A program made the translations under genes and the position numbers. A DNA stretch of 64,000 bases from Tetradesmus obliquus. Lineage: Eukaryota; Chlorophyta; Chlorophyceae; Sphaeropleales; Scenedesmaceae. Every line of letters starts with the position of its first letter. Positions within the stretch are counted from its first letter, which is position 1. Location of the stretch: positions 248,001 to 312,000 of the forward strand of contig CP126201.1 of assembly GCA_030272155.1 (NCBI GenBank). The letters run 5' to 3'. Positions 1-64,000 of the stretch are shown here, piece by piece. Below the pieces are notes generated by a model. It saw nothing but the letters and a program-made list of their open reading frames with translations. It was not told the origin of the DNA and did not search any database.

Positions 1-836
1 TCAACTTTGTTCAGATGACCATGTTGGTGTGTTCCCAGATGGCACACATTGTATACCCTTGCAATAAGACCTTCCATGCTTGAACTTTGTCAGTAACACT
101 GCCCTGCATGAATGCTGAAGCTCAAAGATGTATATTACCCCAGTGCAGATACTGCTACAACCAACACGTCCTCCCAGGGAGGCAGCTGCCCAACCGTGCA
201 TACTCTCCCTCCCCGCTGCTAGGCTGCACCTCAGTCTCTGCTGCTGCTGCCGCTGCTACTTCAGCACCAATCCCACGAATAATCTGCCTCAAGCTGTCCC
301 ACGACAGCAACCTTACACCCCAAAAGTCACCACCTGCCTGAACATCAGCCTAGACCTCTGCTGCCGCACCGCTTGCACAGCTCATCCAGCAGCTGCTACA
401 CCGTGTCAATTGGGCCCTCCAATGCCACCATTCACCCTGATCGCCAGCACCTGCCAGAACCTCAATTGCTGCTGCTGCCGCGCCACACTTGCGCAGCTCT
501 GCTAGCAGCTGCCTTAATTTGGCTTTCCATTGCACTGCAGTCTTATACTGCAGCAACCGGGTCCTCATGCATGAACCTCAGCTGCTGCTGCTGCTGTCGC
601 GCCGCTTACAATCCTCCTCTAGCAGCTGCCCCACTGCCTTGATGTAGCCCTCTACTGACGACGGCCTGAGCCCAGCAGCGCCGGCAAACCCCCCGTCACC
701 TGTCTGAACATCAGCTGCTGCTGCCTGCTGCTTACGCAGCTCATCCAGCAGCTGCTCTTGATCTGGCCATCCACTGCCGATGGCAACCCAGCAAAGCCGC
801 AGGCCTAAACCTCTAAAGGTGTCTCCTGTTCAAACC
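1..836 (-). repeat. Degenerate tandem copies of the 3' end of the TRPV-like gene's last exon
   Basis: On the minus strand this stretch lies just past the stop codon (837-839) of the TRPV-like gene. It repeats, roughly every 100-150 bases, the motif that ends that gene: a Glu-Leu-Leu-(Asp/Glu)-Glu-Leu-Arg-Lys-like coiled-coil segment followed by a CAG-rich Ser/Ala tail. Copies can be read near 200-260, 345-410, 460-520, 570-640 and 700-780, each in a different or broken frame. They look like decayed duplicates of the last exon's tail rather than further exons, because the frame shifts from copy to copy and stops intervene. They may be transcribed as 3' UTR. No separate gene is visible. Confidence 0.6.
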
Positions 837-3800
837 TCAGCTGCTGCTGCCCCGCCGTTTCCGCAGCTCCTCCAGCAGCTGCTCCACCGCCTTGATCTGG
901 CCCTCCACTGCCGCCTTGCTGCTGTCTGCTGCCTTGTCCTCATCCACGGTCTCAAACACATGGCTGCAGCAACAGACATTGCGCAAGTGCATAACAGCAT
1001 GTACGTCAGTGCATTGCACAAGGTTACACATATCTGGAGGCAGCAGGACGAGATTAGATATTCGATACATCACATGCCTCAATCTGTGCACTCGCTGACG
1101 CAGCGGCCAGCATTTGTCATGCACAGGGACGTACGTGAGCTGCCTTAGCTGCATCCCGGGTCACGCAGCCCCCTGGCAGCAACCCATGTCAACACAGCCC
1201 TTCAGCAGCCCTCACCTGTGCACGCGCTTGTCTGAGACATGTCAACACAGCCCTTCAGCAGCCCTCACCTGTGCACGCACTTGTCTGAGACATGTCAACA
1301 CAGCCCTTCAGCAGCCCTCACCTGTGCACGCGCTTGTCTGAGACATGTCAACACAGCCCTTCAGCAGCCCTCACCTGTGCACGCGCTTGTCTGAGACATG
1401 TCAACGCAGCCCTTCAGCAGCCCTCACCTGTGCACGCGCTTGTCTGAGACATGTCAACACAGCCCTTCAGCAGCCCTCACCTGTGCACGCGCTTGTCTGA
1501 GACATGTCAACACAGCCCTTCAGCAGCCCTCACCTGTGCACGCGCTTGTCTGAGACATGTCAACACAGCCCTTCAGCAGCCCTCACCTGTGCACGCGCTT
1601 GTCTGAGACATGTCAACACAGCCCTTCAGCAGCCCTCACCTGTGCACGCGCTTGTCTGAGACATGTCAACACAGCCCTTCAGCAGCCCTCACCTGTGCAC
1701 GCGCTTGTCTGAGACATGTCAACACAGCCCTTCAGCAGCCCTCACCTGTGCACGCGCTTGTCTGAGACATGTCAACACAGCCCTTCAGCAGCCCTCACCT
1801 GTGCACGCGCTTGTCTGAGACATGTCAACACAGCCCTTCAGCTGCCCTCACCTGTGCACGCGCTTGTCTGAGACATGTCAACACAGCCCTTCAGCTGCCC
1901 TCACCTGTGCACGCGCTTGTCTGAGACATGTCAACACAGCCCTTCAGCTGCCCTCACCTGTGCACGCGCTTGTCTGAGACATGTCAACACAGCCCTTCAG
2001 CAGCCCTCACCTGTGCACGCGCTTGTCTGAGACATGTCAACACAGCCCTTCAGCAGCCCTCACCTGTGCACGCGCTTGTCTGAGACATGTCAACACAGCC
2101 CTTCAGCAGCCCTCACCTGTGCACGCGCTTGTCTGAGACATGTCAACACAGCCCTTCAGCTGCCCTCACCTGTGCACGCGCTTGTCTGAGACATGTCAAC
2201 ACAGCCCTTCAGCTGCCCTCACCTGTGCACGCGCTTGTCTGAGACATGTCAACACAGCCCTTCAGCTGCCCTCACCTGTGCACGCGCTTGTCTGAGACAG
2301 GGTCGTACGTGAGCTGGCCCAGCCTCAGTCACTGCACCCTCTGTACACAGATCACCACAAACCTCTCCCTACCTGTGTATGTGAGTGTTTCAGACAGGGT
2401 TGCACTTGAGGTGGTCGAGGTGCAGCCAAATCAGACAAATTCCACTGAAGACATCAAACCTCAAACCCCTCACCTGTGGACGCGCTTGTCAGACACGGGG
2501 TCGTAGGTCAGCTGGCCCAGCCTCAGCCGCTGCACCCAGGCGCGCGGCAGCCGGCGCTCCGCCTTGATCACATAGATGGCCCAGCGGTGCTTCCAGTAGC
2601 CCTCCGCTGCCTCCTGGGTAGTGCCCCAGGTCTTGATGATCATGGCTGCAGGGCAAAATGACAACAGCGTGACAGAAAGTGAGAATTGTATGGTACGATG
2701 TTTGGAAAGTTCAGGGCTTCCAGTCGCCCTCCACGGCCTCATGCGTGGTGCCCCGCATGTTGACGGGCATGCCTGCAGAAAAACAGGTGCCGCAAAGAGA
2801 CATACATGAACGCAGCTGGTGGTAGATGGTGCACAAATCAAGCCAATAGCAGCAGCAGTGCTGTACCCGCACCATCACCCCATCGCGCACCTATCAGCAG
2901 GTTCATGAGCAGCAGCACCACCGTGGCCATGTACAGCAGGTAGTAGATGGTGCACAGCACAGCAGCTCACCAGCAGCAACACTACCATACCATAACTTTA
3001 ACCTCAACACGCACCTATGAGCAGGTTTATGAGCAGCAGCACCACTGTTGCCATGTAGAGCAGGTAGTACATGGTGCACATACAAGTTATCAGCAGCACT
3101 ACCATACCATATCCAAAAATAACAACCACGCACCTATCAGCAGGTTCATGAGCAGCAGCACCACCGTGGCCATGTAGAGCAGGTAGTAGATGGTGCACAG
3201 CACGCTAGACAGCACGTAATCGTTCTTGCAGGTCATCGCGTACTCGTAGTGCGACAGCCCCGCGCCCAGGTTGACCAGCGTCACCATGGTGTTGCCAATG
3301 GATGAGAAAGGATCCGGCTCCGTTTGGCTGCAGGTTTGAAAAGAGATGCAAATGACAGCATGACAAGCACAGCTGTCAGCGGGAGATGTGACTTCACCAG
3401 CGTGACCATGGTGTTGACGATGCTGGAGAAAGGGTCCGGCTCAGTTTGGCTGCAGAATGCAACACAACACAACACAACACAACAGACACAACTGTCAGCG
3501 AGGGTGAAGCCAGCAATGACAGCAGAAGTGGCCATGGTGTTGCCAATGGATGAGAAACGGTCCGGCTCCGTCTGGCTGCAGGCCAGCTGTGCAATGATGA
3601 GCAGGACGAACAGGACAGCAAGCACAGCTGTGAGCAGCGGGTGCGATTAGCGTAACAATGGTGTTGCCAATAGATGAAAAGGGGTCCGGCTCCGTCTGGC
3701 TGCAGGGCAGGAAAAGGTACGACAAGAGTAATATAGGCAAGGCTGTCAGCAGAAGATTGACCAGCAGGAACGTGGTGTTGCCGATGCTGGAGAAAGGATC

Positions 3801-5853
3801 AAGCTCTGTCTGGCTGCAGAGACATAGCACGACAGGCACACATTTCAGCAGGAGGTGTTGCTTGCAAGCGTGACCATGGTGTTGCTGATGCTTGAGGTGA
3901 GGTCTGACTCATCCTCGCTCCAAGGCAGGCAAGAAATGATTAACATTAAAGGCCATGTGGAAAGATTCACCATTCACTTGTGATGCTGTTGAAGCACAGC
4001 AGCACATGCACAACCGTCAGCATGGAACCTTTGCATGAAACAGTGTCACCATGGTGTTGCAGTGATGCGATTCTCTAGCATAGGTCCAGCTGCTACTGAC
4101 AGTGTTGCAAAGCTGTTGCAACACTGCAGACAAGCTCACCTCAACTCAATTAGACCTTCCGTGTTGCGCACAACACTGCCGGGCGCAACGCCCAGCACAC
4201 CATTCTGCAGGCAGCACCGCGCAGACACACAAACTGCTGTTGGTGTTCACGCTGGCAACACTAATGCATGCGACTGCTCAACGGAATCGACAGCACACAC
4301 AGAAAGGGTTGCAGGACATCAGTGACTCCCTCTTCTGCAAGGGATTCAGAGCTTGGCAATGTCCGGTTGCAGGCCAGTTGCATTCGCACTGTCAAAACCG
4401 CAACACAGGTCCTGCAGCCCGCACCAGCTTTCAACTTCACACTGTGAACTATACTCTCACAGCCATCTTCACACCCATCTTCCCACCCATCTTCCCACCC
4501 ACCTGCATGGTGAAGAAGGCCAGCGTGAAGCCCAGGTTCCACAGCACGTACAGGCTCACAAACTTGACCACGTCCACGATGCAGCGCTCCAGCAGCACCG
4601 CCAGCTTGCCAGTGGACACCAGGCCCCTGCAGCGGGTAAACACAGAGAGGTGAGGCCTACGGCTTAGTAGTGGTTGGTAGTGGCATGATCAGATGTACGC
4701 ATGACAAGAAATATGCACCGCAAGCTTGCCAGTGGACACCAGGCCGCTGCAGCAGTCAAAGCAGATGCAGCCACAGGTGTAGGTCAGCAAAGCCTGCATG
4801 CTGTGTGTATCAGAAAAAGATGACAATGCGGCAGAGTGACTTGGGAGGGTTTGTGCAGGGCGTTTTCAGGTTTGCTGTCAAGCAACAATGCTGCTGGAGC
4901 AGCACACATGTTGTTCAGAGCAGAACGCTACCACTCCAGCTTAAACTGCAGTGGAGGGTTCCCTCCTGTGATGCCAACATAGAAGCGCTCTGCGAGCAAG
5001 CACATTGCATAAACAGGAAAACTTGGCTGCAACACCTACTTGTGCCACACTATGTTAGCAGCTGTTGCGGCAGCGCCCACCTGAAAAAGTAGATGACCGC
5101 CAGCCAGCCGCTGAGACCCATCATGCTCACGATGACGTCATCAAACTCACGCACCTGGCAGCAGCAGCAGCAGCAGCAGCGGCGGCGGCGGCGGCGGTGG
5201 CGGCAGCAGCACGCGTTACCGAACGAGCTGGTACAAGAACAAGTACAAGAGTAGGTACTCACCGGCATGGCACCCCCCATCACGCCCAACACATTGTGTG
5301 TGTGCTTATCGCATGCATCAGGAGTCCCACCCCACAGACACTCCCCACAGCCAACCGCAGCACAAGATGCCATCATGCAACACGTCAGCCCCGGCCTGTC
5401 AGCAGCAGCAATCCCACCTGCATGCTCTTGGGCCCCGGCCCTCCTATCCAGCCGTAGCTGGAGACCCAGATGAGGAAGTGCATGCAGGTCAGCAGCAGGT
5501 GCAGGTGCCAGATGAAGAGCCAGGGGTCCTCCAGCATGCGCACAGCACCCTCATAGGTGGTCTCCAGCATCGCCCGCAGCCGCGACTTGTGCGGGTCTGC
5601 AGGAATCATACATGGCAGCAGTGGCGACAGCAAGAGTAGGGTGCACGTAGCAAGTCAGCCAGGTGCACAGCCGTGACTCACGAAGATTTGCGGCAAGAAA
5701 CAATAGCAGCAGCTGGAGCAGCAGCAGCAGCCGTGGTAAGAGTTCAGCACATATTCCTAGGTGAGATGAACAGCCAGGGTTCCTCCGGCATGCGCACAGC
5801 GCCCTCGTAGGTGGTCTCAAGCATGGCACGCAGACGCGACTTGTGAGGGTCTG

Positions 5854-5895
<42 letters not shown>

Positions 5896-8800
5896 GAGTG
5901 CAAGCACACCTTGCAAGTCAGTCCTGTGCTCGCATGTACTGTTCACGGTTGTCGCATGCGTCAGTGCACACCCTGGTGATGAGGAGAAACACACGCTGTG
6001 CAGCCACGACACGCAACCACACAGACAGCCACTGCACATGCCGCAAACCCACCCACAGCCCCACCTAGTATGTCGATGGCCGGGCCCATCTCCATGTCAA
6101 GAACCTTCACACTGCCAGTCTCAGTACTGGCAGTAGCCAGGCTGCCAGCCTCCCTGCCGCCACCACCACCTCCATCAGCCCCTTCATCCCTACTCGCCCC
6201 AGCCCCCACGCCCCATCCTGACAGCACAAGGGAGGCAGCCGGCCGTTCCTGACAGAAAGCAGATGCAACAATTTGCCTACATTCCCGTCCACACGCTCAC
6301 CTAGTATGTCAATCGCGGGCCCCTTCTCCATATCAAGCACCTTCACGCTGCCAGTCTCAGTGCTGGCAGTCGCCAGGCTGCCAGCCTCCCTGCCACCACC
6401 ACCACCTGCACCCCCTGCCCCATCTGCCCCTCCATCCCCACTCCCCGCTGCTGCCAGCCCCCGCCCAGCAAACACTGATGCAGCAGCCGGCCGCTCCTTT
6501 TTGCTGGCCGGTGTGCGTTTCAGCGCCAGCGCGGCCGGCAAATCGCCGCCGCCGCTGCGCGCACGCGTGCGCTGCCGCTCCAGCATCTGCACGGCCTGCA
6601 GCGGGTCGGCTGGCGTGCTGGAGGTGGCGAGGCTCTGCAGCATCTCGTCGCCTGCTGTTGCTGCGCGCGACATCTGCAGTTTGGCTGTGCTGCTGTTGCC
6701 GCCGTCTTCGCTCCCTAGAGCTCTGTCAGTCAGCCGCGCTGCTCTGGTGCCTGATGTGCCAATGCCTTGGAAGGATTTGGCTCGCGGGATGGCGCTGCTT
6801 CTGAATGATGGGCTGCTGGGAGCTGCACCAGACAGTCGAGCACCACCTGCTGCTGCACTGCTGCTGTCCATGGCAGCAGCTGCCTCATTTGCAAACACCG
6901 GTGCCGCAGCAGAGCTCAGCAGTGGAGACATCTGGCGCGCGCTGCTGCGGCCCCCTGCCGCTGCTGCTGCCTCAGCCGCCAAGCCGCCACCTGCTGCTGC
7001 CGGGCTGCCGCTGCTGCTGCCGTCCGCGCCCTGCATGACGCTGGCCTGCAGCGGCAGCGCCGGAAAAGGAATGCCACCCTGCTGCTGCTGCTGCTGTAGG
7101 CCAGACAGCCTTGGCGAGCTAACCCTGCCACTAGCTGCCCTTGCCATTAGCAGCGCATTTGGCCCCTCAGAGAACGTGACCGATCTGCTGCCAGCGCCGC
7201 TGCCGCTGTTGCTCGTCGGCAGCAGCGCAGTTGCCGCCTCGCCGCCAGCTGCTGCTGCTGCCGCTGCAGCTGCTGCAGCAGCTGTCGAGGCTGTCGAGAG
7301 CTGCACAGCATTGCTGAGGCCTGCTGAGAGGTGCGATTGAGACCGCATCCTGCTGGCCCCCAGCCCCACACTCACAGGATCAAATCCTTCATCATCATCT
7401 TCCTGCCTGCTGCTGCCGGCACTCACTGCCAGCGGCTCACCTGGTCCCCGCTGCACGCGCGAATACGCAGCAGCCAGCGTACCTGGCGCCTGCTGCTGCT
7501 GCTGCTGCTGTCCTGCAAACACGCTCTCGTTATCACCCTCGCCCTCTGTTGCTTCTGCGATAGGCCCCGGGCCTGCCCTCAGTCCTGTGCTGATGCTAGC
7601 AAGCTCCGCTGCATCGCCTGCTGCAGCTGCTGCTGCACCCTCCGCAAGGTACACCATGCTGGCAGTGCCATAGCCGGTATCCACAACCCCAACGCCCTCC
7701 GCACTCACGCCCTCGCCGATGACGTTGCCGGCCTTGGGCCGCAGATCAATCGGATCGTCGTGAGATTTGCGGTAGATCTGCTGGCTGCTGCGGGCAGGTG
7801 ACATCGGCTGAGGCCCACTGCCTCTACTGGGGGAGCCAGGCACAGCAGCAGCAGCAGCCTTGGGGGTGCCCGGCGGGCCGGCTGCTGCTGCTGAGCTGCT
7901 GCTGACAGTGCCTGGAGTGCGCGGGCTGCCTGTTGCTGCTGCTGTCCTGCGTGCACCTGCGCCGCGCGGCGGAGATGGCGGCTGTGGCGGCTGCTGCTGC
8001 TGCTGGGGGCCTTGAGCCACCTTGGGAGACCCTAGGGACCCTAGTGACAGCCGATGTGCTGTGCCAGCACCCTGCGGCCGCACTGCTGCTGCTGCTTGCT
8101 CAGAGGCGTTTCCTGCGTCCCGTGCGGGGCTGCTGCCGAAGACAGTACCTAATCAGCAGGAACAGAAGTGATATCAGCAGCAGCAGCAGGAGCGATACAG
8201 TATGGTGTTGTACAACATACCACGCATGCGTTCAGTAGTGCTGTTGCCGCCGATGCGGCAAGGTATGGCTGTCACAAGGAACCGTGCAAGCAGCTGCAGA
8301 GCAGAGCTGCGCTTGAATGAGAGGTGTCACACAGCGCAACACCACATGTGCATGCTCTACAAACACATGTCAGGCAAGAGCCACGATCAAACTGCTGCCG
8401 CAGCAGCTGCACAGCAGGGCTCACCTGGGTGGGAGACGCCCCTAGGGTCAGCAGCGGCAGCAGCTGCTGCTGCTGCTGCGCCTGCTGCAGCGCGCGGCGT
8501 GCCCAGGCCCCCCTCAGAGCGTTGCTGCCAGGTTCCAGATGAGCTGCAGATAGGAAAGTTACAAAGCGTATATCAGCAGCAGCATTTGCAGCCAGGTGAA
8601 AGAAAGAGGGCAGTGGTGATGAGGCAACAGGTCAGAAGCTTAGGACAAGTGCTGGCTGCGCATCTGCATTCAGCTGGGCATCAGAACATTAGTACCTAAG
8701 CAGATCAAACCAAACTACCCAACTAAACAACAGCGTGGCACCTGAAAGCAGGCACGTGCTGCTGGTGCCAAGCATACCCTGGCAGTCACATCCTTGCCCC

Positions 8801-10127
8801 TGCTGCGTGCCGCTTGAGGTGGCTGATCACACGGGGCGTACAGCTTCAAATGCACACAGCAAAAAAAATGCAAGCATATGTCCTGCTGGCTGCATGCTCT
8901 CATGCGCTCACCCCTGCTGCGTGCCGCTGGAGGTTGCTGCAAAGCCCATGCGCGCCGACAGCCGGGCAAACAGGCCCTGCCTGTTGTCACGCGCATCACG
9001 CATCTCGCCTGCAGCAGCAGCAGCAGCAGCACAACCACCGTGCTCATGCAAATTTGCAAAGCTGTTCAGCTCAGCTGATGAAAAGGTACGCAGCACAGTA
9101 CAGCAAGGATCAGCCAGGAAGGTGACCAGGGGCGGGTCTTCCACTACGCGCTGCTGACACGATACGGAGCATGTCCAAGAAGGCTTCTCTACCGGCCGTC
9201 ATCACAAACTTTCAAATATATCTGGCGCCAGCAGCCGCACCTGGGATGGGGTACAGGGGTGGGTCCACCTCCTTGTGCACCGTCATGGTCAGCCGCCTGT
9301 GGTAGCACTCGCGGCTCCAGTTGGCATAGTCCAGCACCTCCACAGCTAGCAGCGCCAGCGCGAGGATGATGCCCAGGAACTCCTGGCTGGCGCGGCCAGG
9401 CCTGCGGCAAGTTCACGCAAAGTTCACATTCGGAGGAAAGTGAGATGTTTGCGGTGTAGCGTGAAGTTCACACTTGACATAGTACATAACCTCAACCGCC
9501 AGCAGCGCCAGCGCGAGGATGATGCCCAGGAACTCCTGGCTGGCGCGGCCAGGCCTGCAGCAAGTTCACAGCAAAGTTCATAGTGGGAGGAAAATGAGAA
9601 GTTTGTGCGCATGCGTGAAGTTCATCGCTGGCGTAATCCAGCACCTCAACTGCCAGCAGCGTCAGCACAAGGCTAATGCCCAGGAACTCCTAGCTGGCTC
9701 GGCCAGGCCTACGGCAAGTTCGTAGCAAAGTTCACAATGGGAGGAAAGTGAGATGTTTGCAGTGTAGCGTGAAGTTCACAGTTGACATGTTGGTCCAGGA
9801 CCTCAACTGCAAACAGCACAAGCGCCATCATGGTGCCCAGGAACACCTGGCTAGGGGCACAGAGGTGCCGGCGATGCTCACAAGAAGAGGGCAAAAAATT
9901 TGCTGTGCATGCGGGAGTTCACAGTTGCTGTGCATGCGGGAGTTCATGGTTGCTGTGCATGTGAGAGTTCACAGTTGAGGAGGGCAGCCACAGCTGCAGC
10001 TGCATGCAGAGGGCAGCCATAGCTCCCGCAATGCCAGTGCAGCAGAGCACCATCCCTGCAATGCATGTACGGCAGCGGTCATACCACCCATGCCACGCTG
10101 CCAGTTGCACCTACTGCACCTACTGCC

Positions 10128-10178
<51 letters not shown>

Positions 10179-12768
10179 TCACCCGTTCCACATCCCCGGG
10201 CTGCTGTGCAGCCAGATGAGGATGGTCTGGCTGACCTCCAGCAGCAGGTAGCCCAGGAAGTGCACCACAAACTGATGCGGCAGCAGCAGCAGCAGCAGCA
10301 GCGGCGGCAGGGGAGACATACCAACATGAGATACAGCAGCATAGAATATGAAAGCATGAGATGCAGCAGCACAAGCCACACCGCCAAGAGACATAGCAGC
10401 ACAGGGACACAGCAGAACAGTAGCGCATAATAGTCGTCCAGTGGTCAACTCGAATCAAGCAGGCATGGTTGACGGCCGGCTAGAAGGCATGCGCAAGCGC
10501 TTGCCACAATGGCCTGGTGCTTGCAGTGCTGCAGCCGCAGGGAATGCTGCGTGTCTCCACAGCTGGCGCCCCACCTGTGTGCGCGCAGACTTCTCCCACT
10601 TGTGCTGCAGCAGCAGCGTCAGCAGCGGCTCCTGCAAGCGGGCAGCAGCAGCAGCACAGCAGCGCGTAAGCTGCAGTGCACACCTAAGCTCTACATTTGC
10701 ACACATGTCATAGTGCTGTTGATGCTGTTCATGATAAAAAAATACCAGCAGCAAAGCACAGCAGCAACCCACCTGCAGCATATTTAGGTGCCGCTTGCAC
10801 CGCTGGCTCGCGCGCATCCAGTCAAAGCGCCAGTCAAACTAGTCAACATCAGTCAAACAGTGGTCAAACACTGGTCAAACACCCAAACCCACCTGCAGCA
10901 TGTCCAAGTGGCGCTTGCGCAGCACCGCCTCAAGTGCGTTAGGCACGTAGCCGCCATCCGGTCCAGCTGCCTCGTCCTCATCCTGCACCGTGTCGATCTC
11001 ACGCAGCGACAGGCTGTATGAGGTCACCTGAAAAACAAAGACCCGTGGCAGCAGGGCAGTGCGGTAAGCATAGCAGCGCAGCAACAGGGCAGCCTCGTCC
11101 TCATCCTGCACCGTGTCAATCTCACGCAGCGACAGGCTGTACGAAGCGACAGGCTGTACGAGGTCACCTGCGGGTACATGAGCAGCAGTGCAGCAGCAAC
11201 ACAGGGCAGCATTTAGCAGGGAACTGTCGGCATGATTGTGTTGGTCTCACGCAGCCACAGGCTGTACGAGGTGACCTGCAGCATGAGGTAACAGCAGCAC
11301 AGTGACAGAAACGATTTGTTCAGACGTACCGTCGCTTGCAGCGTAACAATTAAGCTATGCGGTGAGCATCTCGTATGTGCCAATGCCGGCATACTGCATG
11401 CAAAGCAACACGTCATAGTGCAACCGCACCAACAGCCGGAGCAGCAGCGTTGTAAGCGTCCTGCACAGCGTAAATGCCCCTGTGCTGCTGCTGCTGCTGC
11501 TCATGCTGAACACACTTCCCACATGACGGCACCCTGCCGCACCTTGCCGAAGGAGTAGAAGGCGCGGCGCCGCCTGCTGTAAATGTGCTGCAGCATATCG
11601 GCCTTGCCCAGCTGCGCCGCCAGGCACAGCGGCGTCAGCCCGCCGTGGTTGCGCACCTGCAAGATGCAAATCGCAAAAAAAGTAACGATGAGTACGCAAT
11701 GAGACCAGCACAGGTTTGGCGATTGTACCTGCACGTTTATGCACAGCCAATGGCATGGCATTCAATCAGACAATGGCATAGCAATGAAAGCTGTCGGATC
11801 AAGTTACCCCTCGCCGCGCAGTACCCCACCAGGACGACATACATGCACGTGAAGATGCTTGCTTGAGCATGGCAGTGCAATTAGTTCAAAGTGAATATGA
11901 GAGAGCATAGGTAGTTACATGTGGGTCCTGGCACCATCTTGGATGGTATGAGTCACAACAGGTTGAACACATGGTCTGAGACCAGAAAAGGAGAGTGAGC
12001 ACCCGTAGAACACAATGCACACCCTTGAAAGTAGCTATACATTCTCGCGCGCTCACCGCCTCAGAGGCCGCGCAGTAGTCCACCAAAAAGTCGTACATGT
12101 CGGCCTGGTCGTGGATGACGCACATGTGCAGCGCAGTGTTGCCAAACTCGTCGCAGTCGCTGTTGACCTGCAAACATGGCACAAAGGGCGGCAACAAATC
12201 AAGGCAGCAGCACGCCCAAGCAAAAGGGTGCATGGTGCAGCACATGTGCAGCGCAGTGTTGCCAAACTCATCGCAGTCGCTGTTGACCTGCAAACATGGC
12301 ACAAAGGGCGGCAACAAATGGAGGTGTCATGGCAGCAGTAAGGTGAATTGTGTGGCACATGTGCAGCGCTGTGTTGCAGAAGTTATCGCTGTCAGAGTTT
12401 ACATGCAGCAGGGAAGCGCAGCAGTGATAGATGCAACGCATGTTGGCACATGGAAGCAGGGCAGATGACACTTGCGTACCTGCGCGACATACTGCCGCAG
12501 GTATCAGGCACTGCATACTGTCAAAGGCAACTCGCGCAACAACACGCAACAACCTACAAATAAATAAATACACACGTAAATCACGCCAGCTGGCTTTGAC
12601 AAACTGCTCACCTGTGCGCCGTGTCGCCGCAGGTATGCCACGATGTCCTTCTGCCCGCTGCACGCCGCAAAGCTGAGCGCGTACTCGCCATAGTACATGG
12701 GCCCGCCCTGGCGGAAGAAGGTGCCCCAAGCACGCGCACGGATGTCCGCGCCGTTCTGCGGCAGCAGC

Positions 12769-12829
<61 letters not shown>

Positions 12830-14357
12830 CAGTAAGTTGAGTCAAGGTGTAACGCACCATTCTGCAGCCGACGAGCCTGGGAGGACAGCAACAGGCCCTC
12901 CAAGGCGTCAAGCTGCTGCTGCAAGCATGACAGCACTCCTGCCGATCCTATATGCGTGTTCGTTGCTGAGCAAATATGGCGCCAATCATCTGACAACTCT
13001 GCTGTAAATACTTCCCGGCTGCTGCCAATACAAGCAGCATTACTTCACTGCACAACAGCACTGCACTGCACAGCGCTGCAAGCTCACCTGCACCAGGAAC
13101 TTGACCATGTCGAAGTCCCTGTTCACGATGGCAATGTGCAGCGCGGTCTGCCCCTCATAAGTGCCCGGCGGGTCGTGCTGCTGCTTGCGCTCCTGCATGC
13201 ATGCACGGCAAAAACAAGAGAGAGCCAGGCTCTTCAGCACACAGATAAGGCGAGCAGGATATTTAGCAGGTGACCAGCAGAGGCAACCTTGGTGCTTGCA
13301 GGATAAGACATATTGAGGCATTCAAGTCCGGCGCAACCCAGTCCCCACTGGATGCCGCTGAAACCAGAGCCACACCATGGAGACCCAAGCATCATCAATG
13401 ACTAGAGAACAAACTGATGCAACTGCAGCACACCAACCCCAAAACCAACACCATCCCCTCCACATTGAACCCCGCACCTGTATGGGGCAGTTGACCAGCT
13501 GCCTGCCGTACAGCTTGACCAGGTAGCGTGTGATCGCCAGCGTGCTTGTGATGTTGAGCAGCATGGCCACGTGCCTCACAATCACCCAGTCACAAACACA
13601 AACAGCCGCAGCTGCACCGCACTGCCAACCAACAAGACGCTCCTAACCGGCATGAAGCACATCAGCTGCACCGGCCAACTTAACACACCACAGCTGCTGG
13701 CCAAACGCATGGACCCCGCACCTGTATGGGGCAGTTGACCAGCTGCCTGCCGTACAGCTTGACCAGGTAGCGCGTGATGGCCAGCGTGCTGGGCGTGTTG
13801 AGCAGCATGGCCACGTGCATCACGTTCTCACCCACAGGCCCACGCGCGTACACATTGCAGGGCACGGGGAACAGCTTGGTGATCATCTGCAGCAGGTGCA
13901 GCACAGCAAAGCAGGCATGGCAGCACATGGCATGGCAGCAACATGGTTTGTTATTCATCAGGGATGGCTGCTGCAAGTGTACACAATGCAGGGCACAGGG
14001 ATCATCTGCGGCAGGTGCACAGGAGCGAGACAGCACAACATTAGTCAGGTGCGCTGACAGTGTGATCTGCATATGGCTGCAAGCTGCGCACACGCTGCTG
14101 AGCACCGGGTACCGGTTTTGAATCATCTGTGTGCCGCGCAGCAGCATGCCGGCACAACCGCAGCAGCAAAACACCGTCACTTGCTTAAAAGTTGGTAGTT
14201 AGTAGTAGGCTGTGGTTTGCAGGTGGCTTGCGTGCGGGCTGAACAGAGCAGATGGCGACAGCGGTCTGCAACTGTGTGGTGTTGGTAACGTTGAACAACT
14301 GCCGCTGCCTTGGCCTGCTGCGTATGCTGCATGCCAGACCGTGGGATCGGCGGTCTC

Positions 14358-14389
<32 letters not shown>

Positions 14390-14584
14390 CGTTGCGGTTG
14401 CTTCTGCTGCTGCATCATGCCTGCCTGCTTGCCGGCCGGTTGTTCCGCTACCACCAAGATACGCCACAAAGGAGGAGCACATGCTTACAACGGAGCCCTG
14501 CTGTTCTTGCAGGGGTTCACTACTGAATCTCTTGTCAATACTGTTGCTGTCTGCTGATGGGGTTCGCCCATTCGCCATGTTCAT
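837..14584 (-). CDS. TRPV-like ankyrin-repeat cation channel (multi-exon)
   Basis: Predicted TRP-superfamily ion channel of the plasma or ciliary membrane. Proposed exons, 5' to 3': 14489-14584, 13722-13886, 13088-13192, 12612-12755, 12057-12167, 11543-11656, 10893-11027, 10575-10631, 10183-10271, 9241-9401, 8912-9008, 8425-8543, 6301-8148, 5418-5596, 5081-5154, 4503-4626, 3134-3327, 2474-2645, 837-963. Ankyrin repeats fill exons 2-6 (YEGQTALHIAIVNRDFDMVK, DEFGNTALHMCVIHDQADMY, NHGGLTPLCLAAQLGKADM), as in TRPV. S1 is in exon 9, S2 in exon 10, S3 in exon 14, S4 in exon 15, S5 in exon 16, and the pore helix with an NLGAG filter-like motif plus S6 in exon 17. A C-terminal coiled coil (AVEQLLEELRKRR) ends it. 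About 1,370 residues; some 730 of them are a low-complexity loop between S2 and S3. Phases agree at every junction except exon 16-17, where one small exon is probably missing (3328-4502). The start codon choice (14584 or 14578) is tentative. Confidence 0.85.
1186..2298. repeat. 53-bp minisatellite, 21 copies, built on a splice donor
   Basis: Twenty-one head-to-tail copies of a 53-base unit sit in the last intron of the TRPV-like gene. Read on the minus strand, each unit carries the final codons of exon 18 (Val-Ser-Asp-Lys-Arg-Val-His-Arg) and its GTGAGG donor. Copies are nearly identical, so the array is young or homogenised. One position separates type A (cagcagcc) from type B (cagctgcc): reading up the coordinates there are twelve A, then BBB, AAA, BBB. 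The unit repeats without spacers. Confidence 0.95.
2880..4095 (-). repeat. Echo array of pore-exon ends in TRPV-like introns
   Basis: Downstream of the pore exon (3134-3327), the segment encoding MATVVLLLMNLLIGA plus its donor recurs near 3013-3075 and 2888-2945. Upstream of the exon, its 5' part with the CTGCAG acceptor (Gln-Thr-Glu-Pro-Asp-Pro-Phe-Ser-Ser-Ile-Gly-Asn) recurs near 3395-3455, 3528-3584, 3656-3707, 3767-3818, 3868-3925 and, weakly, 4048-4095. Spacing is about 110-135 bases. The copies drift in frame. Only the 3134-3327 copy runs through to S6. Confidence 0.8.
5860..5893. repeat. (CAG)n microsatellite in a TRPV-like intron
   Basis: About 11-12 uninterrupted CAG units between the echo of exon 14 (about 5760-5855) and exon 13. 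On the transcribed minus strand it reads (CTG)n directly upstream of a CAG that could act as a cryptic acceptor for that echo. Confidence 0.85.
6061..6250 (-). repeat. Echo of the 3' end and donor of TRPV-like exon 13
   Basis: The last ~190 bases of exon 13 (ending at 6301; Lys-Val-Leu-Asp-Met-Glu...Ile-Asp-Ile-Leu-Gly) recur here with a donor at 6065, 236 bases further down the intron. The frame is kept over much of the copy, including the Gly-rich and 'GSVKVLDME' stretch. Confidence 0.85.
9490..9850 (-). repeat. Three echoes of the S2-exon 5' end with acceptor
   Basis: The 5' part of exon 10 (Pro-Gly-Arg-Ala-Ser-Gln-Glu-Phe-Leu-Gly-Ile-Ile) and its pyrimidine/AG acceptor recur upstream at about 9488-9565, 9641-9720 and, more decayed, 9800-9850. 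The first two junctions fall at 9554 and 9708, giving steps of 153 and 154 bases from the real junction at 9401. Confidence 0.85.
10131..10177. repeat. (CTG)n microsatellite next to a TRPV-like donor site
   Basis: About 15 CTG units on the plus strand, CAG on the transcribed strand, beginning only a few bases inside the intron after the S1-exon donor (exon end 10183). Confidence 0.9.
10760..11290 (-). repeat. Echoes flanking TRPV-like exon 7
   Basis: Exon 7 is 10893-11027. Its 5' end with acceptor (Val-Thr-Ser-Tyr-Ser-Leu-Ser-Leu-Arg) recurs at about 11095-11170 and 11245-11280. Its 3' end with donor (Lys-Arg-His-Leu-Asn-Met-Leu-Gln) recurs at about 10773-10815. Both copies sit on the intron side of the real junction. 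Confidence 0.8.
12236..12410 (-). repeat. Two echoes of the 5' end of TRPV-like exon 5
   Basis: Positions 12241-12310 are almost identical to 12121-12190, an offset of exactly 120 bases. They carry the acceptor and the first ~16 codons of the ankyrin exon (Val-Asn-Ser-Asp-Cys-Asp-Glu-Phe-Gly-Asn). A third, more diverged copy lies at about 12353-12410. Confidence 0.9.
12771..12828. repeat. (CAG)19 microsatellite forming the tract before a TRPV-like acceptor
   Basis: About 19 CAG units. On the coding strand the intron ends in a (CTG)n tract followed by a short CTG/CCG stretch and CAG, immediately before exon 4 (start 12755). Confidence 0.9.
13486..13592 (-). repeat. Echo of the 3' end and donor of TRPV-like exon 2
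   Basis: About 107 bases match 13722-13830 closely, including the codons for Thr-Arg-Tyr-Leu-Val-Lys-Leu-Tyr-Gly-Arg-Gln-Leu-Val-Asn and the GTGCGG donor. The offset is 236 bases. Confidence 0.9.
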
Positions 14585-16232
14585 TATGGGCTTACTGAAC
14601 AGTGCAGCAAACATCTACGCTGTTATGTTTCGATGAAAACAGCACTGCATCAACAGTACCGGCAATACACCGTAGCTGCTGTCCTGCAAGGGTCTACTGT
14701 GCTGTGTATGCATCTGCGCCTTTCACTTGCTCAGACGTTGACCAAACTGCACATTTGCTTGCACGTCTGGGTAGCTTCTGCATGACATACTTCAAATACA
14801 GAGCTGAGCAACTAAACTGTCTGGCCAGCACGGCATAATGGGTGCAAGCCAACCCTGCTGACGTTAAACCACCCACATGTCTCAGTACTTGCCTGTACGC
14901 TGCTGATCCAGAAATCATGACCTCTCTGAACATGCAGTGCGGCAATGTACTGACCGCTTCTGAGAATGATGCTGCTACTGCTGCTGCTTCCTGCTGCTGC
15001 TGTCAGCTGTGCTACTGCAGCCAGCTTCATGACGCTGTATCAGGCACCAGAAAGCCCATACCTCGAGGTTTCCGCACTTCACGGCGTGCCAAGCTGTCCC
15101 TGCTGCATCCATGAGCCGTGCTTGCTGCACCACGCTGGGAGCAGAAGCCATGACCCTCGGCACGCCATGGCCGCCAGCACGATCGTCCCTCGGCTTCATA
15201 CTTGGGCACGTATATGGTTTCAAGCTGCTAGGCTGGTCCGGGTGCAACTATGGCTTGCCATCTCCCAGTATGTGCGATCAATGCTGCTGGATCAGATACC
15301 AGTCGTCTTTTAACGATTTACAAAGAAAATATATGATCAATGTGGTGATCTTACTTCTCTGTATGCGCTGCAGGTGCGCAAGTTCCAGTGCGAGGTCTGA
15401 GCGCAGCAGCCTGCAATGTTGCGTCAAATGCAGTATATGAGCTCAAACAACACCTGGTGCCGCACCAGGTTGCCAGCTAGGTGACCATACCCGCCTCAGT
15501 GACAAACCCTAGACCTGCACTGCAGCTGACAGCAGATTCTATGACAAGCGAGGGTGACACCTTCCGTGGTTCACAAACGAGCGAGACAGAAGGCATCCGG
15601 CAACAACCAATTAGCCCTCAACATCATGACACCTGGGACGCCGAGTGCAGCCTTCACTGGCAAGCGCAGACCCTGGTGCTTTTGAACTGCTGCAGCAATG
15701 GCCCATTCAATGATCCGGGATCATATGCCAGCACCCGCACGCATGAGCCCCATGACCCAACATCAGGTGGGCGTGTCACGCTCCTGTCCTGTCCTGCATC
15801 CTATGTTCTGGCAACGTAGTCCTTTTCTTGCCAGCGTTCCTCGCTTGCATCCACGCTGTGCCACAGTGAGCAGTCAACACTGCCACTGGGCCAGCAGGCA
15901 CACTGAGCATATTACTGTTACATGCCTGTTACAAGCTGTACAACATACAAGGGTGACACGCAGTGCAGACATCACTGCATGCCAAGTAACAAAAGGGTAT
16001 CGCAATGCTGACGCGATCCAACTATGCACGCAGCACTGTTCAGCAAGAGAGACGGTACTCAGCCAGCATAAGGACGCCTGAGCTCGAGCAGACACCTCAG
16101 CCATACAGTCCTAAGGTAGTCCCTGCGAATCATGCAGGTTATGCATCATGTCGACAGAACTGACAGCACAACCATGCCTGCAATGCCACGTAATGACTTG
16201 ATATGGCAAGCCGGCAACCACCACGCCACTGC
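14585..16232. other. Intergenic region upstream of the TRPV-like gene
   Basis: It separates the TRPV-like gene start from the 3' end of the next minus-strand gene. Reading frames here are short and compositionally unlike the flanking exons. I see no convincing gene, RNA gene or repeat. It should hold the channel's promoter and the neighbour's 3' UTR, but I cannot point to defined elements. Confidence 0.4.
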
Positions 16233-18560
16233 TTATGTAGGCAGCGGGATGATGTCAGCTGGCAGCACCATGACAGCATTATCGCTGCTGCTGCTGCTGC
16301 CAAAGCCAGTGCGCTTCTGGACCTTAGCCTGCTTGCCAACCGCCGCTGCACTGCTACTGCTGGTGCTGCTGCTGACGGCACTGCTGCTGCTTGCAGCCGC
16401 CTCACCCACCACTGCTGCAGGCACCTCTGCAGTTGTGCTCCCACTGCTCCCACCAGCTTCCGCTGCCACTGCTGCTGCTGCTGCTGCTGCTGCCAGCTCC
16501 ACGCTGTGTGCCTGCTCCAGGCTAGCAAAGAAGTCATCCAGCTGGGCATCAGGCTGCAGCCGCCGCTGCCTGCCTGAGTACGCATCAAACTTGGCAGTCA
16601 CAACAAGCCCCACAGGCGCCCTGCTCAACTCTGCCTCACGTGCTGCTGCAGCCAGCAAAGCATCTGCTGCTGCCTTGGCAGCAGCGTCAACAACCACAGC
16701 TCCACTGCTGCTGCTGGTGGTGGTGTCTGTTGTAAGAGCTTCATCTGCAGCTGCGCTGTGTGCCACAGCAAACATCTGCTGGGAGCCAAGCCCTCCAGGC
16801 ACTCCTTGAAGAGTGGCCTCCAGTGAAACATCCTTATCCAGCTGCCGCTGCAGCCTGCCTGCATACACATCGCCCTTTGCAGTCTCCACTGAACCAACCA
16901 CCACAGCCGGCTGCTGCTGACCTGACCCACTGCTGCTGCTGCTGCCGCCCGGCTTGTAGCCGGGTGGAGGGGGAGGTGACTCAGTAAGCTGGAAGGCCAG
17001 AGGCCGCTGCTGCCGGCCACTGATGCTGCTGCTGTCATCACCTGCTGCTGCGCCCCCCTGCTTCTTCTTCTTATAGTTGAGGGCTGCAAGCGCTGCTGAG
17101 GCTGCTCTAGTGTCGCCAGCGCTGCTGCTGCTGCTGCTGCTGCCGCTGGTGGCTGCTTGCAGGAGGTGAGACACTGCAGCATCACTGCTAGTGTCAGCAC
17201 CAGCTGCAGGCTGCACAGATGCAACCGACAACAACTGCTCTGCACCAGATGCCGCGGATGCTGCAGCTGCTGCTGCTGGTTGCTGCTGCTCTGCAGAGCT
17301 CTCACCACTGCTGCTGCTGATCTCATCGCGCAGGCTGCGCTGCTTGCGGTAGTTGACAGCAGCAAAGAACTGCCCTACTGCCGCCACCTTGCTCACAGGT
17401 GCCGCCTGGTTGGCGTTCACCACGCCATACGCATGCGTGTGGTGCGTGCTGCTGCTGCCGCTGCTGCTGCCGGGCCTGCGGCGGTGCTGCGTGTAGTCGC
17501 TGCTGCTGGCAGCCTGTGCATGCGGCTGCTGCTGCAGCTGCAGCGCCTCTGCCAGTTGATCTCGCAGCAGCGGGATCTCTGCAAGCAGGCGCTTGCGTGC
17601 CATCAGGTACTGCTGGAAGCGCAGCACTAGCGCAGCGTCGCCAGTTGCTTCGGCATCCAGCAGCTGTGGGTGGCGTCGCTGCAGAGCTGATGTGTTTGTG
17701 AGCCAGTCGCCCAGTGCATCCTTATGGCTGCGGTACTCGTGCAGCATTGCGCGGTAGCGGTCAAGGATGGCCTGCAGGTGCAGAATTCAGTCAGCAGTGT
17801 GAGTCAGCAGAGCAAGGAGGGTGCACAGCTGCCCACATCAAGTATGACCAAGGTGACGTGAAGCTCACCCATGCATAGAAGGGTTGAGCTGCCTGGCTGG
17901 CACAAAGTGGGCAGGGACAATGGGCTAGCACAGCACATGCACATGTTAGGCTGACTAATGACTGCAGGACTGCTGCCATGCAGGTCATACAATGTGATAT
18001 GTAAGACCAACTAGCAGCATTGCACGGCCAGATGCTCTGCATGCGCAATATGCTGTAGGTGCCACACGCATATTCTCAAGCGCAGCAGCTGCTGTGTGGT
18101 GCTGTGGGTAGCAACCAGCACATGAAGCTCCCCAGGCACGGCCATGTGCTAAGCTCGCGCCACAAGTATGTTTAAACGTCCTGTTGCTTACCTGAGCTCC
18201 AGTGATGGACGAATCACCGGCCACATGGCTTGAAGCAGCGGCAGCACACCGCTGCTGCTCCCTCCTGCATGGCCATTGCTGCTGAATGCGAGCCGACCCC
18301 CCTCTCTGAACGAAAGGCTGCAACGATAACACGAATTTAGCGTCATGGCATGTTTGAATGCAGGCGCAGGGCTCTGATGCATGCTGCGGACAGGAAGTGC
18401 TGAGCACGGTCGTGCTCGGACTGCACACCTCAATGATGCTCCAGGCAAACTGCATGCAAGCACAAGCACGCTGAGTAGTTTCTTCAAGCTTACCAAGCCC
18501 CGTCGGTCTGCACAGCTGCGCCAATGAGCCTGGCCCATGCCAGAAGCAGCGAGCGAGCCA
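16233..18560 (-). CDS. Unknown Ser/Ala/Gln-rich protein, 5' end unresolved
   Basis: Not recognised. Proposed exons: about 18494-18560, 18192-18317, a 28-base microexon 17869-17896, and a long last exon 16233-17771; the phases agree (2, 2, 0). The joined reading runs ...LPLLQAMWPVIRPSLEL, then SQAAQPFYAW, then AILDRYRAMLHEYRSHKDAL. The first ~100 residues of the last exon are helical and charged, suggesting a coiled coil. The remaining ~400 are Ser/Ala/Gln repeats broken by two short related motifs (KGDVYAGRLQRQLD and KFDAYSGRQRRLQPDAQ) that may be short linear binding motifs. Upstream of 18560 I could not find the start. A BAR-type coiled coil is conceivable but not supported by any diagnostic residue. 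Confidence 0.55.
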
Positions 18561-18599
18561 CTCATTCTGGAATGCTGTGGCCCCAAATCCTGGCTGTAC

Positions 18600-19185
18600 C
18601 ACTTTACTGCACTACCAGAAGCAGATAATGAAATGGCCGCGCTCTGTCGAGCTGCTATGAGTGCGATCGTAGGTCTCGCAACAGGTGTTGCACGTATGGG
18701 TCCTGGTAATTAAAGGCGGCCTAGGCAGCTCATCCAAATGAAGTGTGCTGGCCGCAGACAGTGGAAACCAGTGGCAGGAGAGGCTGTGCCGCAGTGCCTG
18801 CTGCTGGGTGACATGTGACAGTCTGCTCACCTACCCTTGCTCCCTGCTTTGCTGTGAGCAGCCATCACCAGTCACCGCAGTGATTGCGCCTCCTAACTAG
18901 CTTCTACGTCCCGCGAATTTCGCTGCTTCTCATGCTCAGACATTCATGACGAGCAGTGCCCAGTGATCCTGGCTGCCATCAAGGTGCCTATTGGCCCTTT
19001 TTTAGCTGGTGCTGCTGCCACGTCTTGAGCTGTCACCAGGTGTTCTAGCCGGGAGAATGACATTGTTGCTTGATTTCTGCTGATTAGCCAGCAGCAGAGC
19101 ACATACAAAGGAGCTGCAGTTGCTGGCACAGCTGCTGCGGCCGCCAGTACGGCAGTGTGACAGCACACCAGGCAGTGAACAGCGT
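18600..19185. other. Region between two divergent genes
   Basis: It lies between the minus-strand unknown gene and the plus-strand SpoU gene, so it probably holds promoters for both, plus missing 5' exon(s) of the minus-strand gene. No clear exon was placed. Confidence 0.35.
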
Positions 19186-19326
19186 ATGCAGGCAGTCAGA
19201 AGTGCAGCGCAAACCAGTGTGACCACACTGAGAGCATCATCAGCAGCAGCAGTGTCAAACTTTCCTCCGCAAAGAGGCATGCACCTGTCAAACTCAGCAG
19301 CAAGGCAGCAACCTGTTGGCTGGCAC

Positions 19327-19381
<55 letters not shown>

Positions 19382-20491
19382 GCAGTGTGCTATCCACGTG
19401 GCATGTGTCAGGTGTTCTGGGTTGTACCAGCCAAGAATCATCCGGCTTGTGGCGCAAATGGCCAGCACAACAGCTGGCGCACCACAAAGGCAGCAGCAGG
19501 CAACCCTCATGCCTGCTCAGCACTGGCCAACAAGCTGTCACAAGCAGCTCAGTGCTGCAGCAGCAGCAGCGCTGGCAGGCAGTGCAGCACTTTCATGGTC
19601 TCAGACACAGCTGCAGTATGCATCAGGTGCGCTGCGCTGCCAGTCATGCCAGCACAAGCAGTGCAGCTGCCAGCAGCAGCAGCAGTCCGCGGCTGCCTGC
19701 AGCCACTGACATCAGCAGCACCGCCAACCCTTACATCAAGCACTGCGTGAAGCTGAGAGAAAGCAGCAGGTACAGGCAGCAGCAGCGGCGGCTGCTGCTG
19801 GTGGGGCAGACGCTGCTGTCTGAGCTGGCAGGTGCGTGTTGCAGCGCTGGCTGGTGCATGCCACAACAGCAGCAGCAGCAGGCCCTGGCTGCAGCACGAC
19901 TGCAAGGCAGCTGTTGGGTGCAGCTGTTAGGTGCTGCTTGCATTGAGCACACGTCACCTGCATGCAATGACTGCTAGCAGCTTCCACATGCATGGCTGCA
20001 CACAGCGGGCAGCTGCAGGCACCAAAGTTTTGGCTGCTGAGCAAGTCAGGCACCTGCAGCAGCATCTGACTGATTGTGCGCTTGAAGTGGACGTGCCGTG
20101 CGCTGCTGGTCCTCATGCTGTGCTGCATGTGCTGTTCTACTTTTGTCCTACTCTCTTCCAAACCAACATGCTGCCACTGTCTGCTGTGACAACTTGTGAA
20201 ACAATGACCTGCAGAGGAAGCAGGTCCAAGTCTTGACATCCTGGTGCTGTTCTTGCGGCCCGGCACAGACCTGCCGCCCGGCAGAACAGCAGAGCGTGTT
20301 ATAACAGTCAGTGACAGTGTCATGAAGAAACTGACAGGCCTGGAGGAGGCAGCAGGTGTGCAGGTGGTAGCTGAACTGGCACTGCCTCAATATGTGGACC
20401 TCCAAAGCTGGAGCAGAACATCTGCACACAGCAGCAGTAGCAGCAGCAGCAACGCGGCAGCAGCAGGTTCGCACCAAGCTGCGGCAGGGCC

Positions 20492-20523
<32 letters not shown>

Positions 20524-21101
20524 TGCAGCGGCTGCTGGTGCTGGAGGCTGTGCAGGATCCTGGCAACCTCGGCACGCTGCTGCGCTGCGCTGCTGCCTTT
20601 GGCTGGGATGCTGTGTGGCTGCTGCCCGGCTGCTGTGACCCATTTAATGACAAGGCTCTGCGGGCCTCTAGGGGTGCTGCGCTGCGCTGGCCGCTGGCGG
20701 CTGGCAGCTTGCAGGAGCTGCTGGAGCTGGTGCAGCAGCGGGGCATGCTGCTGCTTGCAGCACACCCTGAGGACCCTCTGCAGCAGCAACCAGGAAGCAG
20801 CCCAGGCGATGTGAAAGGAGTAGATGCGTTGTCGGGGAGTAACACAGCATCTGCCGGCAAGCAGCAGCAGCAGCAGCAGCCGGTGTGTCTGGTGCTGGGG
20901 ACGGAGGGTGCTGGGCTGTCTGATGAGGTGCTTGCTGTTGCAACGCCGCTGGCAGTGCCCATGAGTGGGCGCATGGAGTCGCTGAATGTTGGCGTGGCGG
21001 GCGCTATCTTGATGTTTGCATTGAGTGAGGGGCTGCAGCAGCTGCTGGGGCGGCTGCAGCAGCTGGGGCAGGTGCGTGGCCCAGACCATGACACGCAATG
21101 A
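19186..21101 (+). CDS. SpoU/TrmH-family RNA 2'-O-methyltransferase, probably organellar
   Basis: Predicted SPOUT methyltransferase that methylates a ribose 2'-OH in rRNA or tRNA using S-adenosylmethionine. Exons: 19186-19831, 20019-about 20108, 20215-21101; about 540 residues. The second donor (GTCCTC) is weak, so that boundary is tentative. The N-terminus (MQAVRSAAQTSVTTLRASS) is Arg/Ser/Ala-rich and acid-free like an organelle transit peptide, followed by a poly-Ser tract from a (CAG)16 repeat. The substrate-binding N-domain reads NPYIKHCVKLRESSRYRQ...LLLVGQTLL. The knotted catalytic domain shows motif 1 (DPGNLGTLLRCAAAFG), motif 2 (LVLGTEGAGLSDEV) and motif 3 (PMSGRMESLNVGVAGAI), with the expected Asn, Glu and Ser/Asn residues. 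Low-complexity insertions interrupt the domain before motif 1 and before motif 2. No echoes of its junctions were seen. Confidence 0.9.
19329..19376 (+). repeat. Coding (CAG)16 tract, read as poly-Ser
   Basis: An uninterrupted triplet run within exon 1 of the SpoU gene, in the AGC frame. It lies between the transit-peptide-like segment and the RNA-binding domain. Confidence 0.9.
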
Positions 21102-22606
21102 GTGGTAGTGTAAAATGACGAAGTCTAGACAAAGCCAGGCTCCAAAGGACGCTGGTCATGCACAGCTGCGCACCTTCAAGCTGAGCCAGAAGACCCCCGC
21201 CAAAGTCTCCTAGTAGTGTGGCCTGCACCTTGCCGGCCATGGCAGGCACGTACGGCTGTCTGTGTAGCACTGCTGCAGTCATGGCATGACTTTGAGCAGC
21301 AGCACCATGCATGATGTAACAGGAGGCCGCGGTCCTTGTATCACATTAGTGTGCTGCAGCAGTGCTTGCGGAAGGCTGAACTTGAAGCTGCTGAGCCTGC
21401 AGGCTGTCTACTTGGCCATGACGCCTGCGGAGCCACCGGCCTCGCCGGCAGCCCACTTATACACTGAACGCATTTATACACCGCCGAGATTAGGAACCTG
21501 AGATCACTAATGATGAAGGCTGGCAGTGCCTGCCTACTAGGAAAGTTGTGCAGCGCGCATCCTTGCAAAGCAGTGGGGTTAGCTGCACGTTCGCACCAGT
21601 TGCATCGGGCACTGTTGAGGTGCTGCACAGCTTGTGCGCACAAGAAATACGAAGGAGCAGTTCCTGGTGCGTCAAGGTTGCGCTTTCTGTTCTGTCATCG
21701 AACTTTCATGTTTCTGTCTATGTTTCTGCCTGCCGCTGGGCCAGAGATGTTAATATACAGAGTACAGTGCTAGGCCCTAGGTCGGGCTGGTGTGGCAGGC
21801 TGATCGCATCACCGCTAGGTACACAGCTACATGGCTGAGTCGCAATGGCTGAAGCCGCAGCTGTACTAAAACATTGGAATAAGCACGTCACACGTCCTGC
21901 CCATCTGTTACCGTTTTGCCACATGCTGGCACAAGTGCTAGTCAGTTCAACCCCGCACCGCTACCTACACCTACAGCCTAACCACTCTCTTACACACAAC
22001 GTGTACAGTTACATGCCTGCTCTACACAACCCCTGCCAGCAAAGGCAGCAGCCAGGCCAACCCATAAGGCTGATAGCTGCATCCAACGGAACACTGGGTT
22101 AGATACAACGCCCCAGACAAGAGTAAGCAGCAGCACAGCGCTCACGCATTCACAACAGTTCAAGGATTGCCCACGATGGTTTGCGCTGTAGCTTCTGTGC
22201 ACGACTTCATAACAACAACTGGCCAGGGCCGCCATGCAGGTGTATCGCTGTGCATAGACGCTACCTGAAGAAACAACCGCCAGACTGGCAACAAATAGCA
22301 TCTTATTTGGCGGCACTGATATGTTCGCTCACAGATGGCAAGCGAATGTAGCAGCCCGGCTGCACATAATCTCATCTGGGTTTAGCGCGCGTGTTGCAGC
22401 GCGCAGGCATATCAGCAACAAGGAATGCCTAAATGAGAGGTCCCCTGTGCAGCACCACTCAGCAAATATAAAACATCACAAGCCCGACACAAAGCACCTC
22501 AGCTGGCCCAGCACAATATGGGGTGGCACCAGCTGAAGATGCGCAGCAGCCGCAGCCTGCAGACGCACTGCTGCTCCAGCTACAACTGCTGTCAACACGC
22601 GGCAAC
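21102..22606. other. Intergenic region between convergent genes
   Basis: Holds the 3' flanks of the SpoU gene (plus) and the small secreted protein gene (minus). A TGTAA, the usual green-algal polyadenylation signal, occurs about 10 bases after the SpoU stop and again near 21314; the second is at a more realistic UTR length. No gene is evident. Confidence 0.4.
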
Positions 22607-23298
22607 TTACAGCAGCAGGGCTGACACTGCAACCATGGCACCGGCCACCAGCATGGCCATGCTCTTGTCAGCTGGCATTGCGCTGCTGGCTGCCTTGGTC
22701 TGGACAGGCGCAGGGGCAGGGGTGGTGGTGGTCATGCTGGATGGGCTGCTGGCTGCTGCCTCCTGGTTGAGCTGGTTGCCCCAGTCGTCGAACAGGCCTC
22801 CGTATGTGCCTGTGGGGCTGGTCCCGTAGAAGCCACCGCCCAGCATCATTTGCTCATCGGATGTGAGTGCGGAGCTCGACTGCAGCAGCAGTGCGGTGGA
22901 CTCCAGGAGCTCCTCCTCGGCTGCACAATGCAAGAAAGAGCAGGAAATGAGGTTTTAATGCCATATATGAGATACACAGCGCATACAGAAGCTGGCGCAA
23001 GCAACTGCGGACACCTCCGTCCAAAGCACGAACTGCATGGTCTGTCTGAATGAGTGGTCTGAGCTGGCAATCGGCCACGACAATATAATTATTCCCATAT
23101 GACTTGGCATTTGCATGTGCTGCCGTGTAGCTCTGAGCTGTGCGCATGGTAGCTCCCGCCAACTGCAGATGCAGGACAGGTCTGACGCTGCCTGTGCGCA
23201 AGCAAGCCCATTGCCCAGAATAACTTACATAGGCTCCTCGCTTGCATTGCTGGCAGGGCACACAGGCACAGCGCCAGCACGAAGAGCGCCCGCTTCAT
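22607..23298 (-). CDS. Small secreted protein, probably GPI-anchored, unknown function
   Basis: Two exons, 23229-23298 and 22607-22920, joined at a phase-1 GTAAGT/TGCAG intron, give 127 residues. The N-terminus (MKRALFVLALCLCALPAMQA) is a textbook signal peptide. The mature part starts acidic (SEEELLES), has a Gly/Tyr-rich centre (GGGFYGTSPTGTYGG), a Ser/Thr/Pro-rich stretch (SSPSSMTTTTPAPAPVQT) likely to be O-glycosylated, and ends in a hydrophobic tail (MAMLVAGAMVAVSALLL) right at the stop. That tail with small residues before it is the pattern of a GPI-attachment signal; a single-pass anchor is the alternative. I infer a cell-surface or cell-wall role. The family is not recognised. Confidence 0.8.
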
Positions 23299-24901
23299 TT
23301 TGGCTGGTGACGGTGTGAAGCACGGAGAGTGGTGGTGTGTAGGATGTATGGAGTGCTCGCACTGCTTCAATGAGTAGACACTGCAACGCTTTGGTGCTGC
23401 TTGATGCCCGTTGGACCAATATGTGCCTGTGGGCGGTAGTAATATACCACGACCGCAGTTGAGGTTCTGTAGCCGGCTGGAAACTGGGCAGGAAACTGGC
23501 ATAATTTGCTAACAAATCAGCTGATAGGCACAGCTTCTTCTGAATGTTCTGATCGAAGGTTCTCTAGGCGGGTGAAGTGCTGCGGCAGCCAAGGAGGGAA
23601 AGCGAGTGTTCACAGCGCGGTCTCGCGCGCTGCCTGGAGCGGCTCGAGATTTGTTGTGAAATGTGTGGATGCTGTTGATTTGGCAAATGAGCATTGCAAA
23701 GGCAACTGTACCTGGCTGCACGGGGCTGGACCCTGCTCAGCAGCGCTGCTGAGCACTGCAGACCTGTGCACAATGGGTAGCCAGGGGGTGCTGACTCTGA
23801 TGACCCTGTGGCGTACAATCAATTCAAGAGGTCAAAATACAGCAGCTCTACGGTGTTGCATGCCTGAACAGCCTTTTCTACTGAGTATCAGCACCTCGTG
23901 TGAGGTCCTGTGTCTGAGCCACACTGCAAACAAGCATATCAGCACAGGGTGCTGCTAATTGTAGTTTTCATCATCGTCACAATGCCCATCAAGTGTAGTT
24001 CTCGTGGTGCAGCACAGCTGATGTTGCATGAAGCAAGCATCTTGCCACCCAGCAGTCCATTCTTGCAGTGATAAGAGCTTGCATGCATGCATCATATGAT
24101 GCATGCATGCATCATATGATGCATGCAGCACATGTAACCTGCATGATGGAGGTTGCAGCAGCAACAGTACCCAGCGTTTGGAAGTGCCCACATGAATATT
24201 AGCCCGTGTTATGTTGCTGTGCCTGCTGCAACGTACAGCAGGTGCGCAACACGGTTCTAGCTGCGGCAGCTGCCTGCACTGCAGGCGCAGTGACAGCACC
24301 AGCATGGTGGCTCCATCCCCGGCAGCTGATTCGCTCATTAGAACTGCAACAAGCACTAACGTTTGCCTCAATCGCAACCTGGAAGTGCCATGTACTGCGC
24401 TTCTCGGCCAGCTGCATGTTTGTGTCGGGCACTGGTGCTCTCAGTTGAATTGGCTGTAGCAAAACCCTAGCTGCGAATGTGGCTTGGACAGGGTAAGATG
24501 AAGTTTTCATCACTGGATAGCGTTCAATTTCACACATATTGAAAAAGCCAAACGAGCAGGACCGTCGCTCGCATGTCATGAGGTACCTGGCTAGACGAAG
24601 CAGTGCAATTCTACGCTTGGCTTGGCCACATACTGTTTTCGGCTGATGGCGACGCATTACAAAGTTTAATATCCTCTTGTAGAATAATGATGCACGCGCG
24701 CTTTGCATGAGAAGGTGGCTGTACTGCCACAGCAGGGTGTCACTGCAAGCTGCTGGGAGACGAACAACCTACACGTTATAGCAAAGAGCACCTTAATACG
24801 CCCAAGTATATTTCAGTTAGCTGCCGGCTAGCAGCCGGGTCGATTAGGCGGGACTGTTGCAGCAGAACAGCAGCGTCTTGAACGCTGCTGTGACCAGCAA
24901 G
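23299..24901. other. Intergenic region between divergent genes
   Basis: Lies between the starts of the small secreted protein gene (minus) and the 8-exon unknown gene (plus), so it should hold two promoters. The only structured element I see is the palindromic repeat at 24079-24126. No gene was supported. Confidence 0.4.
24079..24126. repeat. Nested palindromic repeat
   Basis: Two copies of a 20-base unit, plus a partial third, alternate the palindromes GCATGC and ATCATATGAT. The whole ~48 bases is nearly self-complementary and could extrude as a cruciform. CATGCATG cores resemble plant RY elements, but that function is only a guess. Confidence 0.85.
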
Positions 24902-27900
24902 ATGCCTGCAGATGCAGAGCATGCAGCTGCAGGAGCAGCTGCAGCAGGCATACATGCAGCTTTCAAGCAGGCTCACTTTGCAGATGAGGTTTCGGACTGG
25001 CTCAGACACAGGGCCACGCCAGCAGAAGCGCAGCGCTTTGACAGGTGAGCGAAGTCTGCTGGCAGTGACAGCACTACTGCACATCATGCCTTCTCATGCA
25101 CTCAAGCACCCCGCCAGCGGCTGTGAAGGCCTACAAGCATGAACGCCTTGCAGATGAGCTCCTTTCAGGAGGCTGCCCTGGTAGCGTAGCAATTGGGACT
25201 GCCCTTGTGTACTTGTGTTGTTGCTGACATCGCCCTGTTCCTGCAGGTACATGCAGTTCATCAAGCAGGCTGCAGGAATTCCTGCAAGCACAAACAGCCT
25301 GCCAGCATCACAGCTGCTGCAGCAGGAGTCCGCATCTGCAGCCCGGCAGAAGGTACACAGCAGCCTGGGCTTCACTCCTGCAGCAGCAAAGAAGCACGGA
25401 GCATCAGCAGGAGCAGCGGGAGCTAGCCGCCCTGCAACCGCCAGCCCAGTCGCCAACAACAGCAGCAGCAGCAACAGTGGTAACAGTGCAAGCTGGCAAT
25501 ATAGCAGCACTATGAGAGCAGCAGCAGCAGGCAAGGGCATCAGTGGCCAGGGCAGCGCTCTCGTGGGCCAGAGCTTGCGCCCCTTCTCTGCAGCGCCAGC
25601 ACTTCCCACAGCAACAGCAGCATCACCACAGACAGCAGCAGCAGCTGGTGCCAGCCAGTCAGCCAAGTGCAGCAGCACAAGCAGCAGCGGCAGCAGCGAG
25701 CCCAAGTGCTTGAATGTAACCACAGCTCAGGCCTTCCATGGTCTCAAGGAGCTCTACCCTGACCTGTGGGCAGCAACGGCACCCATCTGCAGGCCCGAGG
25801 CGGCACCCAACAAGAACTTTGTCAGCGAGGTGAGCGCTATAGCGCGCTGCACCGCAGCAACTTGCGCCATGGGTATGCACTATGCATTGCGTGTGACCAT
25901 GGTTAGAGCTAGGCTGGAAGCAGCAGAGCAAGATAACCAGCCGCACCAGCCAGCAGCAGCTCTGACTCAGAGGGAATGGTGCTTGCAGGAAAGACTCCCG
26001 TGCGCCATTGGCATGACATTGATTTACTGCTGATGGACTGTCAGCCCTTCCATGTTTTGATGCTCTGACCCTACAGTACGGGTTACCCCTGTTGCCAGGG
26101 ACGTTGCTGCATGTTAACTGATGCCTACCAACTTCTCCCCCTCATCCTGCTGCTGCTGCTGCTGCTGTGCCATGTGCGTGCAGTGGGGTGAGTCGCTGCG
26201 CCAGGGTGCTGACGAGGCGTGGGCGCCCTACCTGGCCAGCAGCTACCAGCTGGCCAACCTGCAGGTGGCCAAGCCGGTGCGTGTCTGGGGTGTACAGCGG
26301 CCCGGGCGAGTTTGCGCGCAGATGCACCGGGGACACAGCGCAGCGCTGCAGTTGCCAGCAGCTTTTGAATGCGTTCACATGACTCCTTGCTGCTCAAACT
26401 CCATATTGACGCCATGAAGCCGATGCAGCATGGCTCACCGCGGCTGCCACTCCTGCCCATTCCATCTTGCCTGCAGACGGACGAGTTTGCGGTGCGCGCG
26501 GACGACGCGCTCATCGGCTGGGCAGCCAAGCAGCGGCTGTACTTTGGCGACCTGCTGTCACCCCAGGCAGCGGCAGCAGTGGCGGCACTGCTGGAGGGCA
26601 AGCAGCCTGCAGCAGCAGCAGCAGGCGCAGCAGCAGGTGCTGGCGGTGCTGCTGGGGCTGGTGGTGGTGTGCTGCCGCTGGCTGAGCGCAAGGGCCTGGT
26701 GGAGATGCTGCGGCAGCTGAGCTCCGTGGTGCAGCCAGACAGGTGCGTTTCACGCGTGCAAGCTGTGTGTGGCAAGCAGGGGAGCAGCAGCAAAGCCAAG
26801 CAAGATGATGAGGCATGTGTCGTGGTCTTATGCTGAACTTGCAGCTGGGCTGGTATACCCTGGTGCATGTCAATGCTAGCACCCTGCCTGGCACTTTCAA
26901 CTTGGAGCGCTGCCACACTCATTAACTGCATGCACTGCCACATGGGCTGCGTGTGTTTCGCCTGCAGCGCCCAGTCGCTGTCGCACACCAGCCACAAGCC
27001 GCAGTATAGCTTGGAGCAGCCGGAGACGACAGCCCTGATGAAGGAGCAGACGCGCATCCGCACCATGGGCTTCCCGCGCAGGGTGGAGGTCAAGGGCTTT
27101 GCACACACAACCACCAAAGCCGCTGCCGCTGCAGCCGCAGCATCTGCCAGCGCAGCTGTTTCTGCAGAGCAACCGGCAGCCAGCAGCATCAGTGGCAGCA
27201 GCAAGAAGGCTGGCAAGCCTGCTGTGAAGGCATCAGACATGATTGACACGCTGAGCAGCAAGGTGCCGCTCAAGTGGGCGGCGAGCTCAGTGGTGGTGCC
27301 GGGCAGCAGCTACACAGCCGCCTATGGGTCTAACCCTGGCAGGTCACCGCAGGTGGGTGTTCCTGCAAGTATCTTGCAAGTGCCTTGCAAGTGCCTTGCA
27401 GAATAATGAAATGTTGCCTTCAGTTGGTGCTGGTTGTGTGTAGTTTTTCCGTGGCGGCGAGCTCTGTGGTGGTGCCGGGCAGCAGCTCCACGGGCTGCCT
27501 GCGTAGTCAATCCTGGCAGGTCGCCGCAGGTGGGTGTTCCTGCAAGGATGCTGCAAGGCAATGCCTGTGCACTGGCTGTGCTGCACAATACCCAGGCGCC
27601 TCCAGCTCAACAAGTTCCACTGGCTTGTGCCTTACCCCTTGCTGTGGCTGCCCCTGCAGATGTTGAAGACCGTCTTCAAGGAGGTCAACGTGGGCTTTGG
27701 CAGCGTTGACCAGCTGCAGTACCCCACCAGCAGCGCGCTGTACCCTGTGGAGCAGCTGTACCTGCAGCCCTCGCCAGTGCCGGGGCGAGTGACACACGAT
27801 GCGGACCTGAAGACCACCAACCGCATGTCGTACAAGCCCAGGTGAGTGTGCAGGGGCACAAAAGTTGTTACTCTATGATGCAAGTCTGCGCGTATGTCTC

Positions 27901-28329
27901 ACGAGGCAAGCTGTACGATGTCCTGCTATCCTCCTCGCAGCTGGCACAAGGCTGTGTGTTCGTCAAGTGCCAGGCTGCAGATGAGGCACGTGCTGCAGCA
28001 CCTCCCACCTCGTGCTGCTGCCTCTGCTGCTGCTGCTGGCCGCAGGGACCCTGAGAGTGTAGCTCGCAGCGTTGCTGCGGCGCGCGAGCAGATTGAGGCG
28101 AGCCAGGCGGTGCGCAACAAGAGCTTCATCCCGCTCAGCAAGGCGGGCATCCAGCTGGGCAGCAGCGCACAGGTGCGGGGCCTGTAGCAATGCTGCGCGG
28201 TGTGCACGTCACTGTGCGTATGCTTTTTGATTTGCAGCCTGTCGCCGTGTATGGTGCTGCATTGGTCAACAGTTGCAGCAGGTGACCTGCAACACTGCAA
28301 AGACCAACAAACACTTATCAAGCAACACT

Positions 28330-28363
<34 letters not shown>

Positions 28364-28638
28364 TGCAGTGGTGCTCCTCATATGGCGCGGACTTTGTGCC
28401 CAGCAAGGCTGACCTGTCTGCCAACAAGGCCATGGCAGCAGCCGTCAGCAACATGTTCAACGGCCCCACCATAGCATGGGGCAAGATCGCAGGCATCCGT
28501 GCTGGGGATGCTGCTGGCATTGCCAAGTGGAAGGCGCAGCAGGAGGCTGCTGCTGCTGCCAAGGCGGAGGCAGAAGCTGCGCTAGACAGGCGGGCAGCTG
28601 CAGGCGCTGCTGCAGGGGCTGCCGTTGCTGGGCATTGA
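24902..28638 (+). CDS. Conserved-looking 8-exon protein of unknown function
   Basis: Exons: 24902-25044, 25247-25829, 26184-26276, 26477-26742, 26968-27352, 27660-27841, 28046-28172, 28369-28638. All phases agree and give 682 residues. I do not recognise the family. It opens with an acidic/helical segment (ADEVSDWLRHRATPAEAQRF reads across the first junction), then a Ser/Ala-rich linker, then ordered stretches: FHGLKELYPDLWAATAPIC, WAPYLASSYQLANLQVAKP and RRVEVKGFAHTTTK. The C-terminal part has repeated Tyr/Ser/Lys-rich turns (TSHKPQYSLEQP, TTNRMSYKPRDPE, SSYGADFVPSK). Such short aromatic/Lys repeats occur in axonemal microtubule inner proteins, so a ciliary role is possible, but this is a weak inference. 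The intron after exon 5 contains an echo of that exon's end. The start is the first in-frame ATG of a frame closed upstream. Confidence 0.7.
27440..27545 (+). repeat. Echo of the 3' end and donor of exon 5 of the unknown gene
   Basis: Repeats the codons for Ala-Ala-Ser-Ser-Val-Val-Val-Pro-Gly-Ser-Ser, and the sequence after the donor (GTGGGTGTTCCTGCAAG), 177 bases downstream of the real junction at 27352. The copy has lost frame in its second half. Confidence 0.9.
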
Positions 28639-29398
28639 TGCACTTTGACAGCAAGTGCCGCTGCAGAATGATACTGATGCAGTGTTCTTCGAGTTTGTCC
28701 ATACGTAACTAGTTGCCTGGACTGTGGCGGTTGAAGCAGTGCGCCGCATTCCTGTGAGCAGTGCCAGCGTACTCAAGTCGATGCGATTTTGTTGTGCAGA
28801 CACAGCATTTGGTGCCTCTACGCAACTTTACTTGTACCTTTTGCAAAATCACAACTGCATCTGTGTCCTGCTGTCGGACTTGGAACTGCGAGTGCTGCTT
28901 TTGCCTTGGCTGCAGTGAACTTAACTTAATATTAGAAATACACCAGAATATGAACAAAATCAGCCCTTGATAATCAAGCAGGTGATGCTTTGCTGGAGAA
29001 CAGAGCCCTTGTAAGGCAGTGAGCAGGAAGGAAGAAGTATGAACAAGGTTAGCGGACGGCCTTCGCAGCGTGAAATTCACACAAGGTATTGCCGGCCGGT
29101 GTGGCTCAATGACTTGATCTCTTAACATCCTTTGTATAGTAGGTTTTTGTTTGAGTTTTTTGCTCTTTATATCAGAGCAAACAGTGTCATGCATCCGTGC
29201 CAGATGCGCACCTTCGGCATCAACGTCTGCATGACTGAATAGGATCTACGCATGTACCGATACCTGACCCAGTCCAATAAGTTCATGATTGCCATCACAG
29301 GTGATAAAGCAAAGACTAAGCACTGCGATCCCTCGTCTTATGACGTGATTGGGACTGCCGCAGCAGTCTACTTCAGCAGCTGCTGTACCACTGTAACA
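28639..29398. other. Intergenic region before the phosphodiesterase gene
   Basis: Holds the 3' flank of the 8-exon gene and the promoter/5' UTR of the phosphodiesterase gene. It is more AT-rich than its surroundings around 28920-29170. No gene was seen. Confidence 0.4.
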
Positions 29399-32029
29399 AT
29401 GCCCGCAGCAAAGGCACCCTTGGTGGCTGTGATCTTAGCTACGTGCCTTGTAGCTCAGATCGCAGCTCAGAGGCCATTTGTTGTAGGCCACCGTGGGTCA
29501 TCAGGAAAGCTGCCTGAGCACACCAAGGAGGCGTACCTGCTTGCAATCCAGGAGGGTGCGGACTTCATTGAGTGCGACGTTGTGGTGACAAAAGATCTGC
29601 AGCTGATCTGTCGCCACGAGCCTCTGCTGGACGAAACAACGGATGCTGCCGACAAGTTTAAGTGAGTTCACACTAGTATGAAGGAGCAGTACTGCTCCCC
29701 ACCCACCACCCCGAATAGGGCTCAAGGCGCACCTTCAAGCCCCTATATGGTTTTCAGCCATGTTTGAAAGGTCTATCAAGCACTTTCAATACGTTCGTCA
29801 TGCTGTTAACACGAGTTCCTCCGGCGTTCCATCAATCGACCCGTAACATGACATTCGCAAAACAGCAACGATCAAATATGCATATGCACTAGAAATGAGA
29901 AATTTCTAGATCTTTGCGTTTTTTGGTTCCGCGTGACGGTCACAGCAGCACATAGCTGCTAATGCGCGGTGCCGCACTGCAGCGCTGCCGCAGCGCTGGT
30001 GACCAGCTGGTGTAGCAGCAGTAGCAGCAGCACCTTCACCTGTGCATCACCAGCAGAGGCATGTCATCAACACAGCGTGATGTAAAAATTGAAAATTTGT
30101 TGGTTATCAAGTCATGGCCCTTCTTCTGCCACCCCCAGGCACAGTGCTGCCTTTGCTGCAATGCGGCAGCAACTGCCAGCTTTAACACAACCAATGCACT
30201 GCTGCATGCTGTTCCGCTGCAGGGACCGCTCCACCACGTATGAAATTGACGGGTACAACATGACAGGTGTCTTTGCTTCAGACCTCACGCTTGCTGAGGT
30301 GGGCGTTGCCTCTACGCATTGCTGCGCATGACTGCAGCCGACTAGTGCAGATTGACGTGGTTTGCGTGATTGCTCGTGTTAGCACTGCTCATGCAGCACT
30401 GAGTGTACTCTGCACCAAGATGCATTTGCAGTGCCCAGCCTTGTTCCTGCTTTCCCAGCATTTCCTGGCAGCCAGTGTCATGCCCTGGTCAGCTTATTCT
30501 CTGCACAAGCCAGTGCCTTGACCGACACAGCAACTGTCAGCAGTTCTAAGTGACAACAAATGCGAAGAATGTTCCCGAAGTTTGGCGGCAAAGCAGATAC
30601 AACATAGCATGTGTTATCATGCGGCCGTCCACTTTCAAATCCTGCAAGCCTTGCTGCTCAATTGATTTTCTGGCAATTAGCTTCCAAGTGCTTGTTGTGA
30701 CGGCCCTTCAGCCCACCTCATGCATAACAAACGTGTGTCGTGCTGTCATCACAGGTACGGACCCTCCGCGCCACTCAGCGCGTGTCATTCCGCAACCAGT
30801 CCTACAACAGCAAGTTCAACATCCCCACCTTCGCAGAGTACCTAGACATTGCACTGCAGGCCAACCGGCCTGTGGGAGTGTACCCAGGTCAGTCTTCGGC
30901 TGGCCGTTCTTGTTGAGTGCTAGTTACGTTGGAGTTTGGTTTACTGTTGTGCTCACTGCTCACATGTGATGGCTCACAAGACATGCCGCTGGCGCCAGCT
31001 TTTGCAGCCTTGAAAACTGTGTTTTACTTTACACAATGCGCGCACGGCCAACCAGCTCGTATGCTGCTGCTCCAGCAGCAGTGGGGGCCTCTGATGTAAG
31101 CCTTGGGCTGCCTTGATAGAACCCCTGCACAAGGATACATATTTACCATGTACACGTTTCGTCGTACTGCTGGCTTCATGTTGTGCATTGTGTGCATGGC
31201 TGCTGGCGTGCACTGCAAGTATTGCTTTGTTGCGCAGAGCACATCAGCTTAGGTGCGGCTTAGTGCAAGGTGCAGCATGCATGTGTCTGCATAACTCCAT
31301 CATCACACTGTGGGCAGTCGCTCATTTGGAGAATGTGCCGTGTGCTTTGATGGTTGACAAATCTCATTCGTCACACCAAGCCACGACATACGGCTAAAGT
31401 CAGCGATTGCCCCTTTCCGCTTCACTGCTGCCACTGCAGAGACCAAGCATCCCACCTGGCACAACTCTCTCCCTGCGCTGAAGGCAGCCGGCACAACCTT
31501 TGAAAAGCTGGTTGTGGAGGTGCTGAAGGCTAAAGGCTACACCGCATCAGCGCCCTTCAACAGCACGGCCTGGCGCGCTCGCCCTATCTTCCTGCAGAGC
31601 TTTGAGGTCAACAGCCTGCGGCGCCTGTCTGAGCTGACACCTGTGCCCACTGTGTACTTGTTGGATGACGCGCCCGATCCAGAAACCCACCAGCCTCTGT
31701 TTGAAATCGTGTCTGACAGCAACCTTGCAAGCATCAAGAGCTTCGTCTCAACTGTGGCCCCTTGGAAGAGCTTGCTGTATAGAGTGCCTGTTGGCGGCAA
31801 GAAGCTGGTGTCTACTGGCCTGACTGCACATTTGAAGCGCAAAGGGTTCATGGTGCACACTTACACCATCAGGAATGAGGTGCAGTATGTGCTGCCCACG
31901 TGCGGAGGTGTCATTGCCTGTGAGTTCAGGTTCTTGTTCAAGTCGGAGGGCATTGATGGGGCCTTTGCTGACTACCCTGGCACACTGATGCAGTGGGTGA
32001 AGAAGAACTACAAGTATACACCTATCTAG
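29399..32029 (+). CDS. Secreted glycerophosphodiester phosphodiesterase (GDPD family)
   Basis: Hydrolyses glycerophosphodiesters (deacylated phospholipids) to glycerol-3-phosphate and an alcohol, typically for phosphate recovery. Exons 29399-29661, 30223-30298, 30755-30887 and 31440-32029 join in phase to 353 residues. The signal peptide is [17 protein letters not shown]. The catalytic core follows: [16 protein letters not shown], with the HR and the Glu typical of the metal/phosphate site, then [20 protein letters not shown], with Glu and Asp ligands and the second catalytic His. Later TIM-barrel motifs are [51 protein letters not shown], and a final [12 protein letters not shown] with the usual Asp-Phe/Tyr-Pro end. 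Exon 3 begins with a GTACGG that reads as codons (VRTL) and matches the family. Its introns are free of junction echoes. Extracellular or vacuolar location is inferred. Confidence 0.95.
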
Positions 32030-35000
32030 AGTGTTGACAAGACCAATTCAACTAAAAACAGGTATGTTTCCCTGCCTGCATGCAATCAGGACTGGGCTTC
32101 GATTGGCCATCCTTGTATTGTCATGTTACAATCAAGTGTTACTGTGACTAATTGAACACTTTGCCACAGCCATTGAGCTGTTGATATGGGTGCAGTACTT
32201 CTGCTGCAGTTGAGAACTGCAACCTTGAATAGCAAACACTGTTTCACAGCCGCTGAGCTGTTGATCCGAGTGTGGCGCGTGTGCTGCACAGGTATATCTA
32301 TGCACCATGGTTGATGTTTTGGTTTGGTCGATCAGCATTGGTGAGATGTTGTTGTTGTTCAGGCAATGCCGGGAGCCCTGGTGGTCGTAGCATGGCTGAC
32401 TATATGCAGCAGAGACAGAGCAGGGTTGCTGCCTTCATACATCACTGCTTTCTGGTTCGGGATAATCTTGAGACGATTGCTTTGCTGCCTGGTGAATCTA
32501 ATGCCTCAGAGACTGAGTACTCTGAGCTTGTTGAGGTCTCCAACGCTTGATATCTGTCACCCCCTTTTTGCAACTCTATTTGGATCCTTGCTGGACCCCA
32601 TGAGCCTTGTCTGGCTCCTTTGTGGGTGGGCCTGTGGCCAAGCCTTGGTCACTGAGTGACTACTCTGGTAACTGGTAACTGGGTTGTGATTGTACCTTTT
32701 TTGCTGCCACAGTTGTTGTCACACTACACAGCCGATGTACGAGTGCTGTACTGGTATGGCTGGTGTGGTTTGGTTCAACCAAGTTGCTTCTTCTCTGCCC
32801 AATGAGCCTGTCATTGGCTTCTCCAAGGGCGAGGTTACTTGTGTTCTTTCTTCAAAATAACAGCCTTTCAGGACCACTGTTTTTTTTTGCAACATTGTAC
32901 CGTTACCCTGCAGTGCACCACCCTAGGTCGCACGCCTAGGCCACACATCTACTCAAGCACACAACAGACTGAGCAGCCAGCCTAAGCTTGCAATGCGCAC
33001 AATGCCTTTGTGCACTTGAAGTGCAGCCCACTGCCCTTAGGTGACATAGCTGTTCGACACAGCCCCAAGAGGACAGGGCCACCATCACAATTTGGATGTT
33101 ACACATGCAAGTAACCTCGCCCGCAGGCTGCACTGACAGAGAAGTGAAGCTAAACATTTATCGCGTCAACTGGCCTGCCCTGACAGTCATGCTACCTAAT
33201 GCACCCTCATCCGCCATCAGCCTACCTAACTCACACAGCATATGAACGCCGATCTACACAATGCAGCCACACGCCCATGATTGCCTACTAGGCGAGTCGC
33301 CCTGCTGTGGCCCAGCGTTATGAACAGTGCTGCAGCTGGCTGCAGCCGTCAAATGGATGGTCACACATGCAGCACTGCTGCTGCCCAGCCTAGGTCTCCG
33401 CGGCATGCCAGTAACAGCCGCTGTGCTTGACAGCTATCGCGAGAGTGAGAGGGCCGCAAACAATATAAGTGCAGGCTCCACAGCAGCAACCGAGTACATA
33501 TCACAGCACATGATGATGTTGATCGCGTGAAGCACGTAAAGTAAAGTAACAGGCTACAGTAAGGCCAGCTCCAGAGCCAATCACGTCCAAACGATGAATT
33601 AGCCTGTTGTACAGCTAGCAAAATGCAAAGTTTGACAGCCAAAAGGCACACAGTGGTTGTCTGCATGCCTGCGCTCTTCTAGCAGTCGCCGGCTGTGCTG
33701 CAGCAGCACCAACTGCACATAAACTGATCACACGTCGACGCATTGCAGCCCGTCCCCTCTCACCCGCGTCTCCAAACCCAGCAAGATAGCTGCTGCTGCA
33801 GCAGCTCGATCAACCGCTCCCTGCCTACCAGTGCCCTAACCAAAGCCCTGTCGATTGGCTTGACCAATCAAACAATGAAACAAGAACAAGAGAGCCCCCC
33901 ATGCACTGGGTGGCCAAAATGATACACTGGCACGCCTTACGCTGCTGTAGTGCGGCGCAAGGCAGTCGCTTTACTTCCACCACATGTATGCTGCTGCATG
34001 CTGTGCCTGCCTCCTCAATTGCTGAACAGCCTCGACAACACAACACTGTGCAGTGCAAGACTACAGGACAACCGTACGTATGAACACTGCAGCCACATCT
34101 ATGTCCAGCCATCCACAACGCACGCACCGCCATCAAGCCGCAACACAGCAGTCAGCTGCAGACGTGCTCTGTCGCATCTGTGCTGCTGCCTATGTGCATG
34201 CTGCAACACGCCAGGCCCGCAACAGGGGCCAGCAAGCACACGTCTGTGTTCCACCACCTTATCTGGTCAAAGCACACAGCGCGGGCTCTGACAGAGCGCC
34301 ATTAAACGCGCATGACTAAACACCGACAGCATACATATCCTTACCCAGCTGCAGTTCCCCTCCCAAGGAGCAGCAGCAAGCAAGCAGGCAGTGCAAACAA
34401 CACCAGTACATGACACACGCTGCAGATGACACACTCTGCCCTGCTGCTTCCAATGAAGGACTGTCAGCACATGTCGCCTGCGCCACGTGTAACATTCTGC
34501 ACACCAACCATTTGTGTGTGCATGTAGCGCTGCCATGCTGCTGCGCAGTGTGCTTGCGTGCCTGCTGTATGTTGCTTGCTTGCTGGTAACCATGTACAGC
34601 TCATGGCGTGTTTCAGCCAGCGGGTGTGAAAGCTGTATGTACAGGCCGTAGGCAGCCGCATATCTCAAGCCGGCACGCCTGCCTCAACAGCGCAAGCCAG
34701 CAACGCAACACACTGCGCCTATGTACTGCCGGACTCACGCCCGGCTGGCACAGAAACAAAATGCGTCTGCACCCAGCGCTGCAAAAACTTGTACATACAC
34801 GGGGACGTGCCGCCACAGGATAACTAGCTGGCAGGCTTGCCCAGTGCGGGTGATGCAGCTGGGAGGAAACAGGCAAGGCACCGCCTCACCTGTTTGGCAG
34901 CTGGAATGCATGCATCGTCGCCTGGCACAAGCACACACAGAAGCAGCGGGAGGAGGTGACAGCTAAGCAGCAGCTTGCGGCACCAGTTGCAGAATGCACA

Positions 35001-35278
35001 CTGCAACCAGGCCAGCTGCTGCGTGCCGGTGACTCCTCAACCACTTTGCCATGCATCAGCAGTGCCCAAATTGCACTTGTGCGCTGGCCCAAAACATGCA
35101 AAGTATGCCTTGTCAGACACCATCGACACGATCTCAAAACTCAAGACTGCCTACAGCATCATAAACACACGGCACCCACTGCAGCCTACCCTGCCTGCAC
35201 CCCTCCTGTCCTACCCTGCTGCACTTGGCAGCCCTGCCCCCGCTGCAGAAACCATGGCTAGCCAATACCAGGCAGCTG
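32030..35278. other. Intergenic region between convergent genes
   Basis: Three kilobases between the phosphodiesterase stop and the Pumilio stop. Reading frames are short and unconvincing, and there is no visible tandem or terminal repeat. The right part is probably Pumilio 3' UTR; a Pumilio-type site lies at 34636-34643 on the minus strand. Confidence 0.4.
34636..34643 (-). promoter_or_regulatory. Candidate Pumilio recognition element downstream of the Pumilio gene
   Basis: On the minus strand this octamer reads TGTACATA, which fits the UGUANAUA site predicted for the Pumilio protein encoded next to it. It lies about 640 bases past that gene's stop. Whether the 3' UTR reaches this far is unknown, and an octamer with one free base occurs by chance about once per 16 kb per strand. 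Confidence 0.3.
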
Positions 35279-38200
35279 CTAGCTCTGCTGCTGCACCTGC
35301 GCTGCAGCAGCTGCCGGCTCCGCCGCTGCTGCTGCTGCATCGGCAGCAGCTGGCTGCTGCTGCTGCAGGGCTGCCGGCACTACTGCTGCGGGCACTGGCG
35401 CAGCCGCCGGCACGTCTGCTGGCGCTGCTGCAGCCGGGATGTTACTGCTGTTGAGGCTGCTGTTGTGCAGGGCCATGTTGTTGAGGCTGTTGACCTGGAT
35501 GCGCATGCCTGCTGACAGCAGCTTCTCCAGCCTGTTCACAATGTGCTTGCCAAATTGGCTGCTCTTGAGGGTCTCGTAGTAGCAGCGCACGCGGCTCAGC
35601 AGGCGCTCGCGCTGGCCCTCGTCACACACCTGCGGCAGCAGCAACAGCAGCACGCGATGCTGAGTGATCAAGTGGCAATCATAAGACACGACTGGTGACG
35701 ATGTGGAACTGCCCATTGCATGTTTACAGATGCCCGCGTTTGCTTCCAACTGCCACCCTGCACCCCGCAGAGTGAGCAGTACATACACAGCAGCACAGCA
35801 ACCACAGAAGCAGCAGGCATTTATCTCCTATGTTTTCTGCTGGCACACCTTGCCACCCCTTTGCTGAAGCAGCCGAACCCGCAGCACGAGCAGTACTGAA
35901 GTAACAGTCACACAAAAACAGCAGCACAGAGGCAGCACCGCCTCACCTCCAGTGTCTTCTGCACCACGTAGTTGCCGTACTGGTCCTGCATCATCTGCTC
36001 CAGCGCTGACTGCTCACAGCCCAGCAGCTCACCGCCAAGGCCGGGGTAGGAGGCAGACACCACGCCGTCGCTGCTGCTCCTGCGCGAATGAGGGAAGTGC
36101 AAGCACAGAGTTGTCAGGGAAAGGCAGCAGGAGTGACTGGTGCCCAGCACGCATGCGGGCCCAAGGTGACAATCGGCATGCTGTCCAACACAGCTGCAAC
36201 AAAACCAATGTGCTGCGTTGACAAGACCGGCGCCGTTCACTGTATTTACGCAGCTGTGGCTGGGCTTGTACTCCAAGACAGTTGTGCGAAGGTAACACAG
36301 GACATCAAGCCAGGGCATCAAAGATGCAGACCAAAAAACTGCCTGCACCGCACATATTTCATCAACCCACCTGGCGCAGGAACTCCTCCACAATGGCGCC
36401 ACACTAAACAAAGACACCATACAAATGACACAGCTGCGCTTGGCAGCCAGCTTGGCTTTTGCTGGTGCTGTCTTCATGCCCATTTTAGAAAAGGGACGCT
36501 CACGCTGGCTGTGGATAGCAGAACAAACCGAGGGCACTTTGTTGCAATGCCATGCATCCCAAATTCGCCCAGGATCCCACCAATGCCGCGTGCCTCACCT
36601 GCGGCTGGGCTGGCGCAGGAACTCCTCCACGATGGCGCCGCGCTGCGCGGGCGTGCAGTGCAGCAGCATCTTCTCCACCACGTTGCTTGCAAACTTGTTC
36701 TGGGACAGCACCACGATGTGCGGGAACAGCCGCTCATACACGGCGTCGCGCTCGTGCGGCTTGCCCTGCTCCACCACGTGCTGGATGACGTAGTTGCCGT
36801 ACTGGTCCTGGCCCAGCTGCACCGTGGCCTGTTGGATGGGGCCGGCATCGGAAATGATAGAGACAGCAGGGTGTGCTAAAGTGAGGGCCTGGATGTGATG
36901 TGCAAGCCCATGGAGATCAGAGAAACGGATACACAACAGACATCCAGGACATACAAGCGTATGCATCCAGACTATGGTGCACTGAGACAGCAGCAGCAAC
37001 CATGCACCTTGTACAGCCCGGTTCATGGGTATGCACACCTTGAGGATATTTGTCTTGAACACGTGGCACGCGCACAATAACACAACACACACAGCAAACA
37101 TGCATGCGTATTATTGTCTTGTAAATATCGGACATATGCGCACCTTGAGGATTTCTGTCATGAACACGTTGTAGCGGCTGGGGTCCGCGCAGTGCTCCAG
37201 GATGCGCTGCATCACGCGGCAGCCAAAGGGGTGCTGGCTGAGGCTGACCAGGTTGCCGGCAAAGGTGTCCAGCAGGTTAGTGATGTGCTCCGTGGGCACA
37301 CACTCGATGACCTGCAGGGGATTGAGGTGCAGCGTGTCATGCAGGGCGTCAGAAGATGCGCACAGCAGCAACGGGAAGGCATGTGCAAGCAGGCCTCCGA
37401 CTAATGGCGCAGTAAGCACTAGCACACGGAAAACGCAAGTCGCCCTGCCTGTTTTTCCCCCTGTCTCAGATCAAATCACGGCAGCCACACCTAACAACAC
37501 CAACAAGCCGTTCAGCGCACCTTCTGGATCACGTGGTTGCCGTTCTGGTCGCGCACGCAGCGCATGAGTGCGCCGTCCAGCTCCGCCACCATGCCGATCT
37601 TCTGCTCCAGCGGCAGCACCTCCAGCGCCTTCTGGATAACGCGGCAGCTGTACAGCTGCAGCGACAGCGACAGCACCTGCAGGAGGGACGGATGAGGCAA
37701 GAGAACAGAGTAAGATAGTGATGTCCGCAGACAGCAGGGTACACGCAATGTGCAGCAGGTGGGCAGATGGTACGGCTTCCAAGGAGGGATAACCCGTAGG
37801 AGTGACGATGAGATGCGGCAGCTGCACCAAGCATTGAATGAGCACAAGCACAGACCGGCAGCAGCCCACTATCTCACCTGGCCCTTCATCTGCACGGCCA
37901 GCTCAGCCCTGTGCGAGGGCACGTCCAGCTCCAGGAACTTCTGGATCACGTAGTTGCCAAACACGTCGTTCATCAGCATGAGCCCCTTGGGCGCCACCTC
38001 GGCAAAGGCCGCCTCCAGCTCCTCAGGCGACAGCGTGTCCAGCTTCTGCTGGATGAAGCGGCTGCCCAGCTGGTCCAGGCTGAACTCCATCATGTGGCCC
38101 AGGATGTCCTACGGAATAAGGGTGAGGTGACACAACGGGTGCAGGAGCAGTAGGGTTAGGAGTGTGGGAGCACCCAGATGGTCCAGGCTGAACTCCATCA

Positions 38201-39684
38201 TGTGGCCCCAGGATGTCCTGCAGCACAGTGACAATATGCACAGTGAAGCGACATGAGTGAGGCAGCAGCCTCTCGCTCCCCAGCAAGAGTGAGACGGATC
38301 AGCGTGCTCTCCCAGCTTGCAGCCAGCCCAACCATGCACTGGCAGGCACACAGGCGTACATCACTGCACAGTTTGAATGCATCAGCAGCCAGCCGCCTGC
38401 GCTCACCCGCATCTCCCAGCGCCGCGTCCTGTTGTTCTTGTACTCCTCCAGCAGTGGGTCCAGCCGGCCGCCCACACTCGGCGAGCCCATGCCGCCATCA
38501 TCACAGCGCCCTCCACTGCTGCGGCCGCCGCCGCTGCGGTCGCAGCGCAGCCGCCGGTCTGTCTTGAGGTCAGCCAGGGGGTGCTGGCACGGACCGCCGC
38601 GGCCAGCGTTGCGGTTGCCAGAGCCGGGCTCCTGCAGGGCGACAGGAAAGATTAAACTCGTTAGGTTGTGAATGTGGTTGTGGTGAAAGGGATGAATATG
38701 GAAAGCGACAGTGTGTAGGCAGGAAAGCCATTGAGTGTGTCAGCAGATGGTACAGCAGGGCCAATCGCAGAGCGGAAAGAACGAAAAGTCAGGCAAGCAT
38801 GTGCTAACTGGTTTGGCAGCTGAGCATGCATGCCAACACGCCAAGCGGTGCAGCAGCGCGCCACTCACGTCCTGGTTGGTAGCTGCTGTTGCAGCCACTG
38901 CCGCCGCCGCAGCAATGTTGGCGATTGCCGTCGCCGGCATGCCTGCCTGCCACTGCTGCTGCGCGGACGCGCAGAAGGCTGCCATCTGCTGTGGGTTCAT
39001 CATGGAGAACATCATGGGGTTGGCCATGCCAGGCATGTTGGGCAAGCCGCCAGCAGCCGGCACCCCCGGCATGCCCATGCCACCTCCCGCGTTGTTCATC
39101 TGGGCCATCATGCCCAGCTGCGCGTAGTACATCAGCATCTGCATCTGGTTCATGCCGCCCACGCCTGTGAAAAGTAGCAGGATACGCAGCGGTACAAGCA
39201 GCAGCAGCAGGATGGTGAGCAGGAAGCATGCCAGCAGCAACATGTAGACATTGCACCCAACAAGGGCAACAAGCAACAGATGCGGAAGGTGGCAGCTGCT
39301 GTCCCTGACATAGTTACAAGCACAGCATGCAACAGCTGACAGCGCGCCAGTCAACACAGCTGCAGCAGCAGGCCGCACCTGCTGCAGCAGCATCCGGCAT
39401 CATCGGGGGCATCATGTTGTAACCCGGCAGGCCAGCAGCAGCAGCCTGCATGCCTGCATCAGCCGGGTTCATGCCAGCCATCAGCGCAGCAGCTTGTGCC
39501 ATAGCAGCAGCCTGCTGAGGCGGCAGCCCCGCTGCGCCTGGCAGCATGCCCGACTGCACCATCTGCAGCGCAGCCTGCTGCTGCTGCAGCAGCATCTGCA
39601 TGTTGGCTGCAGCCATGTGGTCCGGGGTGCCGCAGGTGGTGGCAACACCGCCCAGCGGGAAAGCGTCCAGCCCGCTGATGCCCT

Positions 39685-39715
<31 letters not shown>

Positions 39716-41478
39716 AATGACACAACGGGGATCACGTCGGTCAGTATGAAGGTATTAGCAATGTGGGTGTATGTGACAATGACACATGAAATTTTTGAAA
39801 CTTGCATGTCCAGCACAGCAGCTGCAGCAACTGGCCACTAACATCAGCTGGAAAAACCTGCGCCACAGCCCAAGTTCACTGCTGTTGCCATCCCTGCCCT
39901 CCTTCGCCCGCACCTGCATGCCAGCTGCTGCCAGTGCTGCGGAGGCAGGCATGTTGCTGCTGTGGTCGGAAGATGACATGCGCAGCTTGGAGGGCCCGTG
40001 GCGGCCGTCAGCATAGCCGCGGATGTGGCCGGGGCCACCAGAGTTCACATGGGGCAGGCCCACACCAGTGTCCTGCAAGGAAAGTCAAGGAAAACAAGGA
40101 AAAACATTGCAGGAGCAGATTAGAAACAACACTGTTGGTGCATGCTCATATGAACGAGAGCAGCAAGACTGCATAAGTGCAGGTATCATCCAACGACTTG
40201 TGCAGAAGCTGCTGCACCGCCTCCAAAGCTGCCATCCAACGCAGTAACCACTTGCTGCGCTTGTCAACATCTAAACTTGCCACGGCTTGCTGCACATTTG
40301 CTGCTGCCGTTTATAAGGTGTTTCCAGCTGCGCAGTCACGCACCTCATCTCCAAAGCCCAGGCTTGGGCTGCGCGGAGTGAAGGTCTGGCTGCGCGGCGT
40401 GATGGGCGCGCTGTTGCAGCTGCCAAAGCACAGCTGGTCTGCTCCTGCAAAGCCGCCGTCACTGACATGGCCGCCCATGGCGCGCGCTGAGCCCGGGTGC
40501 CCGTTGAGTCTGCTGGTGCGCTGCACGCCTGCTGCCATGTTGCTGAGGTGGCTGCCTGTGCGGATAGGCCGTCCCTGGAAGAAGGGCAGCGCTGCGTCTG
40601 TAGTGCTGGCAGAGTGGCCGTGGTGGTGCCCTGCTGCTCCTGGCCAGCTGCCGACGAGGCCCTCGCCGTGTGCTGCTGCTGCTGCCGCCTGCAGCTGCAA
40701 GTTGGACATGGGTGCGTCCAGCTCTGTGTCCCGGGAGTCATCCTGCAAGCATAAATAGCAGCACGCAGAAGAAAGGATGCATTGCAGGGGCAGTGCAGGA
40801 GACACTGATGTGGTTGACTGCTATGGTGCTGACCATTGCCCATGTAGCAGGTGTCTTTGCCACAGGAGTTGTTCATCCCAAGCATTCAGTGTTTGATAGA
40901 TGCCATCAATCATGCATGCAGGCTGGGCTGCTGGCACCGCATGCTGCGGGTGGCGCGCCGCACCTGCTGGCTCAGCAGGCCTGCTGCTGGGCTGCCCTCC
41001 AGGGCATTTGCTTGTGCCCAAACACCGATTGCATCTGCTGCTGGGCTGCCAACTGCGTTGTTTGACCCCAGGAGGCCCCAGTGGGAGCGGTCTGGCATGT
41101 GCTTCCTGCAGACCAGCCCAGTCAAAGTGGTGGTTGAGCAGCTGTTTCTGTATAGGACTTGGAGCAGTGCTCTAGGCTGCTCACTGCACCATCACAATGC
41201 GAAACAGCGATAATTTTTCTTATTATCAAACTTTGCTGCATGTACCTGTCGCTGATGTAGGGCTCGGCCTCGATTCCGCGCCCTCCACCCAGCTGGGATG
41301 CTCCAGTGGAGCCGCCTAGCAGAGCCACGCCACTTAGGTCCTTCCCAAACGAGTCACTGAGCGCTGGTGATCCAGAACGGATGGTCACATCGCTCTCACT
41401 GCCTGCTAGCTTTTGGCTGAGGACCATTTGCAGCAGCTGATGCCGCTGCGGTGCTATCCTGTTTTGATCGGAAGCCAT
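35279..41478 (-). CDS. Pumilio-family (PUF) RNA-binding protein
   Basis: Cytoplasmic post-transcriptional regulator that binds 3' UTRs and represses or destabilises mRNAs. Thirteen exons in phase: 41246-41478, 40964-41105, 40344-40742, 39914-40072, 39379-39682, 38869-39164, 38407-38631, 37878-38108, 37521-37676, 37144-37311, 36599-36828, 35947-36079, 35279-35629; 1,008 residues. Residues 1-586 are disordered: Ser/Thr-Pro stretches ([20 protein letters not shown]), then Met/Ala/Gln-rich. The Pumilio homology domain occupies about 587-930 with eight repeats whose base-reading residues are S-R-Q, N-Y-Q, C-R-Q, N-H-Q, C-R-Q, N-Y-Q, S-N-E and N-Y-Q. That is the same code as animal PUM1 and plant APUM proteins, predicting UGUANAUA. 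The C-terminus ends in a poly-Ala/Gln tail. Introns hold echoes near 36371, 37039 and 38217. Confidence 0.95.
36365..36408 (-). repeat. Echo of the 3' end of Pumilio exon 11
   Basis: Copies the codons around Glu-Glu-Phe-Leu-Arg from the end of exon 11 with a GTGGGT donor at 36370, about 230-240 bases past the real junction (36599). Confidence 0.8.
37034..37075 (-). repeat. Echo of the 3' end of Pumilio exon 10
   Basis: Repeats the end of exon 10 (around Phe-Met-Thr-Glu-Ile-Leu-Lys) and its donor, 105 bases past the real junction at 37144. Confidence 0.75.
38160..38225 (-). repeat. Echo of the 5' end of Pumilio exon 8
   Basis: Copies the acceptor and the first ~14 codons of the exon that opens the PUF domain ([10 protein letters not shown]). 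It lies 109 bases upstream and has one inserted G that breaks the frame. Confidence 0.9.
39685..39716. repeat. (CAG)10 tract before the acceptor of Pumilio exon 5
   Basis: On the coding strand the intron ends in (CTG)n followed directly by CTGCAG and exon 5 (start 39682), so the repeat itself supplies the pyrimidine-bearing tract and the acceptor. Confidence 0.85.
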
Positions 41479-42546
41479 CCTGATATGTTTCCGTGACTGT
41501 GATCTGCGGTCGCGAGCTTGCAGGCGCCCAGCACGGAGGATTGACACACAGCTAAACTGTGTGGAGTCTCTCGTGCAACTCAAGCAGCCGCATGGTCTCT
41601 AATTCGCTACAGCTATCGCGCAAACAAGAGTGCAAGCCTACAGCCAGGCTTGACTTGGTGCAGGTGGCTTCGCTGGAGTCTGTTACGCTTTGTTGTTGTT
41701 GTTGAGGCAGTTCAAATCCTGGATTATGTTTGTCGACTCCACTGCCTCTGTTATTTATATCGATGTATTTGATTATTTTTTGAACGCAGCCAGCCCCTTA
41801 CCATGTGAAACTTTACCAGATCACTGTGCGCCCTTTGACCAATACCACGGCATCGCCAACCACCTTTGCGCATCATTCACATGCTATTGAATTCGTAAGA
41901 AACACCAATGGGGTTCAGCCATCCACAGGTGCAAACCCCATCCAGCACAGGAGTGGTGGACTGGTCCATCTGTGGTGTGCCACACTGTCACAATGTGGGG
42001 TGACTTCTCCGGGAGAAGAAGTTCTCCCCCCTCAGGCATCCTGCCAGGCTGGGCACAGCATATATCTCACCCCGTCAGCGCCAACAATCACATAATTAAG
42101 CAACTCAAAACCAAGCTAACGCAAGGGGAATGATCACGCATTTGCACGACACTGCAGGCAACGACTTGGCGTGCCACTGCAGTGCAGGCTGCCGCCATGC
42201 CATATGGCCATGCTCAGGGCACCAAATACGTGACAATGTGGCAGAACATCACAAGCACTGATACTACTGTACATTCTGTGCATACATGTTACTTGCTTAC
42301 CACGGCGTAACACGGCACCGTGCCGTGCCGTGTGACACAGCTCAGCTCAGTGACCAGGCTGGTGACCAAATTGTCGAAGCGGCCATCATGCAGTGACTGG
42401 ACTTGCTTCCCAGGCCAGCTGCTGGTATTTAACAGCTAGATGTCCACGAACTGCTGTGCACGAATTATAACATAGGAGATACAAAAGGTGCCCATGACAC
42501 TTGACAGCACTACCAAGCACCTGCAGCACATGCGCTGGCGAAGCAG
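41479..42546. other. Intergenic region upstream of Pumilio
   Basis: Lies between the Pumilio start and the stop of the next minus-strand gene. A short GC-rich hairpin (7-base stem, GGCACCGTGCC core) occurs at about 42310-42335. No gene was supported. Confidence 0.4.
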
Positions 42547-44021
42547 CTATTGCTGCTGAGTCGCCACTGCAGATTTCTCCTTCTGCCGCATCCGCTTGCG
42601 CTGCCACTTTGACAAGTTTTCAACAGGCACTGCCAGCAGCTGCGACCGGTCAAACACCTTCCGACCAAGCTGCTGTTGCTGCTGCTGCTGCTGCTGGCCC
42701 TTGCTGCTGCCTCCTGTATGTTGCTGCTGGTGCTGCTTCTTGTTCTGCTGTAGCGCATACAGTTTGCCCCCATCCTCCTCGTCGCTGCTGTCATGCTGCT
42801 GCGCTTGCTGCTGCCCCTGCGCACACAGATATAAGACACACGGGACACGCACAGCAGCAGGCAACTGTCACATCCCAGCATGGCATGCGCAAGCAGTGCA
42901 GAGCCAGCTCAAAAACAAAATCCATGCAGTGTGCATGGCTGCCAGCTCAGCTTCAATCAGCCGCTTCATTAACATGCATATGAACGACTTAGCCATCACA
43001 GTACCAATTCACTGAAGTACAAGCATCCGCAGCCACGGCGTCGTCATTGCTGCTACAGCTGCTGCTGCCCCGCCCACCTGCCCATCGCCGCCATGCCTCC
43101 GCTTGCCGCGCTGCTGCATGAACCGGTCCAGCTGCGCCGGCTGGTAGCCTGCTGCTACTGCTGCTGCACTGCTGCCGTCTGCTGACTTGCGCAGCCGCTG
43201 CTTGAGCTTGTGCTCCAGCCCAGACTGCTCCATGGACTGCAGCAGGCAACAAGTTTCAGCAGGCCGATCCAGCATCAGCACTTGCTGATGAGGCTACACA
43301 TTTTACTATGGAACTGCCTACGAGGCAAGTCTCGTGTTGAAAACGGCTGACAGTAAGCAGGTTCTGCAGGTCTGCTGTCATGGTCTGACCACACATGATG
43401 CTTGCTTCAAGCAAAGATATGAGTTGCAGCATGTGCCCAGACTGTACGCTGCTGTGAGTGCATTTCTTCTGAACAATCGCTGTGCTTCACCTTGTGTGAA
43501 ACAAACTTAGCGCCCAAGCCCAGCCTGCAGGCAACACGGGCAGGTGCGTGTGAGTCTCGGCACATGCAGGGCATGCAGCTGGTTCTTAGCAGTTGAGCAC
43601 AACCTTGCAGGCACAAGCACAGCCGCATCTGTCGGCTTCACCTACAGCAATGGCAGCGCTGTCCAGTTGTGCATGTAACTGGTTGAAGTAGACATGGGTC
43701 CAGCTATGGTGCTCTGTACAAGCTGCATGCGGCTCCTGCATAGTATCTGTGCTATGCTGCTGACAATGAAGCCTACACTTACAAGCTGGGCCTTGGTTTG
43801 TCGAACAGTGCATCTGTGGCAGCATCTGTTTCGTTTAATACATCCTCTGCACAGACACCCAGCCATTGCGAGACCTGCACCACACATCCAGGAGCAGCAT
43901 GGCGTCAGCTGGCGGCAGTGCTGCTGCCAACACCATGAGGCAGGTACAACACCAGCATACATCTCACCTGACTGAGCGCAAATCCTGAAGCCACCACTTC
44001 TACATCTTCTGCTTCACTCAT
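42547..44021 (-). CDS. Small basic Gln-rich protein with an LGLGAKF motif, possibly nucleolar
   Basis: Five exons in phase: 43968-44021, 43604-43641 (38 bases), 43491-43524 (34 bases), 43078-43236, 42547-42816, giving 184 residues. The acidic start (MSEAEDVEVVASGFALSQ) is followed by VKPTDAAVLVPA, then RLGLGAKFVSHK assembled across the two microexons. After that come a helical basic segment (LEHKLKQRLRKSADG), a KRRHGG patch, an acidic SSDEEDGG patch, poly-Gln, and a basic tail (LSKWQRKRMRQKEKS). The clean assembly of LGLGAKF from two microexons is good evidence that the model is right. A short 'GLGA' motif next to Lys-rich tails recalls small uncharacterised eukaryotic nucleolar proteins, but I do not assign a family. 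Confidence 0.75.
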
Positions 44022-45056
44022 GTGTCTATGGAACGTACAAGCAGGCCGCGGGAGAGTGAACAGCAGGTCGCGGAGGCAGGGGTGACTACAACGAGCAGAC
44101 AGAGTAGAGGCCGTGCAGAACCACTAAGTAAACCATTTGAACTGATCCAAACGTTCACAATGCTAGTGTAAAGCCGTGCTGTGGCGTTTCACAATGTCAT
44201 TTCTTACACCAGGGGCGGGCATGGGGGCGGGCTTTGCTGCATGTGCCTGCGTCACCGCGCTGCAGCATACTCCAGCACACCGGGGCTGCGTAGTCAACAA
44301 CGTTGCTGTGGTTGAAGCCTCGTTGATTCACTCGAGCCGTCAGTACACATTTTCACGTTCCGCACAGGCGGACGTTTCGTGAGCAGAGTCTTGCATCCCT
44401 CTGGTGTCGGCAGCTGTTTCTAGCATATTCCAGATACATATTGTATTTAGCAGCTGAGGAAGTTTGGGTGTGCGGCTGCAGAATATACGGAGCTCGCTTT
44501 AGGGTGAGCGAAGACAGCAGAGCGTTGAGGATCCACCGTGCATGGAGGCACACAGGCAATATGACGCGCCTGTCAGCTCTTGGGTTGCCCGTGATATGCT
44601 GGCAAACGCGTTTGCTGCGTGTTTGCACACGTGTCAACAGTGGCCCACTAGTTCTCTTGACACGAGCCCTCCGCTATGGCCTGACCCTGTGGTTTGAGGG
44701 TGGGAATGTCTATGATGCCGTTTGCATGCTGTATCATGACTGCATTCTTGCCTAGCCACGCGACTGATCAGTGATGGCATGGCGCATCAGCATGACGTGG
44801 TAGATGTTGCATGTTGACCTTCAGCTTGCTTCATGCTGCTTCCTTGCTTGCAGGAATAGCACCAAGCTTACATCTGTGACAGCAAGGGCGTTTTTGCGCG
44901 AGCATCAGTCACAGCAGCACCTCCTAAAGCAGCTTCTGGCAGCAGCATCATCAGCAGCTGCCGTTGCACTGCTCTGCCGCCTGCAGTAACCTCGAGCAGC
45001 AGCAACCACTCGCAGCAGCAAGCTCGGGAGCAGTTTTTGGCCCTTTCCTCCATCGG
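44022..45056. other. Divergent promoter region
   Basis: Lies between the starts of the small basic protein gene (minus) and the DUF21-CBS gene (plus). It may contain a 5' UTR exon of the latter; CAG acceptors occur at 44853 and 44986. No further coding exon could be tied in by frame. Confidence 0.4.
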
Positions 45057-45768
45057 ATGCCCTTTCGGGAGCTGCTGGTTGCCGACACAGATGAGGCCGC
45101 GCTGTCGCCTAGCCTTAAGGGCGGCCTGGCAGTGGCGGTGGTGCTGGTGGTGGCCATTGCAGGCATCATGAGCGGGCTCACGCTGGGCTTGGTGAGTAGG
45201 GTTTATCCTAGCCTGTGGTTGTAGAGGCCACTGAAGTGTAGTGTACATGCGCTGTGTTTGCGGTTGTCACACACTGCTGTGTGTGTATGCCAGCAATTGC
45301 CCTTGACCAGCTTCAGGGGCCTCCGCTTGAGTGTGGTTGCCTCATGCGCAGGCTGGTGCTGGGCCTGGTGCGTGGGGTGTTTCACTATGTTTATCGCTGT
45401 GTTGTGTTGCTTGTAGCACATACGCGATGTGTGGGGCTGTGAAGGAATAGTGTGTGCGCCAGCACGCGATGCGCCAGTATCCGCAGTCGCACTTCGACCG
45501 GGGCTGGCCCGGTGCACGCAGCAGCATGTCAGCTATCGGAACTAGCATCACTGTTGCGGTATGTTTACGACGCGCCATGGCTGCTGTTCTGTGTGCTTCC
45601 CTTGTTGCTCTGCCTGCTGCTGCAGCTGACGCTTGACCGGCTGGACCTGGAGCTCATGATGCGCACAGGCACGCGCAAGCAGCACAAGTTTGCGCGGCGG
45701 CTGCTGCCGCTCATCAGCAACCCGCACTGGGTGCTGTCCACGCTGGTCATCTGCAACACAGGTGGGAC

Positions 45769-45832
<64 letters not shown>

Positions 45833-48800
45833 TGGCAGAGGTGGCAGCAGCAGCAGCAGGGAGCAGCAGCAGCGCATGCACGCCCTTGGTAGTGGTAACA
45901 CCAGCAGCGATTGTGTGCTGGCTGCATTGCAGGGAGCAGCAGCAGCAGCAGCACAGGCATGCGTTTGTGCAGCAACAGCAGGTACACGTTGCAAGCAGCT
46001 TTACTAAGTCCTCTTTCATTTCGTGCCTGCAGTCGCGGGCATACTGCCGCAGCTGTGCCTGGACTGGCTGGTCAATGCATGTTTGACACACCACTGCGCC
46101 ATGCTGTTTGTAAGACAAGGTCTCGATTGACTTGTCCTTCTGTTCCTGCCTGCAGCTGCGGGCATGGCGCTGCCGCTGTGCCTTGACCGGCTGGTCAACG
46201 TGGGCGTGGCGCTGGTGCTGTCCACCACAGCCATCGTGCTTTTCGGGGAGATCCTGCCGCAGGTGGGTGTCCTTAATGCAACACAAGGCCGCGTTGCTTA
46301 GCTTCTGAGCCCTGCTGCGTGCTTGGGTGCTAATAACAGCAGCCTGTCTGTGATGTGGCTGCTGTATGGGCAGCTCCGCACAGCATTGTGGCCGCATTTA
46401 TGCATCATTGGACACATCCACTCTCACTTGTGTACCTGTGCCTGTGCCTGCATGTGTATGCGTGGGCTGCAGGCGGTGTGCTCGCGATACGGCCTCAGCA
46501 TCGGCGGCCACGCAGCGCCGGTGGTGCGGCTGCTGATGTGGCTGACTGCGCCGGTCTCCTGGCCCATCGGCAAGGGCCTGGATTGGATGCTGGGCAAGGA
46601 GAATGTCACTTTTGGCAAGCGGCAGATCCGCGCGCTTGTGGACTTACACAGGGAGTCCACAGGGCTAGGCGGCCCCTTGAATGAAGAAGAGTTCCACGTC
46701 ATTCAGGGTGTGCTGGACCTGGGCAGCAAGACGGGCCGCAAGGCCATGACGCCGCTGGAGGCAGCCTTCATGCTCAGCACTGATGATGTCATCGACAGGT
46801 GGGTTTAATATGCATGTGATTCTTTTCAAAACCGTTAGCGCCAGCAGCGGCAGCAGCAGCAAGGCAGCCTTCATGCTCAGCACCGCACTGATGACGTGAT
46901 CGACAGGTGTGTTTGAATTTGTGTGTACGTGCGCGTGCATTTTGTGCAGGCTTGTTGAACGGTGGCAGCAGCAGCAGCAACACTGGGACAGTTGCTTGGC
47001 GCAGCCTACCATGGTGCTGGGCGGCAGCTTTGTGTTGGCACTCTCCACGCACTGGTTGCTGCCTGACAATTCGTTGCAGGCCAGCACTCCTACATTCACG
47101 TTGTGTCCATCTATAGCTCCAGCCATTTTAATAGTTCAACTCCAACACCCTCGAATTTCTGCTCACACCATGCTGCTGCTGCTGCCACAGGCCCACGCTG
47201 CGCCGCATCCTGGAGTCCGGCCACAGCCGCCTGCCTGTCTTCCGCGACAGCAACCGCTCCGACATTTGGCCCATCCTCTGACATTGCCGCTGCTGTCCCC
47301 GCTGCTGCTATGTTGCTGCCACAGGCCCACGCTGCGCCGCATCCTGGAGTCTGGCCACAGCCGCCTGCCTGTCTTCCGTGGCAGCAACCGCTCCGACATC
47401 ATCGGGCTCATCCTGGTGAAGGAGCTGCTGGCAGTTGTTGGGCTGGCTGAGCCGGGCGCAGGGCCTGTGCCAGTGAAGGAGCTGCGCATGAGGGACCTGC
47501 CTGCGCTGCCTGTGGAGACAGCCATGACAGACCTGCTGAATCTGTTTCAGGTGCGCTGCGTCGCGTGCTGTTGATTCGTCTGCCATGCTTCAAGCTGCGC
47601 ATTGCGAGCTGTACTATGTTGCTTGTGGCGTACGGCTGGTTGTTCAAGATGCGCCTGGCATGGCTTGGAACACACTGTTTTGTCATGCAGTGGGCTTGCT
47701 TCGTATGCGTTGCGCAAGCATCTGCAATGCGCACCCACACCCGGCTGCTGCTGCTGCTGCATTTTTGCGCAGACTGGCCACAGCCACATGGCGCTGCTGT
47801 ACCAGCTCCCTGGCGCCAAGAGCACCACCGGCAAGCGCCGCACCAGCAGCAGCGCCCGCAGCGTCTCCGGCAACAGCACGCGCCGCAGCAGCAGCGACAG
47901 CGAGCGCAGCAGCAGCAGCAGCGAGGCTGGCTCGCATGGCAGCTTCAGCAGCAGCAGCAGCCGCAGGAGCAGTTTTAGTGGGAGTGAGAGCTCTGAGCTG
48001 CCCCGGAGCCCCAGTAAGGCCGGGAGGATGGCTTCTTCGCTGCTGCAGTGCTTGGGCAGCAAGAGATTCACGCATGGTGGCAGCAAGAAGGTCACCATGC
48101 ATGATGACATTGAAGCCGACTCAGCAGCAACAGCAGACGCTGCCCACGCTGATGCAGCCAGTAGTCAACAGCAGCAGCAGCAGCAGCAGGAGGCGACAGA
48201 TGCATCGCATGATGCTGTCGCCCCTGCTGCTGCTGTTGGTACTGGTGATCAGGTTGTGATCGAGCTGGGCCCTCTTGCCACAGCCACAACAGCAGCAGCA
48301 CCAGCATCTGCAGCAGCCGCTGTGCCTAGCAGCCCTTCCAGTCCTTGGAAGATCCCTGCCAAGCCACGCCAAGCAGCAGCAGCAGCAGGTGCCACCAGCG
48401 CACCTGACACGGGCTTGTCAAACCCAGACAGCAGCAGTAAACAGCCTCCTGCAGCAGCGGTATCAGCCGTTGGAAATGACGCTAGTGCCACAGCTGCTGT
48501 AGCAACTGATGTGGCTGGGGCCAAGGATGTCTCACTGGCCAAGACGGGTGTTGGCGCAGCGCTGGGGCGCAGCAGCGTGTATGGCATGACTGGGGCTGTG
48601 CCTGTGGGCATCATCACGCTGGAGGATGTGCTGGAGGAGCTGATGCAGGTGGGCACATGCTGTGTTTGACTTTCCAATTGCTGTGTTTGACTTGCGAATC
48701 GCTGTTGGAATGATGACAGTTGTGCCTGTGAGCATTGTGCTGGAGGAGCTGATGCAAGTGGGTTGCTTGGGTAAGCTTTGCTTTTTTTGGCGGTTGAGAT

Positions 48801-49549
48801 GATCGCTGGTGCAGCTGTCTGGTGTCGGTTGGCATCATCACACTGGCAGATGCCTTGGAGGAGCTGATGCAGGTGGGAAGCTTGGTTTAGAGACTGATGA
48901 CTGGCGCTTGAAAGCGTGTCTGGTTTATGCAAGTGTGACTGGTGTCCAAAGTTGACTGCTGTTGACAGGTACGCTTGGTGCATTTCATGCGTTGGGATGG
49001 TGCTACAGCTGAGGTTCTCGGCATTCCAGTTGCTGCTGCTGTCGTGCATGCTGTTCCCTGTTCCCTGTTGTCTTTTGTTCGCAGGATGTTTTTTTGGTGA
49101 GGAAGTCAAAGGGCTCACCAATGCATATGTGCTCACCATCAACCTGCCTGTCTGATTGCCCTTGCTTCTTGCAGGAGGAGATCGTTGACGAGACGGACAA
49201 CGAGCCCATCAATGCGCGCGTGCTCACCATGAGCCTGAGCCCAGGCATGCGCCGCCTGCTGCTGGCCTCGCAGCAGCGCCAGGCGCAGCGCAACCTAGGC
49301 TTCCCAAACCCAGCCTCACCCGGAAATGGCGGCGCCTGCAGTCACGGGGACACGTGCTCCGCTCTGCCTGCCACAACTGTCACGGTGCTGACGACGACGC
49401 GGGCGGGTTTAGAAGGCGGCAGCAGCCACCATGTTGCAACGGCAGCTGCAGCAGCAGCGACGGCGGCAGGTGCCAGCAGCAGCAACAGCGGCAGTGCTGT
49501 GCCTGTGCAGGCTGGGACCAAGGTTGCACTGGTGCAGCCCAAGCAGTAA
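45057..49549 (+). CDS. DUF21-CBS domain membrane protein (CNNM/CorC-like)
   Basis: Predicted integral membrane protein of the CNNM/CorC group, linked in other organisms to Mg2+ or other metal homeostasis. Exons: 45057-45191, 45626-45761, 46156-46262, 46473-46798, 47325-47550, 47773-48648, 49175-49549, all in phase; 726 residues. The DUF21 domain spans residues ~10-190: VAVVLVVAIAGIMSGLTLGL, then LTLDRLDLELMMRTGT, LPLISNPHWVLSTLVICNT, VALVLSTTAIVLFGEILPQ and APVVRLLMWLTAPVSWPIGK. CBS1 follows (LRRILESGHSRLPVF, DIIGLILVKELL). The second CBS half ends VGIITLEDVLEELMQEEIVDETD, the family's usual sequence. Between the halves exon 6 inserts ~250 residues of Ser/Ala/Gln repeats. The start is the first ATG of the open frame; an additional upstream exon is possible. 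Introns hold echoes of exons 3, 4, 5 and 6. Confidence 0.9.
45770..45831 (+). repeat. (CAG)20 microsatellite at the start of a DUF21-CBS intron
   Basis: Begins eight bases after the exon 2 donor (45761/45762), on the coding strand as CAG. It is one of the longest pure triplet runs in the window. Confidence 0.95.
46030..46085 (+). repeat. Echo of the 5' end of DUF21-CBS exon 3
   Basis: Repeats the CTGCAG acceptor and the first ~50 bases of exon 3 (real start 46156), 123 bases upstream. It has several substitutions and a lost frame. Confidence 0.85.
46862..46910 (+). repeat. Echo of the 3' end of DUF21-CBS exon 4
   Basis: Repeats the codons for Ala-Ala-Phe-Met-Leu-Ser-Thr and the GACAG/GTG donor, 108 bases beyond the real junction (46798). 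Confidence 0.9.
47182..47290 (+). repeat. Echo of the 5' end of DUF21-CBS exon 5
   Basis: An almost exact copy of the CCACAG acceptor and ~75 bases of the CBS1 exon (Pro-Thr-Leu-Arg-Arg-Ile-Leu-Glu-Ser-Gly-His-Ser), 134 bases upstream of the real start (47325). The copy then loses frame. Confidence 0.95.
48715..48880 (+). repeat. Two echoes of the 3' end of DUF21-CBS exon 6
   Basis: The end of exon 6 (Leu-Glu-Glu-Leu-Met-Gln plus donor at 48648) recurs with junctions near 48757 and 48872. The steps are 109 and 115 bases. Confidence 0.9.
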
Positions 49550-51623
49550 CAGCTGCTTGCGCGTCCGGTGTATGGCTCAGGTTTTGATGTGTGCTACGCG
49601 AGTATGGTGTGAATGCGTATCCTGCTTGCTGCTTGCCATGTATCAGCTTTGCGTGACAGCAGCTGCATTGTTTTGCTTATTAGTACATGTGACAGCCTTC
49701 GGATGCAAACTACATACATCATTTTGACATGTTATCATGCTGCGCTTTGTCGTTTGACCGCTGATGCCTTGCTTAGCCGACACCCTTTGTGTTTGCTGGC
49801 TTACTCGCTTGTGTGAATGAACTGGCTGTGTTCGCTGCGCAAGTCAGCAAGAGCTTTGCGCCGTACCCACGCATGTGGGTGACGCCTTGTTTGCTGGAAG
49901 GATGCGCATGTTGTGGCTGCTGCATGTGACGCTGACACACAATTCAACAGTGGGTGCGACAGGGAAGGATTCGTGACACCCGAGTGCTGTTTCTGTGTGG
50001 CGGCAGTTGGGGCTGACAGTGTTGCTGCAGGGCACACCTGGTCAAGCTGCAACTCATGCATTTCACAGTGTTGTGCATGTGGCATGTGGCAGCAGCGTCA
50101 GTGACCAGGTGGGTTATGCTTGCATGGGCAATGCAAGCAAGACTTGTGTGCAGTACAAGCCGCAGCAAGAGTGCATTAGCTGCTGACAGGCAATTCGCAG
50201 CCAACCTGTGACATCACATGGCATGAGCATGTTGCATTTGGTGCCACATGCATACCATGGAATGACATTGGGTCGCTTTTCTTGTGGTGACTCAACGCTT
50301 TTGTGCTCGGCCAACCTCATCACGTTGCAGCTGCCAGCTGCACAGACCACAACCTAATCACTGAGAGCTGTCAGCTGCATGTGACACGCCCAAGGGAATT
50401 GGGTGAACAGTGATGTTGCAGCTGCAGCTGTGCATGTGCCTTGGCTTGTGCCGTGGCTTCAAAGTCATGTCAGCGGCAGCATATTTTTAGGTCGCGGCAC
50501 AGCTCTGTGGTGTGTTGGCTTTTTGCTTGCTGGCATAAGGTTTGTTGGGATGGTCACACAATGCTCAGCATGGCAGCAGGAGGCGGGCGCCACACAAACA
50601 CAAAAGGTTTCCGCACACGCATGAAGTCAACCATGTTATGTCTGGTGGTTGGTGTGATGGTTAGCAGGCGTGGTAGTTGCATGGCTGTGTGCCTGTATGC
50701 ATTTTCAGGTGCACTTCGCATTACAGTCCTGCAGGGTGGCTACTGCTGCTGAAAAGGCTTCCCGGTTTCATAGTGGTGGTGAGTTGTTGTTGAGGGTCGA
50801 GGGCAGAGGTGCTTTTGGTTGTATTTTCCTGCAGTCAGACGTAGCTGACACGCCAACCCATGTACCCATGCTATGTGGCTTTGCAGAGCATCAACAAGCG
50901 TCGTGTTATCAGCTGCAGCTTGCAGCTCAGAGGGAAGAGCAACAGCAAATTCGGCGTGTGGAGTACCAACGCAGTGGTATGGGTAAAACATTGGTTGCGG
51001 CATGTTATGGCATTTCTTGTCACGGTGTGTTCTGCAAACTAGGTGTGTGCAGGCGGAATCAAGCTGCACGCTTTGGTGTGAAACTGACGTACAGTAGTCG
51101 CTGCGGGCTGCACGAACACTGCATGCGTGCTGTGCTGATGGGTGCAGAATGTCATCTCAGCGGTTGCAGGTCATGACTTGCTAGCCCCGCCACCCTGGCT
51201 CTCCATGCTACAGTGGCTGGCTGGTGGTGTCTTCATAAGCGATTCATATGCTTTGCTTCTCCTATTTGTGTCGTGCATCATAACCATTTTGATTGTGTGA
51301 ACCTCTGGTCCAGGGATGATGGCCGGAAACGGATGGTCAAATATGTGGTTTTGGCAGCGGGCAGGGTGACTGCAAGTGAAAGATCATGCAGTACGGTTGC
51401 TAGCATACATCATTCAGTACCTTAGTAAGGTAATCAATGGTGTGCCTTCAGCGTGCTTGACCGTTTTCATGCGACTGCAATCGGCAACTTTCTTTATATG
51501 CGTAGCGCTGCGTGGCTGTAGCCGTTCCGTGTTCCAACCCAGGTCACGGTCTTGGAAGCCAGCTGCCTCCGCAGTGCAACTGAAAGGCTACTAGGTACAA
51601 TACATCTGTTCTGGAGCAACACA
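49550..51623. other. Intergenic region
   Basis: Two kilobases between the DUF21-CBS gene and the SnoaL-like gene, both on the plus strand. Frames are short, and no repeat or conserved motif was recognised. Confidence 0.4.
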
Positions 51624-52078
51624 ATGAGCGCTGTTACATGGCTATCGGGGCACCCCAAAGTCAGGGAGGCAGCAGTAGCACTGCTGGAGCAGATTGATGC
51701 ACCAGCGTCTTTGGAACAGCTGCTGGACGCAAACGTAAGTTTTCTACGCATTGACCACAGAAACCATGTTGAATTTTGGATGTTGTGTTGCAGTATTGTA
51801 ATCAGCAGCCGGGGGATGACCTGGGGTTGCTGCTGCTGCAGGTGGTGTGGCATGATACACTGCTTCTGCAGCATCCTCTGCAAGGCAGACCTGCAGTAGC
51901 CGCAGTGTTTAGCTGGCTTCAGTTAGCACTGTTTGACTTGCAGCTGAAAGTAGAGGAGGTTGTGTCAGTGGAGGACCATCACATCCTGCTGTACTACACA
52001 GCAGCAGGGACACACACTAGGCCACTGCGCAGCAACTTAGGGCTGCACAGCGGCTCCTCACAGCAGCAACAACACCAC

Positions 52079-52109
<31 letters not shown>

Positions 52110-53681
52110 GGGGGCAGCAGCAGCAGCAGCAGCAGCAACAGCAAGATGTGCCGCCAAGTGGCAAGCCTGTGAGCTGGACAGGCAGCTTAGTGCTGCGCAT
52201 GCAGCCTGACTCGGCAGCAGCAGCAGGGATGGCAGCGGTGGAGGCCTGGCACTCCTGGGACCCTCTGTTCCTGTACCAGCAAGTGGGACTGAGCCCCAGC
52301 AGTGACGTGCCTGAGGCCCCACCAGCAGCACCTGTGGCAGTGCAGGATGCAGCAGCAGCAGGGCCAGCTGCAGCTCAAGTGGCATCAGTGTCAGCAGAAC
52401 CGGCAGCAGCAGCAGCAGCAGCAGCAGATGGAGGCAGCCAGCCAGAGGCACGCAAGGCAGTCGTGCAGCAGTACTTTGACATCTACAACAGTGGTGAGCC
52501 GGTAGAGAGAGGAGGTCACATGTGGGCCTTGGCACCATCTGCAGAAGGCGTCGTTCCATGCAGACTTGCACAGTCATTACCAGCCCAGTCCGCATATGCC
52601 TATGCCATGAAGTGCAGCAGTGGGACTGTTGCTGGGGCAGCTTCGACTGTGCAGCACACCCCCGCCATGCTGAGTCACACTTTCTGGCATATTGTGAATT
52701 CTTGCGCTGATGCTGCCGCTGCTGCTTTTGCCATTGTCCATGTTGCTGCTGCCGCAGGCGACTTTGCCCGGCTGCCGTCCATCGTGCACCCCTCCTACCA
52801 CTACTATGGCCTCATTGACCTGCAAGGAGCACAAGGCGTGGCAGGCATGCAGGCGATGATGGCTGGCTGGTGGGATGCGCTCTGCCCCTTCAACATTGGT
52901 GCTGACTGGATGCTGGCAGCGGAGGGTGGCAGGGTGATCTTCAGATGGGTGGTGCAGGTGAGCAGCGGTGGTGCTGAATGCAGTACAATTGCACCATAGT
53001 ATGTTGCTTGCAGGAAGGTTTGATACACATAACCAGAGGGTGCAGCAGGTTGTATAGGTTGCAAGAGAACAGCACAGGTGTAGCAGGGAGTGGCGGGCAT
53101 GCAGGCGATGATGGCTGGCTGGCGGGATGCGCTGGCACCTTTCAGCATTGGCGCTGATTGGATGCTGGCAGCAGAGGGAGGCAGGGTCATCTTCAGATGG
53201 GTGGCGCAGGTGAGCAGAGGCGGTGTTGCTGGCACACTGCTGCTTGCAGGAGGCCTTTTACGCCAGAGTTGTGTTGGGCAGATGTTGTAGCTGACAAAGA
53301 AGAGGCCACTTTTCAACAGCACACCAGAACTGCACGTGATGGTTGTGGCTGGCAGCCTTGCATTCAGCTGGCACTCCTGCGTGCGGGCTTGCAATCAGCA
53401 TCTTCATTGGCGTTTTGTTGCTGTGCCTGCTGCCCTTGCAGGGCCTGCACACCAAGGCGCCACTGCGCGGTGTAGCAGCAGCCCCTGGCCTGGATGGACA
53501 GCCAAGGAGAATCTACTCCTGTGGTGTCACAGCCCTGAGCATCACCAGCAGCAGCAGCAGCAGCAGCACTGCTGGTGGTGATGGTGCTGAGCAGCAGCAG
53601 ATCTGGCGCAAGGTGTCTCATGCCAATGGTGCAGAGCTGCTGCGGCAGCTGGGGGTGTTTGGCTTCCACGTGACAGAATGA
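51624..53681 (+). CDS. Protein with two SnoaL/NTF2-like domains
   Basis: Exons 51624-51734, 51794-52493, 52758-52957 and 53442-53681 join in phase to 416 residues. The first half has the SnoaL-like pattern: a helical start, then strands VSVEDHHILLYYTAAGTHTRP, SWTGSLVLRMQPD and AAVEAWHSWDPLFLYQQVGL, the last like the closing 'W..D...QLG' of polyketide-cyclase-like folds. A Gln/His-rich insertion (CAG repeats) interrupts it. The second domain begins ARKAVVQQYFDIYNSGDFAR and continues LPSIVHPSYHYYG, GADWMLAAEGGRVIFRWVVQ and ends LLRQLGVFGFHVTE. Such folds bind small hydrophobic molecules or act as scaffolds; no substrate can be named. The intron after exon 3 carries an intact-frame echo of its second half. 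Confidence 0.85.
53085..53220 (+). repeat. Open-frame echo of the 3' half of SnoaL-like exon 3
   Basis: About 125 bases repeat the codons from Gly-Met-Gln-Ala-Met-Met-Ala-Gly-Trp to the CAG/GTGAGC donor, 252 bases downstream of the real donor (52957). The reading frame stays open and most changes are conservative (for example Val-to-Ala before the last Gln). Confidence 0.95.
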
Positions 53682-54561
53682 CATGTAACAATCTGCTATG
53701 AGCTACGTCGTTGCTCTACAGTTGTGCTTAAGAATCAATTGGCATGTACCACAGTCTATGGTCACGACTAATCAACTGGCACACGGGCCCGGGTTGGGTG
53801 CACAGTATGCTGTTCAGCCCTCATGGGCCACAGCACGTGCATGTTGCTGACATGTTGCTGTATCACAACATTCATATCTACTGGCGATTGTGAGCCGGAT
53901 TTTCTGGCAGCGGTGCACAGCAAACTTCAGGATGATCATTACTGGCAGTGCATGGCACTGCATTGCATTTGGGAAGCGGCGCAAGTCGGTGTTTTGCCTC
54001 AAGGTAATATCAACGTGAAAACAAGACCTTGGAGGGTGTGATGCAAGCAATGTCCGCTGCGACACGTGCTGCAATGCAGTGCAGTCACACTGAGTGCTGG
54101 CACAGTGGTTCAAACTTGTCAGTCGTGTCTGAGATGCGTTGCCATGCGTTTCACTGTGTATGACTTTATATTGACGTACTGAAAACTATAAGCGCATCCG
54201 GTGAACCAAACATTGCCATGAATGCGTGACCTTTCCTCGCTGGCACCATGCACAATCCTTGGTCATTGATGCTGCAAGCCCTAACATAACGGCGTAGGTT
54301 GCTCAGATCACAAGAAACTCAGTACAGAACATGTTGAACATAAAAACACTCTAATATGTGTTTCTATCACTCGGGTCTTTCTTTTCGACACGTCGACACC
54401 TCTCGCGTCGAAAAAGGCCCAGCAGGAGAGCCATTCGGCGGCAGCAGGCTCAAAAAGACTTCGATCGTGAAGTTTGATTGACCTACGCCTCTTGCTGTTG
54501 CACTGAGCGGCTCGCCACCTTACAAGCACACCTGCTATTGCACCAGCAGCTGCTGGGCACC
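53682..54561. other. Intergenic region before the symporter gene
   Basis: Separates the SnoaL-like gene stop from the symporter start, same strand. No gene or repeat was recognised. Confidence 0.4.
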
Positions 54562-55512
54562 ATGGTCGCCGGACCTCTACTTGCGAAGCATCGCAGCGGG
54601 ATCATAGCTCACGTTAAGTCAAAGTACTTTCTATGCAGCGTCGCTGCGCTGCTTGTGGCTTTTGTGGTGATGATGGCCACCAGGGTGGACCTGCAGTGGT
54701 TCTGGCTGCTGCTGTTTGCTGCATCCACAGTCCCCTTTGCTCCTTGGGCATCTGACCCTGTAAAGTACTTCAGGTGATCACACGTAGCAATCATAAAGCA
54801 CAAAAGGGTGTGTTAGTGCTGCAGTGTGCTTTGTGCTGACAATGCCTGCATGATGTTGTGCTCGTGCATGGCAGCAACAGGCGCGACTGGCTTGGGAGCC
54901 AGCAGTAGTGGCTGCTAGCCACAGAGCAGTACTTGGCAGCAGATCAGGTGCATTTGCCTTTCAAATATCTAAGCAGCAGCGTGTTGGTGGTACATTAGGC
55001 CCAGTTGATCGGATCTATCATGCAAGCTGTGTTTCCGATGTTTTACTCCTGCAGGGGCGGCTTTGTGAGTGACACCAGCAATGATGCCTCCAACTGGATC
55101 CTGCTCACTTGCTCATGTAAGAGCAGCATGTTGCCAGATGGAAGCAATTTATGTGCGCTGCATGCCAGATGAGTGTGAACGCAGCAAGAGACTGAGGATG
55201 CCGTGTCAGGATACTTGCGTGCCAAAGGATCAGCAGCAGCAACAGCAGCAGGGGCAGCAGTTCCTTTCCTTTTGCTTTTAAACGTAACACACCCCGCAAG
55301 TGGGTGTGCTGCAAACTGCCCACAGACACAGCTAGAAGGGTTTGCACCTTACGTATTTCAAGCTTACCGTTCCTGCTTCTGCTGCTGCTGCTGCCTGCAG
55401 CGTTTGTCAGCTGGATCTTTGCCAAGGGCATCCTCAACACAGCCACACTGGGGGCCAGCTTTGGCGTGGTGGGAGGCCTTGCATATTCCGCATGGTGAGC
55501 TGCTGCTGCTGC

Positions 55513-55554
<42 letters not shown>

Positions 55555-56113
55555 ATGCTGCTGATGCTGCATGCTATTGTTGGCCCTTGCTATGTGCTGT
55601 ACATTGAACGCAGTGATAGGCAAGCAATGCAGATGCTGCTTCCATGCATTCCAGCGGTTGGCGTGCTTGCTGCAGCCGATGCAAGCATAACTGCAGATCT
55701 GGCAAACAACCGCTTCCTGATGTCACCTTGGATGACCTGTCATATGCCGCATGCAGGTTTGTGGCGTTCTTCTCTGTCGCGTTTGTGGCGTACCACATGC
55801 GCACCCACCACGGCTACAGGTCGCTTCCTGAGGCCATCCATGCACGCTACGGCGGGCTTGCTGCCATCGCTTTTGGGCTGGCTGTTGCGTACAGGTCAGC
55901 ATGCTGCTGCTGAGGTTGGCAGTGGCTTGTTTGCTTGCACCATGCTGCGCAGCAGTGCACGTACATCCTCCATCTCTTGCAAGGATGAGCGTTTTGTCAC
56001 ATGCGGGTCAAGCCATCATCCTGAGAATGGACTGTTGCACCCGGTCCAAGCAGCTGCAGGCTGCCCACCTCCAGGACAACACTACACTGCTGCAAGATAG
56101 TATCAAGTTGCTG

Positions 56114-56154
<41 letters not shown>

Positions 56155-59100
56155 AGGCTAGAGCAGGAGGTGTGGAGCAACAGCCTGGTGGTGGCCTCCT
56201 TCTACGGGCCAGTGCACAGGTGCGGCAGCAGCAGCAGCAGCAATGATGGCATGCCACACAGTGACAGCCAGTGGGCGGCAGCAGCTGTTGTTGGTGCTTG
56301 CCTTGTGTGCAGCAGCGCTGCGGAGGGTAGAGTGCGGGTAGAGTGCGGGCAGTGCAGCAGTGACAGTCGTTACGATGCCAATGTACTGTGCTGTTGCTCT
56401 TGCAACCAGCACGCTCAACCGCTGCTGCTGCTGCTGCTGCTGTCGTGTACTGCCTATGCAGCACCAACTGGTGGATCGCTGCTGTGGTATCCACTGCTAT
56501 CCCTGCCTTCTACTGCTTTACTGGGGGCATGAGGGCGTCGCTGTTCACTGATGTGTTCCAGGTGGGCGCATGGGCTTCGTGTACATGCATTCTTGCATGC
56601 TGCACTTGTCAGCGTCAGCTGCTGGAATGTGCACATGGGCAGCTCCCACCATGCCCTGCTTTGCACGCCTCAACCCTGCCATGTTTGACATACATAGTGT
56701 GTTTGACTGCGTCCTTTTCTGGACCCTACACACATGCTTGCTGCTGCTGCTGCCGCTGCTGCTGCTGCCAGGCTGTTGTCAAGGTGGTGTTCCTGGCTGC
56801 CGTAGTGGGCGTGGTGGGCTCAAGGGCGCCAGCCTCCTTCGCGTCCTTCAACAAAGCTGGTAAGTGTGTTGCTGTGAGTATGTGTTCTTCTTGTTGTGCT
56901 CTGCATCATCTTTAGGTGGTGCATGAATCCACATGGCGGCACGGCACCAGCCTCGTTTGCCAGTCTCACTGAATCAGGCGAGTTATTTTGTTCAGAGGAC
57001 ATGTGCTTGTCGTGTCGCAGTTTTTGCTGTCCTCAGATGTTGCAAGGACTCGCATGGTGACACGTGCGCAGCCGCACTGCTGCAGTGATCTGGCTGCAAC
57101 CCACGTGTGCGCTTGACAAGCTTGTACCTTATGTCGATAACGCAGCCGGGGGGGGAAGATAGCGAATATTTGTTATTTTAAGGCGTCAACGTACCGATCT
57201 GTCAGCTCACTGCAGCAATGGCTTTGTGAATTGAAACATGTGTTTATGGCTGCATGCATCAATTTTTAGCTGTGCCGGTTTATTTGAATCGGCCTCCTGG
57301 GCTGGCTCCTGCAGCGCTGTGTGTTAAACAGCCGGGGGGAAGATAGCGAATATTCGTGAATAAGGCTCCTGCAGTGCTGTGTGTTAAACAGGCGGGGGGA
57401 AGACAGCGAATATTCGTGAATAAGGCGTCAACGTACCGATCTGTCAGCTCACTGCAGCAATGGCTTTGAGCTTTGAAACATGTGTTTATGGCTGCATAAA
57501 TCAAGTTTTGGCTGAGCTCATCTATTTGAATCGGCCTCCTGGGCTGGCTCCTGCAGCGCTGTGTGTTAAACAGCCGGGGGGAAGATAGCGAATATTCGTG
57601 AATAAGGCTCCTGCAGTGCTGTGTGTTAAACAGGCGGGGGGAAGACAGCGAATATTCGTGAATAAGGCGTCAACGTACCGATCTGTCAGCTCACTGCAGC
57701 AATGGCTTTGAGCTTTGAAACATGTGTTTATGGCTGCATAAATCAAGTTTTGGCTGAGCTCATCTATTTGAATCCGCCTCCTGGGCTGGCTCCTGCAGCG
57801 CTGTGTGTTAAACAGCCGGGGGGAAGATAGCGAATATTCGTAATCTTAAGGCGTCAACGGACAGATCTTTCGGCTCACTGCAGCAATGGCTTTGAGCTTT
57901 GAAACATGTATTTATGGCTGCATGAATCAAGTTTTAGCTGTGCCAGTTTATTTGAATCGGCCTCCTGGGCTGGCTCCTGCAGCGCTGTGTGTTAAACAGC
58001 CGGGGGGGAAGATAGCGAATATTCGTCATCTTAACGGCGTCAACGGACCCATCTGTCGGCTCACTGCAGCAATGGCTTTGAGAATTGAAACATGTGTTTA
58101 TGGCTGCATGAATCAAGTTTTAGCTGTGCCAGTTTATTTGAATCGGCCTCCTGGGCTGGCTCCTGCAGCGCTGCGTTTTCACAGCCAGGGGGAAGGTAGC
58201 GAATATCCGTAAATAAGGCGTCAACGGACCGATCTGTCAGCTCACTGCAGCAATGGCTTTGAGAATTGAAACATGTGTTTATGGCTGCATGAATCAAGTT
58301 TTGGCTGAGCTAACCTATTTGAATCGGCCTCCTGGGCTGGCTCCTGCAGCGCTGTGTGTCAAACAGCCGGGGGAATATAGTGAATATTCGTTATCTTAAG
58401 GCGTCAACGGACCGATCTGTCAGCTCACTGCAGCAATGGCTTTGAGAATTGAAAAATGTATTTATGGCTGCATGAATCAAGTTTTAGCTGTGCCAGTTTA
58501 TTTGAATCGGCCTCCTGGGCTGGCTCCTGCAGCGCTGTGTGTTAAACAGCCGGGGGGAAGATAGCGAATATTCATGAATAAGGCGTCAACGTACCGATCT
58601 GTCAGTGCACTGCAGCAATGGCTTTGTGCGCAGGAGGTGCAAGCTTCCTGCGGGTGCAGGAGCACTGGTGATTGCCCAAGCATGTAGCTGTGCTGCTGTG
58701 CACAACGCCTCACACAGTACCCTTGTCTTCCGCTTGCTTCCGCAGGCTCCTGCAAAGCTGCCTGCTGGTGCAGCAGAATATTCACTGCTGCTCGGCCACA
58801 CACGTATCTGTGCTGCTGCGTAAGACGCCCTGCCAACTGTTCCTGTGTTGCTGCCTGCCTGCTCAGGCTCCTGCAAGCTCCCTGTGGGTGCACATTCTAC
58901 ACTCGGATGCTGGCTGCGCGCACGATGCATTAGACGTCTTGTCCTGCTGCTTGCATGTGCAGGTTCCTGCAAGCTCCCTGTGGGTGCAGCAGCACTTGCC
59001 AGCAAGCCCGCGTGCACTGCACTGAACCCCACTGTGGGCCCCAACGCAGGCCTGGGCACGTGTGCTGACCTGACAGTTGCCAGCTTCATGGCAGCTTCCT

Positions 59101-62100
59101 GCAACTACACAGGTTTGTTTGAACAGTTTGCAATGTTTTGTGTGTGTGTGTGTGGTTGGGGGTGGGGTTGGGGTTGGGCTGTGTTAGCTGCAGCGTGTTG
59201 GGTGGTGGTGGGGCTGGGTTTTGTCCGGCAGCTTCCTGCAAACACACAGTCACCCTTGCATAAGGGGGCATGCATGCATGGTTGGTGTATCGCAGTTGGT
59301 CGTGAACCGACTGTGGCAAGCTGCATGGCAGCCTTTTACAACTACACACGTGAGCTAGTGGGAATGTTGGGTGGGTAGCGTTGCACGGCTGCCGCTTGAT
59401 ACGGAGTGCTGCATGTGTAGCCAACATCCTGGGGTGAGTTGCAAGGGTTGATTATGCTTGCAGGATGGGCAGCGGCTGGCTTATGCAGCTTGTGTTTGGT
59501 GAGCGGTTGGTGAGCACTGCCTAACAAGCACCTGAAAAGCATGGTGTATGTGCTGGCCTGACTGTGGCCAGCTTCATTGCAGCCTCCTGCAGCTACACAG
59601 GTTTGTTTCAGTAGGGTGTAGCATTGTGTGTGCGTGTGGCCGGGGTGGGGATGAGGGTGGGCTGCGCTGGCTGCAGCGTCGTGGTTGGGGGTGGGGCTGG
59701 GATTTTTCGGCAGGCCTGCCTAGGTTCTTGCAAATACACCAGTGTTTTCACAGTGAAAGTGCATACAGGGGTCTGCATGCATGGCTTGTGTATCGCAGCG
59801 TGTCGTGTGACCCAACTGTGGCCAGCTTCATGGCAGCTCCTAGGTGAGTCGATGGCAGCAGCTTGCGGCCGAGTGATGCATGTAGGTAGCCAGCTTGCTG
59901 GGGTGATGTTGCTGGGCGTTGCGTACCAGTCAGAGCTCCTTGCTCATGTCTTCCCCTCTCAGCCTCTCCTGTTTCCGCCGTGGTCACAGACGGATTGACC
60001 TATTTAATACATTGGTGGTGCCCTTCCGCGCATCTTTCAATGCAGCCATCGCATGCACCGACCTCTGTGCTGCTGCCAATGGCACCTGGGCACCAGCTGC
60101 CTGCAGCGTCAGCCAGCAGCCGCCCTGCTCTACCTGTTTGTGGCGAGCATTGACATTGCTTCTTTCGCCCTGCTGTCTTCTGTGGTTACACAACCGCAAC
60201 ACAATTCTTGTGAGAAAGCTGAACATGTGCTGCTGCGGCTCCTGCTACTACTCACCATTGTTCTGATGCAGCCATCGCATCCACCGACATCTGCGCTGCC
60301 GCCAATGGCACATGGGCACCAGCCGCCTGCAGCGTCAGCCAGCAGCCCCCTTGTGCTGCCGCGGGTGGGGCCTGGGCCCCCCGCAGCATGTGGAGCCTTG
60401 AGGGGGGCATGGACATGCTGATTGTGGGGCTGCTGCAGGGTGCACTGAGCTACCCCTTCTTCGACCCAGTGCTGACTGGTGAGCGTGATGCATAAACATC
60501 GACAGTAGATTCGAGCAGTAGTTGTTAGGTGATTTCGTAACACTGCGACACGTCCGCTATTGTAGCACCTATGGGCCCCGCCAATAAACAGTTGAGTGTC
60601 TGGTGATGTTGGCATTGGCATTAGCATGGACGCGCTCCTTGTGGGGCTGCTGCAGGGAGCGCTGAGCTACCCCTTCTTCAACCCAGTGCTAACTGGTGAG
60701 CATGATGAATGAATAGTTGAGTGTCTGGCTGGTACTGTTGGCATGGGCATTAGCATGGACATGCTGATTCTTGGCCTGCTGCAGGGGGCGCTGAGCTACC
60801 CCTTCTTCGACCCTGTGCTGACTGGTGAGCGTGATGAATAACCAGTTTGAGTGTCTGGCTGGTGATGTTGGCATGGGCATTGGCATGGACATGCTGATTC
60901 TTGGCCTGCTGCAGGGCGCGGTGAGCTACCCCTTCTTTGACCCAGTGCAGACAGGTGAGGAGTTTCCAGAGACAGTTGATAACGCACGTTGCTACATTCT
61001 GTAGGCCTTTGTTTCTGCAGCATATTTGGAGCCGCTTGATTGTGCAGGACGGCATGCTATAAGTAAGGTTCCAGCGCGTTGCGCAGGGTCATGTGTGCCG
61101 GCCCTTGCTTCATGGCAAACGCCACAGGAGCCCTAGCGCAAGGTGGTACGGTGCACTGCTTGCTGTGCTGTCTCGCCCTATCCTTGGAGGTGGACATTCT
61201 GCTTCTGCTGCTGCTCCTCCATGATGGACTGCGGGGAACACATGATGCTGCAAGTTGGTGGGTGCTGACAACTCTGCACCTCTGCTGCTGCTGCTGCTGC
61301 TGCTGCAGATCGTGCATTTCTGGGTGAGCCGCGCACCATGGTGCGCTCCTTCATCACTGGCGGCGTGATGGCCATCCTGTTCATCTTCCTGTTCTCCTTT
61401 GTGGGCATCTTTGGGGCCATGGAGGTGGTTTTGAACCCCAGCAGGTGTGGTACATGCAATTTTTCACTCTCTTTTTCTCATGGGACTGGGAAACTGGGCT
61501 GCTGCGGCGTGGCTTGACTGTTGCCGGTTGTATCTCGGTCGTGCACCTTGGGTGATGGCCATCATGTTCCTGTTCAGTTTTGTGGGCATCTTGGGGCCAT
61601 GGAGGCAGTTCTCAACCCTGGCAGGTGCGACGACATACAACCCAAACACAGTCTGAGCTCGAAGTGTCCTGGACAGGTCCCATGTGGCCAAGTTGCAACC
61701 TGCTGGTGCAGTTGGTGCTCTGCTGCTCGTTGGCTGCCATCGTGATTGCTGCCGATGTTCACAACCCGCCACTGTACACCCTGTACTGCACGATTCACCC
61801 TGCCTGCAATCGTTCTATGCCCGCAGTGTTCCCTGCGACGCCTATGCTGGTATGCTGGCCGGGCAGCCCTACGCTGTTGCACACTACTTTAGCACTGCCG
61901 TCTTTTGCCTGGTTAAACTCACCTTTCAACACAGTGGCAAAGTTACACCCGCCCACTGCTGCTGCTGCCCATGCTGCTGTGTACCCTCCTGCAACCTTCA
62001 CATTCCTGCAGTGTCCCGTGTGACATCTATGCGGGCATGCTGGCTGGCCAGCCCTACGCAGTTGCGCGCTACTTTGGCACTGCTGTGTTCTCCCTGGTCA

Positions 62101-64000
62101 ACCTCATCTTCCTGGTCAGTTCCTGCAGCGTGCTGGACTCTACCTTTGCAAGCACTTCAAAGCTGTTCGGGCCGGAGCTGTTTGGTGCCATTCTGAGAGG
62201 CAGGCCGCTGCCGCCACAGCTGGCTACTGTCAAGTGAGTGCCATTTGAACATTTTCGGTTTTGTAGCTTGTGGACCCTGGCGCCATGCGAGACAGTGTGA
62301 CTGACAACGAGATCAACATAAAACATATGCTGCCTAGCCAGCTGGCCAGAGGCAAGTGAGTGCCTGCGCAGCTGTTGCACCTTCCTGGTCAGCTCCTGCA
62401 GTGTGCTGGACTCTACCTTTGCATCAACATCAAAGCTGTTTGGGCCGGAGCTCTTTGGGGCCATCTTGAGGGGACGCCCGCTGCCACCACAGCTGGCCAC
62501 TGTCAAGTGAGTGTGATATTTACATTGGAAGGGTGGTGCTTGCATGTGGGTCCTGGCATCAAGCACGTGATACAGGCTGCGTACCCAGCTGGCTACAGTC
62601 AAGTAAGTGCCTGCGCAGCTGTGTGTTTATCTTCGTGGTCAGCTCCTGCAGCGTGCTGGACACTCTTTTCCAAGCACCTCAAAGCTGTTTGGGCCGGAGC
62701 TGTTTGGGGCCATCCTGAGGGGTAGGGAGCTGCCGCCGCAGCTGGCTACTGTCAAGTGAGTAGGAAGTTGTGAGGAACGAGGTGCAGTGCTGCTAAGCTA
62801 GCTAGGTCAGTGCAAGGATCATACACATCCCAGATTTGCTTCCCGGCAATGGACATCCTGGCATTCCATCACTTCCTGCTGCGGCCGCTGCATGCTTACA
62901 CACACTGACCTCATGTGTTTGCCGCTGCTTGTCAAAATCTGCTGCTGCAGGCACGCGTGGGTGGGCCGCTTTGCGATTGTGTTCATGGCCATTGTGGGCA
63001 CGCTGCCGCTGCTGGCGGGTCCTTCCGCACTGGATGCCACCACCATCAGCGGCACCATGGTGGTGGGCCTGGGTGAGTGAAGCACAGGCTTTTGTTTCGG
63101 TCTTTGATTTGTTTTGTTGAGTTAGGTTAATGGACTTGCAACTCAGCAGCATGTGTTGCAGTCGGTGGGTGGTGTCGCCGGCATCAAGGTGGTGGGCCTG
63201 CTTGCAGGGCTGGGCTCAGCACTTGTTATGTGCTTTACTGCACAACAGCATGTTTTGCACAGGTGCGATGGGCCCTCAGCGCTGGACGCCACCAGCATCA
63301 GCGTCACCATGGTGGTGGGGCTGGGTGAGTGACATGTTAATGATCAGGAGTGCACGCAGCAGACTGCAAATTTAGTGCATTGGGTTGGCCTGCATAGATG
63401 CGATGCTGACGCGCAGCATGCTACGTCACTTGGCAAGCAATAGCTCATTCCTGCCGTGCCTCTTTTCCCGCCACTTCTCCCTCTCTTTCCCGCTGTCCGC
63501 AGGCCTCCCGTGTTTGCGCTGACGTTCCTCAAGGGCTACCGCCCCCTGGTCTTCCACCTGCCCTCAACTCATTATGCATACACCATTGAAGTATTGCTGG
63601 TGTTTTCGCTGTGCTGTTTCCCGTTGTCTCCCGCCTTGCAGGTCCTCCCGTGTTTGCGCTGACCTTCCTCAAGGGCTACCGCCCCCTTGTCTTCCACCTG
63701 CCTTTCTGGACCGGCGTGGCCTTCGGCGTGGTCATGCAGCTCTCCAGCAGCCCAGCCTTCAAATCCTCGATGAACGTTTCCGGCTTCGCGATCGGCTCCG
63801 GGCACTACGCGACACTCCTCGGCTTCAACGTCGTGAGTGCCGTCGTGTGCTGGGCACTCGCAGGATTGGCTTTGTTGGATAACAGGGCCGGCAGAACGCT
63901 CGAGAGGCTGCCTGGAGATGAGGCAGACTATGATGAGTTGGAGCTTGCAGCAGCAGGTGATAGTGGAGATGTGCTGCCTGTGAAGGACTTGGACGCCTTC
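54562..64000 (+). CDS. Sodium:solute symporter family (SSS/SSF) transporter, 3' end outside the window
   Basis: Multi-pass membrane transporter, substrate unknown. Exons, all phase-consistent: 54562-54773, 55055-55116, 55401-55494, 55757-55894, 56157-56219, 56462-56561, 56772-56859, 58963-59112, 60272-60478, 61309-61444, 62012-62233, 62951-63072, 63642-64000 (open); 651 codons so far. Membrane segments include FLCSVAALLVAFVVMMAT, LQWFWLLLFAASTVPF, GASFGVVGGLAYSAWFVAFF, WIAAVVSTAIPAFYCF, VVKVVFLAAVVGVVGS, AILFIFLFSFVGIFGA and FAIVFMAIVGTLPLLAG. FTGGMRASLFTDVFQ matches the SSS signature (GG-[LM]-[KR]-A...TD-[VI]-[LF]-Q). RSLPEAIHARYG, EVWSNSLVVASFYG and DPVLTDRAFLGEP are other family-like stretches. 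Exons 8-9 encode a Cys-containing extracellular-type loop (CADLTVASFMAASCNYT). Nearly every intron from 7 on holds junction echoes. Confidence 0.85.
55514..55554 (+). repeat. (CTG)n microsatellite in symporter intron 3
   Basis: Thirteen or so CTG units about 20 bases after the donor at 55494/55495. Confidence 0.85.
56117..56156 (+). repeat. (CTG)13 tract forming the acceptor of symporter exon 5
   Basis: The intron ends in an uninterrupted CTG run that passes straight into CTGCAG and exon 5 (start 56157). Confidence 0.9.
57125..58625. repeat. 182-186/242-bp satellite in symporter intron 7
   Basis: Eight anchors (ggcgtcaacg) lie at 57182, 57424, 57666, 57850, 58036, 58217, 58400 and 58582. 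The first two steps are 242 bases and the rest 181-186. The long form contains an extra ~58-base internal duplication (gctcctgcagtgctgtgtg...). Each unit has a C/G-rich run (CCGGGGGG) next to the perfect palindrome CGAATATTCG, and a CTCCTGCAG that resembles an acceptor. The two 242-base units are almost identical. Confidence 0.95.
58626..58900 (+). repeat. Three echoes of the 5' end of symporter exon 8
   Basis: The start of exon 8 with its acceptor (Ser-Cys-Lys-Leu-Pro-Val-Gly-Ala-Ala) recurs near 58636, 58745 and 58866, about 100-120 bases apart, directly after the satellite. The real junction is 58962/58963. Confidence 0.9.
59290..59850 (+). repeat. Three echoes of the 3' end of symporter exon 8
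   Basis: The end of exon 8 (Leu-Thr-Val-Ala-Ser-Phe-Met-Ala-Ala-Ser-Cys-Asn-Tyr-Thr, junction 59112) recurs with junctions near 59349, 59600 and 59843: steps of 237, 251 and 243 bases. The G/T-rich stretch after the donor is also copied (about 59137-59180 and 59640-59705), so the unit is about 240 bases. Confidence 0.9.
60032..60125 (+). repeat. Echo of the 5' end of symporter exon 9
   Basis: Acceptor plus ~75 bases encoding Ala-Ile-Ala-Cys-Thr-Asp-Leu-Cys-Ala-Ala-Ala-Asn-Gly-Thr-Trp, 228 bases upstream of the real start (60272). Confidence 0.95.
60625..60960 (+). repeat. Three echoes of the 3' end of symporter exon 9
   Basis: The end of exon 9 (Leu-Leu-Gln-Gly-Ala-Leu-Ser-Tyr-Pro-Phe-Phe-Asp-Pro-Val-Leu-Thr, junction 60478) recurs with donors near 60695, 60824 and 60954, each followed by the same GTGAGC/GTGAGG start and intron sequence. 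The later steps are 129 and 130 bases. Confidence 0.95.
61547..61630 (+). repeat. Echo of the 3' end of symporter exon 10
   Basis: About 80 bases repeat the exon end (Val-Met-Ala-Ile...Phe-Val-Gly-Ile) and its AG/GTG donor, about 180 bases past the real donor at 61444. A small indel changes the frame. Confidence 0.9.
61815..61935 (+). repeat. Echo of the 5' end of symporter exon 11
   Basis: Acceptor and about 100 bases of the exon (Tyr-Ala-Gly-Met-Leu-Ala-Gly-Gln-Pro-Tyr-Ala-Val), upstream of the real junction at 62011/62012. Confidence 0.95.
62380..62765 (+). repeat. Two echoes of the 3' end of symporter exon 11
   Basis: About 125 bases (Ser-Ser-Cys-Ser-Val-Leu-Asp-Ser-Thr-Phe-Ala-Ser...Gln-Leu-Ala-Thr-Val-Lys) recur at 62385-62509 and 62635-62757, each ending in the CAA/GTGAGT donor of the real exon (62233). 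The step is about 250 bases, and the first copy keeps an open frame. Confidence 0.95.
63262..63330 (+). repeat. Echo of the 3' end of symporter exon 12
   Basis: Repeats Pro-Ser-Ala-Leu-Asp-Ala-Thr-Thr-Ile-Ser and the donor about 250 bases past 63072. Confidence 0.9.
63490..63570 (+). repeat. Echo of the 5' end of symporter exon 13
   Basis: Acceptor and about 65 bases nearly identical to 63642 onwards, but one base short at the junction, so splicing to it would break the frame. Confidence 0.95.

Follow-up and report, generated by a model that had tools for sequence, protein, structure and literature searches.

Three described processes come closest to what we report here for the green alga Tetradesmus obliquus, in which many introns hold a spare, apparently spliced-out exon edge together with its splice site, derived from small local duplications; we refer to such copies as echoes. 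The accessible part of a review describes how introns can be gained when an exon segment bearing AGGT is duplicated in tandem in the genome (PMC3443670). As far as that part goes, the echoes resemble this process in that a local tandem duplication adds sequence that is spliced out, yet in T. obliquus the added sequence lengthens introns at junctions that were already in place, a new intron position is not demonstrated and AGGT is seemingly not needed: the counted echoes lie in introns beside predicted junctions, and AGGT was absent from several of 22 exon edges viewed by eye. Besides, small tandem duplications arise from the repair of staggered breaks, the introduction of the source mentioning short (<100 bp) insertions (PMC8355091). 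Going by the accessible text, such repair, like 'patch-mediated' repair, shares with the echoes that its products are short, direct and local, which makes it a plausible birth step, but it would not account for the coding-type divergence of the echoes. Introners, finally, likewise represent intron sequence gained in many genes (PMC9860276, accessible part), whereas the echoes have no recurrent spacer family in the 314 kb studied here. Among the matches listed in a search of titles and abstract openings of the open literature, there was no description of junction echoes in T. obliquus.

The window, by which we mean the whole stretch of 64,000 nucleotides analysed, is nuclear DNA of T. obliquus (positions 248001-312000 on contig 11 of a genome of 104.66 Mb in 17 contigs); with 250 kb from 11 other places it makes up the sample of 314 kb. 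In its accessible part, PMC12571836 lists two T. obliquus assemblies with 17 contigs each, their sizes being 104.70 and 100.30 Mb. Genes were predicted with a hidden Markov gene finder written in-house and self-trained on this sample; a first run was discarded as it had taken CAG repeats for acceptors, and in the final run the splice matrices were fixed and a minimum exon length was set. The 316 introns predicted in the sample had a clean consensus (CAG|GTGAG at the donor, TGCAG|G at the acceptor), and all four joins of the model at 46164-49549 matched the homologous protein P0001, according to which this model and that at 45057-45892 are one gene. The predicted CNNM-family protein of the window is 98% identical to a T. 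obliquus protein, and the T. obliquus proteins P0001 and P0002 each depart from it at several residues, suggesting that sequences of more than one strain are probably represented.

When the last or first 90 bases of each exon were compared with the adjoining intron, an echo of the intron's own edge was found in 44 of the 316 introns (donor-side 22, acceptor-side 25, both 3) and in 17 of the 79 introns of the window. Edges shuffled among introns five times gave 0 and 0 in four shuffles and 0 and 1 in the fifth, and inverted own edges gave 0 and 0 introns; taking the edges from the intron next in order gave 4 and 2, perhaps a leak from neighbouring duplications. The basic observation of the first-pass annotation, made from the letters of the window, was that introns carry copies of their own exon-intron junctions, and it is confirmed: every pair named there is present, and matches to own flanking exons (44 of 316 in this sample, against 0 or 1 after shuffling) far exceed the shuffled and inverted controls. 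Its wording that this holds for the introns of most genes was too strong, as only 4 of the window's 10 models with introns contain echoes (4 of 9 after joining the two models noted above), the overall figure being 19 of 51. Local direct repeats were present in all 11 other places and junction echoes in 8 of them (none in L004, L006 and L022), which bears out the proposed recurrence of local duplication. The median intron length was 502.5 bases with an echo and 259.5 without, in keeping with the idea that echoes lengthen introns.

The named pairs were compared by a blastn list plus further repeat searches. The most echo-rich model of the window is that of a TRPV-like channel with ankyrin repeats, here in a green alga (837..13886, minus strand; identified by gene model and homologues, with three segments omitted by hand in the homologue search); echoes are present in 9 of its 23 predicted introns. 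One predicted intron of this gene also contains a satellite at 1185-2299 (53-base unit, 21 copies at 99%). At 3393..3813 (minus), four acceptor-side echoes form an array (3393-3449, 3532-3575, 3649-3699 and 3754-3813) next to a source edge that ends at 3327; by eye, two non-adjacent echoes of this array have in common a block of synonymous changes that encodes the same three residues. Further acceptor-side echoes on the minus strand lie at 4715..4745 (of exon edge 4595-4626, identity 0.97), 5764..5850 (of an edge ending at 5596, 0.89), 11245..11292 (of 11120-11167, 0.81) and 12240..12287 (of 12120-12167; exon part 98%, intron flank 82%), with the wider pair 12120-12292/12240-12407 at 82% and offset 120. 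At 13466..13579 (minus), a copy of 13710-13823 (93%, offset 244) comprises the exon part and 12 intron bases; it is modelled as an exon, while the homologous protein P0123 has the segment once. Some open-frame echoes were indeed taken for exons by the gene models, e.g. near 11089 and 13478, segments that are present once in the homologous proteins P0121 and P0123. Outside this gene, the minus strand holds a donor-side echo at 36371..36400 (identity 0.97), followed by its own donor-like site as judged by eye, and an acceptor-side echo at 38173..38217 of the PUF-protein exon edge 38065-38108, the intron flank of which has no clear relation (pair 38065-38110/38173-38219: 96%, offset 108).

On the plus strand, the CNNM gene carries a donor-side echo of exon edge 46759-46798 at 46862..46906 (identity 0.84), an acceptor-side echo of 47303-47399 at 47171..47265 (94%, offset 132) and a donor-side echo of 48598-48648 at 48822..48872 (82-84%; pair 48598-48653/48822-48877: 84%, offset 224); P0001 has each of the three segments once. 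The copy at 48757 was absent from the blastn list, but a separate comparison showed a weak copy halfway from the exon edge to the echo (z 7.1). Downstream, 53084..53228 repeats 52832-52976 (87%, offset 252), i.e. an exon edge plus 19 intron bases, and is modelled as an exon; 59549..59837 repeats 59061-59332 (74%, offset 488), with more copies at 59349 and 59843 that lay outside the blastn list and were seen in other repeat comparisons. A higher-order tandem array at 57150-58626 (units of 60, 184, 242 and 367 bases) sits within a predicted 2.1-kb intron. Three donor-side echoes (60624-60695, 60753-60844 and 60882-60952) of the exon edge ending at 60478 lie within 60624..60952, and 63270..63332 is a copy (87%) of the donor-side exon edge 63018-63080, both copies being modelled as exons. 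Lastly, the acceptor-side echo at 63504..63562 copies exon edge 63642-63702 and has an AG of its own; both of its counted substitutions are at third codon positions, and there is one gap besides.

The strict polarity first described, with donor-side copies after the real donor and acceptor-side copies before the real acceptor, holds across 204 internal exons: the 3' exon edge was copied 21 times in the following intron and once in the preceding one, and the 5' edge 20 times in the preceding intron and once in the following one, i.e. 41 matches in the expected intron and 2 in the other. Such a pattern has to result if a duplicated unit of roughly 100-250 bases crosses the nearest junction. After low-complexity filtering, repeats within 1.5 kb were direct in 234 cases and inverted in 5. 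The offsets of the 142 nearest direct pairs peaked at 100-140 (56 pairs) and 240-260 (13 pairs), much as had been proposed, while a separate cluster at 150 did not appear. A weak middle copy (z above 3) was seen in 6 of 21 tested pairs with offsets of 200-265; therefore, part of the second peak may represent two steps of the first.

As to where duplications fall, 90 of the 142 pairs involved a junction, 23 were intron-internal, 20 intergenic and 9 exon-internal. Their offset was a multiple of three in 8 of the 9 exon-internal pairs, as opposed to 28 of 90 at junctions, 7 of 23 within introns and 7 of 20 in intergenic DNA. Duplications thus arise widely, a purifying filter removes those within exons that break the frame, and the junction is a permissive place; a splice-targeted duplicator is not needed, because direct repeats are also found in exons, introns and intergenic DNA. 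Direct, local copies and a frame filter in exons are what small local tandem duplication as the birth step would leave. The excess at junctions could largely come from this filter and from the longer visibility of exon-derived sequence, which we argue rather than compute. It is not fully explained, however, why offsets of 100-145 are commoner in junction pairs (47 of 90) than in intron and intergenic pairs together (10 of 43; Fisher p 0.0025), although a lower bound is set since the spacer must hold a working intron end. Of a different kind are the duplications at L022-L024 (contig 1, about 5.005-5.021 Mb), which are long and near-identical (1401 bases at 100%, 901 at 97% and 610 at 98%, all direct) in contrast to the short, diverged ones; when 38 nearest pairs offset by 80 bases or more and similar along most of their unit were considered, just three had an identity of at least 95%, all of them these long ones. 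Young short duplications are missing from those 38 pairs, being either deleted fast or born diverged.

Echoes supply decoy splice sites, as had been anticipated: of the 27 acceptor echoes, 25 still have the AG, and the GT survives in 14 of the 20 donor echoes. Median acceptor scores were 6.0 for echoes, 5.9 for real sites and 0.9 for other intronic AG, and 22 of the 27 acceptor echoes exceeded the 25th percentile of real sites (other intronic AG: 0.20). Donor echoes were weaker than real donors (median 3.6 versus 5.1, with 0.6 for other GT), 8 of 20 exceeding the real 25th percentile. For comparison, tandem duplications spanning a junction were simulated on actual T. obliquus exons and introns with a unit of about 122 bases, letting the copy evolve neutrally, constraining the exon and detecting echoes as in the real data; from the latter, each junction contributed its single best echo among those that came within 3 bases of it (n=32). 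Among the 18 acceptor echoes in this set, 13 were strong and 16 kept AG, and under neutrality with equal rates the share of strong acceptors was 0.74, 0.57 and 0.46 by identity class. Acceptor retention alone is thus no proof of anything beyond drift, for it matches the equal-rate simulation and exceeds only the one with fast introns, the one that unrelated flanks would require.

Codon positions and intron flanks depart more clearly from the simulation. Differences between copy and exon fell at third codon positions in 86 of 120 cases (32 best echoes; bootstrap over echoes 0.61-0.82), against a share of 0.43-0.44 under simulated neutral decay with equal intron rates; by three identity classes, the observed shares were 0.80, 0.76 and 0.63. 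In exon/echo pairs at least 93% identical, 24 of 27 substitutions were at third positions, and the top-identity pairs differed by 10.4% there and by 0.7% at the other positions. Broader comparisons drew on 77 rows with an offset of at most 700 in which one copy was >30% coding and the other <2%. In the splice-boundary test (60 of these rows, offset at most 320), 21 pairs had few replacement changes, and in 15 of them similarity reached at most 9 intron bases beyond the splice site; random placement of the unit end would give 2.3 such pairs. For the flank and array comparisons, 47 echoes reaching within 3 bases of the junction were used: flanks 9-48 bases past the splice site had a mean identity of 0.65 (position-matched unrelated introns: 0.58-0.60), and 10 of the 47 had related flanks, at 0.72 or more. 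In the top class, flank identity was 0.63, as opposed to 0.90 in the simulation and 0.75 with fourfold intron rates; 3 of 17 top-class spacers resembled the echo's far flank (z above 3). Within arrays, whose copies are all intronic now, echoes matched each other at 0.83 in the exon part and 0.62 in the intron part (16 non-independent comparisons, 6 loci). A divergence fit, assuming an omega of 0.08 and that 0.7 of third-position changes are synonymous, attributed, in the 32 best echoes, 0.22 to the coding lineage and 0.018 to the silent one. With all 77 rows included the values were 0.19 and 0.065, while for simulated data both parts were near equal. Taken against the simulation, the third-position excess and the mostly unrelated flanks suggest that the copies were coding for most of their separate history and seem to have been silenced recently. 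The first-pass annotation had called them decayed copies. They hold 33 frameshifting and 5 in-frame gaps (77 rows), and many are therefore not coding now, but simple decay of dead copies is contradicted by codon positions and flanks.

Small direct duplications, mostly with offsets of 100-140, thus arise in exons, introns and intergenic DNA, and those straddling a junction persist, as expected if the normal exon is still spliced and the extra edge remains intronic; birth by duplication and survival through splicing are well supported. Judged by the simulation, the extra copies have not simply decayed since birth, in that both would have diverged mostly as coding sequence and the copy would have been silent only briefly. 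Of the earlier interpretation, then, local duplication, tolerance at junctions, longer introns and decoy sites stand, whereas junction targeting and simple decay do not. In the account we favour, a small local direct duplication would cross a splice junction, splicing would yield the normal exon and the extra exon edge would be left in the intron. With two exon edges at one junction, misaligned exchange by unequal crossing-over or gene conversion could follow, probably also between diverged alleles. The unit that moves would consist of the splice site, the exon edge and its own intron flank, shifting between an active place by the rest of the exon and a silent place in the intron; an echo would then be a formerly active junction, a spare lately switched off. 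Such recombination between silent and active junction units, within an array or between alleles, we infer from sequence comparison as the simplest account found; our confidence in the whole chain of duplication, survival through splicing and later exchange is evenly balanced.

Several observations sit uneasily with exchange. The mismatch gradient along the exon edge, looked for from the junction outwards, was flat, although a crossover inside the edge might leave more distal replacement changes. Mostly unrelated flanks imply a very fast turnover of intron ends, and we offer no first-principles derivation of their occurrence at a synonymous divergence as low as about 0.2. Weaker echo donors, the frameshifting gaps, some related flanks and acceptor retention at the neutral level also count against it. 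On the other side, in the two genes checked (CNNM and TRPV-like) the homologous proteins carry the segment once, which supports the exchange account. Gene conversion alone, refreshing old echoes, is disfavoured, as acceptors are strong yet the bases past them are mostly unrelated, an argument that holds only when acceptor strength and unrelated flanks are taken jointly.

The same single segments in the proteins of two genes speak against echoes being in use as alternative or mutually exclusive exon edges with both copies under selection. Such use would fit the coding-type divergence, the conserved AG and the strong acceptors, but the frameshifting gaps oppose it, and most of 22 echoes viewed by eye have no fitting second splice site at their inner edge (an AG is close by in a few, among them those at 36371 and 60753), so that we consider it unlikely. 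Improbable, too, is a one-step source, in which a diverged allele or a hybrid partner served as template for the echo or took the place of the exon, with no repeated exchange in arrays: the contrast between third and other positions in the top-identity pairs looks like that between alleles of a very diverse species, and another T. obliquus protein is about 2% different from that of the window, yet allelic introns so diverged should still align and most here do not.

Poorer still are the prospects of plain tandem duplication across the junction, the extra copy then drifting neutrally in the intron. Offsets, the frame filter and, taken alone, acceptor retention agree with it, and older, less similar echoes retain aligned intron sequence (divergence 0.19 at a first-and-second-position divergence of 0.14). 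However, even a fourfold intron rate does not bring the simulation to the observed third-position share and flank identity, exon parts are better preserved than intron parts between echoes, and both the simulation and the echo-echo comparison disagree with two halves that were neutral from a single birth date; most high-identity echoes already contradict it. That two haplotypes of a heterozygous culture were joined end to end during assembly is very improbable in spite of the allele-like differences at high identity, given that junction echoes occur not only in the window but also in 8 of the 11 further places, that identities range from 100% down to about 70% and that there are multi-copy arrays.

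An inserted element with target-site duplication was likewise rejected as the source of echoes: 128 spacer and flank pieces compared with the 314 kb revealed no recurrent family. Their 176 non-local matches came mostly (157) from three pieces, which matched triplet-repeat places where checked, and the remaining 19 were short (21-67 bases) and came from eight other pieces; one locus searched genome-wide matched only itself. A small repeated element does exist at L007:6096-6372, with identical 71-base direct repeats at its ends and 28 genome-wide matches, several near contig ends, but unlike the echoes it lies almost wholly outside gene models.

Returning to the exchange of junction units, one may go further and picture splice junctions as cassettes, with spare units, each with a private intron flank, stored in the intron and swapped by recombination. 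This extension is a tentative one that we regard as possible but doubtful; under it, exon edges would stay coding-like while intron ends would be replaced wholesale. The history proposed here would, if true, offer introns a direct and countable way to grow longer and to acquire decoy splice sites that work; it would also account for how intron ends can turn over so much more rapidly than the edges of exons.
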